Shown here: positions 1 to 64,000 of the stretch, piece after piece
Layout of the letters: each line of letters starts with the position of its first letter
How positions within the stretch are numbered: position 1 is the stretch's first letter
Assembly (NCBI GenBank): GCA_905221605.1
Contig: CAJNDS010002095.1
Location: forward strand, 566,001-630,000
DNA length: 64,000 bases
From: Symbiodinium natans
Taxonomy: Eukaryota; Sar; Dinophyceae; Suessiales; Symbiodiniaceae
Direction of reading: 5' to 3'
Made by a program: the position numbers and the translations under genes
Notes under the pieces: generated by a model
Told to the model about the DNA's origin: nothing
The model's input: the letters and a program-made list of their open reading frames with translations, nothing else
Databases searched by the model: none

Positions 1-239
1 ACGCAGGCCCCAAGGATTCATTCATGGCGTGCCCAGCTTGCTCACAGTTCTGAGGGATGTTGTCGAATAGCTTATCAGTAGCTCAGTAGCGGAAAGGCTC
101 AGTGGACCTGTGAGGCAATATGTAATCCTTTACTCTTCTTGCGGACAGTGACAACACCCAAAGACACACTCACTGCTTGATCCCGAATGGCACAAGAAGC
201 ATTCCGAGCTGACAGAACATGGTTCCCCAGAGGTTCCCA

Positions 240-335
240 TGGAGCTGCCGTAAACCCACTCCGCTATCCCACAGCCTGTGGCAGCTCCAGGAGCTGTTTC
301 ACCTCATCCAGGGCTCCTGCTACCACAAGCAAGGG
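240..335 (-). CDS. Exon-like segment, ankyrin-like helix
   Basis: Minus frame LVVAGALDEVKQLLELPQAV, preceded by CCCTAAACCCTTG. The pattern vaGaLdeVkqLLel recalls the second helix of an ankyrin repeat, but one unit is not enough. AG|G is absent. Confidence 0.35.
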
Positions 336-445
336 TTTAGGGTTTAGGGTTTAGGGTTTAGGGTTTAGGGTTTAGGGTTTAGGGTTTAGGCTTTAGGGTT
401 TAGGGTTTAGGGTTTGGGGTTTAGGGTTTCGGGCTTTGGGGGGTA
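331..445 (+). repeat. Telomere-type tract (TTTAGGG)n
   Basis: About ten near-perfect TTTAGGG units, then decayed units with G and C substitutions. First of the many tracts in the window. Confidence 0.97.
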
Positions 446-449
446 AGGG

Positions 450-905
450 TTTAGGGCTTTCATGGCGTAATGTTTAGGATGTCATCTAAGTTTCTGGAGG
501 CCCAGGATGGGTTGAGAAACTCGAGGGTTTAGCGGGGGAGGGGGGGTCTGAGGATTCATAAACTCCATGCAGCCCCTAGCCCGAAACCATGAAGCCTCCG
601 AACAAAGAGGAGGTTCATGGAACGCTCAGGTATAAAGGCCGCAGCGAGCTCACAAAACAATAGGCGCAATCAAGGCTGCACCTGTCTACGGAGAGAGTCG
701 CTCCCACTTTCACCCCGTGAGCGGGTACAACATAAATGCCAGCCCCGTGTGCAAAACCCGACACCTTAGCAAAGCCCTCAACCCCGGAACTCCCCATCCT
801 GAACCCTAAATTACACCAATTAAGCGCCCAGAAAACCACGGAAGCCTCTCGCCGAAGCGGATCGTAGCTCCAACGCCTCACACGGTTGAGGGATCCCAAA
901 CCTTA
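450..905. other. No gene recognised
   Basis: Decayed repeat edge then mixed sequence. The 94-codon minus frame (615-899) has no motif, no AG|G context and poor codon bias; I do not call it. Confidence 0.5.
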
Positions 906-907
906 AG

Positions 908-972
908 CCATTAATTTAGGGTTTAGGGTTTAGGGTTTTAGGGTTTAGGGTTTAGGGTTTAGGGTTTAGGGA
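908..972 (+). repeat. Telomere-type tract (TTTAGGG)n
   Basis: About nine units with one extra T. Confidence 0.95.
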
Positions 973-974
973 TA

Positions 975-1640
975 TTGTGTTCAGGGAGTCGGCTGTAAAA
1001 AGCCTCTCGGGCCTATATTGGCTCGGCAATCCGTAGTTGTAGTCAAAGAACGGAGGCTCGAATACTAGTTAATGCATGCTTTGATGTTTTGAGGCCTTCT
1101 GGGTTCCGGTGACGCGAACTCGAGTCTTGAGGTTGCAGGTTTGTGCAGAAGCTCTCGTGTCCATTCCATCCTTCGTGACCGCTTCGTGCATGTGCCAACC
1201 CGACAATCCACAATGGTGTAGCTCTTCACGGATGCAGCCTCCTTCTGTTCGGAATTCAAAGGCCGCATTGGTACAATGTCAAGCAACGATGATGTGTGTT
1301 TACATTTGGAGCCAAGGACAAAATCTTGCTCTCTGGATACTGTATTGCAAGAATATGCTGTGTCCCCTGTGATACTCAAAGCGGAGTACTACAGCGCCGC
1401 CTTGTCTTGGCAGTAGGGCAGCACAACCTTGGCTCACAAGCAGGGACCTGTTCTGCGTGAGTCCTCTTGACAGCACTGGGGATGACAAAGTACAGGGGCC
1501 TGTTTGATGACCAAAATGTATTTCTGCTAGCTACATTTTATACCCCTATACACTTGTCCGCAGACTCCCCTCGCAGGGTCGCCGTCAGGTTTGCCTCCTG
1601 CCCCCCCTCCCCCCCCCCCTGGTGCACCCCCCTCCAGGTT
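975..1640. other. No gene recognised
   Basis: Unique sequence with overlapping open frames on both strands, none convincing. Ends in a C-rich run (about 1600-1635). Confidence 0.5.
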
Positions 1641-1864
1641 TAAGGTTTCGGTACTTAAGACATTCTAACGAAATGGGCACTAGCTTACGGTGGTTGATCT
1701 ACCTGGTCCTTCTGGGCAATGCTTAAGGATTCCTTTTTGGCTTAGAAGGGACATGTAGGGAAATTTTGGGAACAGGTACTTTGCATCCGGCTTCCGGGAT
1801 GTAGGATTGAGCGAGGATGGTCTGACACTCAAGACACTCAAGTACCAAATCTTGGCGCCTATCT

Positions 1865-1976
1865 CTTAGGGCAGTTACATGGTCCCTTCGTATGGGCCCC
1901 GAAAAGGGGACCGTACTTCAGAACCCTTTAAAGAAGCTAAGGGGCCATATTGAGGGCCCATGAAGCCACCCCTAGA
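1865..1976. mobile_element. MITE-like family D
   Basis: Ends CTTAGGGCAGTTACATGGTCC and GGGCCCATGAAGCCACCCCTA, with the inner phrase TACTTCAGAACCCTTTAAAG shared by copies near 18.7, 32.2, 38.8 and 46.0 kb. Confidence 0.85.
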
Positions 1977-2631
1977 CAATCACCATAACCTGGGCGTCTA
2001 GAGAATTCGAGAAGGGCATTGTGGGTGTAGTTATACCGTATGACTTACTTCTCCAATAACCAAGGGGAAAACAAGGTTAAACTTTATTATTCCGACTAAA
2101 TAAGGAAACCCAAAAAGTTTAAAGTTCAACTAAAGGCGAAGTAAGATGATAAGTTACTAAACCCCAAACCCCTTTTGTGGCATCCAGGCCTCCTTGCTGA
2201 GGGCCAGACATTGCATCAATAGGCTTCATTCTCCGCCAAGTGTTACCTTAAATTTCCAAACCACTCTGTCAACCCCAAACCAAAAAACCAAGAAAACAAA
2301 GGACCTTAAACCCTAAGCCCCTACATCCCCTAAGCCCCAAGCTCCAAGCTCCTACATCCGGAACCTCTAAATCCCAAAAGCCCTAACCCCAAACCCCTGA
2401 ACCCCAAACCAAGTTCTGCCGCCTGGCGACGACCTGCAGCTCACGAGGACAACCCAATTCCTGCTTAGCAGGGTTTGGGGTTTAGGGTTTAGGGATCAGG
2501 GTTTTAGGGTCTGGGAAATAAGGTCTGTTCATTAGGTCCGTTCGCGAAAGCTGTGGCCTTATCCCAATAAAAATGCTGCCCTGGGTATGATTAGGGTATA
2601 TACCCAGAAGGGGCCATGCGACGCAGAGTAA

Positions 2632-2787
2632 CCCTGAACCCTGAACCCCTAAACCCTAAACCCGAAACCCTAGACCCTGGACCCTGGACCCCGGACCCTA
2701 GACCCTAAACCCTAAACCCTAAACCCTGGACCCTAAACCCTAAACCCTAAACCCTAAACCCTAAACCCTAAACCCCAAACCCTAAGG
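2632..2787 (-). repeat. Telomere-type tract (CCCTAAA)n, mixed variants
   Basis: CCCTAAA units mixed with CCCTGAA, CCCTGGA and CCCTAGA variants. Directly followed by the exon candidate on the minus strand. Confidence 0.95.
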
Positions 2788-2844
2788 CCGGCCTCGTAGG
2801 TCACCCCATCTGACAAAGCTGCGTCGCTGCAGAGGAGGCGCTGC
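2781..2844 (-). CDS. Exon candidate
   Basis: Acceptor CTTCAG|GCAG and donor CTTAGG|GTTTGGGG. Reads QRLLCSDAALSDGVTYEAGL. The plus frame (CVAAEEALPEAGG) is also open; codon bias favours minus. Confidence 0.42.
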
Positions 2845-2892
2845 CTGAAGCGGGAGGCACCACCAAGCCTCAGTTTCCCAAAAAGGGTCTAG

Positions 2893-2985
2893 GGTTCACT
2901 GGGTTTAGGGTTTAGGGTTTAGGGTTCACTGGGTTTAGGGTTTAGGGTTTAGGGTTTAGGGTATAGGGTTTAGGGTTCCAAGGAT
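2893..2985 (+). repeat. Telomere-type tract with internal duplication
   Basis: TTTAGGG units containing two copies of the non-telomeric phrase TTCACTGGG, so the block was duplicated as a unit. Confidence 0.93.
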
Positions 2986-3334
2986 TTCGGGTGTTGGGGG
3001 GTTCGGGCTTTTTAGGGAATTTTAGGGTTAAGGGTTCGAAGGGTTTAGGCTTTCAGGGCTTCGGACTTTTAGGGTGCAAGGTTCAAAGGGTTTCGGGCTT
3101 TTGAGCTTATGGGCCATATGGGGCTTTTGTGGTATAGGAGCTTCGGGGTTTGGGGTGTCTAGAGCTTTACAGCCCGACTCTCTATACTCGGAATGGCGCA
3201 GCTTTTGACCTACCTATCTCGGTCCTGAACCCTGAAAGTCTTCTTCGAAATCCCAAGTTGCAAGTTCCCTCTGGACCCTAAGCCCCATCACGGAGGTGTG
3301 CTTCTGCTGTTCACCAAAGCTATCGGGGATACTA

Positions 3335-3412
3335 CCCCGAACCCTAAACCCCAAACCCCAAACCCTAAACCCTAAACCCTAAACCCTAAACCCTAAACCC
3401 TAAACCCTAAAC
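3335..3412 (-). repeat. Telomere-type tract (CCCTAAA)n
   Basis: About eleven units. Confidence 0.95.
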
Positions 3413-4497
3413 CGCGCGACCTTCAGTGCCAGATGCAGATGCTCCCCACCTCATAAACCCTGAAGAGGCATGCCTGGAGCCGCACGAAGAGTAACCTAGG
3501 AATAAAGAAGGGTGCCCTTTTTCGTTTAAAGCTTCCAAGGGAAACCTAAACCCTAGAAGCCTAGACCCTAGACCCTAGACCTTAGAACTCCCTTAGACCC
3601 CCCATCAGGAACTCGATGGGCCATCTTCCCCAAACCCTAAACCCTAAACTCTTCCAGGAACCGTCCAACTTGGAGGTACAAAGCTTGGACATCGAGCCAT
3701 CTGCACCTGTCATTTCTGGTGGCTCCTACCCGAAAAAGCTGAGCTAGAATCTGGTCAAGATGCCACGTTGCCACGTGCTCGCAGCCCATGAAAATGAGCA
3801 TAAATGCATGGAAATGCCACTTCTGTGGCGTTCCGGATTGCCGATTGTAAGTCGTGCTGCCTCTCGGTGATGCTGATCACCCCAATTCCCCTAAACCCGA
3901 AACCCTATACCCTATAAACCCTAAACCCCGCAGGCTGTGCATGTCGGCTCGCAGTCAGCTCGCACCCAGGAGGTTCTGTCTCAGGTGCAGTCGCAGCTCC
4001 CAAGTTGCCAAGACATGGACCTAGAGTAGGCCCTTATTCCCTTTTTTGGGGTTGGGGTTTCGGAGGGCCCCCACTGCCGAGTGTGCGATCTTACCCGAAT
4101 AGGTGAAGCAAAACCTCTAAACACTAGAATCCTTAAAGACGCTGAACGCGAGAAGCCAACAAGCTGTCGAGCGAGAAAAAGCCGCAAAACTCGCAATCCA
4201 AACACCGCCCCAAAAACTAGTTAAATGCCCTAACTGGTGTTAAGCATAAGGGTCGCTTTGGTTCCTGGAACCCTCAAAGCCCTGAAGTTTTGAGTGCCCG
4301 GGAGCCTTTCTTTTGGATATCACCAGGTTTTGAAGGCTACCCCCTGAACCCCAAATCCTCAACTCAAAACAGTAAATCCTAAACAAACCCCAAACCTAGG
4401 TTACCCAGTAACCTGGGGTTGAATAGGGTGCACTTTTTTGCTGAAAAAAGGGGTCTGTAAGGGTACTACTGGGTTACTGGCATCCTAGAAACTCCCT

Positions 4498-4605
4498 ATA
4501 ACCCCAAACCCTAAACCCGCCTAAACCCTAAACCCTAAACCGTAAACCCTAAACCCTAAACCCTAGACCCTAGACCCTAAACCCAAACCCTACACAAACC
4601 CTGTG
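4498..4605 (-). repeat. Telomere-type tract (CCCTAAA)n
   Basis: About fourteen units, slightly decayed at both ends; directly precedes exon candidate 4611-4675. Confidence 0.95.
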
Positions 4606-4610
4606 GACAG

Positions 4611-4675
4611 GAAGCAGCGGCTGCAGACGATCCTTCAGCGCCCGGACGAAACCAGGGCCCTGGTCATCGGAGATG
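4611..4675 (+). CDS. Exon candidate, ALVIGDG motif
   Basis: Acceptor GGACAG|GAA; donor GAGATG|GTTTAGGG lies exactly at the repeat edge. Reads KQRLQTILQRPDETRALVIG then D and part of Gly. The ending resembles the P-domain motif (GDGxND) of P-type ATPases, with the intron inside the motif. An alternative open minus frame exists, and no partner exon was found. Confidence 0.4.
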
Positions 4676-4767
4676 GTTTAGGGTTTGGGGTTTAGGGTTT
4701 AGGGTTTGGGGTTTAGGGTTTAGGTTTGGGGTTTAGGGTTAGAGTTTAGGGTTTGGGGTTTAGGGTT
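4676..4767 (+). repeat. Telomere-type tract (TTTAGGG/TTTGGGG)n
   Basis: Units alternate TTTAGGG and TTTGGGG. Its first bases form the presumed donor of exon 4611-4675. Confidence 0.95.
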
Positions 4768-5039
4768 ACACACTAACGGAATAGCTTTTAAAATTCCGGA
4801 AGATCTGGCCCGAAAATTCGTGGGCAAGGCCCGATTTGGGTTCCAGCGGAAAAGTTGAAATCAGCTGTGTGGAGACAACAATAACCCCTGTGTTTCTTAA
4901 TGTTTAGGGTTTAGGGTTTAGGGTTTAGGGTTTAGGGTTTAGGGTTTAGGGTTTAGGGCTTTGGGATTCTCGTGGTAGGTGGGTATTTTCCTAGCCCCAG
5001 GCACCAGGCTCGACTCGAGACTGCTCGGCCCGGAGCTGC

Positions 5040-5192
5040 TGAACCCAAAAACCCTAAACCCTAAACCCTAAACCCTAAACCCTAAACCCTAAACCCCAAA
5101 CCCCAAAAAGCCCTTGAACGGCCCCTCCTCCTCCTCCCTAAGCCCCAAACCCTAAACCCTAAACCCTAAACCCCAAACCCCAAAAAGCCCTT
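5040..5192 (-). repeat. Telomere tract with a duplicated 70-bp block
   Basis: Two copies of a block holding CCCTAAA units, two CCCCAAA units and the unique phrase AAAGCCCTTGAACGGCCCC with CTC repeats. The unique phrase is the 3' end of exon candidate 5189-5240. Confidence 0.92.
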
Positions 5193-5240
5193 GAACGGCC
5201 CCCCCTCCTCCTCCTTCTTGAGCTCCTGGTCATCGAGGGC
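5189..5240 (-). CDS. Exon candidate, acidic
   Basis: Acceptor AATGAG|GCC; donor AAGG|GCTTTTTGGGG (GC type). Reads ALDDQELKKEEEGGPFK. The last 30 bases and the start of the following repeat are duplicated at about 5099-5130. Confidence 0.45.
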
Positions 5241-5275
5241 CTCATTGGGCCGCCAAGCCCGGGGTGGAGGAGCTG

Positions 5276-5390
5276 AGGGTTTAGGGTTTAGGGTTTAGGG
5301 TTTAAGGGTTTCAGGGTTTCAGGGTTTCAGGGTTTAGGGCTTAGGGTTTAGGGCTGCAGGGTTTCAGGTTCTCAGGGTTTAGGGTTGCTA
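5276..5390 (+). repeat. Telomere-type tract, TTTCAGGG variant
   Basis: TTTAGGG units followed by several 8-bp TTTCAGGG units. Confidence 0.93.
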
Positions 5391-5699
5391 AGGCTCGTAA
5401 GAGGCATAAGGGCTCTGAGGGTTCTAAAGGATATGGTATATGGGAAGGTTCTGAGGGTCATGCGTAAAGGTTTCCAGGGTCATAAACGTCACAAGGGCTA
5501 GAAGGAATCTGAGGGTTCTAAGGGATGTAAGCAACGGGCTCCTCGAGGATGTAAAGGCCGTACGGGTTACATGGGAGAAACAAAAAAGGGGTTGCGACGT
5601 GAGGCTGCCGGAACTTCAGAATTTAGGGTTTATAGGGTTTATAGGGTTTAGGGTTTAAGGTTTAGGGTTTAGGGTTTTAAGGTGTTTAAAGGATCTTCG

Positions 5700-6290
5700 A
5701 GAAAGTCGGTGTCTGGGGGTTTACTAGTACTATTTGCGAAGAAGAACCCAAAAATGAAAGATCATATTCCCCTTATGAGGAAGAACACATGTATTTTGTT
5801 TAGGTTCAGGGGGGTTTAGGGTTTAGGGTGTTTCGGGTTTAGGGTTCAGGGTAGTTCCCGACTTGAAGTTCAGGGATGGGGGTCAGTCGGGGTTTGGGGT
5901 GAAGGGATTGGGCGGGGGGGGGGGGGGGGGGGGGGGGGGGGCGGGGTGGGGGGGGGGTGGGGCGGGGGGGGGGGGGGAGGGGGGGGGCGGGGCTTAGAAG
6001 CCCCCTAGTAGTCTTCTGAGCAGGTTTTAAGAAGACTTAGAGTTGGGGTTAACAAGTACCCATGAACCTACAAGTAGAGTAAGGGTTCTGAGGCTTGTAG
6101 GGTCCTAAGTCTCTTCGCAGCTTTTGGGGGTTTCTAGGGTCTGCTTAGGCATCGGACTTCTTACTTAAGTGGTTTCGGGTGAAGGGCTTATGGTTTCAGG
6201 CAGAGGCCATGGGGAGACGGGTTTTAGCCCCAGCGTTTTAGATCAGGAAATGGTTGAAGGTTTCAGGTTACCGCTCAATGGGGACAGCCA
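5700..6290. other. Non-coding, poly-G block and decayed repeat
   Basis: Apart from the poly-G block I see only decayed TTTAGGG-like sequence. Confidence 0.5.
5911..5994 (+). repeat. Poly-G block
   Basis: About 80 bases of nearly uninterrupted G with a few T, C and A. Sits in a 450-bp stretch with no exon-like frame. Possible G-quadruplex; run length may be an assembly estimate. Confidence 0.95.
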
Positions 6291-7004
6291 ACGACGTTAA
6301 ATCCCAAACCCTGAAGCCCTCTTGCCGCCAAAAGATCCATTCAGGTACCTGCGTTGCATACTTGGGGCTCTCGAGTTGTACATACAATGATGGGGTTCTT
6401 AGGGGGAGGGGGGTGCAAGGGTAGGTAAGCCAAGGTTCCTGAATACTCCCTACTACGCCCCAAGGCTCAAAAAGCTTCCCTAAGGTTACCCAGGTACCTG
6501 CTCCCCATAAACCCCCAAACCCTAAACCTTAAACCCTAAACCCTAACCCCAAACCCTAAACCCTACTCCCTAAGCCCTAAACCCTAAACCCCTCCCTAAA
6601 AGGACCCATATAATACAAGGCACCCAGGGGGTTTAGGGCGGCGGGGTCTTGAGCCGAACCCTGAACCCTGAACCCTAAACCCTAAACCCCAAACCCTAAA
6701 CCATAGTTCAGTCCCAAAGGAAGCGGAAGCCATTCAACAGCATTCCTCCCAAACCGCGAGCGTCCAGAGAGCTGACTAAGCCTTCTCCTAGGGCTCTGAA
6801 GACTCTTGCTTAAGGGTTTTAGGGGCCCACATGCTTTCATGCATAAGAATTTTTGGGGGCTATGTTGAGCGTGGGCCTTAAGCCCTCCAGCCCTGAAACT
6901 GAAACCCTGAGCCTCAGAATCCTCGAAGTCCTAGACCTGGCTCTCAGCATCTTCTGGTAGCATTGAGGGTGCTCGAAGGCACGACTCAGGGCGCACCACG
7001 TTTC

Positions 7005-7118
7005 CCTGACCCCTCAACCCTCAACCCTAAACCCTAAACCCCAAACCCCAAACCCTAAAAAAAACTAAACCCTAAACCCTAACAAACAAAACTAAACCCT
7101 AAACCCGAAACCCCAAAC
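7005..7118 (-). repeat. Telomere-type tract with AACAAA slips
   Basis: CCCTAAA units interrupted by A-rich slips such as CCCTAAAAAAAACTAAA. Confidence 0.93.
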
Positions 7119-7153
7119 CACAGAGAAGCGGCTGTCACCACGTTGCCCGACAG

Positions 7154-7207
7154 GGACAGAATGCGGAGCATGGCCAGATGGAGTTGAAAAAGAATGCGTG
7201 GGTGCGG
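7154..7207 (+). CDS. Exon candidate, 18 codons
   Basis: Acceptor CGACAG|GGA; donor GCGG|GTTTAGGG at the repeat edge. Reads GQNAEHGQMELKKNAWVR. The minus frame is also open but lacks any upstream AG. Confidence 0.42.
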
Positions 7208-8299
7208 GTTTAGGGTTTAGGGTTTAGGGTTTAGGGTATAGGGTATAGGGTTTAGGGTTTAGGGTGCTTCTTTAGGTCGGGGTTTGGGGTGTATCTAGGG
7301 TTTTAGGCAGTTGAGGGTTTTTGCGTCTTCAGGGTTTAGCGTTTAAGCTGCTTCTTTAGGATTTAGCCACTTCCTTTTAAGTTCCTATGACAGGGATTAT
7401 CGCATTTTGTGGTGGTACATTGGAGGGGGACCCCTATTTGGGAACGACCTCTTTTTGACCCCTAAGGGAAGCTCATCGATCATATAGGGTTTGCCTGAAG
7501 GCTCCTGCGTAGTACCTTTTGGGGTAGTATACTAGAATCCCCTATACCGAACCATAGGATTTAGGTTTTCGGGTTGCGCAAGGAGCCAGCTCAGCTGCAC
7601 AAATGCACTCTAAACTCTACCAACTCCTTAGCAGCACCAGACGCTTCCATAACCCTGCTTCACCCTGGCTAGGGACACACTTTCGCCTCCGCCCGGCACA
7701 CTTTCGCACCTGCGCCCACCTCAAGAAGTTCAGAGGACTGCAGCAACCACCCTCCTCTCCTGCTTAGGGTTGATGGGGTTGGAAGGGTCTTTAAGTTTGT
7801 TGCCCTAAACCCTTAACCCTAAACCCTAAACCCTAAACCCTAAACGCCATCAGGTGCCCTGATCACTGCCACACAAGCAAAGACCGGGCAAATTAATGGA
7901 AAGCACCCGACCCCAAGTGTTATCTTCAACCCTGACTCCTATGCCGAACAACTTGAAGTACCCTCAAACATATGCTGGGAGCCCAAAAGTCCGAAAAACA
8001 AGGGATGGGCTTAGTTGGTGCGGTTTAGGGTTTAGGGTTTGGGGTTCAGGGTTTAGGGTTCAGGGTGTAGGGTTTAGGGTTTATGGTTTCGGGTGTAGGG
8101 CGCCTACGTTGCCAAAGGTGTCTAAGGGATCTGGGCTCCCAAAAACTCTAATGACCCTGTACCGTCAAACCCGAAACACCCGAGCCGAAGGCCACCCACG
8201 ATCCTCCGAACCCTACCCGCAACCCTAAACCCTAAACCCTAAACCTACACCCTGAACCCTAAACCCTAAACCTCAAATGTTAAGCCCTAAACCCTAAAC

Positions 8300-8402
8300 C
8301 GCACCGACACCGGGTACCCCCCGCGCCTCCGTGCTCGCGCCACTGCGCCCCCCCGGGGAGGCTAGGACTTCGGGTCGGGCGAGGCGCTGTTGGGAAAGCT
8401 GC
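8300..8402 (-). CDS. Exon candidate, Arg/Ala/Gly-rich
   Basis: Acceptor AACCAG|GCAG; donor GGTGCG|GTTTAGGG. One frame reads QLSQQRLARPEVLASPGGRS then GASTEARGVPGVGA. A second minus frame is also open. Confidence 0.38.
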
Positions 8403-8494
8403 CTGGTTTCAGGGCTTGGGGTTTAGGGTTTAGGGTTTAGGGTTTAGGGGTCGGGCTGCGGTGTGGTTTAGGGCATCGGGCTTATCTCTCGCTC

Positions 8495-8558
8495 TCTCTC
8501 TTTCTCTCTCTATATATCTACATATATATATATATAGAGAAAGATAGATATATAGATA
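8495..8558. repeat. Palindromic CT/TA/GA microsatellite
   Basis: CTCTCTCTTTCTCTCTCTATATATCT, a TA run, then AGAGAAAGATAGATATATAG; the arms can pair. Confidence 0.88.
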
Positions 8559-8604
8559 CCCTGAACCTTAAACCCTAAACCCTACAAGAAGAGTTCTTCT
8601 TCAG

Positions 8605-8668
8605 GGCCATTGAGCTGGACTATAGCATGGAGAATGTGACGCGGCCCCCTCCGTACAATAGGGCCTGA
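8605..8668 (+). CDS. Terminal exon candidate
   Basis: Acceptor CTTCAG|GGCC then AIELDYSMENVTRPPPYNRA and TGA. GC3 is about 80 percent. A minus frame ending at GTAGGGTTTAGGG competes. Confidence 0.42.
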
Positions 8669-9175
8669 GGCCCCTTTGAGGCTTCGAACGGCTTGAGATT
8701 TCAGCGTAAGACGCCTTAAAGCCTCAAACCACTTAACCCGAAACCCTTAAGACCATAAGCCCTGAACGAAAAGTCTGAGCTTCTTAGCCCTTCTGCCAGC
8801 AAGCACCTAGACCTAAACCCCCCCAAAGCTTAACAACATAAAGGAAAAGCCCTCAAACAAAATCAAAAGCCTATACCCCCCCCCCCCCCCAAAGCCCTCA
8901 ACCCTCGCCGACCCTCGAGCATAAACCCCTAAACCCTCGGAAGCACACACCATTGGGAAGCACAAACCCACAAGCCCACAAGCCCTAAACTACCAAAAAA
9001 ACCAAAGTCCTAAGAGCCAACCGGAAGCTACACCCAAAAGTAGGCAAGGAAAATCAGGCAATAAGGGCTTTCTCTGGGTGTCAGGAAGATAGAATAGTGG
9101 GGAATTATTACCAAAAGTGATTCCTCATGGTCCCAATCTTAAACCCCGCAAACCCGAAACCCTAAGGGCTCCTAC

Positions 9176-9243
9176 AGTATGCGAGTGAAAGCCTCCCCTG
9201 CCCCTGGGCCTGCCATCAGCAGGTCGAAGTAGGATTGGACTTC
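9176..9243 (-). CDS. Exon candidate
   Basis: Acceptor TCAAG|GAA; donor ATACT|GTAGGAG. Reads EVQSYFDLLMAGPGAGEAFT then RI. A plus frame bounded by CTACAG| and CAG|GTCG is the alternative. Confidence 0.42.
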
Positions 9244-9958
9244 CTTGAGACAGCTGAGAGTTAGGGGGTCTAGGGTTTCGGGATTGGGGTCCAGATGTTT
9301 AGTGTCCCTAAACCCTACACCCTACACCCTAAACCCTAATAACCCTAAACCCTAGACCCTAAATCCGAAACCGGGATCTTGGTACGCCTCCATGTGTGCC
9401 GGTAGCTTGTTGTTCGCGTGCCTCGCCTTTCAGGGCGAGGCCCAAGCCCTTTCTGAAGATCCTGGTTGCGTATTGCTACAATACTAAACGCTTGTAGGAA
9501 CGGGAAGTTTACAACTAACTATGGCAAGCTGGGCCTCCAGGTAACACCGAAAATAGAAGCTGCATGAACCCATAAACCACAGGACCCTAAACCCTAACCC
9601 CTAAAACCCTAACACCTCGAATCCTGAACCTGAAACCCTAAACCCCAAAGCGTTGCAAACGCAAGTGCAGTTGTTCCATACAAGACAAAGAAGCTCAAGA
9701 CCTGCAACTCGATGACCCTCAGGTTGGTTTCCTGTTCTTCGCATCATAAACCTGAAGGATTTAGGGTTTAGGTCCTATTCTTTGCCAAAGCCATACTATC
9801 TTGGGGCAGGATCAGCAAGCGCTGGCTTCTCCTTCGCCGAAAATGAGCAACGAATTTCGAGTGCTGGCCTCGTTAGCTTCCTCATGCAGCTCGGTCACAT
9901 TCCAACAACTCACCCAAAAGCCAGCAAAAGGGAAATACTATTGGCATCTTTAGTTTCT

Positions 9959-10235
9959 GGTAGCCCAGTAACCACATTTTAACAAGGCTAACCGTTTTTT
10001 GGGGGTTGGCTACTGAATTAAAGGGAAAGTTGAAACAAAAGAGCCGAGATTTTGTCCTAGACGCGGGAGTAACCAAGGATTAAAAAGGGTACCCTTTTTG
10101 GTTCTAAGGGCACTATAAGGGAACCCCAACCATGAAAAAGGAAAAAAGGGCCTACTCCCCAACAGGGTACCCCTAAACCCTAAACCCTAAATCCTAAACC
10201 CTAAACCCTAAACCCTAAAGGGTACCTGGGCTACC
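9959..10235. mobile_element. MITE-like family B with telomeric insert
   Basis: Ends GGTAGCCCAGTAACC and CTGGGCTACC. A tract of seven CCCTAAA units near the right end is flanked by a direct GGGTACC repeat on each side, like a target duplication. Confidence 0.82.
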
Positions 10236-10261
10236 GAGATTGTGTCGATGCTGCGACCGAG

Positions 10262-10306
10262 GGGTCTGCAAATTTTTAAGCTTGCGTGGAAGCCGTCCGA
10301 AACAAG
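10262..10306 (+). CDS. Exon candidate abutting a MITE end
   Basis: Acceptor CCGAG|GGG, donor ACAAG|GTGATT. Reads GLQIFKLAWKPSET. Open frame also extends upstream (TEIVSMLRPR) into the end of the short inverted-repeat element at 9959-10235. Confidence 0.42.
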
Positions 10307-10762
10307 GTGATTTTTTTCGGGAGGCAAGCTCAAGAGGCTTGGGGTTTAGGGTTTAAGGTTTCGGGTTTAGGGGTTAGGGTCATGGCGTTCTAAAGCAGGA
10401 TTCTGCCATCCTTGAAAGTAATGAGGTGTTGTTGAGTGCATCCATCTGGCGTGGGTGCGAGCTTGCCGAAACTGCAATGAAACTACGTTTGGTTGCAATA
10501 TATCATCGCCTTGCAAGCCCCAGGTTTAGGGTTTAGGGTTTAGGGATTAAAGTTTAGGGTTTAGAGATGCGAAAGACGCATGCTACATACCGTAGCGGGC
10601 TGGGGCAGACACCTCCGACATCATGCAGAGGCAAAGGGGCTTAGGGCTTCTGTAGGGCTTAAGATTTGGAATTCGCAGCCCTAAATCCCAAACCCACAAA
10701 CCCAATTTAACCCGAAAGCCTAAACCCTGAACCCTCAACCCTTAACCAAAACCCTAAGCAAC

Positions 10763-10830
10763 AAAATGTCTCTGGAGCCGCGGCAGCGTGGTTCTGCACA
10801 AAGTCCCAGTACTCAAGGATGTGGCGAAGC
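10763..10830 (-). CDS. Exon candidate
   Basis: The acceptor TAAACAG|GCTT is built directly from the last telomere unit; donor CATTTT|GTTGC. Reads LRHILEYWDFVQNHAAAAPE. Confidence 0.5.
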
Positions 10831-11199
10831 CTGTTTAGGGTTTAGGGTTTAGGGGCCCAATAACCATGTCACAATACGGGCATCCTTTTTACTGTTGGAT
10901 ATTTGAAAACGGAAATTTAAAAAGAAATAGAAACGCACTGGGCTACCACGTAGGGTGTAGGGTCTTGGGTGTCGGGTGCAGGTTTCAGGGTCGGATTGGC
11001 CCCGCTCAAAATAAGGACTTTTTGACTTTATTTTCTTCGGGTGATGCCATGCCAACACCAAGCCCTAACTTAACTGATCTAGTCTCAGCCCAAAAGCCCC
11101 AGAAACCAGAAACCCTAAACCCTAAACCCTGAACCCTAAACCCTAAACTCTAAACCCTAAACCCTAAACCCTAAACCAGCACCAGATAATGCCCAAAAA

Positions 11200-11265
11200 A
11201 CCTCCACAACCCCATAACTCGGGCTCGAGCCATTGCTTCTCGGTCAGCTGCAGCCTGGGCTCGCA
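11200..11265 (-). CDS. Exon-like segment next to a MITE
   Basis: Minus frame HLRAQAAADREAMARARVMG, helical. It begins within a few bases of the terminal repeat of family-A element 11273-11422, whose CCAAG end supplies the nearest AG. Confidence 0.38.
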
Positions 11266-11272
11266 GATGTTT

Positions 11273-11422
11273 TACTTGGAGGCTCATGGTACTTACTAGT
11301 AACCCATGATAACTGTACCTATAACTGTGCTTATAACCATTTATTAGGGGCACTTGAGGGGCCTTTAAGTGGGTGATAAGTACAGATAAACTTGGTTAAT
11401 AAGTGCCATGAGCCTCCAAGTA
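11273..11422. mobile_element. MITE-like element, family A, complete
   Basis: About 150 bp bounded by inverted repeats TACTTGGAGGCTCATGGTAC / GTGCCATGAGCCTCCAAGTA, with inner blocks CTGTACTTATAACC and GGGCTTATAAG(C/T)GGGTTATAAGTAC shared by the other copies. No protein. The left end touches an exon-like segment. Confidence 0.88.
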
Positions 11423-11893
11423 GGGTTAGCTTGATAGTGCTTCGCAGGGACTTAGTTAATCATACCGTGCAGCCCCCAATATCCGCCTTTGGGCATTGTG
11501 TAGACGGCACCCAGCAATTAATTCCGTAGCTCTCAATTAGGAACGACTGAGTCATTATCGAGCCAATGACTGTGAACCTCCTGTTGTTGCTTTCGGCTTC
11601 AGCGTGATTCTTGGAGCTAGCAGATGGCCCCAAGCTTGCTTCGGGCTGCAAACCTTCACTTGTCAGTACCAATGCGGTTTAGGGTGTAGGGTGTAGGGTT
11701 TCGGGTTTCGGGTTTGGGCGTTGAAAAAACCTCAATGGTCCCGTGTGCGCCGGGCTTGGGAGTCTCTCAAGATGGCTGTAGCAAGTGGTCTGGAAAGGGT
11801 TGCGATCCGCAAAAGCCGCAGCAGGGCTGACGTGCGCAGATGGGGCCACCATGATGTTGACGCCGTCGAAGGGCAAGTGCACACTTCGCATTG

Positions 11894-12002
11894 CCCTAAG
11901 GGTCCATGTACCTCATTATTATATACTTGGGCCCTAAAGTCCCTGTATAGGAGGTATTTCAAGGCCCAAGTATATAATAATTAGGTACATGGACCCTTAG
12001 GG
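11894..12002. mobile_element. MITE-like family E (long hairpin)
   Basis: A 109-bp near-perfect inverted repeat: CCCTAAGGGTCCATGTACCT ... AGGTACATGGACCCTTAGGG, with TATACTTGGGCC arms. Confidence 0.9.
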
Positions 12003-12317
12003 TATCAGTCAGCTACCCCGGTCCGTGCCTGCAAGAAGTCTCTACCGTAGCAACCGCAACCCGCGTTCAAGCCTGAGATGGGCGAGCACTGTCCACATGA
12101 TGCTCAAACTGGGAGGGGCGTGTGGGTTATCTAGAAAAGTAAGGCCAACTCGGGACAGACGCGGACCCCGAACCATCAACAAATGGCCACCCTCCAAACC
12201 CCAAGCCCCTCCTTGAAAGCCTAAAACCCTTCACCCTAACTGCCCTCCACCCTCTAAACCCTCTAAAACCCTCAACCCGACCCTGCACCCTTGAAACTTG
12301 AAACTTGAAACTTGAAA

Positions 12318-12437
12318 ATTGAAACCCTAAACCCTAAACCCTAAACCCTAAACCCTAGACCCTAGACCCTAGACCCTAAACCCTAAACCCTAAACCCTAA
12401 ACCCTAAACCCTAAACCCTAAACCCTAAACCCTAAGC
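12318..12437 (-). repeat. Telomere-type tract (CCCTAAA)n
   Basis: Seventeen units, with three CCCTAGA variants in a row. Preceded by four copies of TTGAAAC (12292-12325). Confidence 0.96.
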
Positions 12438-12441
12438 ACCA

Positions 12442-12507
12442 GCACCACCACCATGTCTCGGCTGCCGGCCCATCGGGGCCGAACCTACCACGCGGATGAC
12501 CTGCGGG
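12442..12507 (+). CDS. Exon-like segment with possible start Met
   Basis: Plus frame after CCTAAG|: ...MSRLPAHRGRTYHADDLR, donor CGGGA|GTTTAGGG. The ATG could begin a protein. No AG|G acceptor. Confidence 0.35.
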
Positions 12508-12800
12508 AGTTTAGGGTTTAGGGTTTGGGGTTTAGGGTTTAGGGTTTGGGGTTTAGGTTTGGGGTTTAGGGTTTGGGGTTTAGGGTTTAGGGTTTAGGGT
12601 TTGGGGTTTGGGGTTTGGGGTTTAGGGTTTAGGGTTTGGGGTTTGGGGTTTGGGGTTTAGGGTTTGGAGTTTCGGGTTTAGGTTTTGGGGTTTAAGGGTT
12701 CAGGTTTTAGGTTTTAGGGTTTAGGGTTTGGGGTTTGGGGTTTCGAGTTTAGGGTTTAGGGTTTAGGTTTTAGGGTTTGGTGTTTAGGGCTAGGGGCTTA
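12508..12800 (+). repeat. Longest telomere-type tract (about 290 bp)
   Basis: About forty TTTAGGG and TTTGGGG units, increasingly decayed to the right. With the tract to its left it forms a 400-bp inverted pair around a 70-bp exon-like segment. Confidence 0.96.
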
Positions 12801-13078
12801 GGGCCAAGCTTAGGGTTCAGGCTGCCGGTGATGAGGCTTTCAGGTGCTTCGGTGTCCCTTTCCTGGGACCCTAAAGGAATCGCAAGGGTTCCGAACTGAA
12901 GGCCTTTAGGGTTCAGGGTTTAGGGTTTAGGGTTTAGGGTTTAGGGTTTAGGGTTTAGGGTTTAGGGTTTAGGGTTTCATCAAGCATAATTGGGGGCACA
13001 CCCCGAACACTCCAAAAAGCGCGCATGAAACCTTCACATTTAAACTCTGTGACGGCTCTGTTGATGCCTTGCCTGGAC

Positions 13079-13145
13079 CCCCAAAGTATGTAAAGTAGCG
13101 GTCCTTTTTTGTGTGGTTGTTGGGCTTTGTTGTACATACTTTGCT
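13079..13145. mobile_element. Short repeated element, family G
   Basis: Inverted ends CCCAAAGTATGTAA / TGTACATACTTTG about 65 bp apart. Related copies near 17509, 20789 and 48757. Confidence 0.75.
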
Positions 13146-13394
13146 ATACTCCCCTTATTAAAATAATTCCCAAGGAGGATATAGTTTGGGGTCCAGGTAT
13201 GAATCTTGAAGACCTGAATTGCAGCTGAAGCAGCCCTCCGTGGCACACTGAACCTTCTAAACCCTAAGACCTCAAGGCCTCAGGGTTTAGGGTCTAGGGT
13301 TTAGGGTTAAACCCTACTAAACCCTGAAGCCATCACCCCAAAGGACCCAAACCCTAAACCCTAATCCCTGAAGCCTAAACTGGGTTTAGGGTGT

Positions 13395-13955
13395 TCCACT
13401 CAGCAGCCAGGGCTTCGAACCGAAACATCCACATTACCCTCTTCGCAATCTGTCAGGGCAGCCAGGCACGAGGCGACGTGGGTTTTCCCAACCCCTAAGT
13501 GAAATGCGTGAAAGAGGTCGAAGGCGAAGAGGCTCGCAGCCTTGCCCGTCTCATGGTCCAAACGGGACAAAGCAGGCGGAACATCCCAAGGTGTTTGCTG
13601 ATGCATCGTGGGCAGCCAAGCAGGGCACTTGCTATGGATCTCCTCAAACGGTACTTTGATCTGCCCCGCTCTGCACAAATGGCAGATGCCTGCCGGTTCC
13701 TTTCTCTTCCTCTTCTTGTTTTGCACAGCCGCTTCGGCCGCTTCGGCCGACCCAGGATCCACACCAGACTTCGTCATGTCGTTGTACGACCGTTTCAAAC
13801 GTCCGCATTTGTGCAAAAAACTCCAGTCGCCCACAACATTCAAAACTGCCATGAAGCCCTTGCGCCCAGTCTTTGTGTCGACCACGCCCTGTGTGGACAT
13901 GTGCAAGGCCTCGCTGGCAGCATGATCCAGAACCGCGTCAAACACAGCAGGGTCC
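13395..13955 (-). pseudogene. Broken mobile-element-type protein with CHLC motif
   Basis: A minus-strand frame starting near 13955 contains GICHLCRAG, then a Trp/Pro-rich stretch (PW...PPALSRLD), then FDLFHAFHLGVGKTHVAS. A basic KKRKRK patch precedes the Cys pair. From memory this order resembles a protein family repeated many times in dinoflagellate genomes and suspected to belong to mobile elements; I cannot run the search. A single extra base in the T-run at 13421-13426 shifts the frame: dropping one base lets the coding sense continue as VRFEALAAEW instead of reaching a stop. The fragment is cut by telomere-type sequence at both ends, so it lacks the N- and C-terminal parts. No terminal repeats of an intact element are visible. 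Confidence 0.65.
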
Positions 13956-14050
13956 GAATTAGGGTTTCGGGTTTAGGGCCTATAAACCCTAAACCATGAA
14001 GGCTAAACCCTACTAAACCCCAAACCCTAAACCTTACAGCTTGACTCGAG

Positions 14051-14097
14051 GTGTGCGGCAAGTGGGTGTTCCTCGCCTTCGCGGAACAGGCGCTGGC
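14051..14097 (+). CDS. Exon candidate with GTAAG donor
   Basis: Acceptor CTCGAG|GTG; donor CTGGC|GTAAGC. Reads VCGKWVFLAFAEQAL. Tract on the left is CCCTAAA type. Confidence 0.48.
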
Positions 14098-14309
14098 GTA
14101 AGCCTGTGGACCCGATTGGATCGGGGTACTTCGGGGTTCAGGGATTAGGGTGTAGGTTTTTTAGGGCTCGGATGTATATTTGCTACAAACGGGCTTCCCC
14201 TTTAACCTCGCACTCAACAAAGGGTCCCGGGTACGGAGCTTTATTCACTCAGGCTGCTTCAGGGGCTCCATAAGGAAAAAGCAGACCCACCTAGAAGCTC
14301 GTCCCAGAA

Positions 14310-14660
14310 CCCCGAAACCCTAAAGACCCTATACCCTAAACCCTAACCCCAAACCCTATAAACCCAAAAACCAAAACCCTGATGCCTAAATCCTACACCT
14401 TAAGCCCTATAAACCCTGTAAACCCTGCAAACCCCATAAACCCCGTAAACCCTGCAAACCCTATTTGTTAACCCTAAACTCTGCAAGCCCTGTAAACCCT
14501 GCAAACCCAATAAAAAACTTATAAACCCTATAAACCCTAAACCTTCTAAACCTGTAAACGCTAAACCCTAAGCCCTAACCCTAAAAACCACTAAGCCCTA
14601 ACCCCTAGCCCTAAGAACCCCCAAGCCTTAACCCTAAACCCCAAAAAAACCTAAAGGAAA
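14310..14660 (-). repeat. Decayed telomere-like region with 9-bp units
   Basis: Degenerate CCCTAAA-derived sequence with many AAACCCTGT and AAACCCTAT 9-bp units, about 350 bp. Confidence 0.85.
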
Positions 14661-14680
14661 TAAAGCATGTGTAAGGCTCC

Positions 14681-14868
14681 TACTTGGAGGTTCATGGCAC
14701 TTACTAACCAAGTATAGCTGTACGTATAAACTGTACTTACAACCATGTTAGGGCACTTAAGGGGCTTATAAGCGGGCTATAAGTACTTACCCTAAAACCT
14801 AACCCCTAAACCCTAGACCCTAAACCTTAAACACCCCCTGGTTGATAAGTACCATGAACCTCCAAGTA
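14681..14868. mobile_element. MITE family A with telomeric insert
   Basis: Both terminal repeats are present (TACTTGGAGGTTCATGGCAC / TACCATGAACCTCCAAGTA). About 45 bp of CCCTAAA-type sequence (about 14790-14835) interrupts the right half. Confidence 0.88.
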
Positions 14869-14890
14869 CAACACCGATGCATCCCCTGAG

Positions 14891-14949
14891 GCCACTGCCA
14901 AGTCCAGCGGCCGCAGCCTTGTCGCTGCAGAGGAGCTCCTGGCAGCCTC
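14891..14949 (+). CDS. Exon candidate, Ala/Ser-rich
   Basis: Acceptor CCTGAG|GCC; donor CCTC|GTAGGG. Reads ATAKSSGRSLVAAEELLAA. It follows the right end of family-A element 14681-14868 by about 20 bases. Confidence 0.45.
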
Positions 14950-15471
14950 GTAGGGGCTCTGAGGTTTTGGCGGGTTTAGGGCAAACCCTAAACCCTAAAC
15001 CCTAAACCCTAAACCCCAAACCCTAAACCCTAAACCCTAAACCCAAACCCTGAACTCTGAACCCTAAACCCTAAACCCCAAACCCCAAACCCTAAACGGA
15101 TTCGTTTCGTGGGCACAGGAGGGCTTTCAGGTTTAGTGAAATTTAGGGTCTAGAGTCTAGGGTTTAGGGAGCATTTAGGCGGGCTTTAGCGCCGGGGGTG
15201 TGGGATGTCAGCTATTCGGGTTTGGGACTTGGGCCATGAGGATTCGGCGTTTGGGGTGTGGGATGTCAACGGCTTACGGTTCACTATAGGTTGATCTCAG
15301 ATTGTGAGGCTTCGAGAGTTTGGGCTTCGTTTTGGATGGTTTCGGGCTTGGGTTAGGCTGGCTGTGGGCTCTATAAACCGCGCCTGCACTGACTTCCCTA
15401 AGAGCCGGTTTGGCGTCCAGATTCTTCGAGGAGTTACACCCTAAACCCTAAACCCCAAACCCTAGACCCTA

Positions 15472-15475
<4 letters not shown>

Positions 15476-15506
<31 letters not shown>

Positions 15507-15690
15507 CTTCAGCCCCCCAGAACACCGGCTCCCACACACGGCTAGCCCTAAACCCTAAACCCTAACCCCCTAAACCCTAAACCTAACCCTAAACCCTAAA
15601 CCCTAGACCCTAACCCTAAACCCCCCCCCCCCAAAAAAAAAAAAATATATCCCTTCAGCCCCCCAGAACACCGGCTCCCACACACGAAAC
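15476..15690 (-). repeat. Duplicated poly-C / telomere / unique block
   Basis: A unit of poly-C, poly-A and the unique phrase CCCTTCAGCCCCCCAGAACA...CACACACG occurs twice (about 15477-15541 and 15619-15687), with CCCTAAA units between. The unique phrase is the end of the exon-like segment 15640-15783. Confidence 0.9.
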
Positions 15691-15783
15691 ATGGGGTTCC
15701 GGGCTCGTGCCCGGCAGCTGGGGCATGGTCATACAGTCGATGGAAGGCGCGGTCTGCGGCCAGTATTGCCACCACTTGCTTTA
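15640..15783 (-). CDS. Exon-like open segment with Cys motif
   Basis: An open minus frame reads VVAILAADRAFHRLYDHAPA then GTPCFVCGSRC. No AG|G acceptor is present, so the exact exon is unclear. The last 33 bases or so are duplicated at about 15504-15541, on the far side of a telomeric tract. Confidence 0.4.
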
Positions 15784-15846
15784 GGGTTTAGGGTTTAGGG
15801 TTTAGGGTTTAGGGTTTAGGGTTTAGGGTTTAGGGTTTAGGGTTAC

Positions 15847-15969
15847 TTACTAACCAATTTAACTGTACTTATAACTGTACTTACAACCATACTAGGGCAC
15901 TTATAGGGCTTATAGGTGGGTTATAAGTACAGCTAGAATTGGTTAATGAGTACCATGAACATCCAAGTA
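15847..15969. mobile_element. MITE family A, left end replaced by telomere tract
   Basis: The right end is complete (ACCATGAACATCCAAGTA). The left inverted repeat is missing: TTTAGGG units run straight into the inner block TTACTAACCA. Confidence 0.85.
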
Positions 15970-16436
15970 AGGGGTATAGGGAGGGACCCCTTATGAGGTC
16001 TGGGCTTAAGCAGGGTTTCGGGTTTGGGGTTTAGAGTTTGGGGGTATAATCAGGGACCCTAGTGGAGGTCCCCTATAAAACCCCTGTATATATATATATA
16101 TATATACATGTATACCTTATAGAGTCGCTCAATAGAGCCTCTCTATACCTAAGTAGCCCCTAAATAACCCCTAAATAACCCCTAAGGTCACTAAGAAGGG
16201 AACCTCCTGGTTTCTGGAGATTGCCGGTTCCCCAAACCGCAATCCCAAAAAGCCGAATCAGGAGGTTCAGATGTCTGAAGCCGAAACTGTCCAGCCTTAA
16301 CCTCGACCCAAAGTCCCAAACCCCTAGAGCCCTAAACCCTAAACCCTAAACCCTAAACCCTAAACCGTAAACCCCAACCCTTAAACCCGAAGCCTGATTC
16401 GAGCTATGAAAGCGCTTTCGTTTAGGGTTTAGGGTT

Positions 16437-16524
16437 ATAGGTCATATGAGGGCCCTTAAGGGGCTTATAAGCGGGTTCTAAGTACAGTTGTATATGGGCA
16501 GTAAGTACCATGAACCTCCAAGTA
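16437..16524. mobile_element. MITE family A, right half only
   Basis: Only the inner CCTTAAGGGGCTTATAAG block and the right terminal repeat remain, joined to TTTAGGG sequence on the left. Confidence 0.8.
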
Positions 16525-16658
16525 AGCCGCCCTGACCCCTAAGCCCGGGCACTCCGAGCAAAGGAGGGGTTTAGGGTTAGGGTTTAGGGTTTAGGGTTTA
16601 GGGTTTAGGGTTTAGGGTTTAGGATTAGGGTTTAGGGTTTAGGGTTTGGGGCCCACGC

Positions 16659-16712
16659 CTTCCACTCGCAGCGATGGAGAAAGTTCTGCACAGGCTCGTA
16701 GAGTTCCGGCAC
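16659..16712 (-). CDS. Exon, 18 codons, unknown protein
   Basis: Acceptor CTTGAG|GTG and donor AAG|GCGTGG (GC type) bound VPELYEPVQNFLHRCEWK. It breaks the common flank rule: in the sense direction CCCTAAA-type sequence lies on both sides. Confidence 0.5.
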
Positions 16713-16747
16713 CTCAAGCTTCGACTGAGGTGGAAGTAGCCGAATTT

Positions 16748-16842
16748 GGTTTAGGGTTTAGGGTTTAGGGTTTAGGGTTTAGGGTTTAGGGTTTAGGGTT
16801 TAGGGTTTAGGGTTTAGGGTTTAGGGTTTAGGGTTTAGGGCC
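16748..16842 (+). repeat. Telomere-type tract (TTTAGGG)n
   Basis: Thirteen perfect units. Confidence 0.97.
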
Positions 16843-17086
16843 AGGGCTTAAACGAACTTAACATTGTTTTTATATCTTTGGCGGATGTCATGAACTCGGT
16901 ATGGTTTGGAATGCGGTTGTATGATAAGGCTGCTTAGGGTTTAGGGTTCACTGTTTGGAGCCCCTAAGGCTTGGCACGGTTCTTGGGGGGCCCTAGAACC
17001 CCCTAAACCCTAAACCCTAAACCCTAAACCCTAAACTCCAAACCCTAAACCCTACACTTCCAAGACACCCAAGAGCTTGTAGCCTC

Positions 17087-17194
17087 GGTAGCCCAGTACC
17101 CATGTTATGATAAGGGGGCACCCCTTTTTTGGCTTGGCTACTTTATAGGGGAACCATTCACCCATAAAAGGGTAATGGGCACCACTGGGCTACC
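17087..17194. mobile_element. MITE-like family B, complete
   Basis: Ends GGTAGCCCAGTACCC and CACTGGGCTACC, 108 bp, with the conserved centre GGCTTGGCTACTTTATAGGGGAACC. Confidence 0.85.
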
Positions 17195-17508
17195 AAGTAG
17201 ATCTGTTGGAGTCAACAGTCTACGTCCCTGGGTTTAGGGTCTATGTAGGGTTTGTATAGAGTTTAGCGCTTAGGGGGGTCTAGGCTGTACAGTAGGGTTT
17301 GGGGTTTAGGGTTTCGGTAGGGTTTACATAGGGTTTGGGGTTGAGGACCAGCAGTGGGATGATTTGGAGTGTTTGAGGAAATGCGTCCGGCAATCTGCCT
17401 CATGGCATGACCGGCCTTAGATGAAAGTTACCCGAACGAAATGACAATTTTTCGAGGGCTTGCAGAGTACTTCTGATTGTCGGATTCGCCTGAATCCGAA
17501 GACCTAAG

Positions 17509-17577
17509 CCCCCAAAGTATGTAAAATCCTGGTCCTCTTATGGTTTTGGGCTGTGTTGCTTTTACATACTTTGCGGG
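17509..17577. mobile_element. Short repeated element, family G
   Basis: Ends CCCCAAAGTATGTAAA and TTTACATACTTTGCGGGG, inner TGGTCCTCTTATGG. Confidence 0.75.
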
Positions 17578-17819
17578 GCCCTTTAATCAGAACAGGACCT
17601 GACATTGACACCCAGAAGCCCCGCACACGTCAGCGTGGCTTCTGTGGGATTACAGCCTTTGGGGCTGTGTATATATATATATATAGCATGGGTTGCCCCA
17701 CTTGTTGAGCTAAGATGGTGGGTCTAAACCCCTCTGAAATGATTTTTTGAAAAGATGAAATTCTCAAACCCAGTTAAGGAAAAAACCCTACCCTAAACCC
17801 TAAACCCCAAACCCAAAAC

Positions 17820-17900
17820 CAAGTTAAGGATGCGCACCTCCATGCCATCTTCGATCTCGAAGCTCAAGTTGTTGAAGACCACGAGCAATCGTGGCAAAGC
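17820..17900 (-). CDS. Exon, 27 codons, unknown protein
   Basis: Acceptor AAAAG|GCT and donor AACTTG|GTTTTGGG bound 27 codons with good codon bias: ALPRLLVVFNNLSFEIEDGM then EVRILNL. The donor runs straight into GTTTTGGGTTTGGGGTTTAGGG. Product not recognised. Confidence 0.6.
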
Positions 17901-18270
17901 CTTTTTGAGCAGAGAGGGAGGGAGGGTTTAGGGTACAGGGTATAGGGTATAGGCATAGGGTTTAGGGTTTAGGGTTAAGGTTTTAGGTTTTAGGAATTAG
18001 AGTTTAGGGAGGGAGGGAGGCAGGAGGAGAAAGATACACATGCTTCAAAGAGTAATGACAGTGAGAGAGGGAAGCAACGCCAGGAAACGCCTCAAACACA
18101 GACTGGAACCTGACTAATCCCTAAATATAACTCAAGAGTGTAGAATAGAATTGAATAGACTCGAAGTTTGGATAGAGAAGAAACGGAAAGAACAGAGCAG
18201 AAAAAACCAGCACAGAATAGAACTGGATGTACATCCCTAAGCCCGAGATCTTGAACCCTACATACACCAA

Positions 18271-18380
18271 ACCCTAAGCCCTAAGCCCTAAGCCCTAAGC
18301 CCTAAGCCCTAAGCCCTAAGCCCTAAGCCCTAAGCCCTAAGCCCTAAGCCCTAAGCCCTAAGCCCTAAGCCCTAAGCCCT
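18271..18380 (-). repeat. Homogeneous (CCCTAAG)n variant array
   Basis: About fifteen consecutive copies of the single-base variant CCCTAAG, then CCCTAAA units. Homogenisation of a variant implies local expansion after insertion. Confidence 0.96.
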
Positions 18381-18638
18381 AAACCCTAAACCCTAAACCC
18401 AAGCCCTGAGCCCTAAACCCTTATACGGAGCGCCTCTTGAACGGGATGAGGCGGCTCCGACGAGGCCTGGCGCAACTGAGAGCAGCTCCGAAGGAGAGGG
18501 TGACAGCAAAAGTCTGAGGTTTTAGGGGTCTAGGTTTAGGGCTTAGGGTTTAGGGTTTAGGGTGTAGGGTTTAGGGCCCTTAGACCCTTATATGCTCTAT
18601 GCAAGCCCTTAGAGTGCGCTTTAGGGTTTAGGTTTTAG

Positions 18639-18783
18639 GGTTAGTTCCATGGTCCGTTACTATGGCCCCTTTTACTTGGGGACCCCTGAAAAAAAAAGAA
18701 AAAACCTTGTATACCCTACACAACCCAAGGGCCCATGCTTCAGAACCCTTTAATTAAGGGTTAAGGGAGGGGCCGAAGCCCTC
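18639..18783. mobile_element. MITE family D, diverged
   Basis: Contains TTCCATGGTCCGTTAC and GGGCCCATGCTTCAGAACCC; right end altered. Confidence 0.7.
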
Positions 18784-19090
18784 TTGAAGCTTTGGGGTTT
18801 GGGGTTTAGGGTTTAGGGTTTGGGGTTTAGGGTTTAGGGTTTAGGGTTTAGGGTTTAGGGTTTGGGGTTTAGGGTTGAGGGCTTAGGGGCCCCGAGGCCC
18901 TGTGGCCCTCATCCTTGAACCTTAAGGCTCTTAAACCCTCTAGGTGGCCGTACTCTAAGGTATGGTTTGGGCTTTTAGGGTTTAGGGTTTAGGGTTTAGG
19001 GTTTAGGGTTTTGGGTTTTGGGTTTCGGGTTCAAGGAGCTTCCAAGCGGGCGCCATAGTCTCATGTAGCCACGTCCCTCCAAATGGCTAC

Positions 19091-19137
19091 AGCCTCTGCA
19101 TGAGCCCAGAAACCACGCCCCACGCAAAGGTGTCGCC
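19091..19137 (-). CDS. Exon candidate, GDTFAWGVV
   Basis: Acceptor GTTAG|GGC lies inside telomere-type sequence; donor AGGCT|GTAGC. The frame reads GDTFAWGVVSGLMQR, loosely like the helix after the APE segment of protein kinases (D-x-FA-x-G-V). Too short to assign. Confidence 0.4.
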
Positions 19138-19307
19138 CTAACCCTAAACCCTAAACCCTAAACCGTAAACCGTAAACCCTAAACCCTAAACCCTCCAAGC
19201 TCCAAGGCAGCTGCGGGCACACTCCGGACTTCTGAGGCATCCATCACGACACTCATGTGGCGTCGACGGCATGAATCTCGAAGACGCAGCCCACGCCGGA
19301 TTCAAAC

Positions 19308-19475
19308 TCTCAAGTTCGAGGCGAATGCATCGACAACAGGCTCATATCTAACAGTCACGGCCATCTTTCCTCCAGAGAAGTGAATGGACCAGTGACGCAC
19401 GCTTTCCCGAATGGGCTGTCGTGTCGGTGTCACGTCTTTTCCCGTCAGCGCAATGCAGAAGCTTGATGTCTCCCC
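19308..19475 (-). CDS. Exon, 56 codons, unknown protein
   Basis: The longest well-formed single exon outside the aldolase gene. Acceptor CAGAG|GGGG and donor TTGAGA|GTTTGA flank exactly 56 open codons, beginning GETSSFCIALTGKDVTPTRQ and containing SVRHWSIHFSGGKMAVTVRY. No family recognised. A neighbouring open minus segment (about 19193-19262, MSVVMDASEVRSVPAAALEL) may belong to the same gene. Confidence 0.65.
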
Positions 19476-20055
19476 CTCTGCGTTCATAGGGCATTCTAGG
19501 GTTTCGAGGGGTTCATAGGGCTTAAAGGGCATTATCGGGTCTAGAGGGTTTTTGTTCATAGGGCTTAGAGGGTGCAGAGGGTTTATAGCTGGGTTTAGAG
19601 GGTTGATCGCCTCTGTCGCTGTCAACATTGCCGTTGCTCGATACGGCGATGCTTCCCTATACTTCCATTGACCTAATGGCCGTGTCCAGGGTTTCGGGTT
19701 TGGGGTTTAGGCTTAGGGTTTGGGGTTTTTGATTCTTCCTGCGCGATGCCAGGGTTTGGAGCCCACCGAGCTCCTAAATCCTTCAAGCCACCGAAGCCCT
19801 TTCAGCCTTGCAAATCCTAAAAAACCCCACCCCCCCAAGCCTCAATCCCTAAATCCTTTAAACCCTGTAAACCCTGTAAACCCTATAAACCACATCCTGT
19901 AAACCTTGTACAACCTATAAACCCTCACCACAAACCCTATAGACCAGTAATCCCTAAACCTGAACCCCAAACCCCAATATCTTAAGGATGTATATGGATC
20001 CTTAAACCCTAAACCCTAAACCCTAAACCCTAAACCCTAAACCCTAAACCTTTAG

Positions 20056-20144
20056 GATGCCTGCGCCTGCTTCTGACGGAGAAAGGTCGCCAGATTTGGG
20101 ACCTCGTCGAGAGGAGAGGCGGCTTCAACCCAAAGTGGCTGAGG
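20056..20144 (+). CDS. Exon, unknown protein, TTTAG|G acceptor
   Basis: The acceptor CTTTAG|GA is a telomere-type unit; donor CTGAGG|GTTTAGG is another. Reads CLRLLLTEKGRQIWDLVERR then GGFNPKWLR with strong codon bias. Confidence 0.55.
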
Positions 20145-20879
20145 GTTTAGGATGTCGCAAGCCCTAAACCCTAAACCCTAAACCCTAAACCCTAAACCCT
20201 AAACCCTAAACCCCCTCGCCCCTTAGCTTCCCCCCATAAGAAAAGGTTACTACTCAAGGATAATTAAGCCTAAGTAAGGTTGCTTAAGGGGGTTTCCGAA
20301 AAAGGGGTAACCTTTTTGGGAGGTTCCCTTTCAGGGATTCTTTTCTATTTGGGGTCGAAAACGGGCACCCATATTTTGGGAAATGCCCATATCGCAGACC
20401 CGGAATCCTAAACCGGTCTGGGTCGAGGTACCTGCTCTATGGGCACATGGACGAAGCATCAACTCGAGATTCGAGCTACTCTGTAGGGATTTAATTATGT
20501 CTAGGGTTTCAGATTTTTTGAGGACAGGATTTAGAGTTTACGGGGTCTGGGGCGTTTGGGGGCAGGATTTAGGGAATACAGGGTTGGGGGTTTTGGGGGC
20601 AGGATTTCCGCTTTTGGCGCCAGAGGGTGTGAAGATCAGATTATTTCGGGTTTTGGGTTTTAAAGTTTAGGGTTCAGGGTTCACTTACGGCGGAAGTCTG
20701 GCTCGCAAGAGTCTTGGCTTCAGGGGGGAGCCCAAGATGGGGAAGGAGCTGAAGCCTCATCCCTTAAACCATCAGCCCTACCTGGACTCCCAAAGTATGT
20801 AAACAAAACAAGCCCATAGTAAAAGGACACGAAGGGGGCTATAGAAACTGTTGCAGCAGCCCTAAACCCTAAACCCTTA

Positions 20880-21020
20880 ACCCAAAACCCCTAACCCCTA
20901 AACCCTAAACCCCTAAACCCCTAAACCCCTAAACCCCTAAACCCCTAAACCCCTAAACCCCTAAACCCCTAAACCCCTAAACCCCTAAACCCCTAAACCC
21001 TAAACCCTAAACCCTAAACC
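20880..21020 (-). repeat. Homogeneous (CCCCTAAA)n 8-bp array
   Basis: About thirteen 8-bp CCCCTAAA units, the motif reported for Chlamydomonas telomeres, then 7-bp units. Here it is a local variant. Confidence 0.95.
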
Positions 21021-21087
21021 CCTTCAGCAGGAGCACCTTCGACTTGAGCATGGCCATGTGGCGCAGGAACTTCCACAGGTGCGCCTC
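21020..21087 (-). CDS. Exon, 22 codons, unknown helical protein
   Basis: Acceptor CCCAAG|GAG, donor at AAGGG|GTTTAGGG. The frame EAHLWKFLRHMAMLKSKVLL has G or C at nearly every third position. The plus frame over it is also open, but its codon bias is poorer. Confidence 0.55.
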
Positions 21088-21144
21088 CTTGGGGACGCGG
21101 GATGCTGCGGATTAAGGGATGAGGGTTGAGGGGTTCTAGGGTTC

Positions 21145-21296
21145 TAGCCCTAAACCCTAAACCCTAAACCCTGAAACTCTGAAACCCTGAAACCCTAAAC
21201 AATAAACCCTAAACCCTAAACCCTAAACCCTGAAACCCTGAAACCCTAAACAATAAACCCTAAACCCTAAACCCTAAACCCTAAACCCTAAACCCA
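21145..21296 (-). repeat. Telomere tract with higher-order repeat
   Basis: A 63-bp composite of CCCTAAA, CCCTGAAA and the marker AAACAATAAA occurs twice in tandem. Confidence 0.93.
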
Positions 21297-22257
21297 TACA
21301 TGGGTGTCAACTCCTCCCAATGCGCGGCATGCTGAGCACGCGGCCACCACGGTGTCAGTGACGACCACCAGGGTGTGGCCTGGCAGGCTGCCCTAAACCC
21401 TAAACCCTAAACCCTAAACCCTAAACCCTAAACCCTAAACCCTAAACCCTAAACCCTGTTCTAAGCGCCCACAGATTATTCCAGCTCGACCGCAGGTGCA
21501 AAGCTTTTCAATTTAGGGCCTCAGGGGTCTTGGCTTCGCCACATGTAAGCCCTATACCGTGGACCGTGAACCCTAAACCTGAGGCACTTTAGGGTTTAGG
21601 GTTTAGGGTCGCCGAGAGGGTTTAGGGTTTAGGGTTTAGGGTTTAGGGTTTAGGGTTTAGGGTTTAGGGTTTAGGGTTTAGGGTTTAGGGGCATAGGGGC
21701 AAGGGGATTCGCAGGGGAGTTTGTAGAGGCTCACAGGGTTATCAGAGCTACAAGTGGCTCTAGACATATTGCATAGAAGGCATGAAACGGCTTGTAAGAT
21801 ACGTGGGATTATGCCACAATGAACTTCATATACTATGTGGGGCCGAGAACCTTTTGACATTATGGGGGCGTTACGGCGCAGAGTGCAAGTATGATCTACA
21901 TGCAGTGGTTGCTTTGGGCTTTCAGGATTTCGGGCTCGGGCACTCGAAGATTCGGCCTGACGGAGAAGAAGTTTGAGGTTTAGAGCTTAGGAATCCATGA
22001 GTGAGCCGTTTTGGTAGCCTGGGGTCTTTGGGTTTTTAGCCTTCAACCCTAAACACAAAATCCAAAACCCAGAGGTTTCGAGCTTAGGATGGGTCTGTGG
22101 GTGCTTGGCAAGCTGGGCTCTGTTTGAAGGATTCCCCTAAACCCCTAAACCTTAAACCCTAAACCCTAAACCCTAAACCCTAAACCCTAAACCCGAAACC
22201 CTAAACCCTAAACCCTAAACGATTCTTTGGGGGGGCTTTGCGCCGTTGAGTTCGGAG

Positions 22258-22288
22258 GGCCTTTGGCCTACTCGGCTCCTTTAATCTG
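22258..22288 (+). CDS. Short exon candidate, GTGAG donor
   Basis: Donor ATCTG|GTGAGAGC is near-consensus. Frame PLAYSAPLIW, open further upstream (SLGGLCAVEFGG), so the 5' edge is uncertain. Confidence 0.38.
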
Positions 22289-22311
22289 GTGAGAGCTTTT
22301 TTGGGGTACCA

Positions 22312-22398
22312 GGGTTTAGGGTTTAGGGTTTAGGGTTTAGGGTTTAGGGTTTAGGGTTTAGGGTTTAGGGTTTAGGGTTTAGGGTTTAGGGTTTAGGG
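22312..22398 (+). repeat. Telomere-type tract (TTTAGGG)n
   Basis: Twelve perfect units. Confidence 0.97.
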
Positions 22399-22552
22399 GT
22401 ACTGTACCTAAGTCCCGAACTTCCCTACTAAGAACAAGGGAGGTGCGGAAGCTCCCTAGGCTTCCCCTAAGCTTCCCTCGGCAGAACCCCCTAAACCCTA
22501 AACCCCTAAACCCTAAACCCTAAACCCTAAACCCTAAACCCTAAACCCACAG

Positions 22553-22600
22553 GGTCCGACAACTCGGACGCCGGCAGATAGATGCCAGAAAGATCATCAA
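22553..22600 (+). CDS. Exon candidate
   Basis: Acceptor CCACAG|GGTC, donor ATCAA|GTAGAG. Reads VRQLGRRQIDARKII. C-strand tract left, G-strand tract right. Confidence 0.42.
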
Positions 22601-23948
22601 GTAGAGCTCACTCCTCAGACGGGCGCAAGGAGAATGTAGGGGCCTAATTTAGGGTTTAGGGTTTAGGGTTCCTCGCAAGGATACTAAAAGGTGCCTTAAT
22701 AAGCAGAGTAGGTTTTTTTTGGGGGGTTATATATGATAGTAAATATTGTAGGGCATGAATAATTCGCGACTATCACGGCCGACTGTGATCGCTTCGTCTT
22801 CAGAGTATTTGCGGTTTAGGGTTGGGGTTTAGGGTATAGGGTTTAGGGTTTAGAGTTTAGGGTTTGGGTTTGGGGTTCCTCCTCCTGGCCATGCTGGCCT
22901 CTGACGTGCCGCGGTCGCCCCAATGAAGCCCTGAACCTCTGCAACGCATCCTGAAAAAAACCGACCGATAAACTCTAAGATTTAAGGTTCTAGGGTTTAG
23001 GGTGCAGGGTGTTAGGGGACTAAAGGAGGGACCCTTATCAGCGACATTAGGGGTCTGTTGGGGGCTATTCAGGTACATAGGGACTACATAAGCTATATAT
23101 TGCGGTTGTATATGGGTTCTATCGTGGAAAAAACTTAAGGGTCCCTTCTAGGGGTCCCACCTTTATACCCCCTAATTAAAAGCAGCAACATACATCAGAT
23201 AGCCACTAAGCCCCAGTCCCTGTGTGGGTTCCCTAGGAATCACAGGGTACCAACGTTTCTGCGTCGTGGGGATGTGAGGAACTTCCGCTCCCAACACATG
23301 GGCCCATAAACACTCAAGCAAAACCCGAAATGCACTGTAAACCCTAAACCCTGAACCCTAAACCGCCCTAAACCCAAAAACCCAAAACCCAAAACCCAAA
23401 ACCCAAAACCCTAAACCCTAAACCCTAAACCCAGCCCTAAGCCCTATAACAAATCTGAAATGCCCTGAACAAAACCCAACCTGAACCTTCAGAAATTGAA
23501 TTTTGACTCGGCATTCAGAAACCCCCACGCAAGTAAGAAGTCCCGGAACTCATTTATAGCCCCTCAATTTTGACACCAACCCAAATCCCGAGGAACGGGA
23601 TTTGGTCTCGGGGTTCCCTTTCTAGAAGAGGCCAGCCCTTGAAAAAACCAGGCCCCCCAAAACAAGACTACAGCCCCTTCAAGCCCCAAACCCTCTGCCA
23701 TAATATTTTTCGGCCCAAACCCTCTGCCATCATATTCCCCCCCCCCCCCCCCCCCCGCCGGAGAGATTGAATCAATCAAGAAGGGAATCTATGGCAAGTG
23801 AACATCAAACCCTAAGAAGCCCCTCAGTAATTAACCCCGAAACCCGAACCCCGAACCCAAAACCCTCAACCTTAAACCCTCCCTAAACCCTAAACCCTCA
23901 ACCCCAAACCCTAAACCCTGAATCCTATAAAACCCCCAAACCCTCAAC

Positions 23949-24035
23949 CTCCGAGCTCCCCTGCTTCAGGTCGGAGTCGGGCATGGCGGTGACCGTCTCA
24001 AAGAGGGGCTGCGCGTCCAAAAGAAGGAGCCGGTC
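23949..24035 (-). CDS. Exon, 29 codons, unknown protein
   Basis: Acceptor AACCGAG|GAC and donor TCGGAG|GTTGAGGG bound exactly 29 codons: DRLLLLDAQPLFETVTAMPD then SDLKQGSSE. Codon bias is strong. C-strand repeat lies left and G-strand repeat right. Confidence 0.58.
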
Positions 24036-24038
24036 CTC

Positions 24039-24190
24039 GGTTTAGGGTTTAGGGTTTAGGGTTTAGGGTTTAGGGTTTAGGGTTTAGGGTTTAGGGTTTA
24101 GGGTTTAGGGTTTAGGGTTTAGAGTTTTAGGTTTTAGGTTTTAGGGTTTCGGGTTTAAGGGTTTTAGGGTTCTGGGTTTTAGGGTTTAGG
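24039..24190 (+). repeat. Telomere-type tract (TTTAGGG)n
   Basis: Twelve perfect units that begin at the acceptor side of exon 23949-24035, followed by decayed TTTTAGG units. Confidence 0.96.
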
Positions 24191-25462
24191 GCTTCCAACA
24201 GAAGGGCCCGATGATCGGTTAAGGGCCTCGGGTCTTAGGGTTTAGGGGTCTAGGGGCTTGGGGTTTTAGGGCTTTCTGTTTTAGGGGTTTAGAGATTTGG
24301 GGCTTAAGATTTAGGGTTTAGGTTTGTTTTTCGGGTGGGCAACCCATGAACTGGCCTCATAACGCCAAAAGCTTCAGTCTTGCGGAGGGGTAGGGTTCGT
24401 TCGAGCTTTGGGTTAGCCAAATTGATCTCCCGGCAACCCCTAAACCCTAACCCTAAACCCTAAACCCTAGACCCTAAACCCTAAACCCGAAACCCGAAAC
24501 CCTAAACCCTAAACCCCCAACCCCCTAACCCCCTAACCCCCTGAGCGCGGTGCGGCCGCCGAGATGCACATGTCGACGCCCATCGGCGAGGGCTCACCTG
24601 TGACTGGCCCCAAACCCAAACCCCTGCAGAGAGGGAAGGTTGCGGGTCTAGACAAGAGCTTTTAGGGTGTAGTCGCCGGATACTTTCTTTAGTTGCAAGG
24701 GACTGGCGGGCTGACTTACATATGTGTAAAGTTGTATATGTAAATTTATACACGAACAAACAAATACATTATATATATATATACATAGTTTTACTTTTTG
24801 GTTTATATATCTTTTGAAATTATATACATGCGACGCAGGAAGAAGCTCTTAATACGATTTAGGGCTTAGGGCTTCGGGTTTAGGGAACTGCTTTCATGCA
24901 CAAAAACTAAGTGTTCGGAAAGCCCGGGGCCTAATTGGGTGAAGAATCCTGGGACCTCCCTGCTCGTTACCTTAAAGTTCTAGAGGATCTTAAGAGCCCA
25001 GCACTGCAAAATTTCTTCTGCGCTCCCCCTCCCCCCCCCCCTCCCTAAAGCCTCAAGCCCAACTTCTAAACCCTGGTGAAAAGGGGTTTAGGGTTTAGGG
25101 TTTAGGGTTTAGGGTTTAGGGAAGGTGGGAGCGGTAAGGGGGGGAGGCTTAGTAGGTAGCGTCCTGTGAGTCCAGGCTTCAGGGTACAGGGGTTCGGGGT
25201 TTAGGGTTTTGGGTATGCGGACTGATGAAGTCGGTTCGGCGAAAGTGCAACATTAGCAACGGGTGCACTAGTATCGGAAATTATAGTCTGTCAAGTGTTG
25301 GGGTTTATGTAAGGCTCAGGGTTTTCGGGTTCAGGGTTCCAAGGCTCAGGGTCGAGGGTTTAAGGTTCAGGGTTTCGGGCTGTAAGGTTCGGGGCTCATG
25401 GGGGTTCAGGGTACAAGTTTAGGGTTTAGGGTTTAGGGTTTAGGGTTTAGGGTTCAGGGTAC

Positions 25463-25529
25463 AGGTTGAAATCGCTGCCATCCACTTGCCTGACACGAAG
25501 TCTTCGGCCGTGCGAATGCCCAGGGGGGC
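25463..25529 (-). CDS. Exon candidate, unknown protein
   Basis: Acceptor TTCGGAG|GCC, donor AACCT|GTACC (or an internal GC). Reads APLGIRTAEDFVSGKWMAAI. The frame stays open upstream (KQAPAAWRCSE), so the exon may start earlier. Confidence 0.5.
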
Positions 25530-26031
25530 CTCCGAACAACGCCATGCGGCAGGTGCTTGCTTCATGCGTACGCAGGAGTATTCTGCCTAAAAGCCCAGAA
25601 GCCCTGTGAGCCTCCCCCGTATAGTAAGACCCGACCCCTACGGCGCGTTAGCAACATTGCAGTACCGTAGCCCCCTCCCAACAAACCACCAAGCCTTGCA
25701 AGATTGAAGCCCCGAATGCCTCTAAGCCTTGAAAGCCATAAGCCGCAAACGCTTAACCAAAAAGCCCGCCTACTAAACCCTAATTCCTAAACCCCAAATC
25801 CTAAACCAATGCCCTAAACCCTAAACCCAAACGCCCAACCCTACTAAACCCTCAGCTCAAAGTCCTAAACCCTAAGCCCTCAGCCCTAAAGACATTAACG
25901 ATACTAAAGACATTATTAAAAACCTTAAGGATATTAAGTCCTAAAAGCCCCTGTAAAGCCAGACTCGTGGGAGGCCTTGAAATTGCTTCGGCTCAGACCA
26001 GAGCCACCTGGAAACTGGGAGGTTGGTGGGG

Positions 26032-26110
26032 TTTGGGGTTTGGGGTTTGGGGCTTAGGGCTTAGGGCTTAGGGCTTAGGGCTTAGGGCTTAGGGCTTAGG
26101 GCTTAGGGTA
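26032..26110 (+). repeat. Homogeneous (GGGCTTA)n variant array
   Basis: Three GGGGTTT units then about eight CTTAGGG units, the reverse complement of the variant expanded at 18.3 kb. Confidence 0.95.
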
Positions 26111-26661
26111 TTGGGTTTGGCGTCCAAGGCTTGGTGTTTGGGTTCAGTTTAGTGTTGAGGACAGTTTAGGCTCTAGGGTGCTTTCAGGCGGGAGTTTTCC
26201 CGTTTCGGCCTGACATGTAGGCCTGATTTAACTGATTCCTTGCATAGGCTTTATGAAAGCCTTTGACCTGGAAACTCCCCACCTGTAACTCTCCTTCATT
26301 AGGGCGAGGTGACCAGTCACCGTAAATTAGGGTTCAGGGTTTAGGGTTTAGGGTTTAGAGTTTAGGGTTTAGGGTTTATGGCTTCTGGCTTAGGGCGTCG
26401 TTTGACACAGGAACCAAGAACCCGAAGAGCACGTGCCACTGGGCTTCGTAGAAGGTCGTAGTGAGGGGCTCCCCTTGTTATACTAACTATACTTGGGGTG
26501 AAGGAGTTGCTTGGACCCCAAAGTATAATCTGAAACTTACACAAAATCCACCAAAAAAAACCAGTATTTCGCACACTTTAGGGGTTCCGGGCCCTAAACC
26601 CTAAACCCTAAACCCTAAAAAACTCTAAACCCTAAACGCCCACATTTGACATTCTAGCCAG

Positions 26662-26709
26662 GTCACGAGCTTCACCGCCCACGAGAAAGGGCGACAGGAG
26701 CACGGACAG
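26662..26709 (+). CDS. Exon candidate, 16 codons
   Basis: Acceptor GCCAG|GTC, donor GGACAG|GACC (GA type). Reads VTSFTAHEKGRQEHGQ. Open beyond the donor, so the 3' edge could be later. Confidence 0.38.
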
Positions 26710-26921
26710 GACCTAACTCTCGAGGACTCGCGGTTTCGAGTTTAATGGGATTGGGGTTTAGGGTTTGGGGTTTGGGGTTTGGGGTGTGGGATTTAGGGTT
26801 CAGCGTTTCAGGTTTAGAGTTTTGGGTTTCTAGTCTTTATGTAGGGCCGAAGGCCTGGACCCTCGACCCTCACCTCAGAGTAGGAACGAACACTGATCGA
26901 AGGGTCCCCGAAAATCACAGC

Positions 26922-27066
26922 ATGCAGTCCATGGTTATGGGTAGTTTGCCAGGCAGGCGTAAACCCGAAACCCTAAACCGCAAGCCTAAACTATGTAGTC
27001 CATGGTTATGGGCAGTTTGGCCAGGCAGGCTTAAACCCGAAACCCTAAACCGCAAGCCTAAACCCT
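26922..27066 (+). repeat. Tandem 71-bp duplication
   Basis: Two copies of a unit with CATGGTTATGGGTAGTTTG, CCAGGCAGGC and AAACCCGAAACCCTAAACCG, differing at a few bases. Each carries the same telomere-like units, so unique and repeat sequence were copied together. Confidence 0.92.
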
Positions 27067-27679
27067 AGCTGAACATCGTCTGCGCTGGGAACTGAGCTGC
27101 GACAGATGTAGGGAGTTCCCCCCCCCCCCACCCCCCCCCCACTTACCTGGTTCATCGTTGGGATAGAAATAAAATTTAAATCTTATTCTTATTGAGTTTA
27201 AGTACCCTTAAACATGTAAAATGTTATCCCACTATGACAAAGTTACACGTTGAGGTATAAGCGACCTAACTTGGGTTGTAGGCATCAACTCGAAGTTTGT
27301 AAGTTCCCTTATACTGTTGGCCTAGTAAGGTGGCCCCTCGTGTAGTGGAATCATGGCCCACGCGCACATGCAGTCTCGGATAGCCATGGAGGTTCCTAAA
27401 CCCTAAGAAGCCCTGCAACCTACAACCTAAACCGCCCTCATGCCTGCCTACCTTCTCTAAATCCTCGGCCCCAAACCCTTCCCGCAAAACACTAGACCCT
27501 AACCAAAACCCAGAACCACGTCTAAATTGGGAAACGCTAAAGACACCAAAAAGAACAACAAGCAAAACCATAAAGCCTCAAAACCATGAACCCTCACACT
27601 CTACCCCAAAGCTCCAATGTAGTATCTTTTTGGGTAGTATACCAGAATCCCCTATGACCTGCCCAAAAGCCCCAGACAA

Positions 27680-27787
27680 CTCAACCCGAAACCCGAAACC
27701 CGAAACCCGAAACCCGAAACCCTAACCCCTAAACCCTAAACCCCAACCCTAAACCCTAAACCCTAAACCCTAAACCCTAAACCCTAA
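27680..27787 (-). repeat. Telomere tract, CCCGAAA then CCCTAAA
   Basis: Five CCCGAAA units followed by CCCTAAA units. Confidence 0.95.
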
Positions 27788-27802
27788 TTCCCTTCGGCCC
27801 AG

Positions 27803-27865
27803 GCAGTGGATCGACCGGCGCCGGCGGAACCGACGGCGCAGACAACGGCAAAGTCGCCCGTCTCG
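27803..27865 (+). CDS. Exon candidate, Gly-rich
   Basis: Acceptor GCCCAG|GCAG, donor TCTCG|GTGAGG. Reads SGSTGAGGTDGADNGKVARL. Confidence 0.45.
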
Positions 27866-28230
27866 GTGAGGTGGGGGGAGACCTGGGCGCTGAGAGTCGC
27901 ACATACATAATCACACGAACAAAAGCTCAAGAACATATTCTTTATATATACAATATATATATATATAACCATACTATGTCTATATATATGTACATACATA
28001 GATGTGTGAGTATTTTTATGTTTGTAGGAAACAAGTACAGTTGTACAAGAAATATGCATGTATGTATGTATGTACGTATGTATGTGTGTCTGTACCAGTG
28101 GGCTCGAGGCTTATTAAGCGTATCCGAGGGCTATGAGCTGGTGGATCCACGTAAACCCTAAACCCGAAACCCTAAACCCGAAACCCTAAACCCTCAACCC
28201 TAAACCCTAAACCCTGAACCCAACCCCCAG

Positions 28231-28285
28231 GTTCCCGCGCATCGCCCTCACAGAGGCGCCAATCCTCGTCCATGAAGCGACACCT
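28231..28285 (+). CDS. Exon candidate
   Basis: Acceptor CCCCAG|GTTC, donor ACACCT|GTGATG. Reads FPRIALTEAPILVHEATP with high GC3. A minus frame (CRFMDEDWRLCEGDAREPG) over the same bases is a serious rival. Confidence 0.42.
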
Positions 28286-28289
28286 GTGA

Positions 28290-28389
28290 TGATGGGGGGA
28301 CTTAGAACCGAATAGAACCTCAATAAGCATATATGTATATATATATACATATGCATATATACATTCGTGTGTGTGTGTGCGTATATAGA

Positions 28390-28431
<42 letters not shown>

Positions 28432-28640
28432 AAGAGAGCAAGAGAGCAAGAGAGCAAGAGAGAGAAACATGCGTACATGAAGAATATCATATGTAAAAGG
28501 AAGGACATCGAAACAAGCATGTGTACGTTTATATATACATGGATGTGTATATACATATATACTGCGGCGGGACGAAGGTTCCTTGCACCAGAATGTCATT
28601 CGGGCCCCTGCTTACCCATAGACTTCCGACGGGAACCATG
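28290..28640. other. Microsatellite-rich, no gene
   Basis: TATG, GT, GA and TA simple repeats; frames here are low-complexity artefacts. Confidence 0.7.
28385..28466 (+). repeat. (GA)n microsatellite
   Basis: A long GA run then GAGCAAGA units, next to ATGTATAT-rich sequence. Confidence 0.95.
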
Positions 28641-29149
28641 AAAGTCACAAAGCTTGCCCCATGCACCCTAAAACCCTAGAACCCTTGGCTTAGGGTGTAG
28701 GGGGGGAGAACTCACAGTTCTTCCGCCCTGGTGATGTAGCCCGGAATCCACAGGACTAAATCCCAAAAGTCCGAACCTGAAGCCATCAACCCGAAGACTC
28801 CTGCCATGCTCCCCGAACCCCACACCCTAAACCCTAAATCCTAGACCCTAAACCCTAAACCCCCAACCCTGAGCCCTAAACCCCAGCCCCTGAACCCTAA
28901 GTCCTAGACCCTAAACCCCAAACCCATGAACCCTAAATCCCAGACTCCAAACCCAAAACCCCAAACCCATGAATCCTAAATCCCAGACCCCAAACCCTAA
29001 ACCCTGCGGGCCTAATAAAGGGCGGGCCCGGAGTGGGCACGGTAAACCTCAGTGCCAGAGTGCGCAGGGGTTGGAGGTTTAGGGCCGGCTGAGGTGGGTT
29101 TAGGTTTGGGTTTTGGGTTTCGGGTCTAGGGTTTAGGGTTTAGGGTTTA

Positions 29150-29880
29150 GCGTGCGCAAGACAACTCACTCATGGCGTTTTGACTCCCGTTAGTGAGGCC
29201 AGCGAGTCTGGTACGTGAATATGAAAAATTGTGTGAGAGGTGCGTGAGTTTGGTAGCAGTGAGTCTTGGTGAATCAGTGAGGTGAGTTGGTGACTCAAAG
29301 TGGTGAAACGTAGTTCGCAGGGTAAGGTGCGACAAAAGCTAAGAGAGTATGTTAAAGCGCCACAAATTTCTTGCCTAAAACCCTAAACCTGGTACACCCT
29401 AAACCCAAACAATTTAGGGTTCAGGCTTTATCGGCTTTCGAGTGACACTGCAGACGAACCAGTGCAAGAAAAAATGAGTCGCATGCTAACAAACATGTGA
29501 GGGAACCTGGTACAGACTCTGCCAACAAAACTCTGTGTCAGTGCTTGGGATATCCGGGCTGATCACAGACGTACTTGCAATGTTGTTGTGACGCAATCGT
29601 GTCCCATAAGCCACGAAACAGGGTGCGAACTTGTGTCTGTGTGTCGAGGATGTGGAGGAAGAGGAGGAGGAGGAGGAGGGCTCCACAAGACCTAGAACCC
29701 TGAACCATCAGTGCCGCGGCGTTCCCCTCACGATACCAACTATACTGAAGGCATTGCTGACCTAATCTTGTCTGCCTGGTTCTACATGTCACCCGAAGCC
29801 ATAACCCTACTGGACTTCTGCGTCTGAGGCAGCCGCGATTTCTTCTTTGCAGCCGTATGGCTCCCACTTCCTATAGCACA
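29150..29880. other. Unique sequence, no gene recognised
   Basis: A GAGGAG run at 29657-29690 and several open frames without motifs or splice context. Free of telomeric tracts for about 700 bp. Confidence 0.5.
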
Positions 29881-30005
29881 GGGTTTGGGGTTGCAGGTTC
29901 AAGGTTGCAGGATGGAGGGTTGAGAGGTTAGGGAGGGTTGAGGAATTCAGGGTTAAGCGGCGCAAGGGAACCCTAAACCCCAAACCCTAAACCCCAGACT
30001 GTCAA

Positions 30006-30083
30006 CGGTTTTGGGGCCCCTGAACCACGACATCGCGATGCCAACTCCAGTGGGGCGGGTGGGGGAGGGGGATCGGAGCGAGG
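30006..30083 (+). CDS. Exon-like segment, high GC3
   Basis: Plus frame LGPLNHDIAMPTPVGRVGEG then DRSE, donor GCGAG|GTTTTC. No AG|G acceptor (only CCCAG|AC), so boundaries are uncertain. Confidence 0.38.
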
Positions 30084-30857
30084 TTTTCAGGTTTAAGGTG
30101 CTCAATCGACTGTGTCGCTAGGGTGTTTAGGGTTTAGGGTTTAGGGTTTAGGGTTTAGGGTCGCGGGGTAAAGAAGAACAAATAATGAGATTCGCTACTG
30201 CACGAAATACATCCCGGAGCTCCCCAGATGACTGGCTCCTCTGCAGTACCTTGTTGGGGTGGTATACCAGAAGCCCCTATAACTAGCCCAAAATCCGCAG
30301 AGAACCTAACCATAAACCCTGAAACCCTAAACCCTAGAAGTCTAAGGTTTCAAGTAAGACCGGCGTGCCTCCTTTGCCTGCAGCGGAGTCGTGTGGCCTC
30401 GCCAACTTCGGAACCCCTACTACCAGACCGCCCCAAGACACAACCTAAACCCTAAACCCGAAACCCGAAACCCTAAACCCTAAACCCAACAGGGTACCCT
30501 TAGGCCCTACAGGGGTTTAGGGTTCACGGTTTCGGGTTTCAATTCAACGTGCAACACTTTTGGCAGAGGTGCTGATGGCAGTATGCAGGAGCACGGAAAC
30601 GAAGGTTTACTAGGGTGTGGGTTGCCGAATAGTTTGTCACGAGTGCCCTTAAGAACACAAGCAGAGATTAGGTCTACAGGTCCCTGGAAGTACAGGCAAT
30701 GTTTGCGGTGTGTGGTGCGTAGTAGCTTAGGGTTCTCAGTGCAGGGCTGAGGAAATCGAACATTCTTGCTTGTGCTGGACTTTGTTTCTGCCACCCCAAG
30801 ACCCTCCAGCATGAAACCAGAACCCGAAAGCCTAATCCTAAACCCTAAACCCTGCAG

Positions 30858-30893
30858 GTTGAAGACTTTCTGGCTTCAAAGGCTGCTGAAGCC
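30858..30893 (+). CDS. Very short exon candidate
   Basis: Acceptor CTGCAG|GTT, then VEDFLASKAAEA with a GC donor directly before CCCTAAA repeat. CCCTAAA tracts on both sides. Confidence 0.35.
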
Positions 30894-30898
30894 GCCCT

Positions 30899-31026
30899 AA
30901 ACCCTAAACCCTAAGCCCTAAGCCCTCAACCCTCAACCCTAAACCCTAAACCCTAAACCCTAAGCCCTAAGCCCTAAGCCCTAAACCCTAAGCCCTAAGC
31001 CCTAAGCCCTAAACCCTAAAACCCAA
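30899..31026 (-). repeat. Telomere tract, CCCTAAG/CCCTAAA blocks
   Basis: Blocks of CCCTAAG alternate with blocks of CCCTAAA. Confidence 0.94.
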
Positions 31027-31084
31027 ACCTGCAACGCTATTCCCTGAAATCTCCGGTCCCTTCCCAGAGCTTGGACTGTTACGG

Positions 31085-31240
31085 TGTAGGGCTTAGGGTT
31101 GTATAGGGTTTAGGTTTAGGGCTTAGGGTTGTATAGGGTTTAGGTTTAGGGTTTAGGGTTTAGGGTTTAGGGTTTAGGGTTTAGGGTTTAGGGTTTAGGG
31201 TTTAGGGTTTAGGGTTTAGGGTTTAGGGTTTAGGGTTTAG
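31085..31240 (+). repeat. Telomere tract with duplicated leader
   Basis: A 33-bp phrase (GGGCTTAGGGTTGTATAGGG...) occurs twice, then fifteen perfect TTTAGGG units. Confidence 0.95.
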
Positions 31241-31915
31241 AGCTTTATAGGGTTAAGGTGCTAGAGTTTGAGGGCTTCAGGTTTTAGGGTTTAGGGTTTT
31301 AGGGTTTAGGGATTTAGGGTTTGGGGCTTCAGGGTTAAAGGACCCTTCAAGCCTTGCCCCACGCGTCTCAGCGCGGTCGCTGTTGTCCGTCCTGGCACTT
31401 GATGCTTTAGGGATCGTGGAGGCCAGGGTTTAGGGTTCAAGGTTTAAGATTTAGGGTAAGTTTAGGGTTTAGTGACATTTAGGGATTGTGGTACGGTTCT
31501 GCTGCAACCTTCCTCATCCTCGCACCCGAAACATACTCGCATTCTAAAACGTTCGTCTCGCATCCGGCACCCTTGGCGCCAAACATGTCTAAACCCTAAA
31601 CCCTAAACCCTAAACCCTAAACCCAGGAAGCCTCGACACCTCCCACCTCCAAATCCTAAGCCCCGACGCCCAAACCCATGAGCCGACGCTCAATCCTAAA
31701 TCCTAAATCGACTATCTCATAAGCCCCTGTAAACCCTCTACATCCCCAAACCCTAAACCCTAAACCCGGAACCCTAAAAACAACCTCCAAACCAGTAAAC
31801 CCATGAGCCCAGGAGCCCCAAGAGATCTAGCACCCCAATCCGATGAAGCCCCCTATAAACCTTAAACCCGGAGTCCCCAAACCCGAAACCCTGAGTCCCC
31901 AAACTCTAAGGGTAG

Positions 31916-32130
31916 GGTTTAGGGTTTAGGGTTTAGGGTTTAGGGTTTAGGGTTTAGGGTTTAGGGTTTAGGGTTTAGGGTTTAGGGTTTAGGGTTTAGG
32001 GTTTATTGTTTAGGGTTTAGGGTTTAGGGTTTAGGGTTTAGGGTTTAGGGTTTAGGGTTTAGGGTTTAGGGTTTAGGGTTTAGGGTTTAGGTTTAGGGTT
32101 TAGGGTTTAGGGTTTAGGGTTTAGGGTTTC
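31916..32130 (+). repeat. Near-perfect telomere tract, about 215 bp
   Basis: About thirty TTTAGGG units with one T-for-A change and one short unit. The longest near-perfect tract; it ends at the relic containing the NEALHAEI fragment. Confidence 0.97.
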
Positions 32131-32139
32131 AACGGGCTC

Positions 32140-32265
32140 TTGGTATAGGCCCCTAATTGAGGCGACCTTGAATTTCTCCTTGTAGACCCTATGCAACCCA
32201 AGGGCCCATACTTCAGAAACCATTTACGGAAGGCAAAGGACCATCTTAAGGGACCATGCAGCACT
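32140..32265. mobile_element. MITE family D fragment
   Basis: Contains GGGCCCATACTTCAGAAACC and GGACCATCTTAAGGGACCATG; left end missing. It overlaps the end of the mobile-element protein relic. Confidence 0.7.
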
Positions 32266-32550
32266 GTGAGTGTCAACGGGAAAATCGGCGAGATAATGAG
32301 CCATCAGCTTGATGTACTGATAGTAGCGCAACTTCAAGGAAAACGTGGAGCGATGCAAAGTATTGGTGCTTGTAGACCAAGAATTGATTTCAGCATGCAA
32401 CGCTTCGTTGCTGGAAGTGCCACAAGGCAGAAAGTGAAGACGCTGTTTCGGCATAGAGTGCCGAACGCGGATGTTGTTCATCAGCCGCTCGAGTCTGACA
32501 GGGGCGCATGCCGCCCAAACGACTTCAACAACATCTCTTACCCTTAGACA
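32224..32550 (-). pseudogene. Mobile-element-type protein fragment (NEALHAEI motif)
   Basis: The minus-strand frame is open from about 32550 and carries RLHFLPCGTSSNEALHAEIN followed by a run ending LKLRYYQYIKLMAHYLA. This looks like the C-terminal part of a transposase-like family seen repetitively in dinoflagellates (recollection, not a search). It starts abruptly beside CCCTAAA-type sequence and ends inside a short repeated element (family D) near 32265, so it is a relic. The plus-strand frame over the same bases looks like a shadow. Confidence 0.55.
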
Positions 32551-42400: not shown

Positions 42401-44089
42401 ACAAACAATACCTACATTGGGGTCGAAAGTCGGTAAATAATACCTACTTTGGGCTATTTGGAGCCTTAGGGTTTCTTGGACATGCCACAAAGGGTTTTTA
42501 TTGAGCTTGACATCTCTGCCTTTTTTCCGCTTTTCAAAACCTTCCTCAATGGGGCCGTAGGTGGAGGAAAAGTCTGCTGAACTTCCAGAGCCTAAACGGT
42601 TCCGCCCTCATGGCTCGATACGGCGACCTGAAATTGTAGAAGTCTCCCCACGTTGTGCTTATGGTTATAGACGACCTACACCCCTGAACCCCGATCCTAC
42701 ATCCTAGCTTCAGAGTATACACCCCAGGGTGTGCGTAAGGTTGAACTGTTCAGCGTGGACCCTATACCCTCCAGCCACGCATCCCACTTCAACAGCACAA
42801 CTCAACGACACACAACACACATAACATAGCACAGCAAAAAACATATCAGGACATACCATGCTGTTGCGCAGAATAGTAGATAGCAACAGTTAAAGCAAAA
42901 TCGTCAACAACATGTCACGGAGCAGCTTGTAATACTAGCCCTGAATGCAAACACACGCATGGGCACAACATGGCATATTTCAAGAAACCGGAATAGCAGC
43001 GACACAAACACAAATCGAGAAGGTTCAAGAGTTGGGGAGCAGCTGTCCGTAAACCCTAAACCCTAAATCCTAAACCCTAAACCCTAAACCCTAAACTGAG
43101 GGCGGCGCAAAACTTCAGCACTAGGGCAGCATGCCAAACTGCGTCCGACACCCGGTGGCGGCACAATACAGAGTATAAAGATAGAACACCGTGTCATCTA
43201 GCGAAGAAAACAATGGTGATTTTGGGGTTTAGGGTTTAGGGTTTTTTGGTATATCTTCTACAAAGTGCCCAACAGCATATGCCATGGCAAGCTGCATCTG
43301 AAACTGATCCTAAAGCCTAAATCCACACACCCTTATCCCATAACCCAAGCCCTAAACCCTAAACCCTAAACCTTAAACCCTAAACCCTAAACCCTATAAT
43401 CCAAGAGGCTGACCAGAGGAGCCCATGCGGGATTACCAGGAACTGGTCGTCACGGCCCGGAATCATGGCCTCAAAGCTCAGTATGGGCACTGTAGCGGGG
43501 TTTAGGGCTTAGGGCTTAGGGGCTGCGAGCTTAGGGCTTAGGGTCAATCGGGCTTGTGGGAATGAAGGTTTAGCATTTTGTGAAACTTAGGGGTTAACTA
43601 GATTTTAGGGTATCAGTAGCTTGGGGGGCTCTGGACTCAGAAGGGTTCCCACCTTGACTTAAGGAATCTACCTCAATGTTAGATAGGCTCTAGGAGGTAG
43701 GGGTCAAGTTTGCGGCACATTTCTTAACTAAGGGGTATTGAGCTTTCTGGGTTCAGGAGTTTAGGATGCAGGGTTAACGTGGGTTTCGAGTCGAGTCTAG
43801 GGCCGAACATGCACAAGACATGAAGTCCGATCCCGCGAGCGTACGTTTTGGGGCTTAGGCGTCCGAGGGCGCCGGTCGCCAAAAAGAAACTACATTGGAA
43901 CCTTCAGGTAGGGTTTACAGGAAGGAGGTGTGGGCGTGGGCAGGTCGAAGTGGTGGGCAGCGAAACCTAAACCCTAGACCCTCAACCCAAAACCCTAAAC
44001 CAGAACCTAAGCCCAAGCGCTGTCAGATGGTTGCAGACGCCCTCATTGAGACCCATCCGATGGCAAAGCCGGTAAACGGCCGCCAAGTC
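36409..44089 (-). CDS. Class II aldolase/adducin-domain protein, 12 exons (5' end not found)
   Basis: I joined twelve minus-strand exons: 44089-44021, 43469-43410, 42345-42291, 42160-42067, 41897-41829, 40665-40575, 40284-40213, 39115-39045, 38433-38406, 37937-37887, 36710-36640 and 36472-36409. They total 795 nt in one open frame (264 codons plus TGA). Family landmarks appear in the right order: YRLCHRMGLNEGVCNHL (about residues 6-22), DDQFLVIPHGLLW (30-42), HTHMPYATAL (90-99) with two expected zinc-ligand histidines, RFYDDVAYD (120-128), LLHRNHGVIVCG (154-165) with the third histidine, and AFDDLYYLERA (171-181). The Glu expected four residues before H74 in catalytic aldolases is Ala here, as in adducin-like members, so sugar-phosphate aldolase activity is doubtful. 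The last exon adds a hydrophobic stretch (about 245-261) ending RSR, a possible membrane anchor. All eleven acceptors are AG|G; donors are GC (8), GT (2), GA (1). A first exon with the start Met is missing; one may lie above 44.1 kb. Confidence 0.9.
36640..36710 (-). CDS. Aldolase gene exon 11
   Basis: Twenty-three codons, AKAHLDAWKREMRRSEGTWP then SEN, plus two bases. An aromatic/Lys-rich helix of this type closes the family domain. Acceptor CCCAG|GCG, donor AATTG|GCGA (GC type). Confidence 0.85.
37188..37492 (-). repeat. 9-bp minisatellite in an aldolase intron
   Basis: About 33 tandem 9-bp units, AAACCCCAT and AAACCCAAT, arranged in blocks. A telomere-like unit with two extra bases. Open in every minus frame (MGFMGF..., YWVYWV...), which is an artefact. 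Lies in intron 10 of the aldolase gene. Confidence 0.96.
37714..37842 (+). repeat. Telomere-type tract (TTTAGGG)n
   Basis: About eighteen units with one short and one 9-bp unit, in intron 10 of the aldolase gene. Confidence 0.96.
37887..37937 (-). CDS. Aldolase gene exon 10
   Basis: Seventeen codons, ATKEATDSLKPHYAPGP. Acceptor GAGAG|GCG, donor CCT|GCAC (GC type). It is in phase with exons 9 and 11; sequence support is weaker than for exons 4-8 because this region is variable in the family. Confidence 0.75.
38000..38144. mobile_element. MITE family A in aldolase intron 9
   Basis: Terminal repeats TACTTGGAGGTGCATGGC / ACCTGAAAACCTCCAAGTA, about 145 bp, inside intron 37938-38405. Confidence 0.87.
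38406..38433 (-). CDS. Aldolase gene exon 9 (28-nt micro-exon)
   Basis: Only 28 nt, giving LLVDDATAK after completing a split Glu codon. Acceptor GCTGAG|GCTC, donor AAG|GTGC (GT type). It keeps frame on both sides and fits the usual sequence after the Gly-Gln turn. Confidence 0.8.
38590..38620 (+). repeat. Poly-G run in aldolase intron 8
   Basis: About 24 consecutive G then GTGGGGG. Similar C or G runs lie near 1605, 8878, 15477, 23738, 27119, 35075, 41361, 46564, 52962 and 59181. Confidence 0.93.
38750..38900. mobile_element. MITE family D in aldolase intron 8
   Basis: Ends CTAAGGGAAGTTACGTGGTC and GGGCCCATGAAACTACCCTTAG form a good inverted repeat; 151 bp. Confidence 0.87.
39045..39115 (-). 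CDS. Aldolase gene exon 8
   Basis: Twenty-three codons, AFDDLYYLERAAMIQVLAAS then TGQ, plus two bases. This is the conserved C-terminal helix of the family. Acceptor ATCAG|GCC, donor CAGGA|GCTG (GC type). Confidence 0.92.
39976..40037. mobile_element. MITE family B, left end only
   Basis: GGTAGCCCAGTAACCATATC and about 40 more bases, in aldolase intron 7; the rest is missing. Confidence 0.7.
40213..40284 (-). CDS. Aldolase gene exon 7, RNHG motif
   Basis: Twenty-four codons, AMDNKLALLHRNHGVIVCGA then TVAE. The His of RNHG is the expected third zinc ligand. Acceptor GACAG|GCC, donor GAG|GTCAG (GT type). Confidence 0.93.
40575..40665 (-). CDS. Aldolase gene exon 6
   Basis: Thirty codons, NSLRFYDDVAYDPVYHGLVC then EEDEGNRLAK, the surface segment before the third zinc ligand. 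Acceptor CCCAG|GAAC, donor AAG|GCTC (GC type). Confidence 0.92.
40969..41077. mobile_element. MITE family E in aldolase intron 5
   Basis: Ends CCCTAAGGGTTCATGTACCT and ATACATGGGCCCTTAGGG, same inner arms as the 11.9-kb copy. Confidence 0.9.
41674..41812 (-). repeat. Telomere-type tract (CCCTAAA)n
   Basis: About nineteen units, just past the GA donor side of aldolase intron 5. Confidence 0.96.
41829..41897 (-). CDS. Aldolase gene exon 5
   Basis: It completes the split Met and continues PYATALCCVATKSEEHPLKM then CN and part of Gln. Acceptor GCAAAG|GCCC. The donor that restores the family frame is AACCA|GATCCC, a GA donor, the rarest type in this gene. Confidence 0.88.
41917..42001 (+). repeat. 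Triplet repeat (AGC/AGT)n
   Basis: About 28 AGC or AGT triplets inside aldolase intron 4, between the HTH exon and the PYATAL exon. The poly-Ser frame here is not coding. Confidence 0.95.
42067..42160 (-). CDS. Aldolase gene exon 4, zinc-binding HTH
   Basis: Thirty whole codons with a split codon at each end, containing CEISAFEIHRAIHDLDP and then AVVLHTH. The two histidines of HTH are the expected metal ligands. Acceptor GGGAAG|GGC; donor CACAT|GCATC (GC type), which splits the Met codon that follows HTH. Confidence 0.92.
42291..42345 (-). CDS. Aldolase gene exon 3
   Basis: It encodes EVTPDKLLKVAHDGTVLA plus the first base of the next Gly codon. Acceptor CCCAG|GAA, donor GCAG|GCGG (GC type). 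Continuing to the next GT instead (CACAG|GTTTAGG) would break the match to the family at the join. Confidence 0.9.
42383..42471. mobile_element. MITE-like family C, empty copy, in aldolase intron 2
   Basis: An 89-bp near-palindrome: CCCTAAGGCTCCAAGTATAC ... GGAGCCTTAGGG with ACCTACATTGGGGTCGAAAG in the centre. Uninterrupted, it is the reference for 59497-59680. Confidence 0.9.
42480..43020. other. Aldolase intron 2 interior
   Basis: A+C-rich sequence with no repeat tract and no exon-like frame. Confidence 0.6.
43410..43469 (-). CDS. Aldolase gene exon 2
   Basis: Twenty codons, AMIPGRDDQFLVIPHGLLWS, matching the substrate-loop segment of the family. Acceptor TTTGAG|GCC, donor TCA|GCC (GC type). 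It sits between a CCCTAAA tract (left) and a TTTAGGG tract (right). Confidence 0.9.
44021..44089 (-). CDS. Aldolase gene exon 1 of those found
   Basis: It encodes residues 1-23, DLAAVYRLCHRMGLNEGVCN then HLT, the N-terminal helix region of the class II aldolase fold. Acceptor CCAG|GAC and donor ACA|GCGC (GC type). The frame is 23 complete codons. The C-strand tract just upstream on the plus strand lies in the following intron, so in the sense direction the intron opens with TTTAGGG-type sequence. Confidence 0.88.
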
Positions 44090-44183
44090 CTGGTTTTCGG
44101 GTTTAGCTTAGGGACCCTAAGCCCTAAACCATAAACCCTTAACCCTTATACCCTAAGCCCTAAGCCCTAAACCTGATAGGGTT

Positions 44184-44240
44184 TGCTTCTTAAGATTGAG
44201 GGCCACCTCCTGCGTCTCTGAATCCTACACTTTGACAAAG
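44184..44240 (-). CDS. Possible upstream exon of the aldolase gene
   Basis: A short open minus-strand segment reads TQEVALNLKKQ after GATTCAGAG. It lies in the right place for an upstream exon, but there is no AG|G acceptor and no recognised motif. A second open segment (AILETYNLMPPKPAQRS, about 44357-44410) is another candidate. Confidence 0.25.
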
Positions 44241-44539
44241 GGCTTAGGTTTGGGGATTTGGGCTTTTGGGGTTCGGGGTTGAACACCCCCCCCCCCCCAA
44301 CCAAAAAAAAAATACGTCTGAACAAAGAACCCGAAACCCTAAACCCCAAACCCTAATTGGAGAACGCTGCGCAGGTTTGGGGGGCATCAGGTTGTAAGTC
44401 TCCAAGATGGCTCCATACAGTCATACATGCTCCCCCAACCCTAGATTTGCAAACTACAAATTTGCGAACTCGGCCAAATAACCTCACATGCATGAACACA
44501 GAATAACAATAACACTCTGATCTGAGATGTTTTGAATCA

Positions 44540-44689
44540 TCCCCTCTCTCTCTCTCCCTCTCCCTCTCCCCCTCTCTCCCTCTCCCTCTCGCCCTCTTTC
44601 ATAATCTCTTTCTTTCGTTCCTTCTCTCCCTCTCTCTCTCTCTGTATTCTTCTACAATTTGAAAATTATTATTTGTTGCGTCTCTTTGC

Positions 44690-44720
<31 letters not shown>

Positions 44721-44722
44721 AA
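44540..44722 (+). repeat. (CT)n-rich tract
   Basis: CTCTCCCT and TTCTCTCT repeats interrupted by a short A+T segment. No credible gene. Confidence 0.93.
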
Positions 44723-44875
44723 CTTCACTCCCTACATGCGACCCTAAACCTTTAAAAGTGAAACCTACACCCTGCTGTACACCGCAAGCCCACGTGTCCA
44801 TGTAAACCCGACGCAGCCCTTGAGATTTGTGATGGCTCCCTCTTGATTCCGGTCGGAGGTGGGGACAAAGAGCCT

Positions 44876-44995
44876 CCGTGGTTCTAAGTAACGTATTCGG
44901 TGCCATGTAAGGGCCTTAAAGTTTAGGCTTTAGTGGTTCTAAGTAAGTAATTATTTTGTGACCTGTAAGGGCCCTTAAAGTTTAGGGGTTAGGGG
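44876..44995 (+). repeat. Tandem 60-bp duplication
   Basis: Two diverged copies of GTGGTTCTAAGTAA...TGTAAGGGCC(C)TTAAAGTTTAGG. Confidence 0.88.
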
Positions 44996-45419
44996 GATAT
45001 GAGGCAGCGAAACCCCCCCAATTCCCGATAACGAACTGTAGGTACTACTCACCCTCAACAGTGATCCCCGTACTACCCTACCTAGGTTTAGGGGAAGGGT
45101 GTCTTAGGTTACTCTGCTTAAAACTCATTTAGGGCCCTTACAACTCTAGGCACCAAAACCCACAACCCAAAACGCAAGCCCGAAACCCGAAACCCTAAAC
45201 CTTACCAAGCCCTCACCCCCCCCCCCTTCACTGTAGGCTCCTAGGACTTGAGGGTTTCAAGGCGAATTTCTTCGGCCCTCGAAGAAAACTCCTACTTTTT
45301 GGCGCCTTTGGGGCCTGTTTTGGGGGCCCAAAAGCCTCGGCTCTGGAAAGCCGGGAAGGGGGGGGGGGTTAATATTTGTTGGGGGATTTAGGGTTTAGGG
45401 GCTTAGGGCCCCCCGCCCG

Positions 45420-45870
45420 CAGTCCTCCCTAACAGACGCCTCCGTTAAGGCAGCGGGCCGCGCCATGGCTGCGAAGTCGCGGGTCGGCAAACGCCCCCAA
45501 GGCTGGCGCTAGAGCTGCGCCTTCGGGTTTGAAAGCCCGGAGGTAGCCCTGACAACTTGCTGGAGATGAGGATTTCTCTAAGTTGTTTGGCGCCCGTATC
45601 CTCGGGTCGGCGTGAACAAACAGCATGTCTGGACCGCGCTGCGGGGCACTGAACATACGGCAGAGAGGTGGGTCTGGGGGATCGTACGTTGACTGCGCAG
45701 ATGCTCGTCAAGCCTGGGCAGTGCGAGCGATGTGCTAGCAATGCGGGCTTCGGCTTTCGGGGTTTCGGGTTTAGGGTCTAGAGTTTTGCGTTTAGGGCTT
45801 GGGAATGTGCAGGCGACTGCTGAACAAGCCAGTACGGATAGAATCGAAGACTCTCCCTTGAACACTCTGT
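45420..45870. other. G+C-rich unique segment, coding status unclear
   Basis: Three overlapping minus frames of 75-98 codons and no telomeric tract until 45750. Composition is exon-like, but I could not choose a frame or recognise a motif. Confidence 0.4.
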
Positions 45871-45915
45871 AGCCAGTGGCTTCTCAAAAACGTTATTTCA
45901 TGGCCTTGAGGCTCT

Positions 45916-46059
45916 CTTAGGGTAGTTACATGGTCCCTTATAGGCCCTTAAAGGGGGCCCCTTTTATACCCCTTATACCCTGCACACATGAAGGGCCCAT
46001 ACTTCAGACCCTGTAAAGAGGTAAGGGACCATATTAAGGGCCCGTATAACAACCCTTCG
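45916..46059. mobile_element. MITE family D
   Basis: Ends CTTAGGGTAGTTACATGGTCC and GGGCCCGTATAACAACCCTT; inner TACTTCAGACCCTGTAAAGAG. Confidence 0.85.
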
Positions 46060-46414
46060 AGGCTCCTGGAAACCCCAAACCCCATACACAAACACTATAA
46101 ACCCTACAGACCTTCATAAACCTTACAGTGGGTTAAGGTTTGGGGTTTCGGGTTTAGGGCTTGCATATTGCTGTGTTCAGGCCCACTGTGTCATTGCGAC
46201 TTTGCCAAAGCTCTGATACTGTTCAGGCCCTCATCATTCTTACGCCTAGGGGTTGCCATAAACACTGGAACCCTAAACCCTGAACCGCTAAACCCTAAAC
46301 CTTTCACACATGAACCCCTGAACCCCTCAACCCTAAACCTCACACCCCTGAACCTTAAACTCCCAACCCTTACACCCAAACCTTATTAAACCGCTAAACC
46401 GTAAACCCCAAAAC

Positions 46415-46496
46415 CGTTGGCCCCCGAGGCGGCATTCTCGACAGCGCGATCGTTGCACTCGCGGCATCGTGGGCACGTGGTGGGTGAAACAAGTCC
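46415..46496 (-). CDS. Exon candidate with CxxCxxC motif
   Basis: Acceptor TTCAG|GGA and donor CCAACG|GTTTTGG. The best-biased frame reads GLVSPTTCPRCRECNDRAVE then NAASGAN, with CPRCREC suggesting part of a zinc-binding domain such as a RING or ribbon. All three minus frames are open, so the assignment is tentative. Confidence 0.42.
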
Positions 46497-46871
46497 CTGA
46501 ACCCTAAAAACCTTTAAACGCTAAATTCGTTTATGCTCGTTGCTCAAAGGGCTCGGGGGTGACCACCCCCCCCCCCCCCCCCACCCTCCCGATAGCCCCT
46601 TCGTAAGGGCCTTGTTGGCGGGGGAGACCCTATAACCCCAGAAACCCTAAACCCTTCAAAATGTTTAAAAAGGTTCGGGTTTATCAGCTGGGCGCGGGGG
46701 GGTTTTCGAGGCTTCATGGAGTTAGGAACCCTAAACCCTAAACCCTAAACCCTGAACGCTAAACCCTAAACCCTAAACGCTAAACCCTAAACCCTAAACC
46801 CTAACCCTGAACCCTTAAACCCTTAACCCTAAACCCTAAACCCTGGGTTTGGGAGGGCTTCCGGGAGGTAG

Positions 46872-46954
46872 GGACCTTGCGGCTTCGTTTGGGTCCTGTG
46901 CTGCCGCACTTCAGACGTCACATGGCAGCGGACTCATCGGAGTCCTGGCATCAG
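46872..46954 (+). CDS. Exon candidate, plus strand
   Basis: Acceptor GGTAG|GGA, donor CATCAG|GCAC (GC type). Reads TLRLRLGPVLPHFRRHMAAD then SSESWHQ. The internal ATG could also be a translation start. Confidence 0.45.
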
Positions 46955-47549
46955 GCACGTGAAACCCTAGGCCCTGAGCCCTAAACCTAAACCCTAGCCC
47001 TAAACCCTAAACCCTGAACAACCCTGAACCCTAAACCCGAACCCAAAATCCCTGAACCCCTCACCTCCAAGCCGGCCCCCTCCTCCAGACTGTGACCCTT
47101 CCTGTGCATCAAAACCGGCTCTGGATCCCTACACCCAAGAAAAACTCCAAGAACCCTAAACCCTGCTACCCTAAACCCTGAACCCTGAAACCTGAATCCT
47201 GAACCCTACCTCTCTAGGGTCTACAGGGGGCACCTGCAGTGCGCGCCTTAAGCCCCAAACCCTCAACAGCACGCCACAGTGATCCGCAGCTACAATACCA
47301 AAGCACGGCGGTTTCGGGTTTAGGGTGAAAGGGGTTTAAAGTTGGGGCTTAGGGATCCGCAGCCTCAGTCATCGCTACTTCCACACATACATCGCCACGT
47401 GCAGCCCCTTCATGGCTGCTGGACATCCCTAAACCCAAAACCCTAAACCCATTTTGGGAGGTACTAGATGCTCTATTCCTAGGGCAGTCGGGAACGAGGT
47501 TTGAAACCCTATGCCCTAAAACCCTACACCCTGCACCCCAAAACCCTAA

Positions 47550-47660
47550 CCACCTCCCTAAACCCTAAACCCTAAACCCTAAACCCTAAACCCTAAACCC
47601 TAAACCCTAAACCCTAAACCCTAAACCCTAAACCCTAAACCCTAAACCCTAAACCCTAAA
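47550..47660 (-). repeat. Telomere-type tract (CCCTAAA)n
   Basis: Fifteen perfect units left of exon candidate 47692-47748. Confidence 0.97.
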
Positions 47661-47691
47661 CTACTGCGCATGCTTATCACGTAGAAAAAAC

Positions 47692-47748
47692 CGGAGCTCC
47701 CAGTCCACGGCCCGCCTCGTGAGGGCGCGCTTTGCTCGGGTCGAAGTC
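47692..47748 (-). CDS. Exon candidate, basic protein
   Basis: Acceptor GGAGAG|GAC, donor CTCCG|GTTTTTT. The frame TSTRAKRALTRRAVDWELR has the better codon bias; a second frame is also open. Confidence 0.42.
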
Positions 47749-47783
47749 CTCTCCGCTGAGCCCGCTTTAGGAAACTCGAGTTT

Positions 47784-47905
47784 TAGGGTTTAGGGTTTAG
47801 GGTTTAGGGTTTAGGGTTTAGGGTTTAGGGTTTAGGGTGTAGGGTTTAGGGTTTAGGGTTTAGGGTTTAGGGTTTAGGGTTTAGGGTTTAGGGTCAAGGG
47901 TTTAG
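47784..47905 (+). repeat. Telomere-type tract (TTTAGGG)n
   Basis: Sixteen units with one GTGTAGGG slip, right of exon candidate 47692-47748. Confidence 0.97.
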
Positions 47906-47979
47906 GCCCAAAAGTATGTTTTAAAATAGCCCCAGAAGCGAGCACAAGGCACCATAATTCAACTACTTTTGGGGTTTTG

Positions 47980-48098
47980 CCCTAAACCTTAAACCCTAAA
48001 CCCTAAACTTCCTAAACCCTAAAGCCTAAACCCTAAACCCTAAACCCTAACCCTAACCCTAAACCCTAAACCCTAAACCCTAAACCCTAAACCCTGAA
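47980..48098 (-). repeat. Telomere-type tract (CCCTAAA)n
   Basis: About fifteen units with two six-base slips. Confidence 0.95.
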
Positions 48099-48114
48099 TG
48101 TGAATGTAGCAGAG

Positions 48115-48177
48115 GAGCCAAAGGTGCAGGCTCTAGAGTCATGGACCCCAAAGGTGCAGCCTTCCCGCAAGCTTTGA
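48115..48177 (+). CDS. Terminal exon, 20 codons plus stop
   Basis: Acceptor GCAGAG|GAG, then EPKVQALESWTPKVQPSRKL and TGA. It ends immediately before a TTTGAGGGTTAAGGG-type tract. Product unknown. Confidence 0.48.
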   Translation, partial: EPKVQALESWTPKVQPSRKL

Positions 48178-48455
48178 GGGTTAAGGGTTTGGGGTTTAGG
48201 GTTTGGGGTTTGGGGTTTAGGGTTTTGGGTTTAGGGTTTAGGGTTTGGGGAAATTTAGGGTGGGGGGGTGCTTTGGGGGATTGCTTCAACCCTGCACCCT
48301 AATGGTTCATGGTTGCGGGGATGTGCGCCCCAGGTTTGCCCGTTGCAAGGACCCCTCTGAAGACTTTTCCGAAAGATGATCCTCTTAAAACCTATAATTT
48401 GGGATGTTCCCCCTTCTACTAACAGTCCTTAAACGGGATTAGGGTATCTGCTATT

Positions 48456-48561
48456 CTAGCCCCTACGCCATATCATCATAAGGGCAGCCTTTTTTGTAGT
48501 TGGTTACTTTGGAAGGGGAACCCAGAACCAAGAAAAGGGTCAAGGGTACCACTGGGCTACC
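48456..48561. mobile_element. MITE family B, left end decayed
   Basis: Centre TAGTTGGTTACTTTGGAAGGGGAACCC and right end CACTGGGCTACC; left end altered. Confidence 0.75.
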
Positions 48562-48756
48562 AGGTATAAGGGAAAAGGCGATTTGTTTGAGGATTCCTCT
48601 AAGAGGAATCGTCGAGTCTAGTACATAGGGTTTAGGGGTTAGGGATAGGTGGGGCCCTTAGGAAAAATGTCGCGGATTGTTCCCCAGTAAGCGTTGGCCG
48701 AAAACTAACAAAAGCCTCCGATACAATAAAGCCCGTTAAGGTTTCCCTAAGGCCAC

Positions 48757-48834
48757 AAAGCATGCAAAAAACTTGTGCACTTTTTAAAAGCGGTTTTAGC
48801 CTATATGGTCTTGTTTGCATACTTTGGGGGTTTT
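48757..48834. mobile_element. Short repeated element, family G, diverged
   Basis: Ends CAAAGCATGCAAA and TTTGCATACTTTGGGGG. Confidence 0.65.
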
Positions 48835-48933
48835 GCTACTGACAGGGTTCACAGAGACGCAACCCTGAGCCCTAAAAGAAACCCTAAACCCGCAACCCTA
48901 AACCCGAAACCGTAAACCCAAAAAATCTCCCAC

Positions 48934-49016
48934 CCCCAGATGCCAGGAGCAGGATCGGACCACAAGTTGTGTTGGCGCCCTACAGTGGGGCTCCTCCAGC
49001 GTCAGGAATTCGGCAC
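48934..49016 (-). CDS. Exon, 27 codons, unknown protein
   Basis: Acceptor AAGCAG|GTG; donor in CTGGGG|GTGGGAG. Reads AEFLTLEEPHCRAPTQLVVR then SCSWHLG. Codon bias is good and the phases are consistent (2 nt plus 27 codons). Confidence 0.52.
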
Positions 49017-49468
49017 CTGCTTGCTGATTCTTGGTTTAAAGTTTAGGGTTTAGGGTTTGGAGCTAGGAAAGGTGGCCACTCTCGTGAGAAGCTCGAGGTT
49101 TGGGTTATGTTGATGTTTACAACTCACTTCAGGGCTTGCTGGGATTCAGGGCGTAAGGTGGAGAGTTGAGGGTTTAGGTCGTCGTATAAACCTTGAACTG
49201 TACCAAAGCCGGCAAGATCGCATCGAGATCTGAGGGCACACTCCCAACATCCAGCCGGAGTCATAGAAATGCCGCGATTGAACCCTTCGGTTCTCTCTCC
49301 TCCTAAACCCTATACCCTATACCCTAAACCCTAAACCCTAAACCCTAAACCCTACATAAAGGAAGGCTTCTCCCCAAAGTTATAAACCTCTAGGTAGACT
49401 TTGTCTCATGCCCAAACCCTGCCGTGGTTTAATAGACTTATGAACCCTCTATCAAAAAAACCCTAAGC

Positions 49469-49538
49469 CCGAGCTGCGGCGCCTTGCCCGAGGAGACCGG
49501 AGCACTGCGCCGGCAGCGGAGCTGTTGCCAGGCGTTGC
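49469..49538 (-). CDS. Exon candidate with GC donor in repeat
   Basis: Acceptor CCTAG|GCA. The donor CTCGG|GCTTAGGG is a C-variant telomere unit used as a GC donor. Reads NAWQQLRCRRSAPVSSGKAP then QL. The plus frame over it is also open. Confidence 0.45.
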
Positions 49539-50069
49539 CTAGGGATGCGAGCTTTAGGGTTTAGGGTTGAGGGAAATCCTAACCTCGAAACCTCGAAACC
49601 CTGAAACACTAAACCCTAAACCCTAAACCCTAAACCCTAAGCCCTAAGCCCGAAGCCCTAAGCCCTAAACCCTAAACCCTAAACCCTAAACCCTGAGTCG
49701 GGGTCTGTAATCTAGGATCGCATGGGTACCTGGATCTGGATGAGGGCTGAAGGGGTCTCAGAGTCGAAATCAAAGAGGGGTTTAGGGTGTTAGAGTTTTA
49801 GGGGTTTAGGGTTCAGGGTTTTTTGGGCTTAGGGGGTTTTAGGGTTTAGGATTTAGGAGTTTAAGGGTTCAGGAGTTTAAGGGTTTTAGGATTGAGGGTT
49901 CTGACAGGCTTTATCTGCACCTAGCATGTCTCTAGACTGTACATCCTGGAACCTTAACCTTGTAATGCCCTAAGCCTAAACCGTGGGCAATAAACCACCT
50001 AAGGCCTAGACCACTCAATCATCCTCTGAACCCCAAACCAACCATCTACCGGGATTTAGGGTTTAGGGT

Positions 50070-50155
50070 TTAGGGGGGCCCTTTGACCAAGGCTGCTGCA
50101 AGTTCTCCGGGCGAACGGCCAGGACTTTGCTGTGCACCCCACCTCCCAGGCGGTA
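50070..50155 (-). CDS. Exon, part of a small beta domain (AVRPENL)
   Basis: Reads FRYRLGGGVHSKVLAVRPEN then LQQP. The pattern of a basic/hydrophobic strand followed by LAVRPENL resembles an SH3-like repeat common in dinoflagellate proteins (recollection). An AG|G acceptor inside (GGGAG|GTGG at 50142) may mark a shorter exon. See also the exon at 56400-56482, which resembles the other half of the same domain. Confidence 0.5.
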
Positions 50156-50932
50156 CCGAAAACACCAGCTACGATTGAGAGGGCTTGAAGTTCAGGGTGG
50201 TTCGGGTTTGGAGCTTTGGATTTTGGGTTTAGGGCTTAGGTTGAGGGAGGGCGGTTTAGGGTTTAGGGCTTGGGGCCTTTAGGGCTTAGCGTGGTTTGGG
50301 GCTTAGCGCGGCTTCGGGTTTGTAGGTATAGGGTGTATAGACAGGTTTTAAATGGTGTTTTGCACGGGGTGGTAGGGCTGACTGAGATTCTAGACATCCG
50401 AGCTCATGTGGATAAATTGAGGCTAGGGGTGGCTTTGAGGGTACCTTGTTGGGACTACTGGGGGGTTTTGGGCTTAGGGTCTAGGGTATATACACGGGTA
50501 CTTTGGGGAATCAGTGAACGCGCTCGCATGGCGTGCTGCAGAACCACGTTCTACACAGACCCAGGGTGCCTTTCCCTACTTTGGAGTAGACCCTGGAACA
50601 CAAGCAGATAATTTTCGGTATAAGTAGTTTTTATAGGAAAACAGAACCAACCAAAATATTCAAAAATAGTCCATCGTGCTCCAAACTGGTGCCTTTATGC
50701 AACGGAATCCACTATACGACTACGACAAAGGTTAGATCAACCAGCCCTGAAGCCAATTGCCGAAACACACATGGCTTGGAGTGTTGAGGTTTAGGCTCAG
50801 CTGTAGCAAGAAAACGGCGGAGGACTGTGTTGCGAAGTTGATGTACATACTTCAATTCCATTTAGGGCACTCTTAGACCCAAGACCCCAGACCCCAAACC
50901 CCAAACCCCTCACGGGTGTCCTACGGGGTCAA

Positions 50933-51121
50933 CTAGTAAGCAGCAGAGAGTATCAGTACACCATTCCCAGTTGGTGCTGAGTCTGCGGGGTCGCCTGCTG
51001 CAGGACTGCCCGCTGAGTCGGCATGCTCCAGCACCAGCTCGATCTCAATCCGGCCGTCGGGCCTGGACGTGACACATTCCAAGCTAAGCTTCAATCTGCG
51101 GCGCGGGGCCCTACATTGAGG
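50933..51121 (-). CDS. Terminal exon, about 58 codons, unknown
   Basis: After an AG|G at CAATGTAG|GGCC the frame reads APRRRLKLSLECVTSRPDGR, then IEIELVLEHADSAGSPAAGD, and ends ILSAAY before TAG. Strand-like then acidic, Ala/Pro-rich; no family recognised. The end is on the edge of the telomere-poor island. Confidence 0.5.
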   Translation of the reverse strand, partial: PQCRAPRRRLKLSLECVTSRPDGRIEIELVLEHADSAGSPAAGDPADSAPTGNGVLILSAAY

Positions 51122-51149
51122 CTTGAGTTCTCCCAAAAACACTAAATCC

Positions 51150-51487
51150 CAAAGCCCAAGCCTTTCACTCTAAGGTGCTCACAAGCCTGAGCAACAACAC
51201 ACTCTCAAAGTCTATGCTTAGCTCGAACTGAAAAAACGATTTCCAGCCAAGTGTCGCCGCGGCTCTATGCAGCATACCGCTTTGCACAGTTCACTGTGTA
51301 ACGCGTTTGGGTTCATGGGATCAGCATGCCAACGTCGAATGTGATGGAAAGGGTTTAGGATCTTTGTATACCTACAAATCCAAAGCTCAAAGTGCTTAGC
51401 TGCAGCTATATCCTTATATCGGCATATATATATATATATGTGCGTAGAGAAGCATGCAAGAAAACCGAAAAATCTATGACTTGAAAG

Positions 51488-51519
<32 letters not shown>

Positions 51520-52900
51520 GTCTAAATGTGTTTTTATGCACATGTGTAGTATATAGCTATATAGGCACCTAAATGCAGAACTATACATACATATATGCAC
51601 GCATATGTATATATACATGTGTACACACATAAACAGATAAGTAGAGATAGAGGTCTATGGATGTTCGGTGGGCTGACAGTGACAAAACGAGATTCTTCTG
51701 AACTCCATGAACCAGCTGTTGCAGATCATGAAGAGGAGAACAATTAGTTCAGCTAACATGAAACGTTGCTACATAGATCCAAAACTATACAGGGCTTACA
51801 ACTGTGTCATGTACACATTGAACTTGGAGCAAAGCGCGAATAGATGAATATTGTCGCCATCTATCGGGGTATTATTTGCGGCAATATCTTCGTCTATTGA
51901 ATTTTCGATTAAAAAAGGGAAGTCCATGGAACAATCGAACTCCATAAAATTCATTCCAAATATTTGCTGAGTCCGATATCAATAACACTTTTTTAGACTC
52001 CATATGTTCATACAAATAGTAATTGTCGTCCGTCTGGGTCGTTTAATTAATCAAAAGTATTAGTCCTTCTTTCCAAGCTACGATTATTAGTGAGAAGAGA
52101 AGACAGAAACCTTGCCCCCTCATGTGTCAAGAAAAATCTTCTCATAACGAATGAAAACAATAAATTCATAACGAATAAACAATGTATATATATATATATG
52201 ATTAGGAGTCTCAGGAGTCTTCTGCTCCAGAATGTCTCAAATGAGAACCAAGAAGATTTATAAAGAGAAGAACCCTTCCGAGGGGAGATCCGAGAGTGGA
52301 TGGATGTCAAATCAAACAACAAAACACAAAGGAAGAGGGTCTCCGCACACCAACAAGGAAAACCCCCGCCGCAGGAAAATGGCAGCCGTCACCCCGAGTT
52401 GGGCCAAGATATGGAGACCAATGGGAGAGAAGGCACGACAAAGAAGCCAGCAGCGACTTTCCGAAATCGACCTGGCAATAGAGAAATGAATAGAAAACAT
52501 TTATATATATATATGACATTTTTATTCACTCCCAATACCTAATCTCATATCTAATTTGTATCATCTGAAGAAGAGAGTCCGGACATACGAACCACGGTCG
52601 TGCAGATGAGGAAGTGTGGCCGGCACGCCAAGGAGCTTGCAGCGCGAAAGTCGTCAGGCTTCGTCACCCCCTAGGCCTCCTAAACCGCACACAAAAGGCA
52701 AGCGAAACGCTCAGGGCGAAGGTCGTCGATAAACTGCATCATGACATCGCAGAAGACGCGGATTATGAGGGTAGAGTGACGCCAGGCCCAAACACCAAGC
52801 CAGTTTTTAAGCGACGTTTAAGCTTTCGTCTTAATATTTTTTTACTCAATCCAACTGGCCCTTGTATATATATATATATATATTCACCTTGCTTGGAGAA
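51150..52900. other. A+T-richer island without telomeric tracts
   Basis: TATATA microsatellites (about 51424, 51500, 52178, 52500, 52865) and unique sequence. The 85-codon plus frame at 52232-52489 is basic and unconvincing. Confidence 0.55.
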
Positions 52901-52939
52901 TAAAACATCAAAGCTGCAAGATTCGACGGGATAACCTTC

Positions 52940-53160
52940 ATGGTTAACTGTCGTGCGCTTGGGGGGGGGGGGGGGGGGTGTTGGGAGAGCGGGGGTGTCG
53001 GGCAGGCAGGGGCGGGGTCGGCGTTGTGGGCAGGAGTGTGGGAAGTAGGTGGGAGGCAAGCAGGCAGCGTGGGGTCGCGTTGGGGAAAAATGTGGGGAGG
53101 GCAGCTGCTGGTGGTGTGGGTGGAGGGAAGGGCGGTGGAGCCACTGGCGAAGTTGGCAGG
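52940..53160. other. G-rich low-complexity block
   Basis: A G run followed by GGTGGGAGG and GGCAGG repeats. Long Pro-rich minus frames and Gly-rich plus frames are composition artefacts. Confidence 0.7.
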
Positions 53161-53278
53161 CGCGTGGGCGGCTTGGGCACATGCAGCTCCCACTGGCCGC
53201 GGCCATTGTCCGTGAAGCCCCGCTTCTGCCAAAAGTCTTTGGCTCGGGTGACTGGCACCAACGAAATGGTGCCAGACC
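53160..53278 (-). CDS. Possible GNAT-type acetyltransferase exon
   Basis: Acceptor GTGGAG|GGT. The frame reads SGTISLVPVTRAKDFWQKRG then FTDNGRGQWELHVPK. The A-x-x-FW-x-K-x-GF pattern is typical of the C-terminal part of GNAT acetyltransferases. Downstream the frame runs into a Pro/Gly low-complexity region opposite the G-rich block, so the 3' boundary is uncertain. Confidence 0.42.
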
Positions 53279-53428
53279 CTCCACCCCACGCCAGCTGGGC
53301 CTGTCATTGGCAAAAAGAGGATGGAATCACATGACCGCCGATGCATGCTGAAAAGCGGCAACTCTTAAATATGAGAGTTGCTCAATTGCAAGCCGGCCGT
53401 GCTTGCATCAAGAAATTCTCGCACAATC

Positions 53429-53920
53429 CTAGGCTCCCAGGCCTCGTGGTGGCTCCTTCGTCGACTTTTGTGACTTGAATGCCCTTGTGGCGCTCTTGGG
53501 CTTGGTGTGCTTCATGGGCTCATCTTGGAAGCGGTCTAGGAGTCTACGCTGGTACACTTTTCACTTCAAGCGCAAAAGGCAGTACAAGTCAGCCAGTGAA
53601 ACTGCCCTCCGCCGGGGCAGGCGAACGGCCACCCTGCTGAGGCCATCATCAGAGCCGCCCCAGTGCGTTAGGCAGCTGGTAGGCCCACATGAAACAGTTC
53701 GGCCGCGGACCTGAGAAGGAAAGGCATGAAGTTCTGCGTCTACGTCATGTCCTGTTCGAGATGTAGTGCCAGAGGGCCTTCGACTTTCTCAGTGTATTGG
53801 CATTGTCCTGCTTGTCTTTTCCTGTCACCTCGATTTCTCCCGGACGGCCTTGGCGGCCTGGAAATTGGACTCAGTCTGAAGAGAGGCCAGCAAGCGCTCC
53901 AACTCGATGATCCCGCTGCA
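53429..53920 (-). pseudogene. Compact gene or retrocopy relic, frame-broken
   Basis: Consecutive minus-strand blocks look coding but change frame. First, GIIELERLLASLQTESNFQA then AKAVREKS (coiled-coil-like). Then DNANTLRKSKALWHYISNRT. Then SDDGLSRVAVRLPRRRAVSL then ADLYCLLRLK, an in-frame TGA, KVYQRRLLDRFQDEPMKHTK, and a basic tail ending PPRGLGA before TAG. Gaps between blocks are tiny, unlike local introns. It may be a retrocopy or decayed gene; very small introns are the alternative. No telomeric tract interrupts it. Confidence 0.45.
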
Positions 53921-54109
53921 AATGCAATAATTTACAACTTATCGCATCTGTTGCGGTCTTTCCTGACCTCGCACATGGGACGCTTTGCGTTTGTAAAATG
54001 CAAGGTTTTCTGTTTCATGTGCGTCCAAAACCTCAAAAATGCAAGTTTGTTTTCGCTACGGATTTCAGCCGTCTTACAAAAATGCTTACAACCTAAACCC
54101 TAAACCCTA

Positions 54110-55200
54110 AACCCTAAACCCGAATCGACCTTGGACTGGACAAAACCCAGAAAACCCTGAAACAATCAAAATTGCTTGCATTAAGGGTTAATTCGCATTT
54201 TTGTCAGCTATACAACGTCAATGCTCAAAATCCTTCAAAGCTAATAGTCGGCCCTGGGGCCTAAAGCCCTGGTTTCCGGAGAAACCAACAAACAATTTAA
54301 AATGGACCCAATCCAGAAAACCCCTTTGAAGATAGATTCCAAAAGTTATTTTGCTTTAAGGGTTCTAAGCGATTTTTCCTCGATGTTAAAATGCTTAAAA
54401 GCCTTATACCAAAAACAATCGGTCTTGGGGGTTTCCGGAGAACAAACGATTTAAGATGGAAAAATCCTTGGAATTCTTGTGGAAAGAAAAGAAAGAATCG
54501 AAATACCATTTTTCTTGAGGAATGTAAGCATTTTAACCGGTTTGAGAATGCTCACAAACCTCACAAAAATACTGGGCCGAAATTGCTTCAAGGACTTTAA
54601 GCAATTTAAATTCGACGAAAAGGTTGAAATCCTAAAACAAGTCATTTCGATTATTCTTGAGGATGTTCATGATGTTTTTTTGTTTTCAAATCGTTGCCCA
54701 AATTTCGGAAAGCTGAAGCCATTGAGATTTCTTGAACTCGATTAACAGTCTTCATCGACTTCAAAAAGCTCAAAAACCTTTTCAAAACATGAAAGAAAAT
54801 AACTCGGGGCCTGAAGCCTCAGTTTCCGACAAACCGTTCGAAATGGATAAAAAACCCTTAAGTTCCTCAACAAAACAAGGCGAACCATGTTGTCTAAAGG
54901 AGATTAAGCATCTTGGGCGATTTTGCGATGCTTAAAATCCTGAGCAAACATCCAGAGCCGAATTTTGTTTAAGGGTTTCAAGCATGATAAAATCGTGGAT
55001 TCATCAATTGTAAATGGTGTCCCAAATTTCGGAAAGCCGGAGCCATTGAGATTTTGATCTTAAAAAGTCCAAGGTCGCTTTTCCATTTCAACCTGAATCT
55101 TGTTGTACTCGTTCTTTTGAAATGATGAAAATCCTGGGAAAAAAGGGCTTGGGGCCTAAGCCGACCACAGCGCCAAAAAGACCTTTGAGGTCCTACGTAC
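54110..55200. repeat. Degenerate A+T-richer long repeat region
   Basis: No telomeric tract. Related phrases recur: GGGGCCTAAAGCCCTGGTTT / GGGGCCTGAAGCCTCAGTTT / GGGGCCTAAGCC, TTTCCGGAGAAAC, CCCAAATTTCGGAAAGC(T/C)G(A/G)AGCC (54698 and 55020) and GATTAAGCATCTTGG-like ends. It reads as several decayed copies of a unit of a few hundred bases. Small frames (for example 54479-54745) have no coding character. Confidence 0.65.
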
Positions 55201-55787
55201 CTACCCCTACCACTACCACTACCCTTCGCCACACCCACGTTGGAGATTTGTATCACTTACAAACGGTTTTTGAAAACAACATTGGAAAACATTAACGCTG
55301 AATAACAACACATAATTTAGCTAATCTGAAGACTTCAAAGGTTTAGGGTTTAGGGTTTAATTAGGGTTAGGTTTTAGGGTCCAGAGCAAGCACCCGATCT
55401 CACGAGTTCATGGCACATTGTCCTAAGCCCGGGCTCTAAGCCCAAACCATGAGAGCCTGCATCGGACCTTCACTACAAGGAGGGGCCACGTGCAAAAATT
55501 GGTGTCTAGGGTTTAGGGTTCAGGATTTGGGGCTAGGGTTTGGGGTCCTGTTTGAGCAGTAGAAACGACAGCATCGTGAAGTGAGGGCCTGGGGGCTTCC
55601 GTGTGCGCAGGGGCTGCAAGCTCTTCAATTACCCTAAAAACCCTCAAACCCGAAACCCTTCCCCAAACCCGAAATCCTAAACCCCAAACCCGAAACCACA
55701 AATCCCAAGCCCCAAACCTCAAATCCTAAACCCTAAACCCCAAACCCTAAACCCTAAATCCTAAACCGCCATCTAGCCCTTGCATTT

Positions 55788-55910
55788 AGGGGATAGGATT
55801 CGGGGGACCCTTTGGGGACACATTATAGACCCTCTCCATAGAATTCCTGTTTAAGAGAGCCAGAAGAGGGTGGAGAAGAGTTCCCTTGTAAGGGTCCCCC
55901 TCATCCTACC
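55788..55910. mobile_element. Short repeated element, family F
   Basis: Shares GACCCT...ATAGACCCTCT and GTTTAAGAGAGCCAGAAGAG with 58499-58610; ends GGGGAT / TCATCC are imperfect inverted repeats. Confidence 0.78.
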
Positions 55911-55914
55911 TTAA

Positions 55915-56055
55915 GCCCTAAACCCTAAACCCCAAACCCCAAACCCTAAACCCTAAACCCTAAACCCCAAACCCCAAACCCTAAACCCTAAACCCTAAAC
56001 CCTAAACCCCAAACCCTAAACCCCAAATCCTAAACCCTAAACCCCAAATCCTAAA
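55915..56055 (-). repeat. Telomere tract with CCCCAAA pairs
   Basis: CCCTAAA and paired CCCCAAA units. Followed by a decayed 60-bp phrase related to the 5' part of 56400-56482. Confidence 0.94.
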
Positions 56056-56164
56056 CGCTAAACTCTCCCTCTGAGCCTTGCGCTAAACTTCGTAGAGATC
56101 CCCGGCCGGAGACGTCGGACCCTTGGGGCCTAAGGCCCCTAAAACCCCTAAGACCCCTAAACCC

Positions 56165-56403
56165 CCGACCCTAAACCCTAGCCCTAAACCCTAAACCCCA
56201 AATCCTAAACCCTAAACCCTAAACCCCAAACCCTAAACCCTAAACCCTAAACCCCAAACCCCAAACCCTAAACCCTAAACCCTAAACCCCAAACCCCTAA
56301 ACCCCAAACCCAAACCCTAAACCCTAAACCCTAAACCCCAAACCCCAAACCCTAAACCCTAAACCCTAAACCCTAAACCCTAAACCCTAAACCCTAAACC
56401 CTC
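56165..56403 (-). repeat. Telomere tract, about 240 bp
   Basis: About 33 CCCTAAA/CCCCAAA units ending at exon 56400-56482. Confidence 0.96.
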
Positions 56404-56482
56404 GGAATCCCGGCCGAAGATTTCGGACGGTGCCGTTCTCGCCGTTGTACTGCGCAGCCGAAGCCAAGCCTTGCACGCAAAC
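56400..56482 (-). CDS. Exon, GLxSAxQYNGExGTV domain
   Basis: Acceptor TCTGAG|GTT; the donor CGAGG|GTTTAGGG is the first telomere unit. Reads VCVQGLASAAQYNGENGTVR then NLRPGFR. The pattern GL-x-SA-x-xYNG-x-x-GTV recalls the first half of a small repeat common in dinoflagellate proteins (recollection). The exon near 50.1 kb carries what looks like the second half; whether they belong to one gene is unknown. Confidence 0.58.
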
Positions 56483-56490
56483 CTCAGAGG

Positions 56491-56640
56491 GGTTTAGGGT
56501 TTAGGGTTTAGGGTTTAGGGTTTAGGGTTTAGGGTTTAGGGTTTAGGGTTTAGGGTTTAGGGTTTAGGTTTTAGGGTTTAGGGTTTAGGGTTTAGGGTTT
56601 AGCCCTAAACCCCTAAACCCTGATTCCCTGATCCCTAAAT
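56491..56640. repeat. Head-to-head telomere tracts
   Basis: Sixteen TTTAGGG units run directly into CCCTAAACCCCTAAA at 56600, a G-strand to C-strand junction without spacer. Confidence 0.95.
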
Positions 56641-56806
56641 CGTAAACCCTAAGTCCCCAAAACGGCAAGCCCGAAACCCGAAACCCTAAAGCCCTAAACC
56701 CAAATCCTACCCCCCCAAACCCCCATCCCTAAACCCTAAACCCTGAACCCCAAACCTAAAACCTAAACCCCAATCCCTAAACCCTAAACCCAAAACCGGG
56801 CCACGA

Positions 56807-56881
56807 GATCGCCCACGGAGAGCTCGACAGCCTCGGGGGCCGCATCTTCCAGGCGCCGCGCGCGCGGCCGGAAGCTGCCGC
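56807..56881 (-). CDS. Exon, unknown protein
   Basis: Acceptor GGCCAG|GCGG, donor GCCCG|GTTTTGGG. Reads GSFRPRARRLEDAAPEAVEL then SVGDLVA. Strong codon bias. It could precede exon 56400-56482 in the same minus-strand gene. Confidence 0.52.
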
Positions 56882-57162
56882 CTGGCCTTGGGGTTTGGGG
56901 TTTGGGGTTTAGGGTTTAGGGTTTAGGGTTTAGGGTTTAGGGTTTGGGGTTTAGGGTTTAGGGGTTTGGGGCTTAGGGTTTAGGGCTTACGGCTTACGGC
57001 TTGGGCTTAGAGTTCAGACGTTCTGTAAAACTTTACATGGAAACTTTTTAGGATTAAGAGTTGTTAAGGGTTTGGGGTCATTTGTCTCAAAGATGACGCC
57101 CAAGGCTGTTTCATGGTTGAGGGATTAGGGTTTCGGACTTTCATTAGGTTACAATAATTCCT

Positions 57163-57360
57163 GGTAGCTCGGTAACCATATTAAAATCAGGGTACCCTTG
57201 TTGGGGGTTGGTTACTTCAGATGGGAAACCTTGAACCAAGAAGAAAAGGGAAAAGCTAAACCCGAAACCCTAAACCCTAAACCCTAAACCCTAAACCCTA
57301 AACCCTAAACCCTAAACCCTAAACCGAAGAAAAGGGAAAAGGGTAGCCACTGGGCTACCA
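57163..57360. mobile_element. MITE family B with 70-bp telomeric insert and 16-bp duplication
   Basis: Ends GGTAGCTCGGTAACC and CACTGGGCTACC. Ten CCCTAAA-type units at 57256-57325 are bracketed by two identical copies of GAAGAAAAGGGAAAAG (57240-57255 and 57326-57341). Removing the insert and one copy restores the family sequence. Confidence 0.9.
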
Positions 57361-57453
57361 AGGTTTAGGTTTCAGGGGGGCTCCCAACAGGGGCACCAGA
57401 ACTTACTGCAGGAAGCTGCCCATGGCTTCGGCCTCAGAATTTAGGAGAAAAAA

Positions 57454-57592
57454 ACCTAAACCCTAAACCCTAAACCCTAAACCCTAAACCCTAAACCCTA
57501 AACCCTAAACCCTAAACCCTAAACCCGAAACCCTAAACCCGAAACCCTAAACCCTAAACCCTAAACCCTAAACCCTAAACCCGAAACCCGAA
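57454..57592 (-). repeat. Telomere-type tract (CCCTAAA)n
   Basis: About twenty units with several CCCGAAA variants. Confidence 0.96.
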
Positions 57593-57839
57593 ACGCTCAG
57601 CAACGGAGGGTCTCGGCCATAGGGCATCGGCTCATAGCTTCAGAACTTGAAGCCGAGAGAAGAGCGAGAGGGGCCCCGGGGAGGGGGTTGAGGATGAGAG
57701 CCGAAGAGGCTTAGGGTTCAGGGTTTAGGGCTTAGGGTTTAGGGTTTAGGGTTTAGGGTTTAGGGTTTAGGGCTAGGGGCGAGACCCCGAGGATCCATTT
57801 TAGGATCTAGGGTAGACAGAGCGCACCCCAGGGGGGGTG

Positions 57840-57912
57840 ATACTGAAACCGAAACTGAAACTGAAACTGAAACAGTTTCGGTTTCAGTTTCAATTTCAAT
57901 TTCAGTTTCGGT
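57840..57912. repeat. (GAAACT)n hexamer forming a perfect-arm hairpin
   Basis: ACTGAAACCGAAACTGAAAC ... turns at AACAGTTT into TCGGTTTCAGTTTCAATTTC, so the hexamer array is followed by its own reverse complement with no spacer. Confidence 0.92.
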
Positions 57913-57945
57913 GGGGTGCGGTGTCAGGGAAGAAAAGCCGCCAAG

Positions 57946-58004
57946 CAGCGATGGACTTCCGCTTCCAGGTGGTCCGGGAGGGGGTGCTCGCCGCACCGCC
58001 TCTC
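57946..58004 (+). CDS. Exon-like segment with Met
   Basis: Plus frame MDFRFQVVREGVLAAPPL then TAA, every codon but one ending in G or C. No clear AG|G; the stop lies in the left end of the repeat element at 58000-58180. The minus frame is also open. Confidence 0.35.
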
Positions 58005-58180
58005 TAAGGCTCCAAGTCTGGGCCCTTAATCCGGGACCCTTCTAGGGTTTAGGGTTTAGGGTTTAGGGTATGGGTCTTAATTTGGGTCCCTTGTTCTATA
58101 ACCCACTCTACAGAACAAGGGCCCAGACTTCTAGATCCGTAGAAGCAAGGGTAAGGGACCAGACTAGGGACTCCCTGAAC
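58000..58180. mobile_element. Short inverted-repeat element with telomeric insert
   Basis: Arms AGTCTGGGCCCTTAATCCGGG and GAACAAGGGCCCAGACTTC, with TTTAGGG units (58043-58070) in the left part. Confidence 0.72.
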
Positions 58181-58498
58181 TCTAAACCCTAAAACCCTAA
58201 ACCCTATAAGCCCTAAACCTCGCAGGAGGGTTTTGGGCTTAGGCGTCCAAGGGGTTTGGGTGTTTTTGTTCAGGGTGAAAGGTTTGGGAGGCTTTTTGCT
58301 GTGGGTTTTAGGGTTTGGGGCTTCACCCTAAACCCTCAACCCTAAACCCTAAACCCTAAACCCGGGTTTGGGGATTCAGGGCTCTGAAGGGCCTTTGCTT
58401 TGGAGTTTAGGGCTTGAAGTCTTACCGGCGACTGCACTACTTTGGCTTCAGGTGGCCGGTTCACTCTATGACGGCGTCTGTTTGCGCGTGGTTTTGTT

Positions 58499-58610
58499 GG
58501 GGATTAGGGGGACCCTTGGGGATATAGACCCTCTGAATAAGGCCCCTGTTTAAGAGAGCCAGAAGAGGGTTCAGAAGGGTCCCCTTTTAAGGGTCTCCCT
58601 TATCCTACCT
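58499..58610. mobile_element. Short repeated element, family F
   Basis: Second copy, about 80 percent like 55788-55910 by eye. Confidence 0.78.
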
Positions 58611-59199
58611 AGGAAATACCATGAATGCCAGCAACAAGGCATGTCATAACATGGACCCCAGAAGGCGGAGAACTGAGCTACTGTAGCTCCTACTTCTCAG
58701 ATGGGTCCGTTTCGGAGGATTGTGCTTTGCGGCTTTGGTAGGGGGATCTCTTTTGAATACGGAGTCCTAGATACAAGGTACACAAAAGGGGCACAAAAAG
58801 CGAGATAACTCATTCCCCATTCACACACGGAACCCCGTGAGGCACTAGCATACCCCTTCGCTTGCTAAGTTTGCAGGGTTGGCGCCTCCCCCTAAACCTG
58901 AAATTCCAAAGCCTACACCCGAATTAAACCCTACACCCTACACCCAAAACCTGAACCCTAAACCTCTCATGAAAACAAAATATTCGACGCATGGTGATTG
59001 CAGAAGAGTCTTGCCTAAACCGCGTGTAAGAGACCGAAGGCTGCTATGGTAAACATGGGCCCTAGGGTTTTGGGTTGCCGTCTTAGTTCAGCTACCAGCA
59101 AACGTTGACCTTCCGTTCTTCTTCAATTTAGGTAACGACCAACATTTTAGGTGGCCCCCTCCCAAAAAAACGTTGCCAACCCCCCCCCCCCCCCATCTT

Positions 59200-59305
59200 G
59201 GTAGCCCAGTAACCATCTTACAATCAGGGGAATCTTGTGGGGGTTGGTTACTTTATATAAGCGAACACAGAACCAAAAGAAGGGTCAAGGTTACTGCCGG
59301 GCACC
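59200..59305. mobile_element. MITE family B, right end meets telomere tract
   Basis: Left end GGTAGCCCAGTAACC and the centre are intact; the right end (CTGCCGGGCACC) passes directly into CCCTAAA units. Confidence 0.8.
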
Positions 59306-59415
59306 CTAAACCCTAAACCCTACTAAACCCTACTAAACCCTAAACCCTAAACCCTAAACCCTAAACCCTAAACCCTGAACCCTATAAACCCTGAACCCTA
59401 AACCCTAAGCCCTAA
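59300..59415 (-). repeat. Telomere-type tract (CCCTAAA)n
   Basis: About sixteen units, some CCCTACTAAA; begins where repeat element 59200-59305 ends. Confidence 0.95.
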
Positions 59416-59496
59416 CTCACTATGGGCCAGCAAGCCATCAATCGGAGCCTCGTCGCGCCGCGACTGGATGGCTGGGATCAGCCGCTCCTGAGCTTC

Positions 59497-59680
59497 CCCT
59501 AAGGCTCCAAATGCAACCCAAAGTAGGTATTATTTAACCCCTAAACCCTAAACCCTAAACCCTAAACCCTAAACCCTAAACCCTAAACCCTAAACCCTAA
59601 ACCCTAAACCCTAAACCCTAAACCCTATACCGACTTTCGACCCCAATGTAGGTATCACTTGTATCATTGGAGCCTCAGGG
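59497..59680. mobile_element. MITE family C interrupted by telomere tract
   Basis: The reverse complement of 42383-42471, split between TATTATTTA and CCGACTTTCG by about 93 bp of CCCTAAA units (59537-59629). Confidence 0.9.
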
Positions 59681-59749
59681 CTTCGGTGTAGCTCCGGAAG
59701 CCGTGGGGCCACGTCGGGGTTGCTCTCAACTGCTCTCTCTTTTGAATGG

Positions 59750-59815
59750 TTTAGGGTTTAGGGTTTAGGGTTTAGGGTTTAGGGTTTAGGGTTTAGGGTT
59801 TAGGGTTTAGGGTTT
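59750..59815 (+). repeat. Telomere-type tract (TTTAGGG)n
   Basis: Nine perfect units. Confidence 0.97.
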
Positions 59816-60133
59816 AGCAATTCTTCAGCAAACATTGCTTTTGGACTTTAAACTTAAGTCCTCGGCCCTAAACTCCCACGCAAGACTGGCGCAAGCAAAC
59901 TGCCCTAGTTGATGGTAAGACTAGCTTTCTAACCCCTCCCTCCCCTTAGCCCCCTGGGGTTTCCGCCCCCTAGCCCCCAGCAAACAAGGAACTACAACTG
60001 AAGCTCAAAAAGAAACCTCAACCAACCCTAAACTCTAAACCCACACCTTAAGCCTAGAAAGACTCACTCTGTAGTACCCTGTAGAATATTCAACTGTATT
60101 GGGAAAACGGGGGGAGGGGTGATGGATAGATAG

Positions 60134-60545
60134 TTGAGTTGTACCTTCGAGCTTAAGCCCCTAAGCCCTGAATCGCGGCTCCTTTCCCGACTTGTGGATT
60201 GGGGCTTAAGGTGCAGCATCCTATATCATGATCCGTATGCCTATGGTCGGCCTTGGCTCCTCTGGCCATCTGTCCCAGGCGCCTTGTCTCGTCATAACTG
60301 GGCCACGTGCCCTTCATGCACTCCCGACAGCCGTGGCCCTGCCTCTCCCCCGGCCCTTGCCTCCTCTCGCGGGGGTGGAATTCCTCCTTGGGCCTGTTCT
60401 GCTGCTCCGCCCCCCGTTGCGGGGTCATCTGGGGTGAGTGCCCCCGACAAAAGCCTGGGCCGTCAAGGCAGTAGCAATGGATCCGAAGACGGCACCCACC
60501 ATATGGGTGACCGGGTTGTTTCTCCCGGCGCCCAGAAGTGACTTG
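60134..60545. other. G+C-rich unique segment, coding status unclear
   Basis: A 135-codon plus frame and shorter frames on both strands (for example CRECMKGTWPSYDETRRLGQ on minus). No telomeric tract interrupts it. I cannot decide strand or family. Confidence 0.4.
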
Positions 60546-60947
60546 GCTTCCTTCAGGCCCACCACATGACTACCAAGGGGCTTAGGGCTGAGAGTTTAGC
60601 ACCCCTAAACCCTTAAAACCCCTGAAACCACTAAAACCCCTGAAACCCCCAAAGCCCCTAAAACCCCTAAAGCCCCTCAAGCCCCTAAAACCCCAAAAGC
60701 GCCCAAAAGCCCTGAAGCCCCCAAAGCCCTTCAACCCCAAAAAGGGGTTTAGGACAACAAAAAAAAGGTGCTCCATTGCAGGGCCCAAGCCCTCAACCCC
60801 ATAAACCTCGGCGCGCTGCGGTAACTCTGAGAGCTTTAGAGTTTAGAGTTTAGGGTTGAGCATTTAGGGTCTCGGGTTCGATTCTGCACACTCTCCTCCG
60901 CACATAGCGGGGTAGAAGAACAAGAATGACATGGACCTCCACCCTCA

Positions 60948-61059
60948 CCCCAAGGGGTCCATGTACCTAAATGAGGAATACTTGGGCCTAAACAGGTACC
61001 TCCTATTTAGGCACTTTGGGGCCTAAGTATATAGTATTGAGGTACATGGACCCTGAGGG
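60948..61059. mobile_element. MITE family E
   Basis: Ends CAAGGGGTCCATGTACC and GGTACATGGACCCTGAGGG. Its right end is next to the donor of exon 61067-61127. Confidence 0.87.
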
Positions 61060-61066
61060 TCAATGC

Positions 61067-61127
61067 ATGCCGTCGAGAGGCCATGCAGCAGCGGAGGATT
61101 TCTTCAAACATGACCTGAAGCTTCTGC
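61067..61127 (-). CDS. Exon, unknown helical protein
   Basis: Acceptor GACCAG|GCAG, donor GGCAT|GCATTG (GC type). Reads QKLQVMFEEILRCCMASRRH. The donor is next to the end of family-E element 60948-61059. Confidence 0.52.
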
Positions 61128-61171
61128 CTGGTCCAAGGTTTAGGGTTTAGGGTTTAGGGCTTAGGGTTTAC

Positions 61172-61232
61172 CTGGAGCCGACAGGGCATTGAGAGTCAGG
61201 GACGACCAGGATGACCAGGTGGATCGCAAGCC
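61172..61232 (-). CDS. Exon, hydrophobic, telomere-unit acceptor
   Basis: Acceptor GTTTTAG|GGC is part of the repeat tract; donor GCTCCAG|GTAAAC. Reads LAIHLVILVVPDSQCPVGS. In the same orientation as 61067-61127 but downstream of it by sense only if the order is reversed, so they may be different genes. Confidence 0.48.
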
Positions 61233-61309
61233 CTAAAACCCTACACCCTAAACCCCAAACCCTAAACCCTAAACCCTAAACCCTAAACCGCGCTGTCTTT
61301 TGGTTTTAG

Positions 61310-61448
61310 GTTGTTCTTGGGTTTCCAAATGCCAAGACTCAAGGTCGGAAATGCCAGCGTGCCTGCATTTATGGCTCATAACCTCTCGAAATACAAGGGT
61401 ATGGAAGTCATGATTCTGGGCACCTTGATGCTTTGCGTTGGCCTTTAA
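61310..61448 (+). CDS. Terminal exon, 45 codons, hydrophobic end
   Basis: Acceptor GTTTTAG|GTTG, then LFLGFQMPRLKVGNASVPAF, MAHNLSKYKG, and a hydrophobic end MEVMILGTLMLCVGL before TAA. Likely the C-terminus of a membrane protein (inference). Not interrupted by repeats. Confidence 0.58.
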
Positions 61449-61709
61449 ACCCTCTGAAAAATATTCTATATATCGGGTGCCTTATAAACACAAACAAGGA
61501 AAATACAAAATGTCCCAAAACCAACCTAGGGGACTTCAGGGTCTAGGTTTCGAGGCTTCAGGGTTTAAAGGCATTGGGCTCGAGGGGTTGGGGTCTGTAA
61601 TTCGGGCTCCGGGGTTGCTGAGTAGAGCAGTAGGGTTTAGGGTTTAGGGTTTAGGGTTTAGGGTTTAGGGTTTAGGGTTTAGGGTTTAAGTTTAGGGTTT
61701 AGTGCCCAC

Positions 61710-61795
61710 CTTCCGATCGTGACGCAGGCCAGAAGAGATCGCAGCGACGTCGCGTGGGCGTTCTGGTGCAGTTCCACGATCCGCGTCAGCTTCTC
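61710..61795 (-). CDS. Exon, unknown helical protein
   Basis: Acceptor AATGAG|GAG, donor GGAAG|GTGGGC. Reads EKLTRIVELHQNAHATSLRS then LLACVTIG, amphipathic, high GC3. Confidence 0.58.
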
Positions 61796-61993
61796 CTCAT
61801 TACCTCAGTGCCCTAAACCCGAACCCTAAACCCTAAACCCTAAACCCTAAACCCTAAACCCTAAACTCTGAACCCTGTAATGCCCTATGCGACCTCAAGC
61901 CGAAACATTGTTTGCAAACCCTAAACCCTAAACCCTATAATGCGCTATAAGACCTCGAGCCGAAGCATTGTTTGCGCAAGGTGGGGCGGTTTA

Positions 61994-62065
61994 TGGTTTA
62001 GGGTTTAGGTTTTAGGGTTTTAGGGTTTTAGGGTTTTAGGGTTTTAGGGTTTAGGGTTTAGGGTT
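61994..62065 (+). repeat. Telomere tract, TTTTAGGG variant
   Basis: Five consecutive 8-bp TTTTAGGG units within 7-bp units. Confidence 0.95.
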
Positions 62066-62287
62066 CAAGGCTTCGTGCCCCTCAATCCAGCAACTATATG
62101 GGCATTTCTTTCAAGATACGAGAAGCCTTATCGTCAGAACCCCTCCAGAAAGGGTAGCCCTGCTGTCGGAAGCCCACCCCCATCTGTGGCCGACATATGA
62201 ATGTACACCCACACCCAACCCTAAACCTTGATCCGTAAACCCTAAACCCTACATTCTAAACCTTAAACCCTAAACCCGAAACCAAAC

Positions 62288-62345
62288 CGAGTCGCGACAG
62301 AGCTGGCCCTGCTTCAGGTCGTAGTTGTTGGTTTTTCGCTGGTTC
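62288..62345 (-). CDS. Exon candidate
   Basis: Acceptor GCAAG|GAAC, donor GACTCG|GTTTGGTTTCGGG. Reads NQRKTNNYDLKQGQLCRDS. Confidence 0.5.
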
Positions 62346-62951
62346 CTTGCATGCGGTTGAGGGTCAACGCTTTGGGTTTGGGGTTTCGGCGGGCAGCACG
62401 CTGAACCCTAGGAGTAGCCACGTACAGTAACCTGTATACCAGACCCCTCCCCCTCAAACTAGGGAAATTCGCCTTAATCAATGGGTATCTGGATCGGCCT
62501 TGAAGCCCTCTCTGAATTCTTCCTTACGCTCCTCTAAAACCCAATAAGGGTACATGTAATTCATTCCAATGTCCGACCACAAGTGCCCATGGAAACAAGG
62601 TCCCGTATAAGGGACCCACCCTCCTTTCGTCGCTTTTTGAGTTGTTTTGTCAAGCCTGCCTGGGGCGGACCCTAACCCCAGCCCCTCCCCCCACCCCAGA
62701 GAAACCTACATCTCCTGAAGCCATGACACAAAAAACTAAAAACCCAAAATGGCTAAGACAACAAAGCTCGGAGCCCCCATCAACCCCTCAAAAGCCTAAG
62801 CTACCCCAAGCAAAGAAACCCTGCAAGGCAACACCAAAAACTGCAAACAACAAATCCTAAGCCCGCCCTAGACCCCAACAAAAACACCCCTAAACCCTAA
62901 ACCCTAAACCCTAAACCCCAAACCCTAAGTCCCTAAGACCTCAAACTCCCT

Positions 62952-63050
62952 GACTCTGCCACAGCGTCAGCGACTTCGAGAGAAGTCCGGAGCCCTGCCG
63001 TCGGTCGTCGGGATCCAAGGCCGAAGAGCCCAGCGACTGCGTTGATTCTT
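62952..63050. CDS. Exon-like segment, strand unclear
   Basis: Both strands are open with good codon bias. Minus gives TQSLGSSALDPDDRRQGSGL; plus gives VSDFERSPEPCRRSSGSKAE. C-strand tract left, G-strand tract right, as for other exons. No AG|G acceptor on either strand. Confidence 0.35.
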
Positions 63051-63066
63051 TTGTTGATTGGGTTTT

Positions 63067-63240
63067 GGGTTAGGGTTTAGGGTTTAGGGTTTAGGGTTTA
63101 GGGTTTAGGGTTAGGGTTTAGGGTTTAGGGTTTAGGGTTTAGGGTTTAGGGTTTAGGGTTTAGGGTTTAGGGTTTAGGGTTTAGGGTTTAGGGGTTTACG
63201 GTTTAGGGGTTTAGGGGTTTACGGTTTAGGGGTTTGGTGT
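63067..63240 (+). repeat. Telomere-type tract, about 175 bp
   Basis: About twenty-three units, ending in TTTACGG and 8-bp TTTAGGGG variants. Confidence 0.96.
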
Positions 63241-63611
63241 TTGGGTGCAGGGGCTTTAGGGTTTTGGTTTGTATGGGGTTTAGGGAATATGTAAGGGGCT
63301 GAGATTGTTGGGGGAGCTTTGTGGAGGTTTTGTGCTGTTTTGGGCTTGAGGGGTTGTAGTGTCTAGGAACCCTAGGGGGCTTTGGGCTTTGGAGCTTTGA
63401 TGTGTATACCTGTGCCGTCGAAAGCTGCGAGCAAAAAGCTAAGTACCCCTAGCCTGCCTCCCAAAACATACAGCCCACGACCCCAAACTCCAAACTCGAA
63501 ACCCAAGTAAACCGGGGTTTAAGGCTAAACCCTAAATCCTAAACCCTACACCCTAAACCCTAAACCCCAAACCCTGAACCCCTAAAGCGAGAAAACAGAA
63601 CCAACACATGC

Positions 63612-63681
63612 TCGGGCAGTCGCCTCGCGAGCCTTGATCAAGTCTTCGCGCAGTCGCCGCACCTTCCTTTGTCGCTCCATG
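63612..63681 (-). CDS. Exon with possible start Met, coiled-coil-like
   Basis: Minus frame MERQRKVRRLREDLIKAREA then TAR, donor CCCGA|GCATG (GC type). Either an initiating exon or, if spliced at ACAAAG|GAAG (63666), an internal one. Confidence 0.5.
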
Positions 63682-64000
63682 GTTTAGGGTTCACAGGGTT
63701 TAGATTTAGGGCTTAGGGTTTAGGGTTTAGGGTCCAGGCTTTAGAGAGAGTTCAGGGTTTAGGGTTTAGGGCTCATAATAGGGTGTAGGGGGCTTAGGTT
63801 TTTGGGAAGAGGAAGGTGATAAGACAACACTTATCGCGGTGTAAAGGGTTGAGGGCTGAGCGTTCATAGGGTTTATCAGGGTCTTGTCTTGGTGTTTGGT
63901 GTAGGGTTTAGGGTATAGGGTCTCTCTGCTCAGATTCAGGGTGATTTAGGATTCAAGGCGCCTGCGCGAAATTTGGAATTGATATGTCTTCCCAGCCACT

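Follow-up and report, generated by a model that had tools for sequence, protein, structure and literature searches.

Telomeric repeat tracts in the analyzed DNA are insertions into pre-existing sequence, and such insertions, which arose probably by break repair with target duplication, are likely to become introns where the duplication holds AG|G. The TTTAGGG unit is not normally the splice site itself.

The window, i.e., the whole stretch of 64,000 nucleotides that was analyzed (positions 1..64000), belongs to contig C1783 of a dinoflagellate-type genome of 759 Mb. It contains 540 TTTAGGG and 638 CCCTAAA units. On the plus strand, 97 of the 232 tracts of at least 12 nt are G-rich and 135 are C-rich, and their succession is close to chance, with the same orientation in 125 of 231 neighboring pairs versus 118.6 expected. 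Genome-wide, (TTTAGGG)3 has 1,185,204 and 1,184,385 overlapping matches, i.e., one per about 320 bp, versus 41 and 33 matches of the reversed control. Named homologs of window sequence belong to Effrenium, Durusdinium and Symbiodinium, and one open reading frame has homologs in Symbiodiniaceae:
13403..13972, minus strand, open reading frame, homology spanning 13427-13960
Tract pieces are present at both of its ends, and there is an apparent frameshift near 13420. Searches of the window with Rfam and for tRNAs found nothing, and CAG repeats are absent from it. A Pfam search with 260 distinct stop-free window segments (from 289 of at least 44 amino acids, 269 of which passed a complexity filter; shorter exons lie outside this set) yielded no match better than E = 0.012, and plasmid records did not match positions 13000-21000. 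Contigs of prokaryote genomes that were scanned for the repeat gave at least 119 stretches, 80 of which were listed, and a viral scan with a word of the hairpin element described below gave 5 matches, screened for repeat content only; at the richest of 124 loci, 6% was in repeat.

Three element families (B, I, and E) occur in the window with and without a tract. The filled copies are:
57240..57341, unstranded, tract in a family-E element, between exact direct repeats of 16 bp (57240-57255 and 57326-57341)
59535..59631, minus strand, tract in a family-I element, no sequence lost (TA overlap of 2 bp at most)
14789..14838, plus strand, tract in a family-B hairpin element, replacing about 9 bp
An empty family-I copy is found at 42383-42464, and tract-free family-B copies at 11267, 15846, 16443, and 37999 (minus strand). 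The joints are therefore of several types, i.e., unchanged or with 2 bp in family I, a deletion of about 9 bp in family B, and a duplication of 16 bp in family E. With respect to telomerase-type microhomology in register, the 5' edges of tracts favor G, and the comparison with empty sites comprised three insertions.

The preliminary description had proposed that the telomere unit doubles as a splice site, and ten sites were named, with no gene model behind any of them. All five donors placed at tract edges are indeed G|GTTTAG, i.e., 4675 (+), 7207 (+), 8300 (-), 33731 (-), and 56400 (-). The GC donor at 49469 (-) exists as G|GCTTAGGG, but it is not accompanied by a tract of at least 14 nt. Two of the four acceptors said to lie within repeat are in repeat that is G-rich in the sense direction, each at the degenerate end of a minus-strand G-rich tract (19137 (-), GGGTTAG|G; 61232 (-), GGGTTTTAG|G). 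The other two are not, because 20056 (+; CCTTTAG|G) adjoins a C-rich (CCCTAAA) tract, a few nt beyond it, and is therefore not a TTTAGGG unit, and 61310 (+; GGTTTTAG|G) follows a C-rich tract at a distance of about 20 nt. The weight of ten sites picked by hand is small, because GGTTTAG occurs 1,125 times and TTTAGG 1,303 times on both strands of the window, about 27% of which is telomere-like. Among 201 window tracts of at least 14 nt, 31 start with GGTTTAG versus 28.7 expected. A test of clean-flank edges comprised, at either end, 96 of the 177 tracts of at least 18 nt. Clean 5' edges favored G, with 24 starting with GGTTTAG (P = 0.005) and 22 with GGGTTTA, whereas clean 3' edges ending with TTTAG or TTTAGG were depleted (18 versus 27.4 expected, P = 0.03), and 33 ended with TTTAGGG. 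Removal of G-rich tracts of at least 18 nt at the proposed sites did not lengthen reading frames: in comparison to frame-scrambled controls, frames of at least 80 codons numbered 55 versus 55.6 on the plus strand and 64 versus 63.8 on the minus strand, and frames of at least 100 codons 25 versus 25.8 and 30 versus 27.9, respectively.

PRP8 of the same genome was selected as a test gene, as its exons are fixed by protein homology; its PROCN domain has one match in the genome. The examination of 46 exon junctions revealed 41 with G[TCA]..AG, and the other five were left out of the counts. The 41 donors comprise 19 GC, 12 GT, and 10 GA, and 40 of the 41 acceptors are AG|G; these motif counts are not independent of the site choice, because, where alignments were nearly equal, preference was given to sites with G[TCA], AG, and a G thereafter. 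GT, GC, and GA donors together with AG|G fit dinoflagellates, according to the relevant part of PMC11453091. Tracts are present inside 26 of the 41 introns and absent from 15. Not one of the 41 donors is GTTTAG, no splice site is less than 7 nt away from any tract of at least 12 nt, and the single TTTAG|G acceptor follows a C-rich tract at a distance of 15 nt. Donors and acceptors are thus off the tracts, and therefore the repeat unit does not serve as the splice site in PRP8, contrary to the proposed donors and to the proposed TTTAG|G acceptors inside tracts. Outside of PRP8 tract-edge splicing is possible, because one coding segment may end with the donor AAG|GTGGGTTTAGGG, 2 nt from a tract.

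The further proposal, i.e., intron-like removal of a tract that came to lie in an exon, is supported, at the sequence level, by a duplication in PRP8 and by two further loci (T1 and T2). In one PRP8 exon, coding sequence is present in two 25-bp copies that are separated by a 66-nt tract. Excision of 96 nt as a GA..AG intron, with the donor in one copy and the acceptor in the other, is predicted to restore the protein. This intron, after residue 174, would be GAGCCACATTCAAACCC..GATGACGAG between CCTCCTTTTGACGACGAGGAGCCAC and CCCCCTTTTGATGACGAGGAGCCAC, and the predicted splicing would restore FPPFDDEEPPLDY and leave the message unchanged. The two copies differ at two positions, and at both the downstream copy would be intronic. 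The three loci are:
C1079:516436-516531, predicted tract-born intron of PRP8, based on protein homology
C1783:421807-421867, T1, 95-nt putative intron with CCAG|GACATG, adjoining same-strand segment with coding score 11.2
C1783:364853-364878, T2, 61-nt putative intron with GCAG|GACATC, adjoining same-strand segment with coding score 10.5
The protein reference applies to the PRP8 intron, while T1 and T2 are based on coding statistics; the T2 peptide had no match in Pfam. A search of PDB with three exon peptides gave no match. Target duplications are 24-27 bp long at the three loci, and a second site in PRP8 has one of 29 bp. Inspected by eye, the three inserts are telomeric repeat and have no inverted ends. 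In the sense direction, all three tracts are C-rich, opposite to the orientation originally proposed, and the putative splice sites stem from the duplicated target. In 324 kb, flanking duplications with a local score of at least 14 were found at 7 of 764 tracts versus a mean of 0.0 in 12 shuffled pairings, whereby local tandem or C-run repeats account for three of the 7. When the flanks were widened, there were 8 among 773 tracts versus 0.0 in 15 pairings. Most tracts have no flanking duplication.

The tracts are also polarized. The 44 tracts in the 26 PRP8 introns have relative positions of 0.26 (G-rich) and 0.70 (C-rich; P = 2e-4), with 11 G-rich and 2 C-rich tracts within 40 nt of a donor, and 11 C-rich and 1 G-rich within 40 nt of an acceptor. 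Two HSP90 copies added few tracts and had no clear polarity. Along C1783, 60-160 nt are enclosed in 161 of 221 C-then-G pairs versus 49 of 221 G-then-C pairs (Fisher 3e-27); the respective values are 36/47 versus 15/47 for the window alone (2.6e-5), and 8/16 versus 3/16 for C1079 alone (Fisher 0.14). C-then-G segments peak at 80-140 nt, typically about 110 nt along C1783. Their coding score is higher than that of shuffles (P = 3e-9, 170 segments), and other segment classes (58-68 segments each) did not differ from shuffles at 0.05. The mean score of C-then-G segments is 7.1 versus 16.0 for the PRP8 and HSP90 training exons, and, because it is so far below, many of them may not be exons. There are 28 confident coding segments, and 22 of the 26 that were listed share one strand. 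A stricter codon scan of C1783 versus its reversed sequence found 3 versus 5 at score 15 and 30 versus 22 at score 10. Of the words that resemble splice sites, CAGG was no more common on the sense side (49 versus 48 of 163 segments), and neither was AGG (10 versus 10 of 28 coding segments). Open frames in window spacers were slightly in excess (220 versus 204 +- 9.4 in shuffles, of 422), and C-then-G segments of 80-140 nt in 284 kb had no such excess (218 versus 218.8 of 252). A separate observation in the same 284 kb is an open-frame excess in G-then-G segments of 140-260 nt (27 versus 16.4 +- 3.1 of 58). Four of the six named donors adjoin unique segments, 87-118 nt long, that are bracketed by a C-rich tract and a G-rich one, and this pattern is real. 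These segments are listed first, followed by further exon-like segments in such brackets:
4585..4674, plus strand, exon-like segment between C-rich 4506-4584 and G-rich 4675-4767, coding score 9.2, borders donor 4675
7107..7205, unstranded, segment bracketed by C-rich and G-rich tracts, adjoining donor 7207
8301..8418, unstranded, segment bracketed by C-rich and G-rich tracts, adjoining donor 8300
56403..56489, minus strand, exon-like segment, coding score 9.2, borders donor 56400
5174..5275, minus strand, exon-like segment, coding score 14.4, internal repetitive GGAGG stretch
17808..17955, minus strand, exon-like segment, coding score 13.6
23920..24038, minus strand, exon-like segment, coding score 11.8
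38991..39146, minus strand, exon-like segment, coding score 11.4
40204..40294, minus strand, exon-like segment, coding score 10.7

The likely source of the tracts would be staggered breaks that were repaired with telomeric DNA, either made by telomerase or captured. When a tract came to lie in an exon with AG|G in the duplicated target, the donor would be provided by the upstream copy, and the acceptor by the downstream copy. Splicing would then remove the tract together with one copy, in the form of a G[A/C/T]..AG intron, and restore the message, as predicted for PRP8 from gene and protein. Intronic tracts are kept according to orientation, i.e., G-rich ones downstream of the donor and C-rich ones upstream of the acceptor, as observed in PRP8 and, in the form of spacing, along C1783. 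The probable reason is that C-rich repeats are free of AG and GT and suit the acceptor side, while decoy AGs are present in G-rich repeats. A more far-reaching version, which we put forward tentatively, is that telomeric DNA is a genome-wide intron generator in this dinoflagellate, whereby insertions into genes by break repair, with 14-30-bp target duplications, are spliced at once via AG|G. The introns formed in this way would retain a polarized G-rich...C-rich telomeric frame, and its complementary arms, or CTAAAC units that resemble branch points, would contribute to the definition of exons of about 70 nt.

Alternatively, the tracts might be plain interstitial telomeric insertions without any intron-making role, older introns tolerating the harmless orientation and the PRP8 case being a rare accident. 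Most PRP8 tracts are indeed intronic with unique sequence on either side, filled sites exist in non-coding elements, and the insertion classes resemble those described for mammals in the pertinent part of PMC2246262. The anatomy of a duplication plus AG|GA is, however, common to three loci in 324 kb, and we consider this explanation unlikely, albeit a serious one. Quite improbable is that the unit itself serves as the splice site, with donors G|GTTTAG and acceptors TTTAG|G in G-rich tracts. It could draw on the 46 of 96 clean 5' edges that start with GG(G)TTTAG, on the family-E insertion, which on the minus strand begins with GGTTTAG and ends with TTTAG at its edges, and on the possible donor of the one coding segment. 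It is at odds with the PRP8 splice sites, with the avoidance of acceptors by G-rich tracts, with the depleted 3' edges and unaltered frames, and with the C-rich sense orientation of all three exon tracts.

Another scenario is a genome built from fused small fragments that were capped by telomeres, the introns being the fusion joints. Two junctions in the window have the respective orientation:
36511..36606, unstranded, G-rich tract head-to-head with a directly adjacent C-rich tract (orientation of a telomere fusion)
56490..56621, unstranded, second head-to-head G-rich/C-rich junction
Five of six opposite neighbors within 12 nt on C1783 are in this G-then-C orientation, and the size peak of the C-then-G segments would also be in agreement with fused fragments. 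But the PRP8 splice sites are intact at least 7 nt from tracts, 15 of 41 introns are tract-free, and both halves of the element are preserved at the joints in families B, I, and E, which makes fusion highly unlikely. Short tandem repeats are hard to assemble, and hence an assembly or sequencing artefact has to be considered. It is scarcely credible in view of about 2.37 million matches on both strands, common degenerate units, and substitutions between several of the tract-flanking copies. Insertion with target duplication seems to be the probable origin of the tract-born introns.

The origin of new introns is an old open question. A literature search, which comprised listings and the cited passages, yielded no description of telomeric tracts as introns or polarized around exons. 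If the proposed origin is true, telomerase or telomere capture would be a source of introns that does not need a transposon, and the polarity around exons would make telomeric DNA a part of the exon marking of the genome.

Mammalian interstitial telomeric sequences at double-strand breaks, as described in PMC2246262 and PMC7215372, are likewise short internal arrays with empty sites, and their joints are also unchanged, deleted, or target-duplicated. In contrast to the mammalian cases, the density is one (TTTAGGG)3 per about 320 bp, polarized tracts occur in many introns, and some tracts lie between copies of coding sequence and are likely introns. Internal arrays, homologous empty sites, and the joint types, which characterize interstitial telomeric sequences, were all found. 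Introners have reportedly been studied by Huff in 2016 and by Roy in 2023. As far as described in the relevant passages of PMC9860276, they are spliced-out insertions with target duplication and co-opted splice sites, and the predicted PRP8 intron is alike in leaving the message length unchanged. However, those introners are transposon families with terminal inverted repeats and duplications of 3-9 bp, in contrast to a telomeric-repeat insert and 24-27 bp here; terminal inverted repeats or a transposase occur in only part of the known introner families. Of the features of introners, target duplication is present, a restored message is predicted for PRP8, and with respect to similar inserts in several genes, the PRP8 case is based on homology and the putative cases of T1 and T2 on coding score only. 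The introner elements of Amoebophrya, also of a dinoflagellate lineage, share direct repeats at intron ends and odd donors (PMC7789003, section on these elements), but inverted repeats were not seen here, and the donors are GT, GC, or GA with AG|G. In Eimeria, TTTAGGG telomere-like repeats are also dispersed through a protist genome, but they are banded and tied to CAG repeats, and the passages concerned of PMC9131526 draw no link to introns. In Amorphochlora, introns that contain simple-sequence DNA were gained at AG|G proto-splice sites, according to the part of PMC12730881 on intron gain, which parallels the situation described here, with AT repeats there and telomeric repeats here.

The window corresponds to C1783:566001-630000 of a genome of 759,417,921 bases in 2,543 contigs, in which (TTTAGGG)3 has 1,185,204 forward and 1,184,385 reverse matches, overlaps counted, versus 41 and 33 in the reversed control. 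Short TTTAGGG arrays were also found in many Pedobacter and other Bacteroidota genomes among the matches listed (L001-L080). The window contains 540 TTTAGGG and 638 CCCTAAA units, and GGTTTAG and TTTAGG occur 1,125 and 1,303 times, respectively, on both strands. The preliminary description had proposed that the unit serves as donor and acceptor, so that a tract within an exon would be excised like an introner. The five G|GTTTAG donors that it named (4675, 7207, 8300, 33731, 56400) are all present, each on a tract edge. The sequence of the proposed GC donor at 49469 is present as well, but outside any tract of at least 14 nt, and the acceptors at 19137 and 61232 are at degenerate ends of G-rich-sense (TTTAGGG) repeats, while those at 20056 and 61310 lie beyond C-rich (CCCTAAA) tracts. 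The 177 tracts of at least 18 nt have 96 clean 5' and 96 clean 3' edges; GGTTTAG starts 24 of the former (13.7 expected), and TTTAG or TTTAGG ends 18 of the latter, below the 27.4 expected. The 5' edges are thus biased to G, and an acceptor-like 3' edge is not favoured. Judging from the relevant part of PMC2246262, telomerase priming on G-ended breaks would equally yield G-biased 5' edges. In the window, reading frames were no longer after excision of G-rich tracts at the proposed sites than after frame-scrambled cuts.

Short dispersed elements in the window, several of the hairpin type, reveal that the telomere tracts are insertions. One copy of family I is split by a tract with zero loss of sequence, in family B about 9 bp are replaced by a tract, and in family E an exact 16-bp direct repeat is present on both sides of the tract. 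Among the dispersed elements are:

Window 11888-12002, 40976-41080 and 60949-61066 (minus strand): family A, dispersed palindromic element of about 110 bp, three copies, none with an internal tract
Window 11267-11422, 14680-14868, 15846-15970, 37999-38145 (minus strand) and 16443-16526: family B, hairpin with CTACTTGGAGG ends
Window 13078-13144 and 17509-17574: hairpin element with the ends CAAAGTATGTAAA and TTTACATACTTTG

The family B copies at 15846 and 16443 are truncated at or near a telomere tract. At 36589/36590 and 56602/56603 a G-rich tract abuts a C-rich tract, oriented as in telomeres fused end to end; including these two, C1783 has six pairs of oppositely oriented tracts at most 12 nt apart, five of them G-then-C. 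A 77-bp unit with a tract inside is tandemly duplicated at 5059-5214 (96% matches), and at 5914-5940, 38589-38612 and 41361-41384 there are 24-27 nt of uninterrupted G or C. The region 50270-54090 has few tracts and contains TA microsatellites, and 52001-54000 is free of tracts.

Flanking duplications were surveyed in 324 kb (C1783:356001-640000, of which 2,500 bases are N, and C1079:495001-535000). At a local score of at least 14 they were found at 7 of 764 tracts, versus a mean of 0.0 in 12 shuffled pairings, and with wider flanks, a 3-kb piece of C1 included, at 8 of 773, versus 0.0 in 15 pairings. Among the seven, family E, PRP8 and the loci T1 and T2 look like target duplications; the remaining three are a tandem duplication, a C-run and, at 581546, a longer duplication of local sequence next to poly-C. 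A match added by the wider flanks, at 557462, represents an internal repeat of family B. The lengths of the target-like duplications range from 14 to 29 bp.

C1783:421807-421867, minus strand: T1, 27-bp duplication with one difference, putative intron of 95 nt, CCAG|GACATG
C1783:364853-364878, minus strand: T2, 24-bp duplication with one difference, putative intron of 61 nt, GCAG|GACATC

PRP8 was used as test gene; its PROCN domain has a single genome match in a family search. A PRP8 protein sequence was aligned to 30 kb of the locus, resulting in a 48-piece chain. After removal of two pieces, one matching by chance and the other a duplicate exon fragment, addition of one exon and manual trimming of several ends, 46 junctions were left. 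Sites were chosen blind to tracts among alignments at most 3 points below the best; G[TCA], AG and a G after it earned extra points, and GT was slightly preferred. A G[TCA]..AG intron was obtained at 41 junctions, and the five without these motifs were excluded from the counts. The donors are GC (19), GT (12) and GA (10), and all but one of the 41 acceptors are AG|G, motifs that carried a bonus in site choice. This pattern agrees with dinoflagellate splice site usage in the part of PMC11453091 that describes it. Several donors on C1079 are alike, e.g., GCTCCTTG, GAGCCTCG and GTTCCTTG, perhaps representing an extended donor motif. The 44 tracts of at least 12 nt are spread over 26 of the 41 introns, overlap none of the 7,540 bases of exon sequence between the mapped introns, and come no closer than 7 nt to a donor and 7 nt to an acceptor. 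GTTTAG is absent from all 41 donors, and the single TTTAG|G acceptor lies 15 nt beyond a C-rich tract. Therefore, the unit itself is not the splice site in PRP8. One coding segment is closed by AAG|GTGGGTTTAGGG, and thus a donor at the very edge of a tract is possible in some genes.

The proposed excision fared better. After PRP8 residue 174, FPPFDDEEP is followed by a C-rich tract with in-frame stops and then by PPFDDEEPPLDYGDN, and the DNA is duplicated, with CCTCCTTTTGACGACGAGGAGCCAC 5' and CCCCCTTTTGATGACGAGGAGCCAC 3' of the tract. Excision of GAGCCACATTCAAACCC...TTTTGATGACGAG (96 nt, GA..AG, G next) fuses GACGAC GAG with GAG CCA CCG and regains the protein FPPFDDEEPPLDY. Donor and acceptor occupy the identical place in the two copies, and the downstream copy would be intronic at both mismatches between them. 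PRP8 is essential in other eukaryotes, and therefore this tract is, judged from the sequence, very probably removed by splicing. T1 and T2 are arranged alike, and in the sense strand the tracts of PRP8 (residue 174), T1 and T2 are all C-rich. Another duplication, of 29 bp and with a G-rich tract, is at the end of the PRP8 exon that precedes residue 1845; here the donor is inside the copy, and the predicted acceptor in use is farther downstream.

Tracts in PRP8 introns and along C1783 have a polarity. In the sense strand of PRP8 introns the median relative position is 0.26 (donor side) for G-rich and 0.70 (acceptor side) for C-rich tracts (P=2e-4); at most 40 nt from a donor there are 11 G-rich and 2 C-rich tracts, and equally near an acceptor 1 G-rich and 11 C-rich (Fisher 2e-4). 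On C1783 the distance between neighbouring tracts is 60-160 nt in 161 of 221 C-then-G versus 49 of 221 G-then-C cases (Fisher 3e-27). The respective numbers are 119/165 and 33/166 for C1783:356001-566000, 36/47 and 15/47 for the window (Fisher 2.6e-5), and 8/16 and 3/16 for C1079 (Fisher 0.14, rank test 0.002). The 80-140 nt peak of C-then-G segments corresponds to the median PRP8 exon of 73 nt plus about 20 nt per side. These segments have a higher G+C content (0.587 versus 0.517), and only their coding score is clearly above shuffles (P=3e-9, n=170; other three classes P=0.09-0.16, 58-68 segments each). Among 28 confident coding segments, 22 of the 26 listed are on the minus strand, as expected for one-directional gene clusters; at least seven lie in the window, two of them adjoining the proposed donors 4675 and 56400. 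An ORF at 13403-13972 (minus strand) has 27 homologs in a profile search beyond itself and P0002, those with a name being from Effrenium voratum, Durusdinium trenchii and Symbiodinium pilosum.

Many of the C-then-G segments are perhaps not exons, because their mean coding score is 7.1 versus 16.0 for PRP8/HSP90 exons, which are the training set itself. One of them, 59628-59747, is part of a family I element. In a more stringent codon scan, C1783 gave 30 segments at score 10 (reversed 22) and 3 at score 15 (reversed 5); the 30 have 10 C-rich and 4 G-rich tracts upstream, and 2 C-rich and 11 G-rich downstream (P=0.006). Within the initial 50 nt, CAGG was no commoner on the chosen than on the opposite strand (49 versus 48, n=163 segments), and AGG ahead of the 28 confident coding segments showed no excess (10 on each strand choice). 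Two HSP90 copies contain four tracts of at least 12 nt; by eye, two G-rich ones are in the middle of introns and two C-rich ones precede exons, and of three G-rich pieces of 10-11 nt one follows a donor and two are in acceptor halves. HSP90 is a tandem gene with near-equal matches, four on C258 and five on C1224, and has multi-exon copies elsewhere in the genome.

A mechanism starting from the observed insertion, duplication, restored protein and polarity would involve staggered breaks that are mended with telomeric DNA, followed by splicing at AG|G within the duplicate. Tract orientation would then be under selection, because G-rich tracts put decoy AGs near acceptors and C-rich tracts put none. 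Pairing between G-rich and C-rich arms inside one intron is possible, as is a role of CTAAAC as branch point. The joints in families I, B and E correspond to three of the classes that the relevant part of PMC2246262 lists for mammalian interstitial telomeric sequences.
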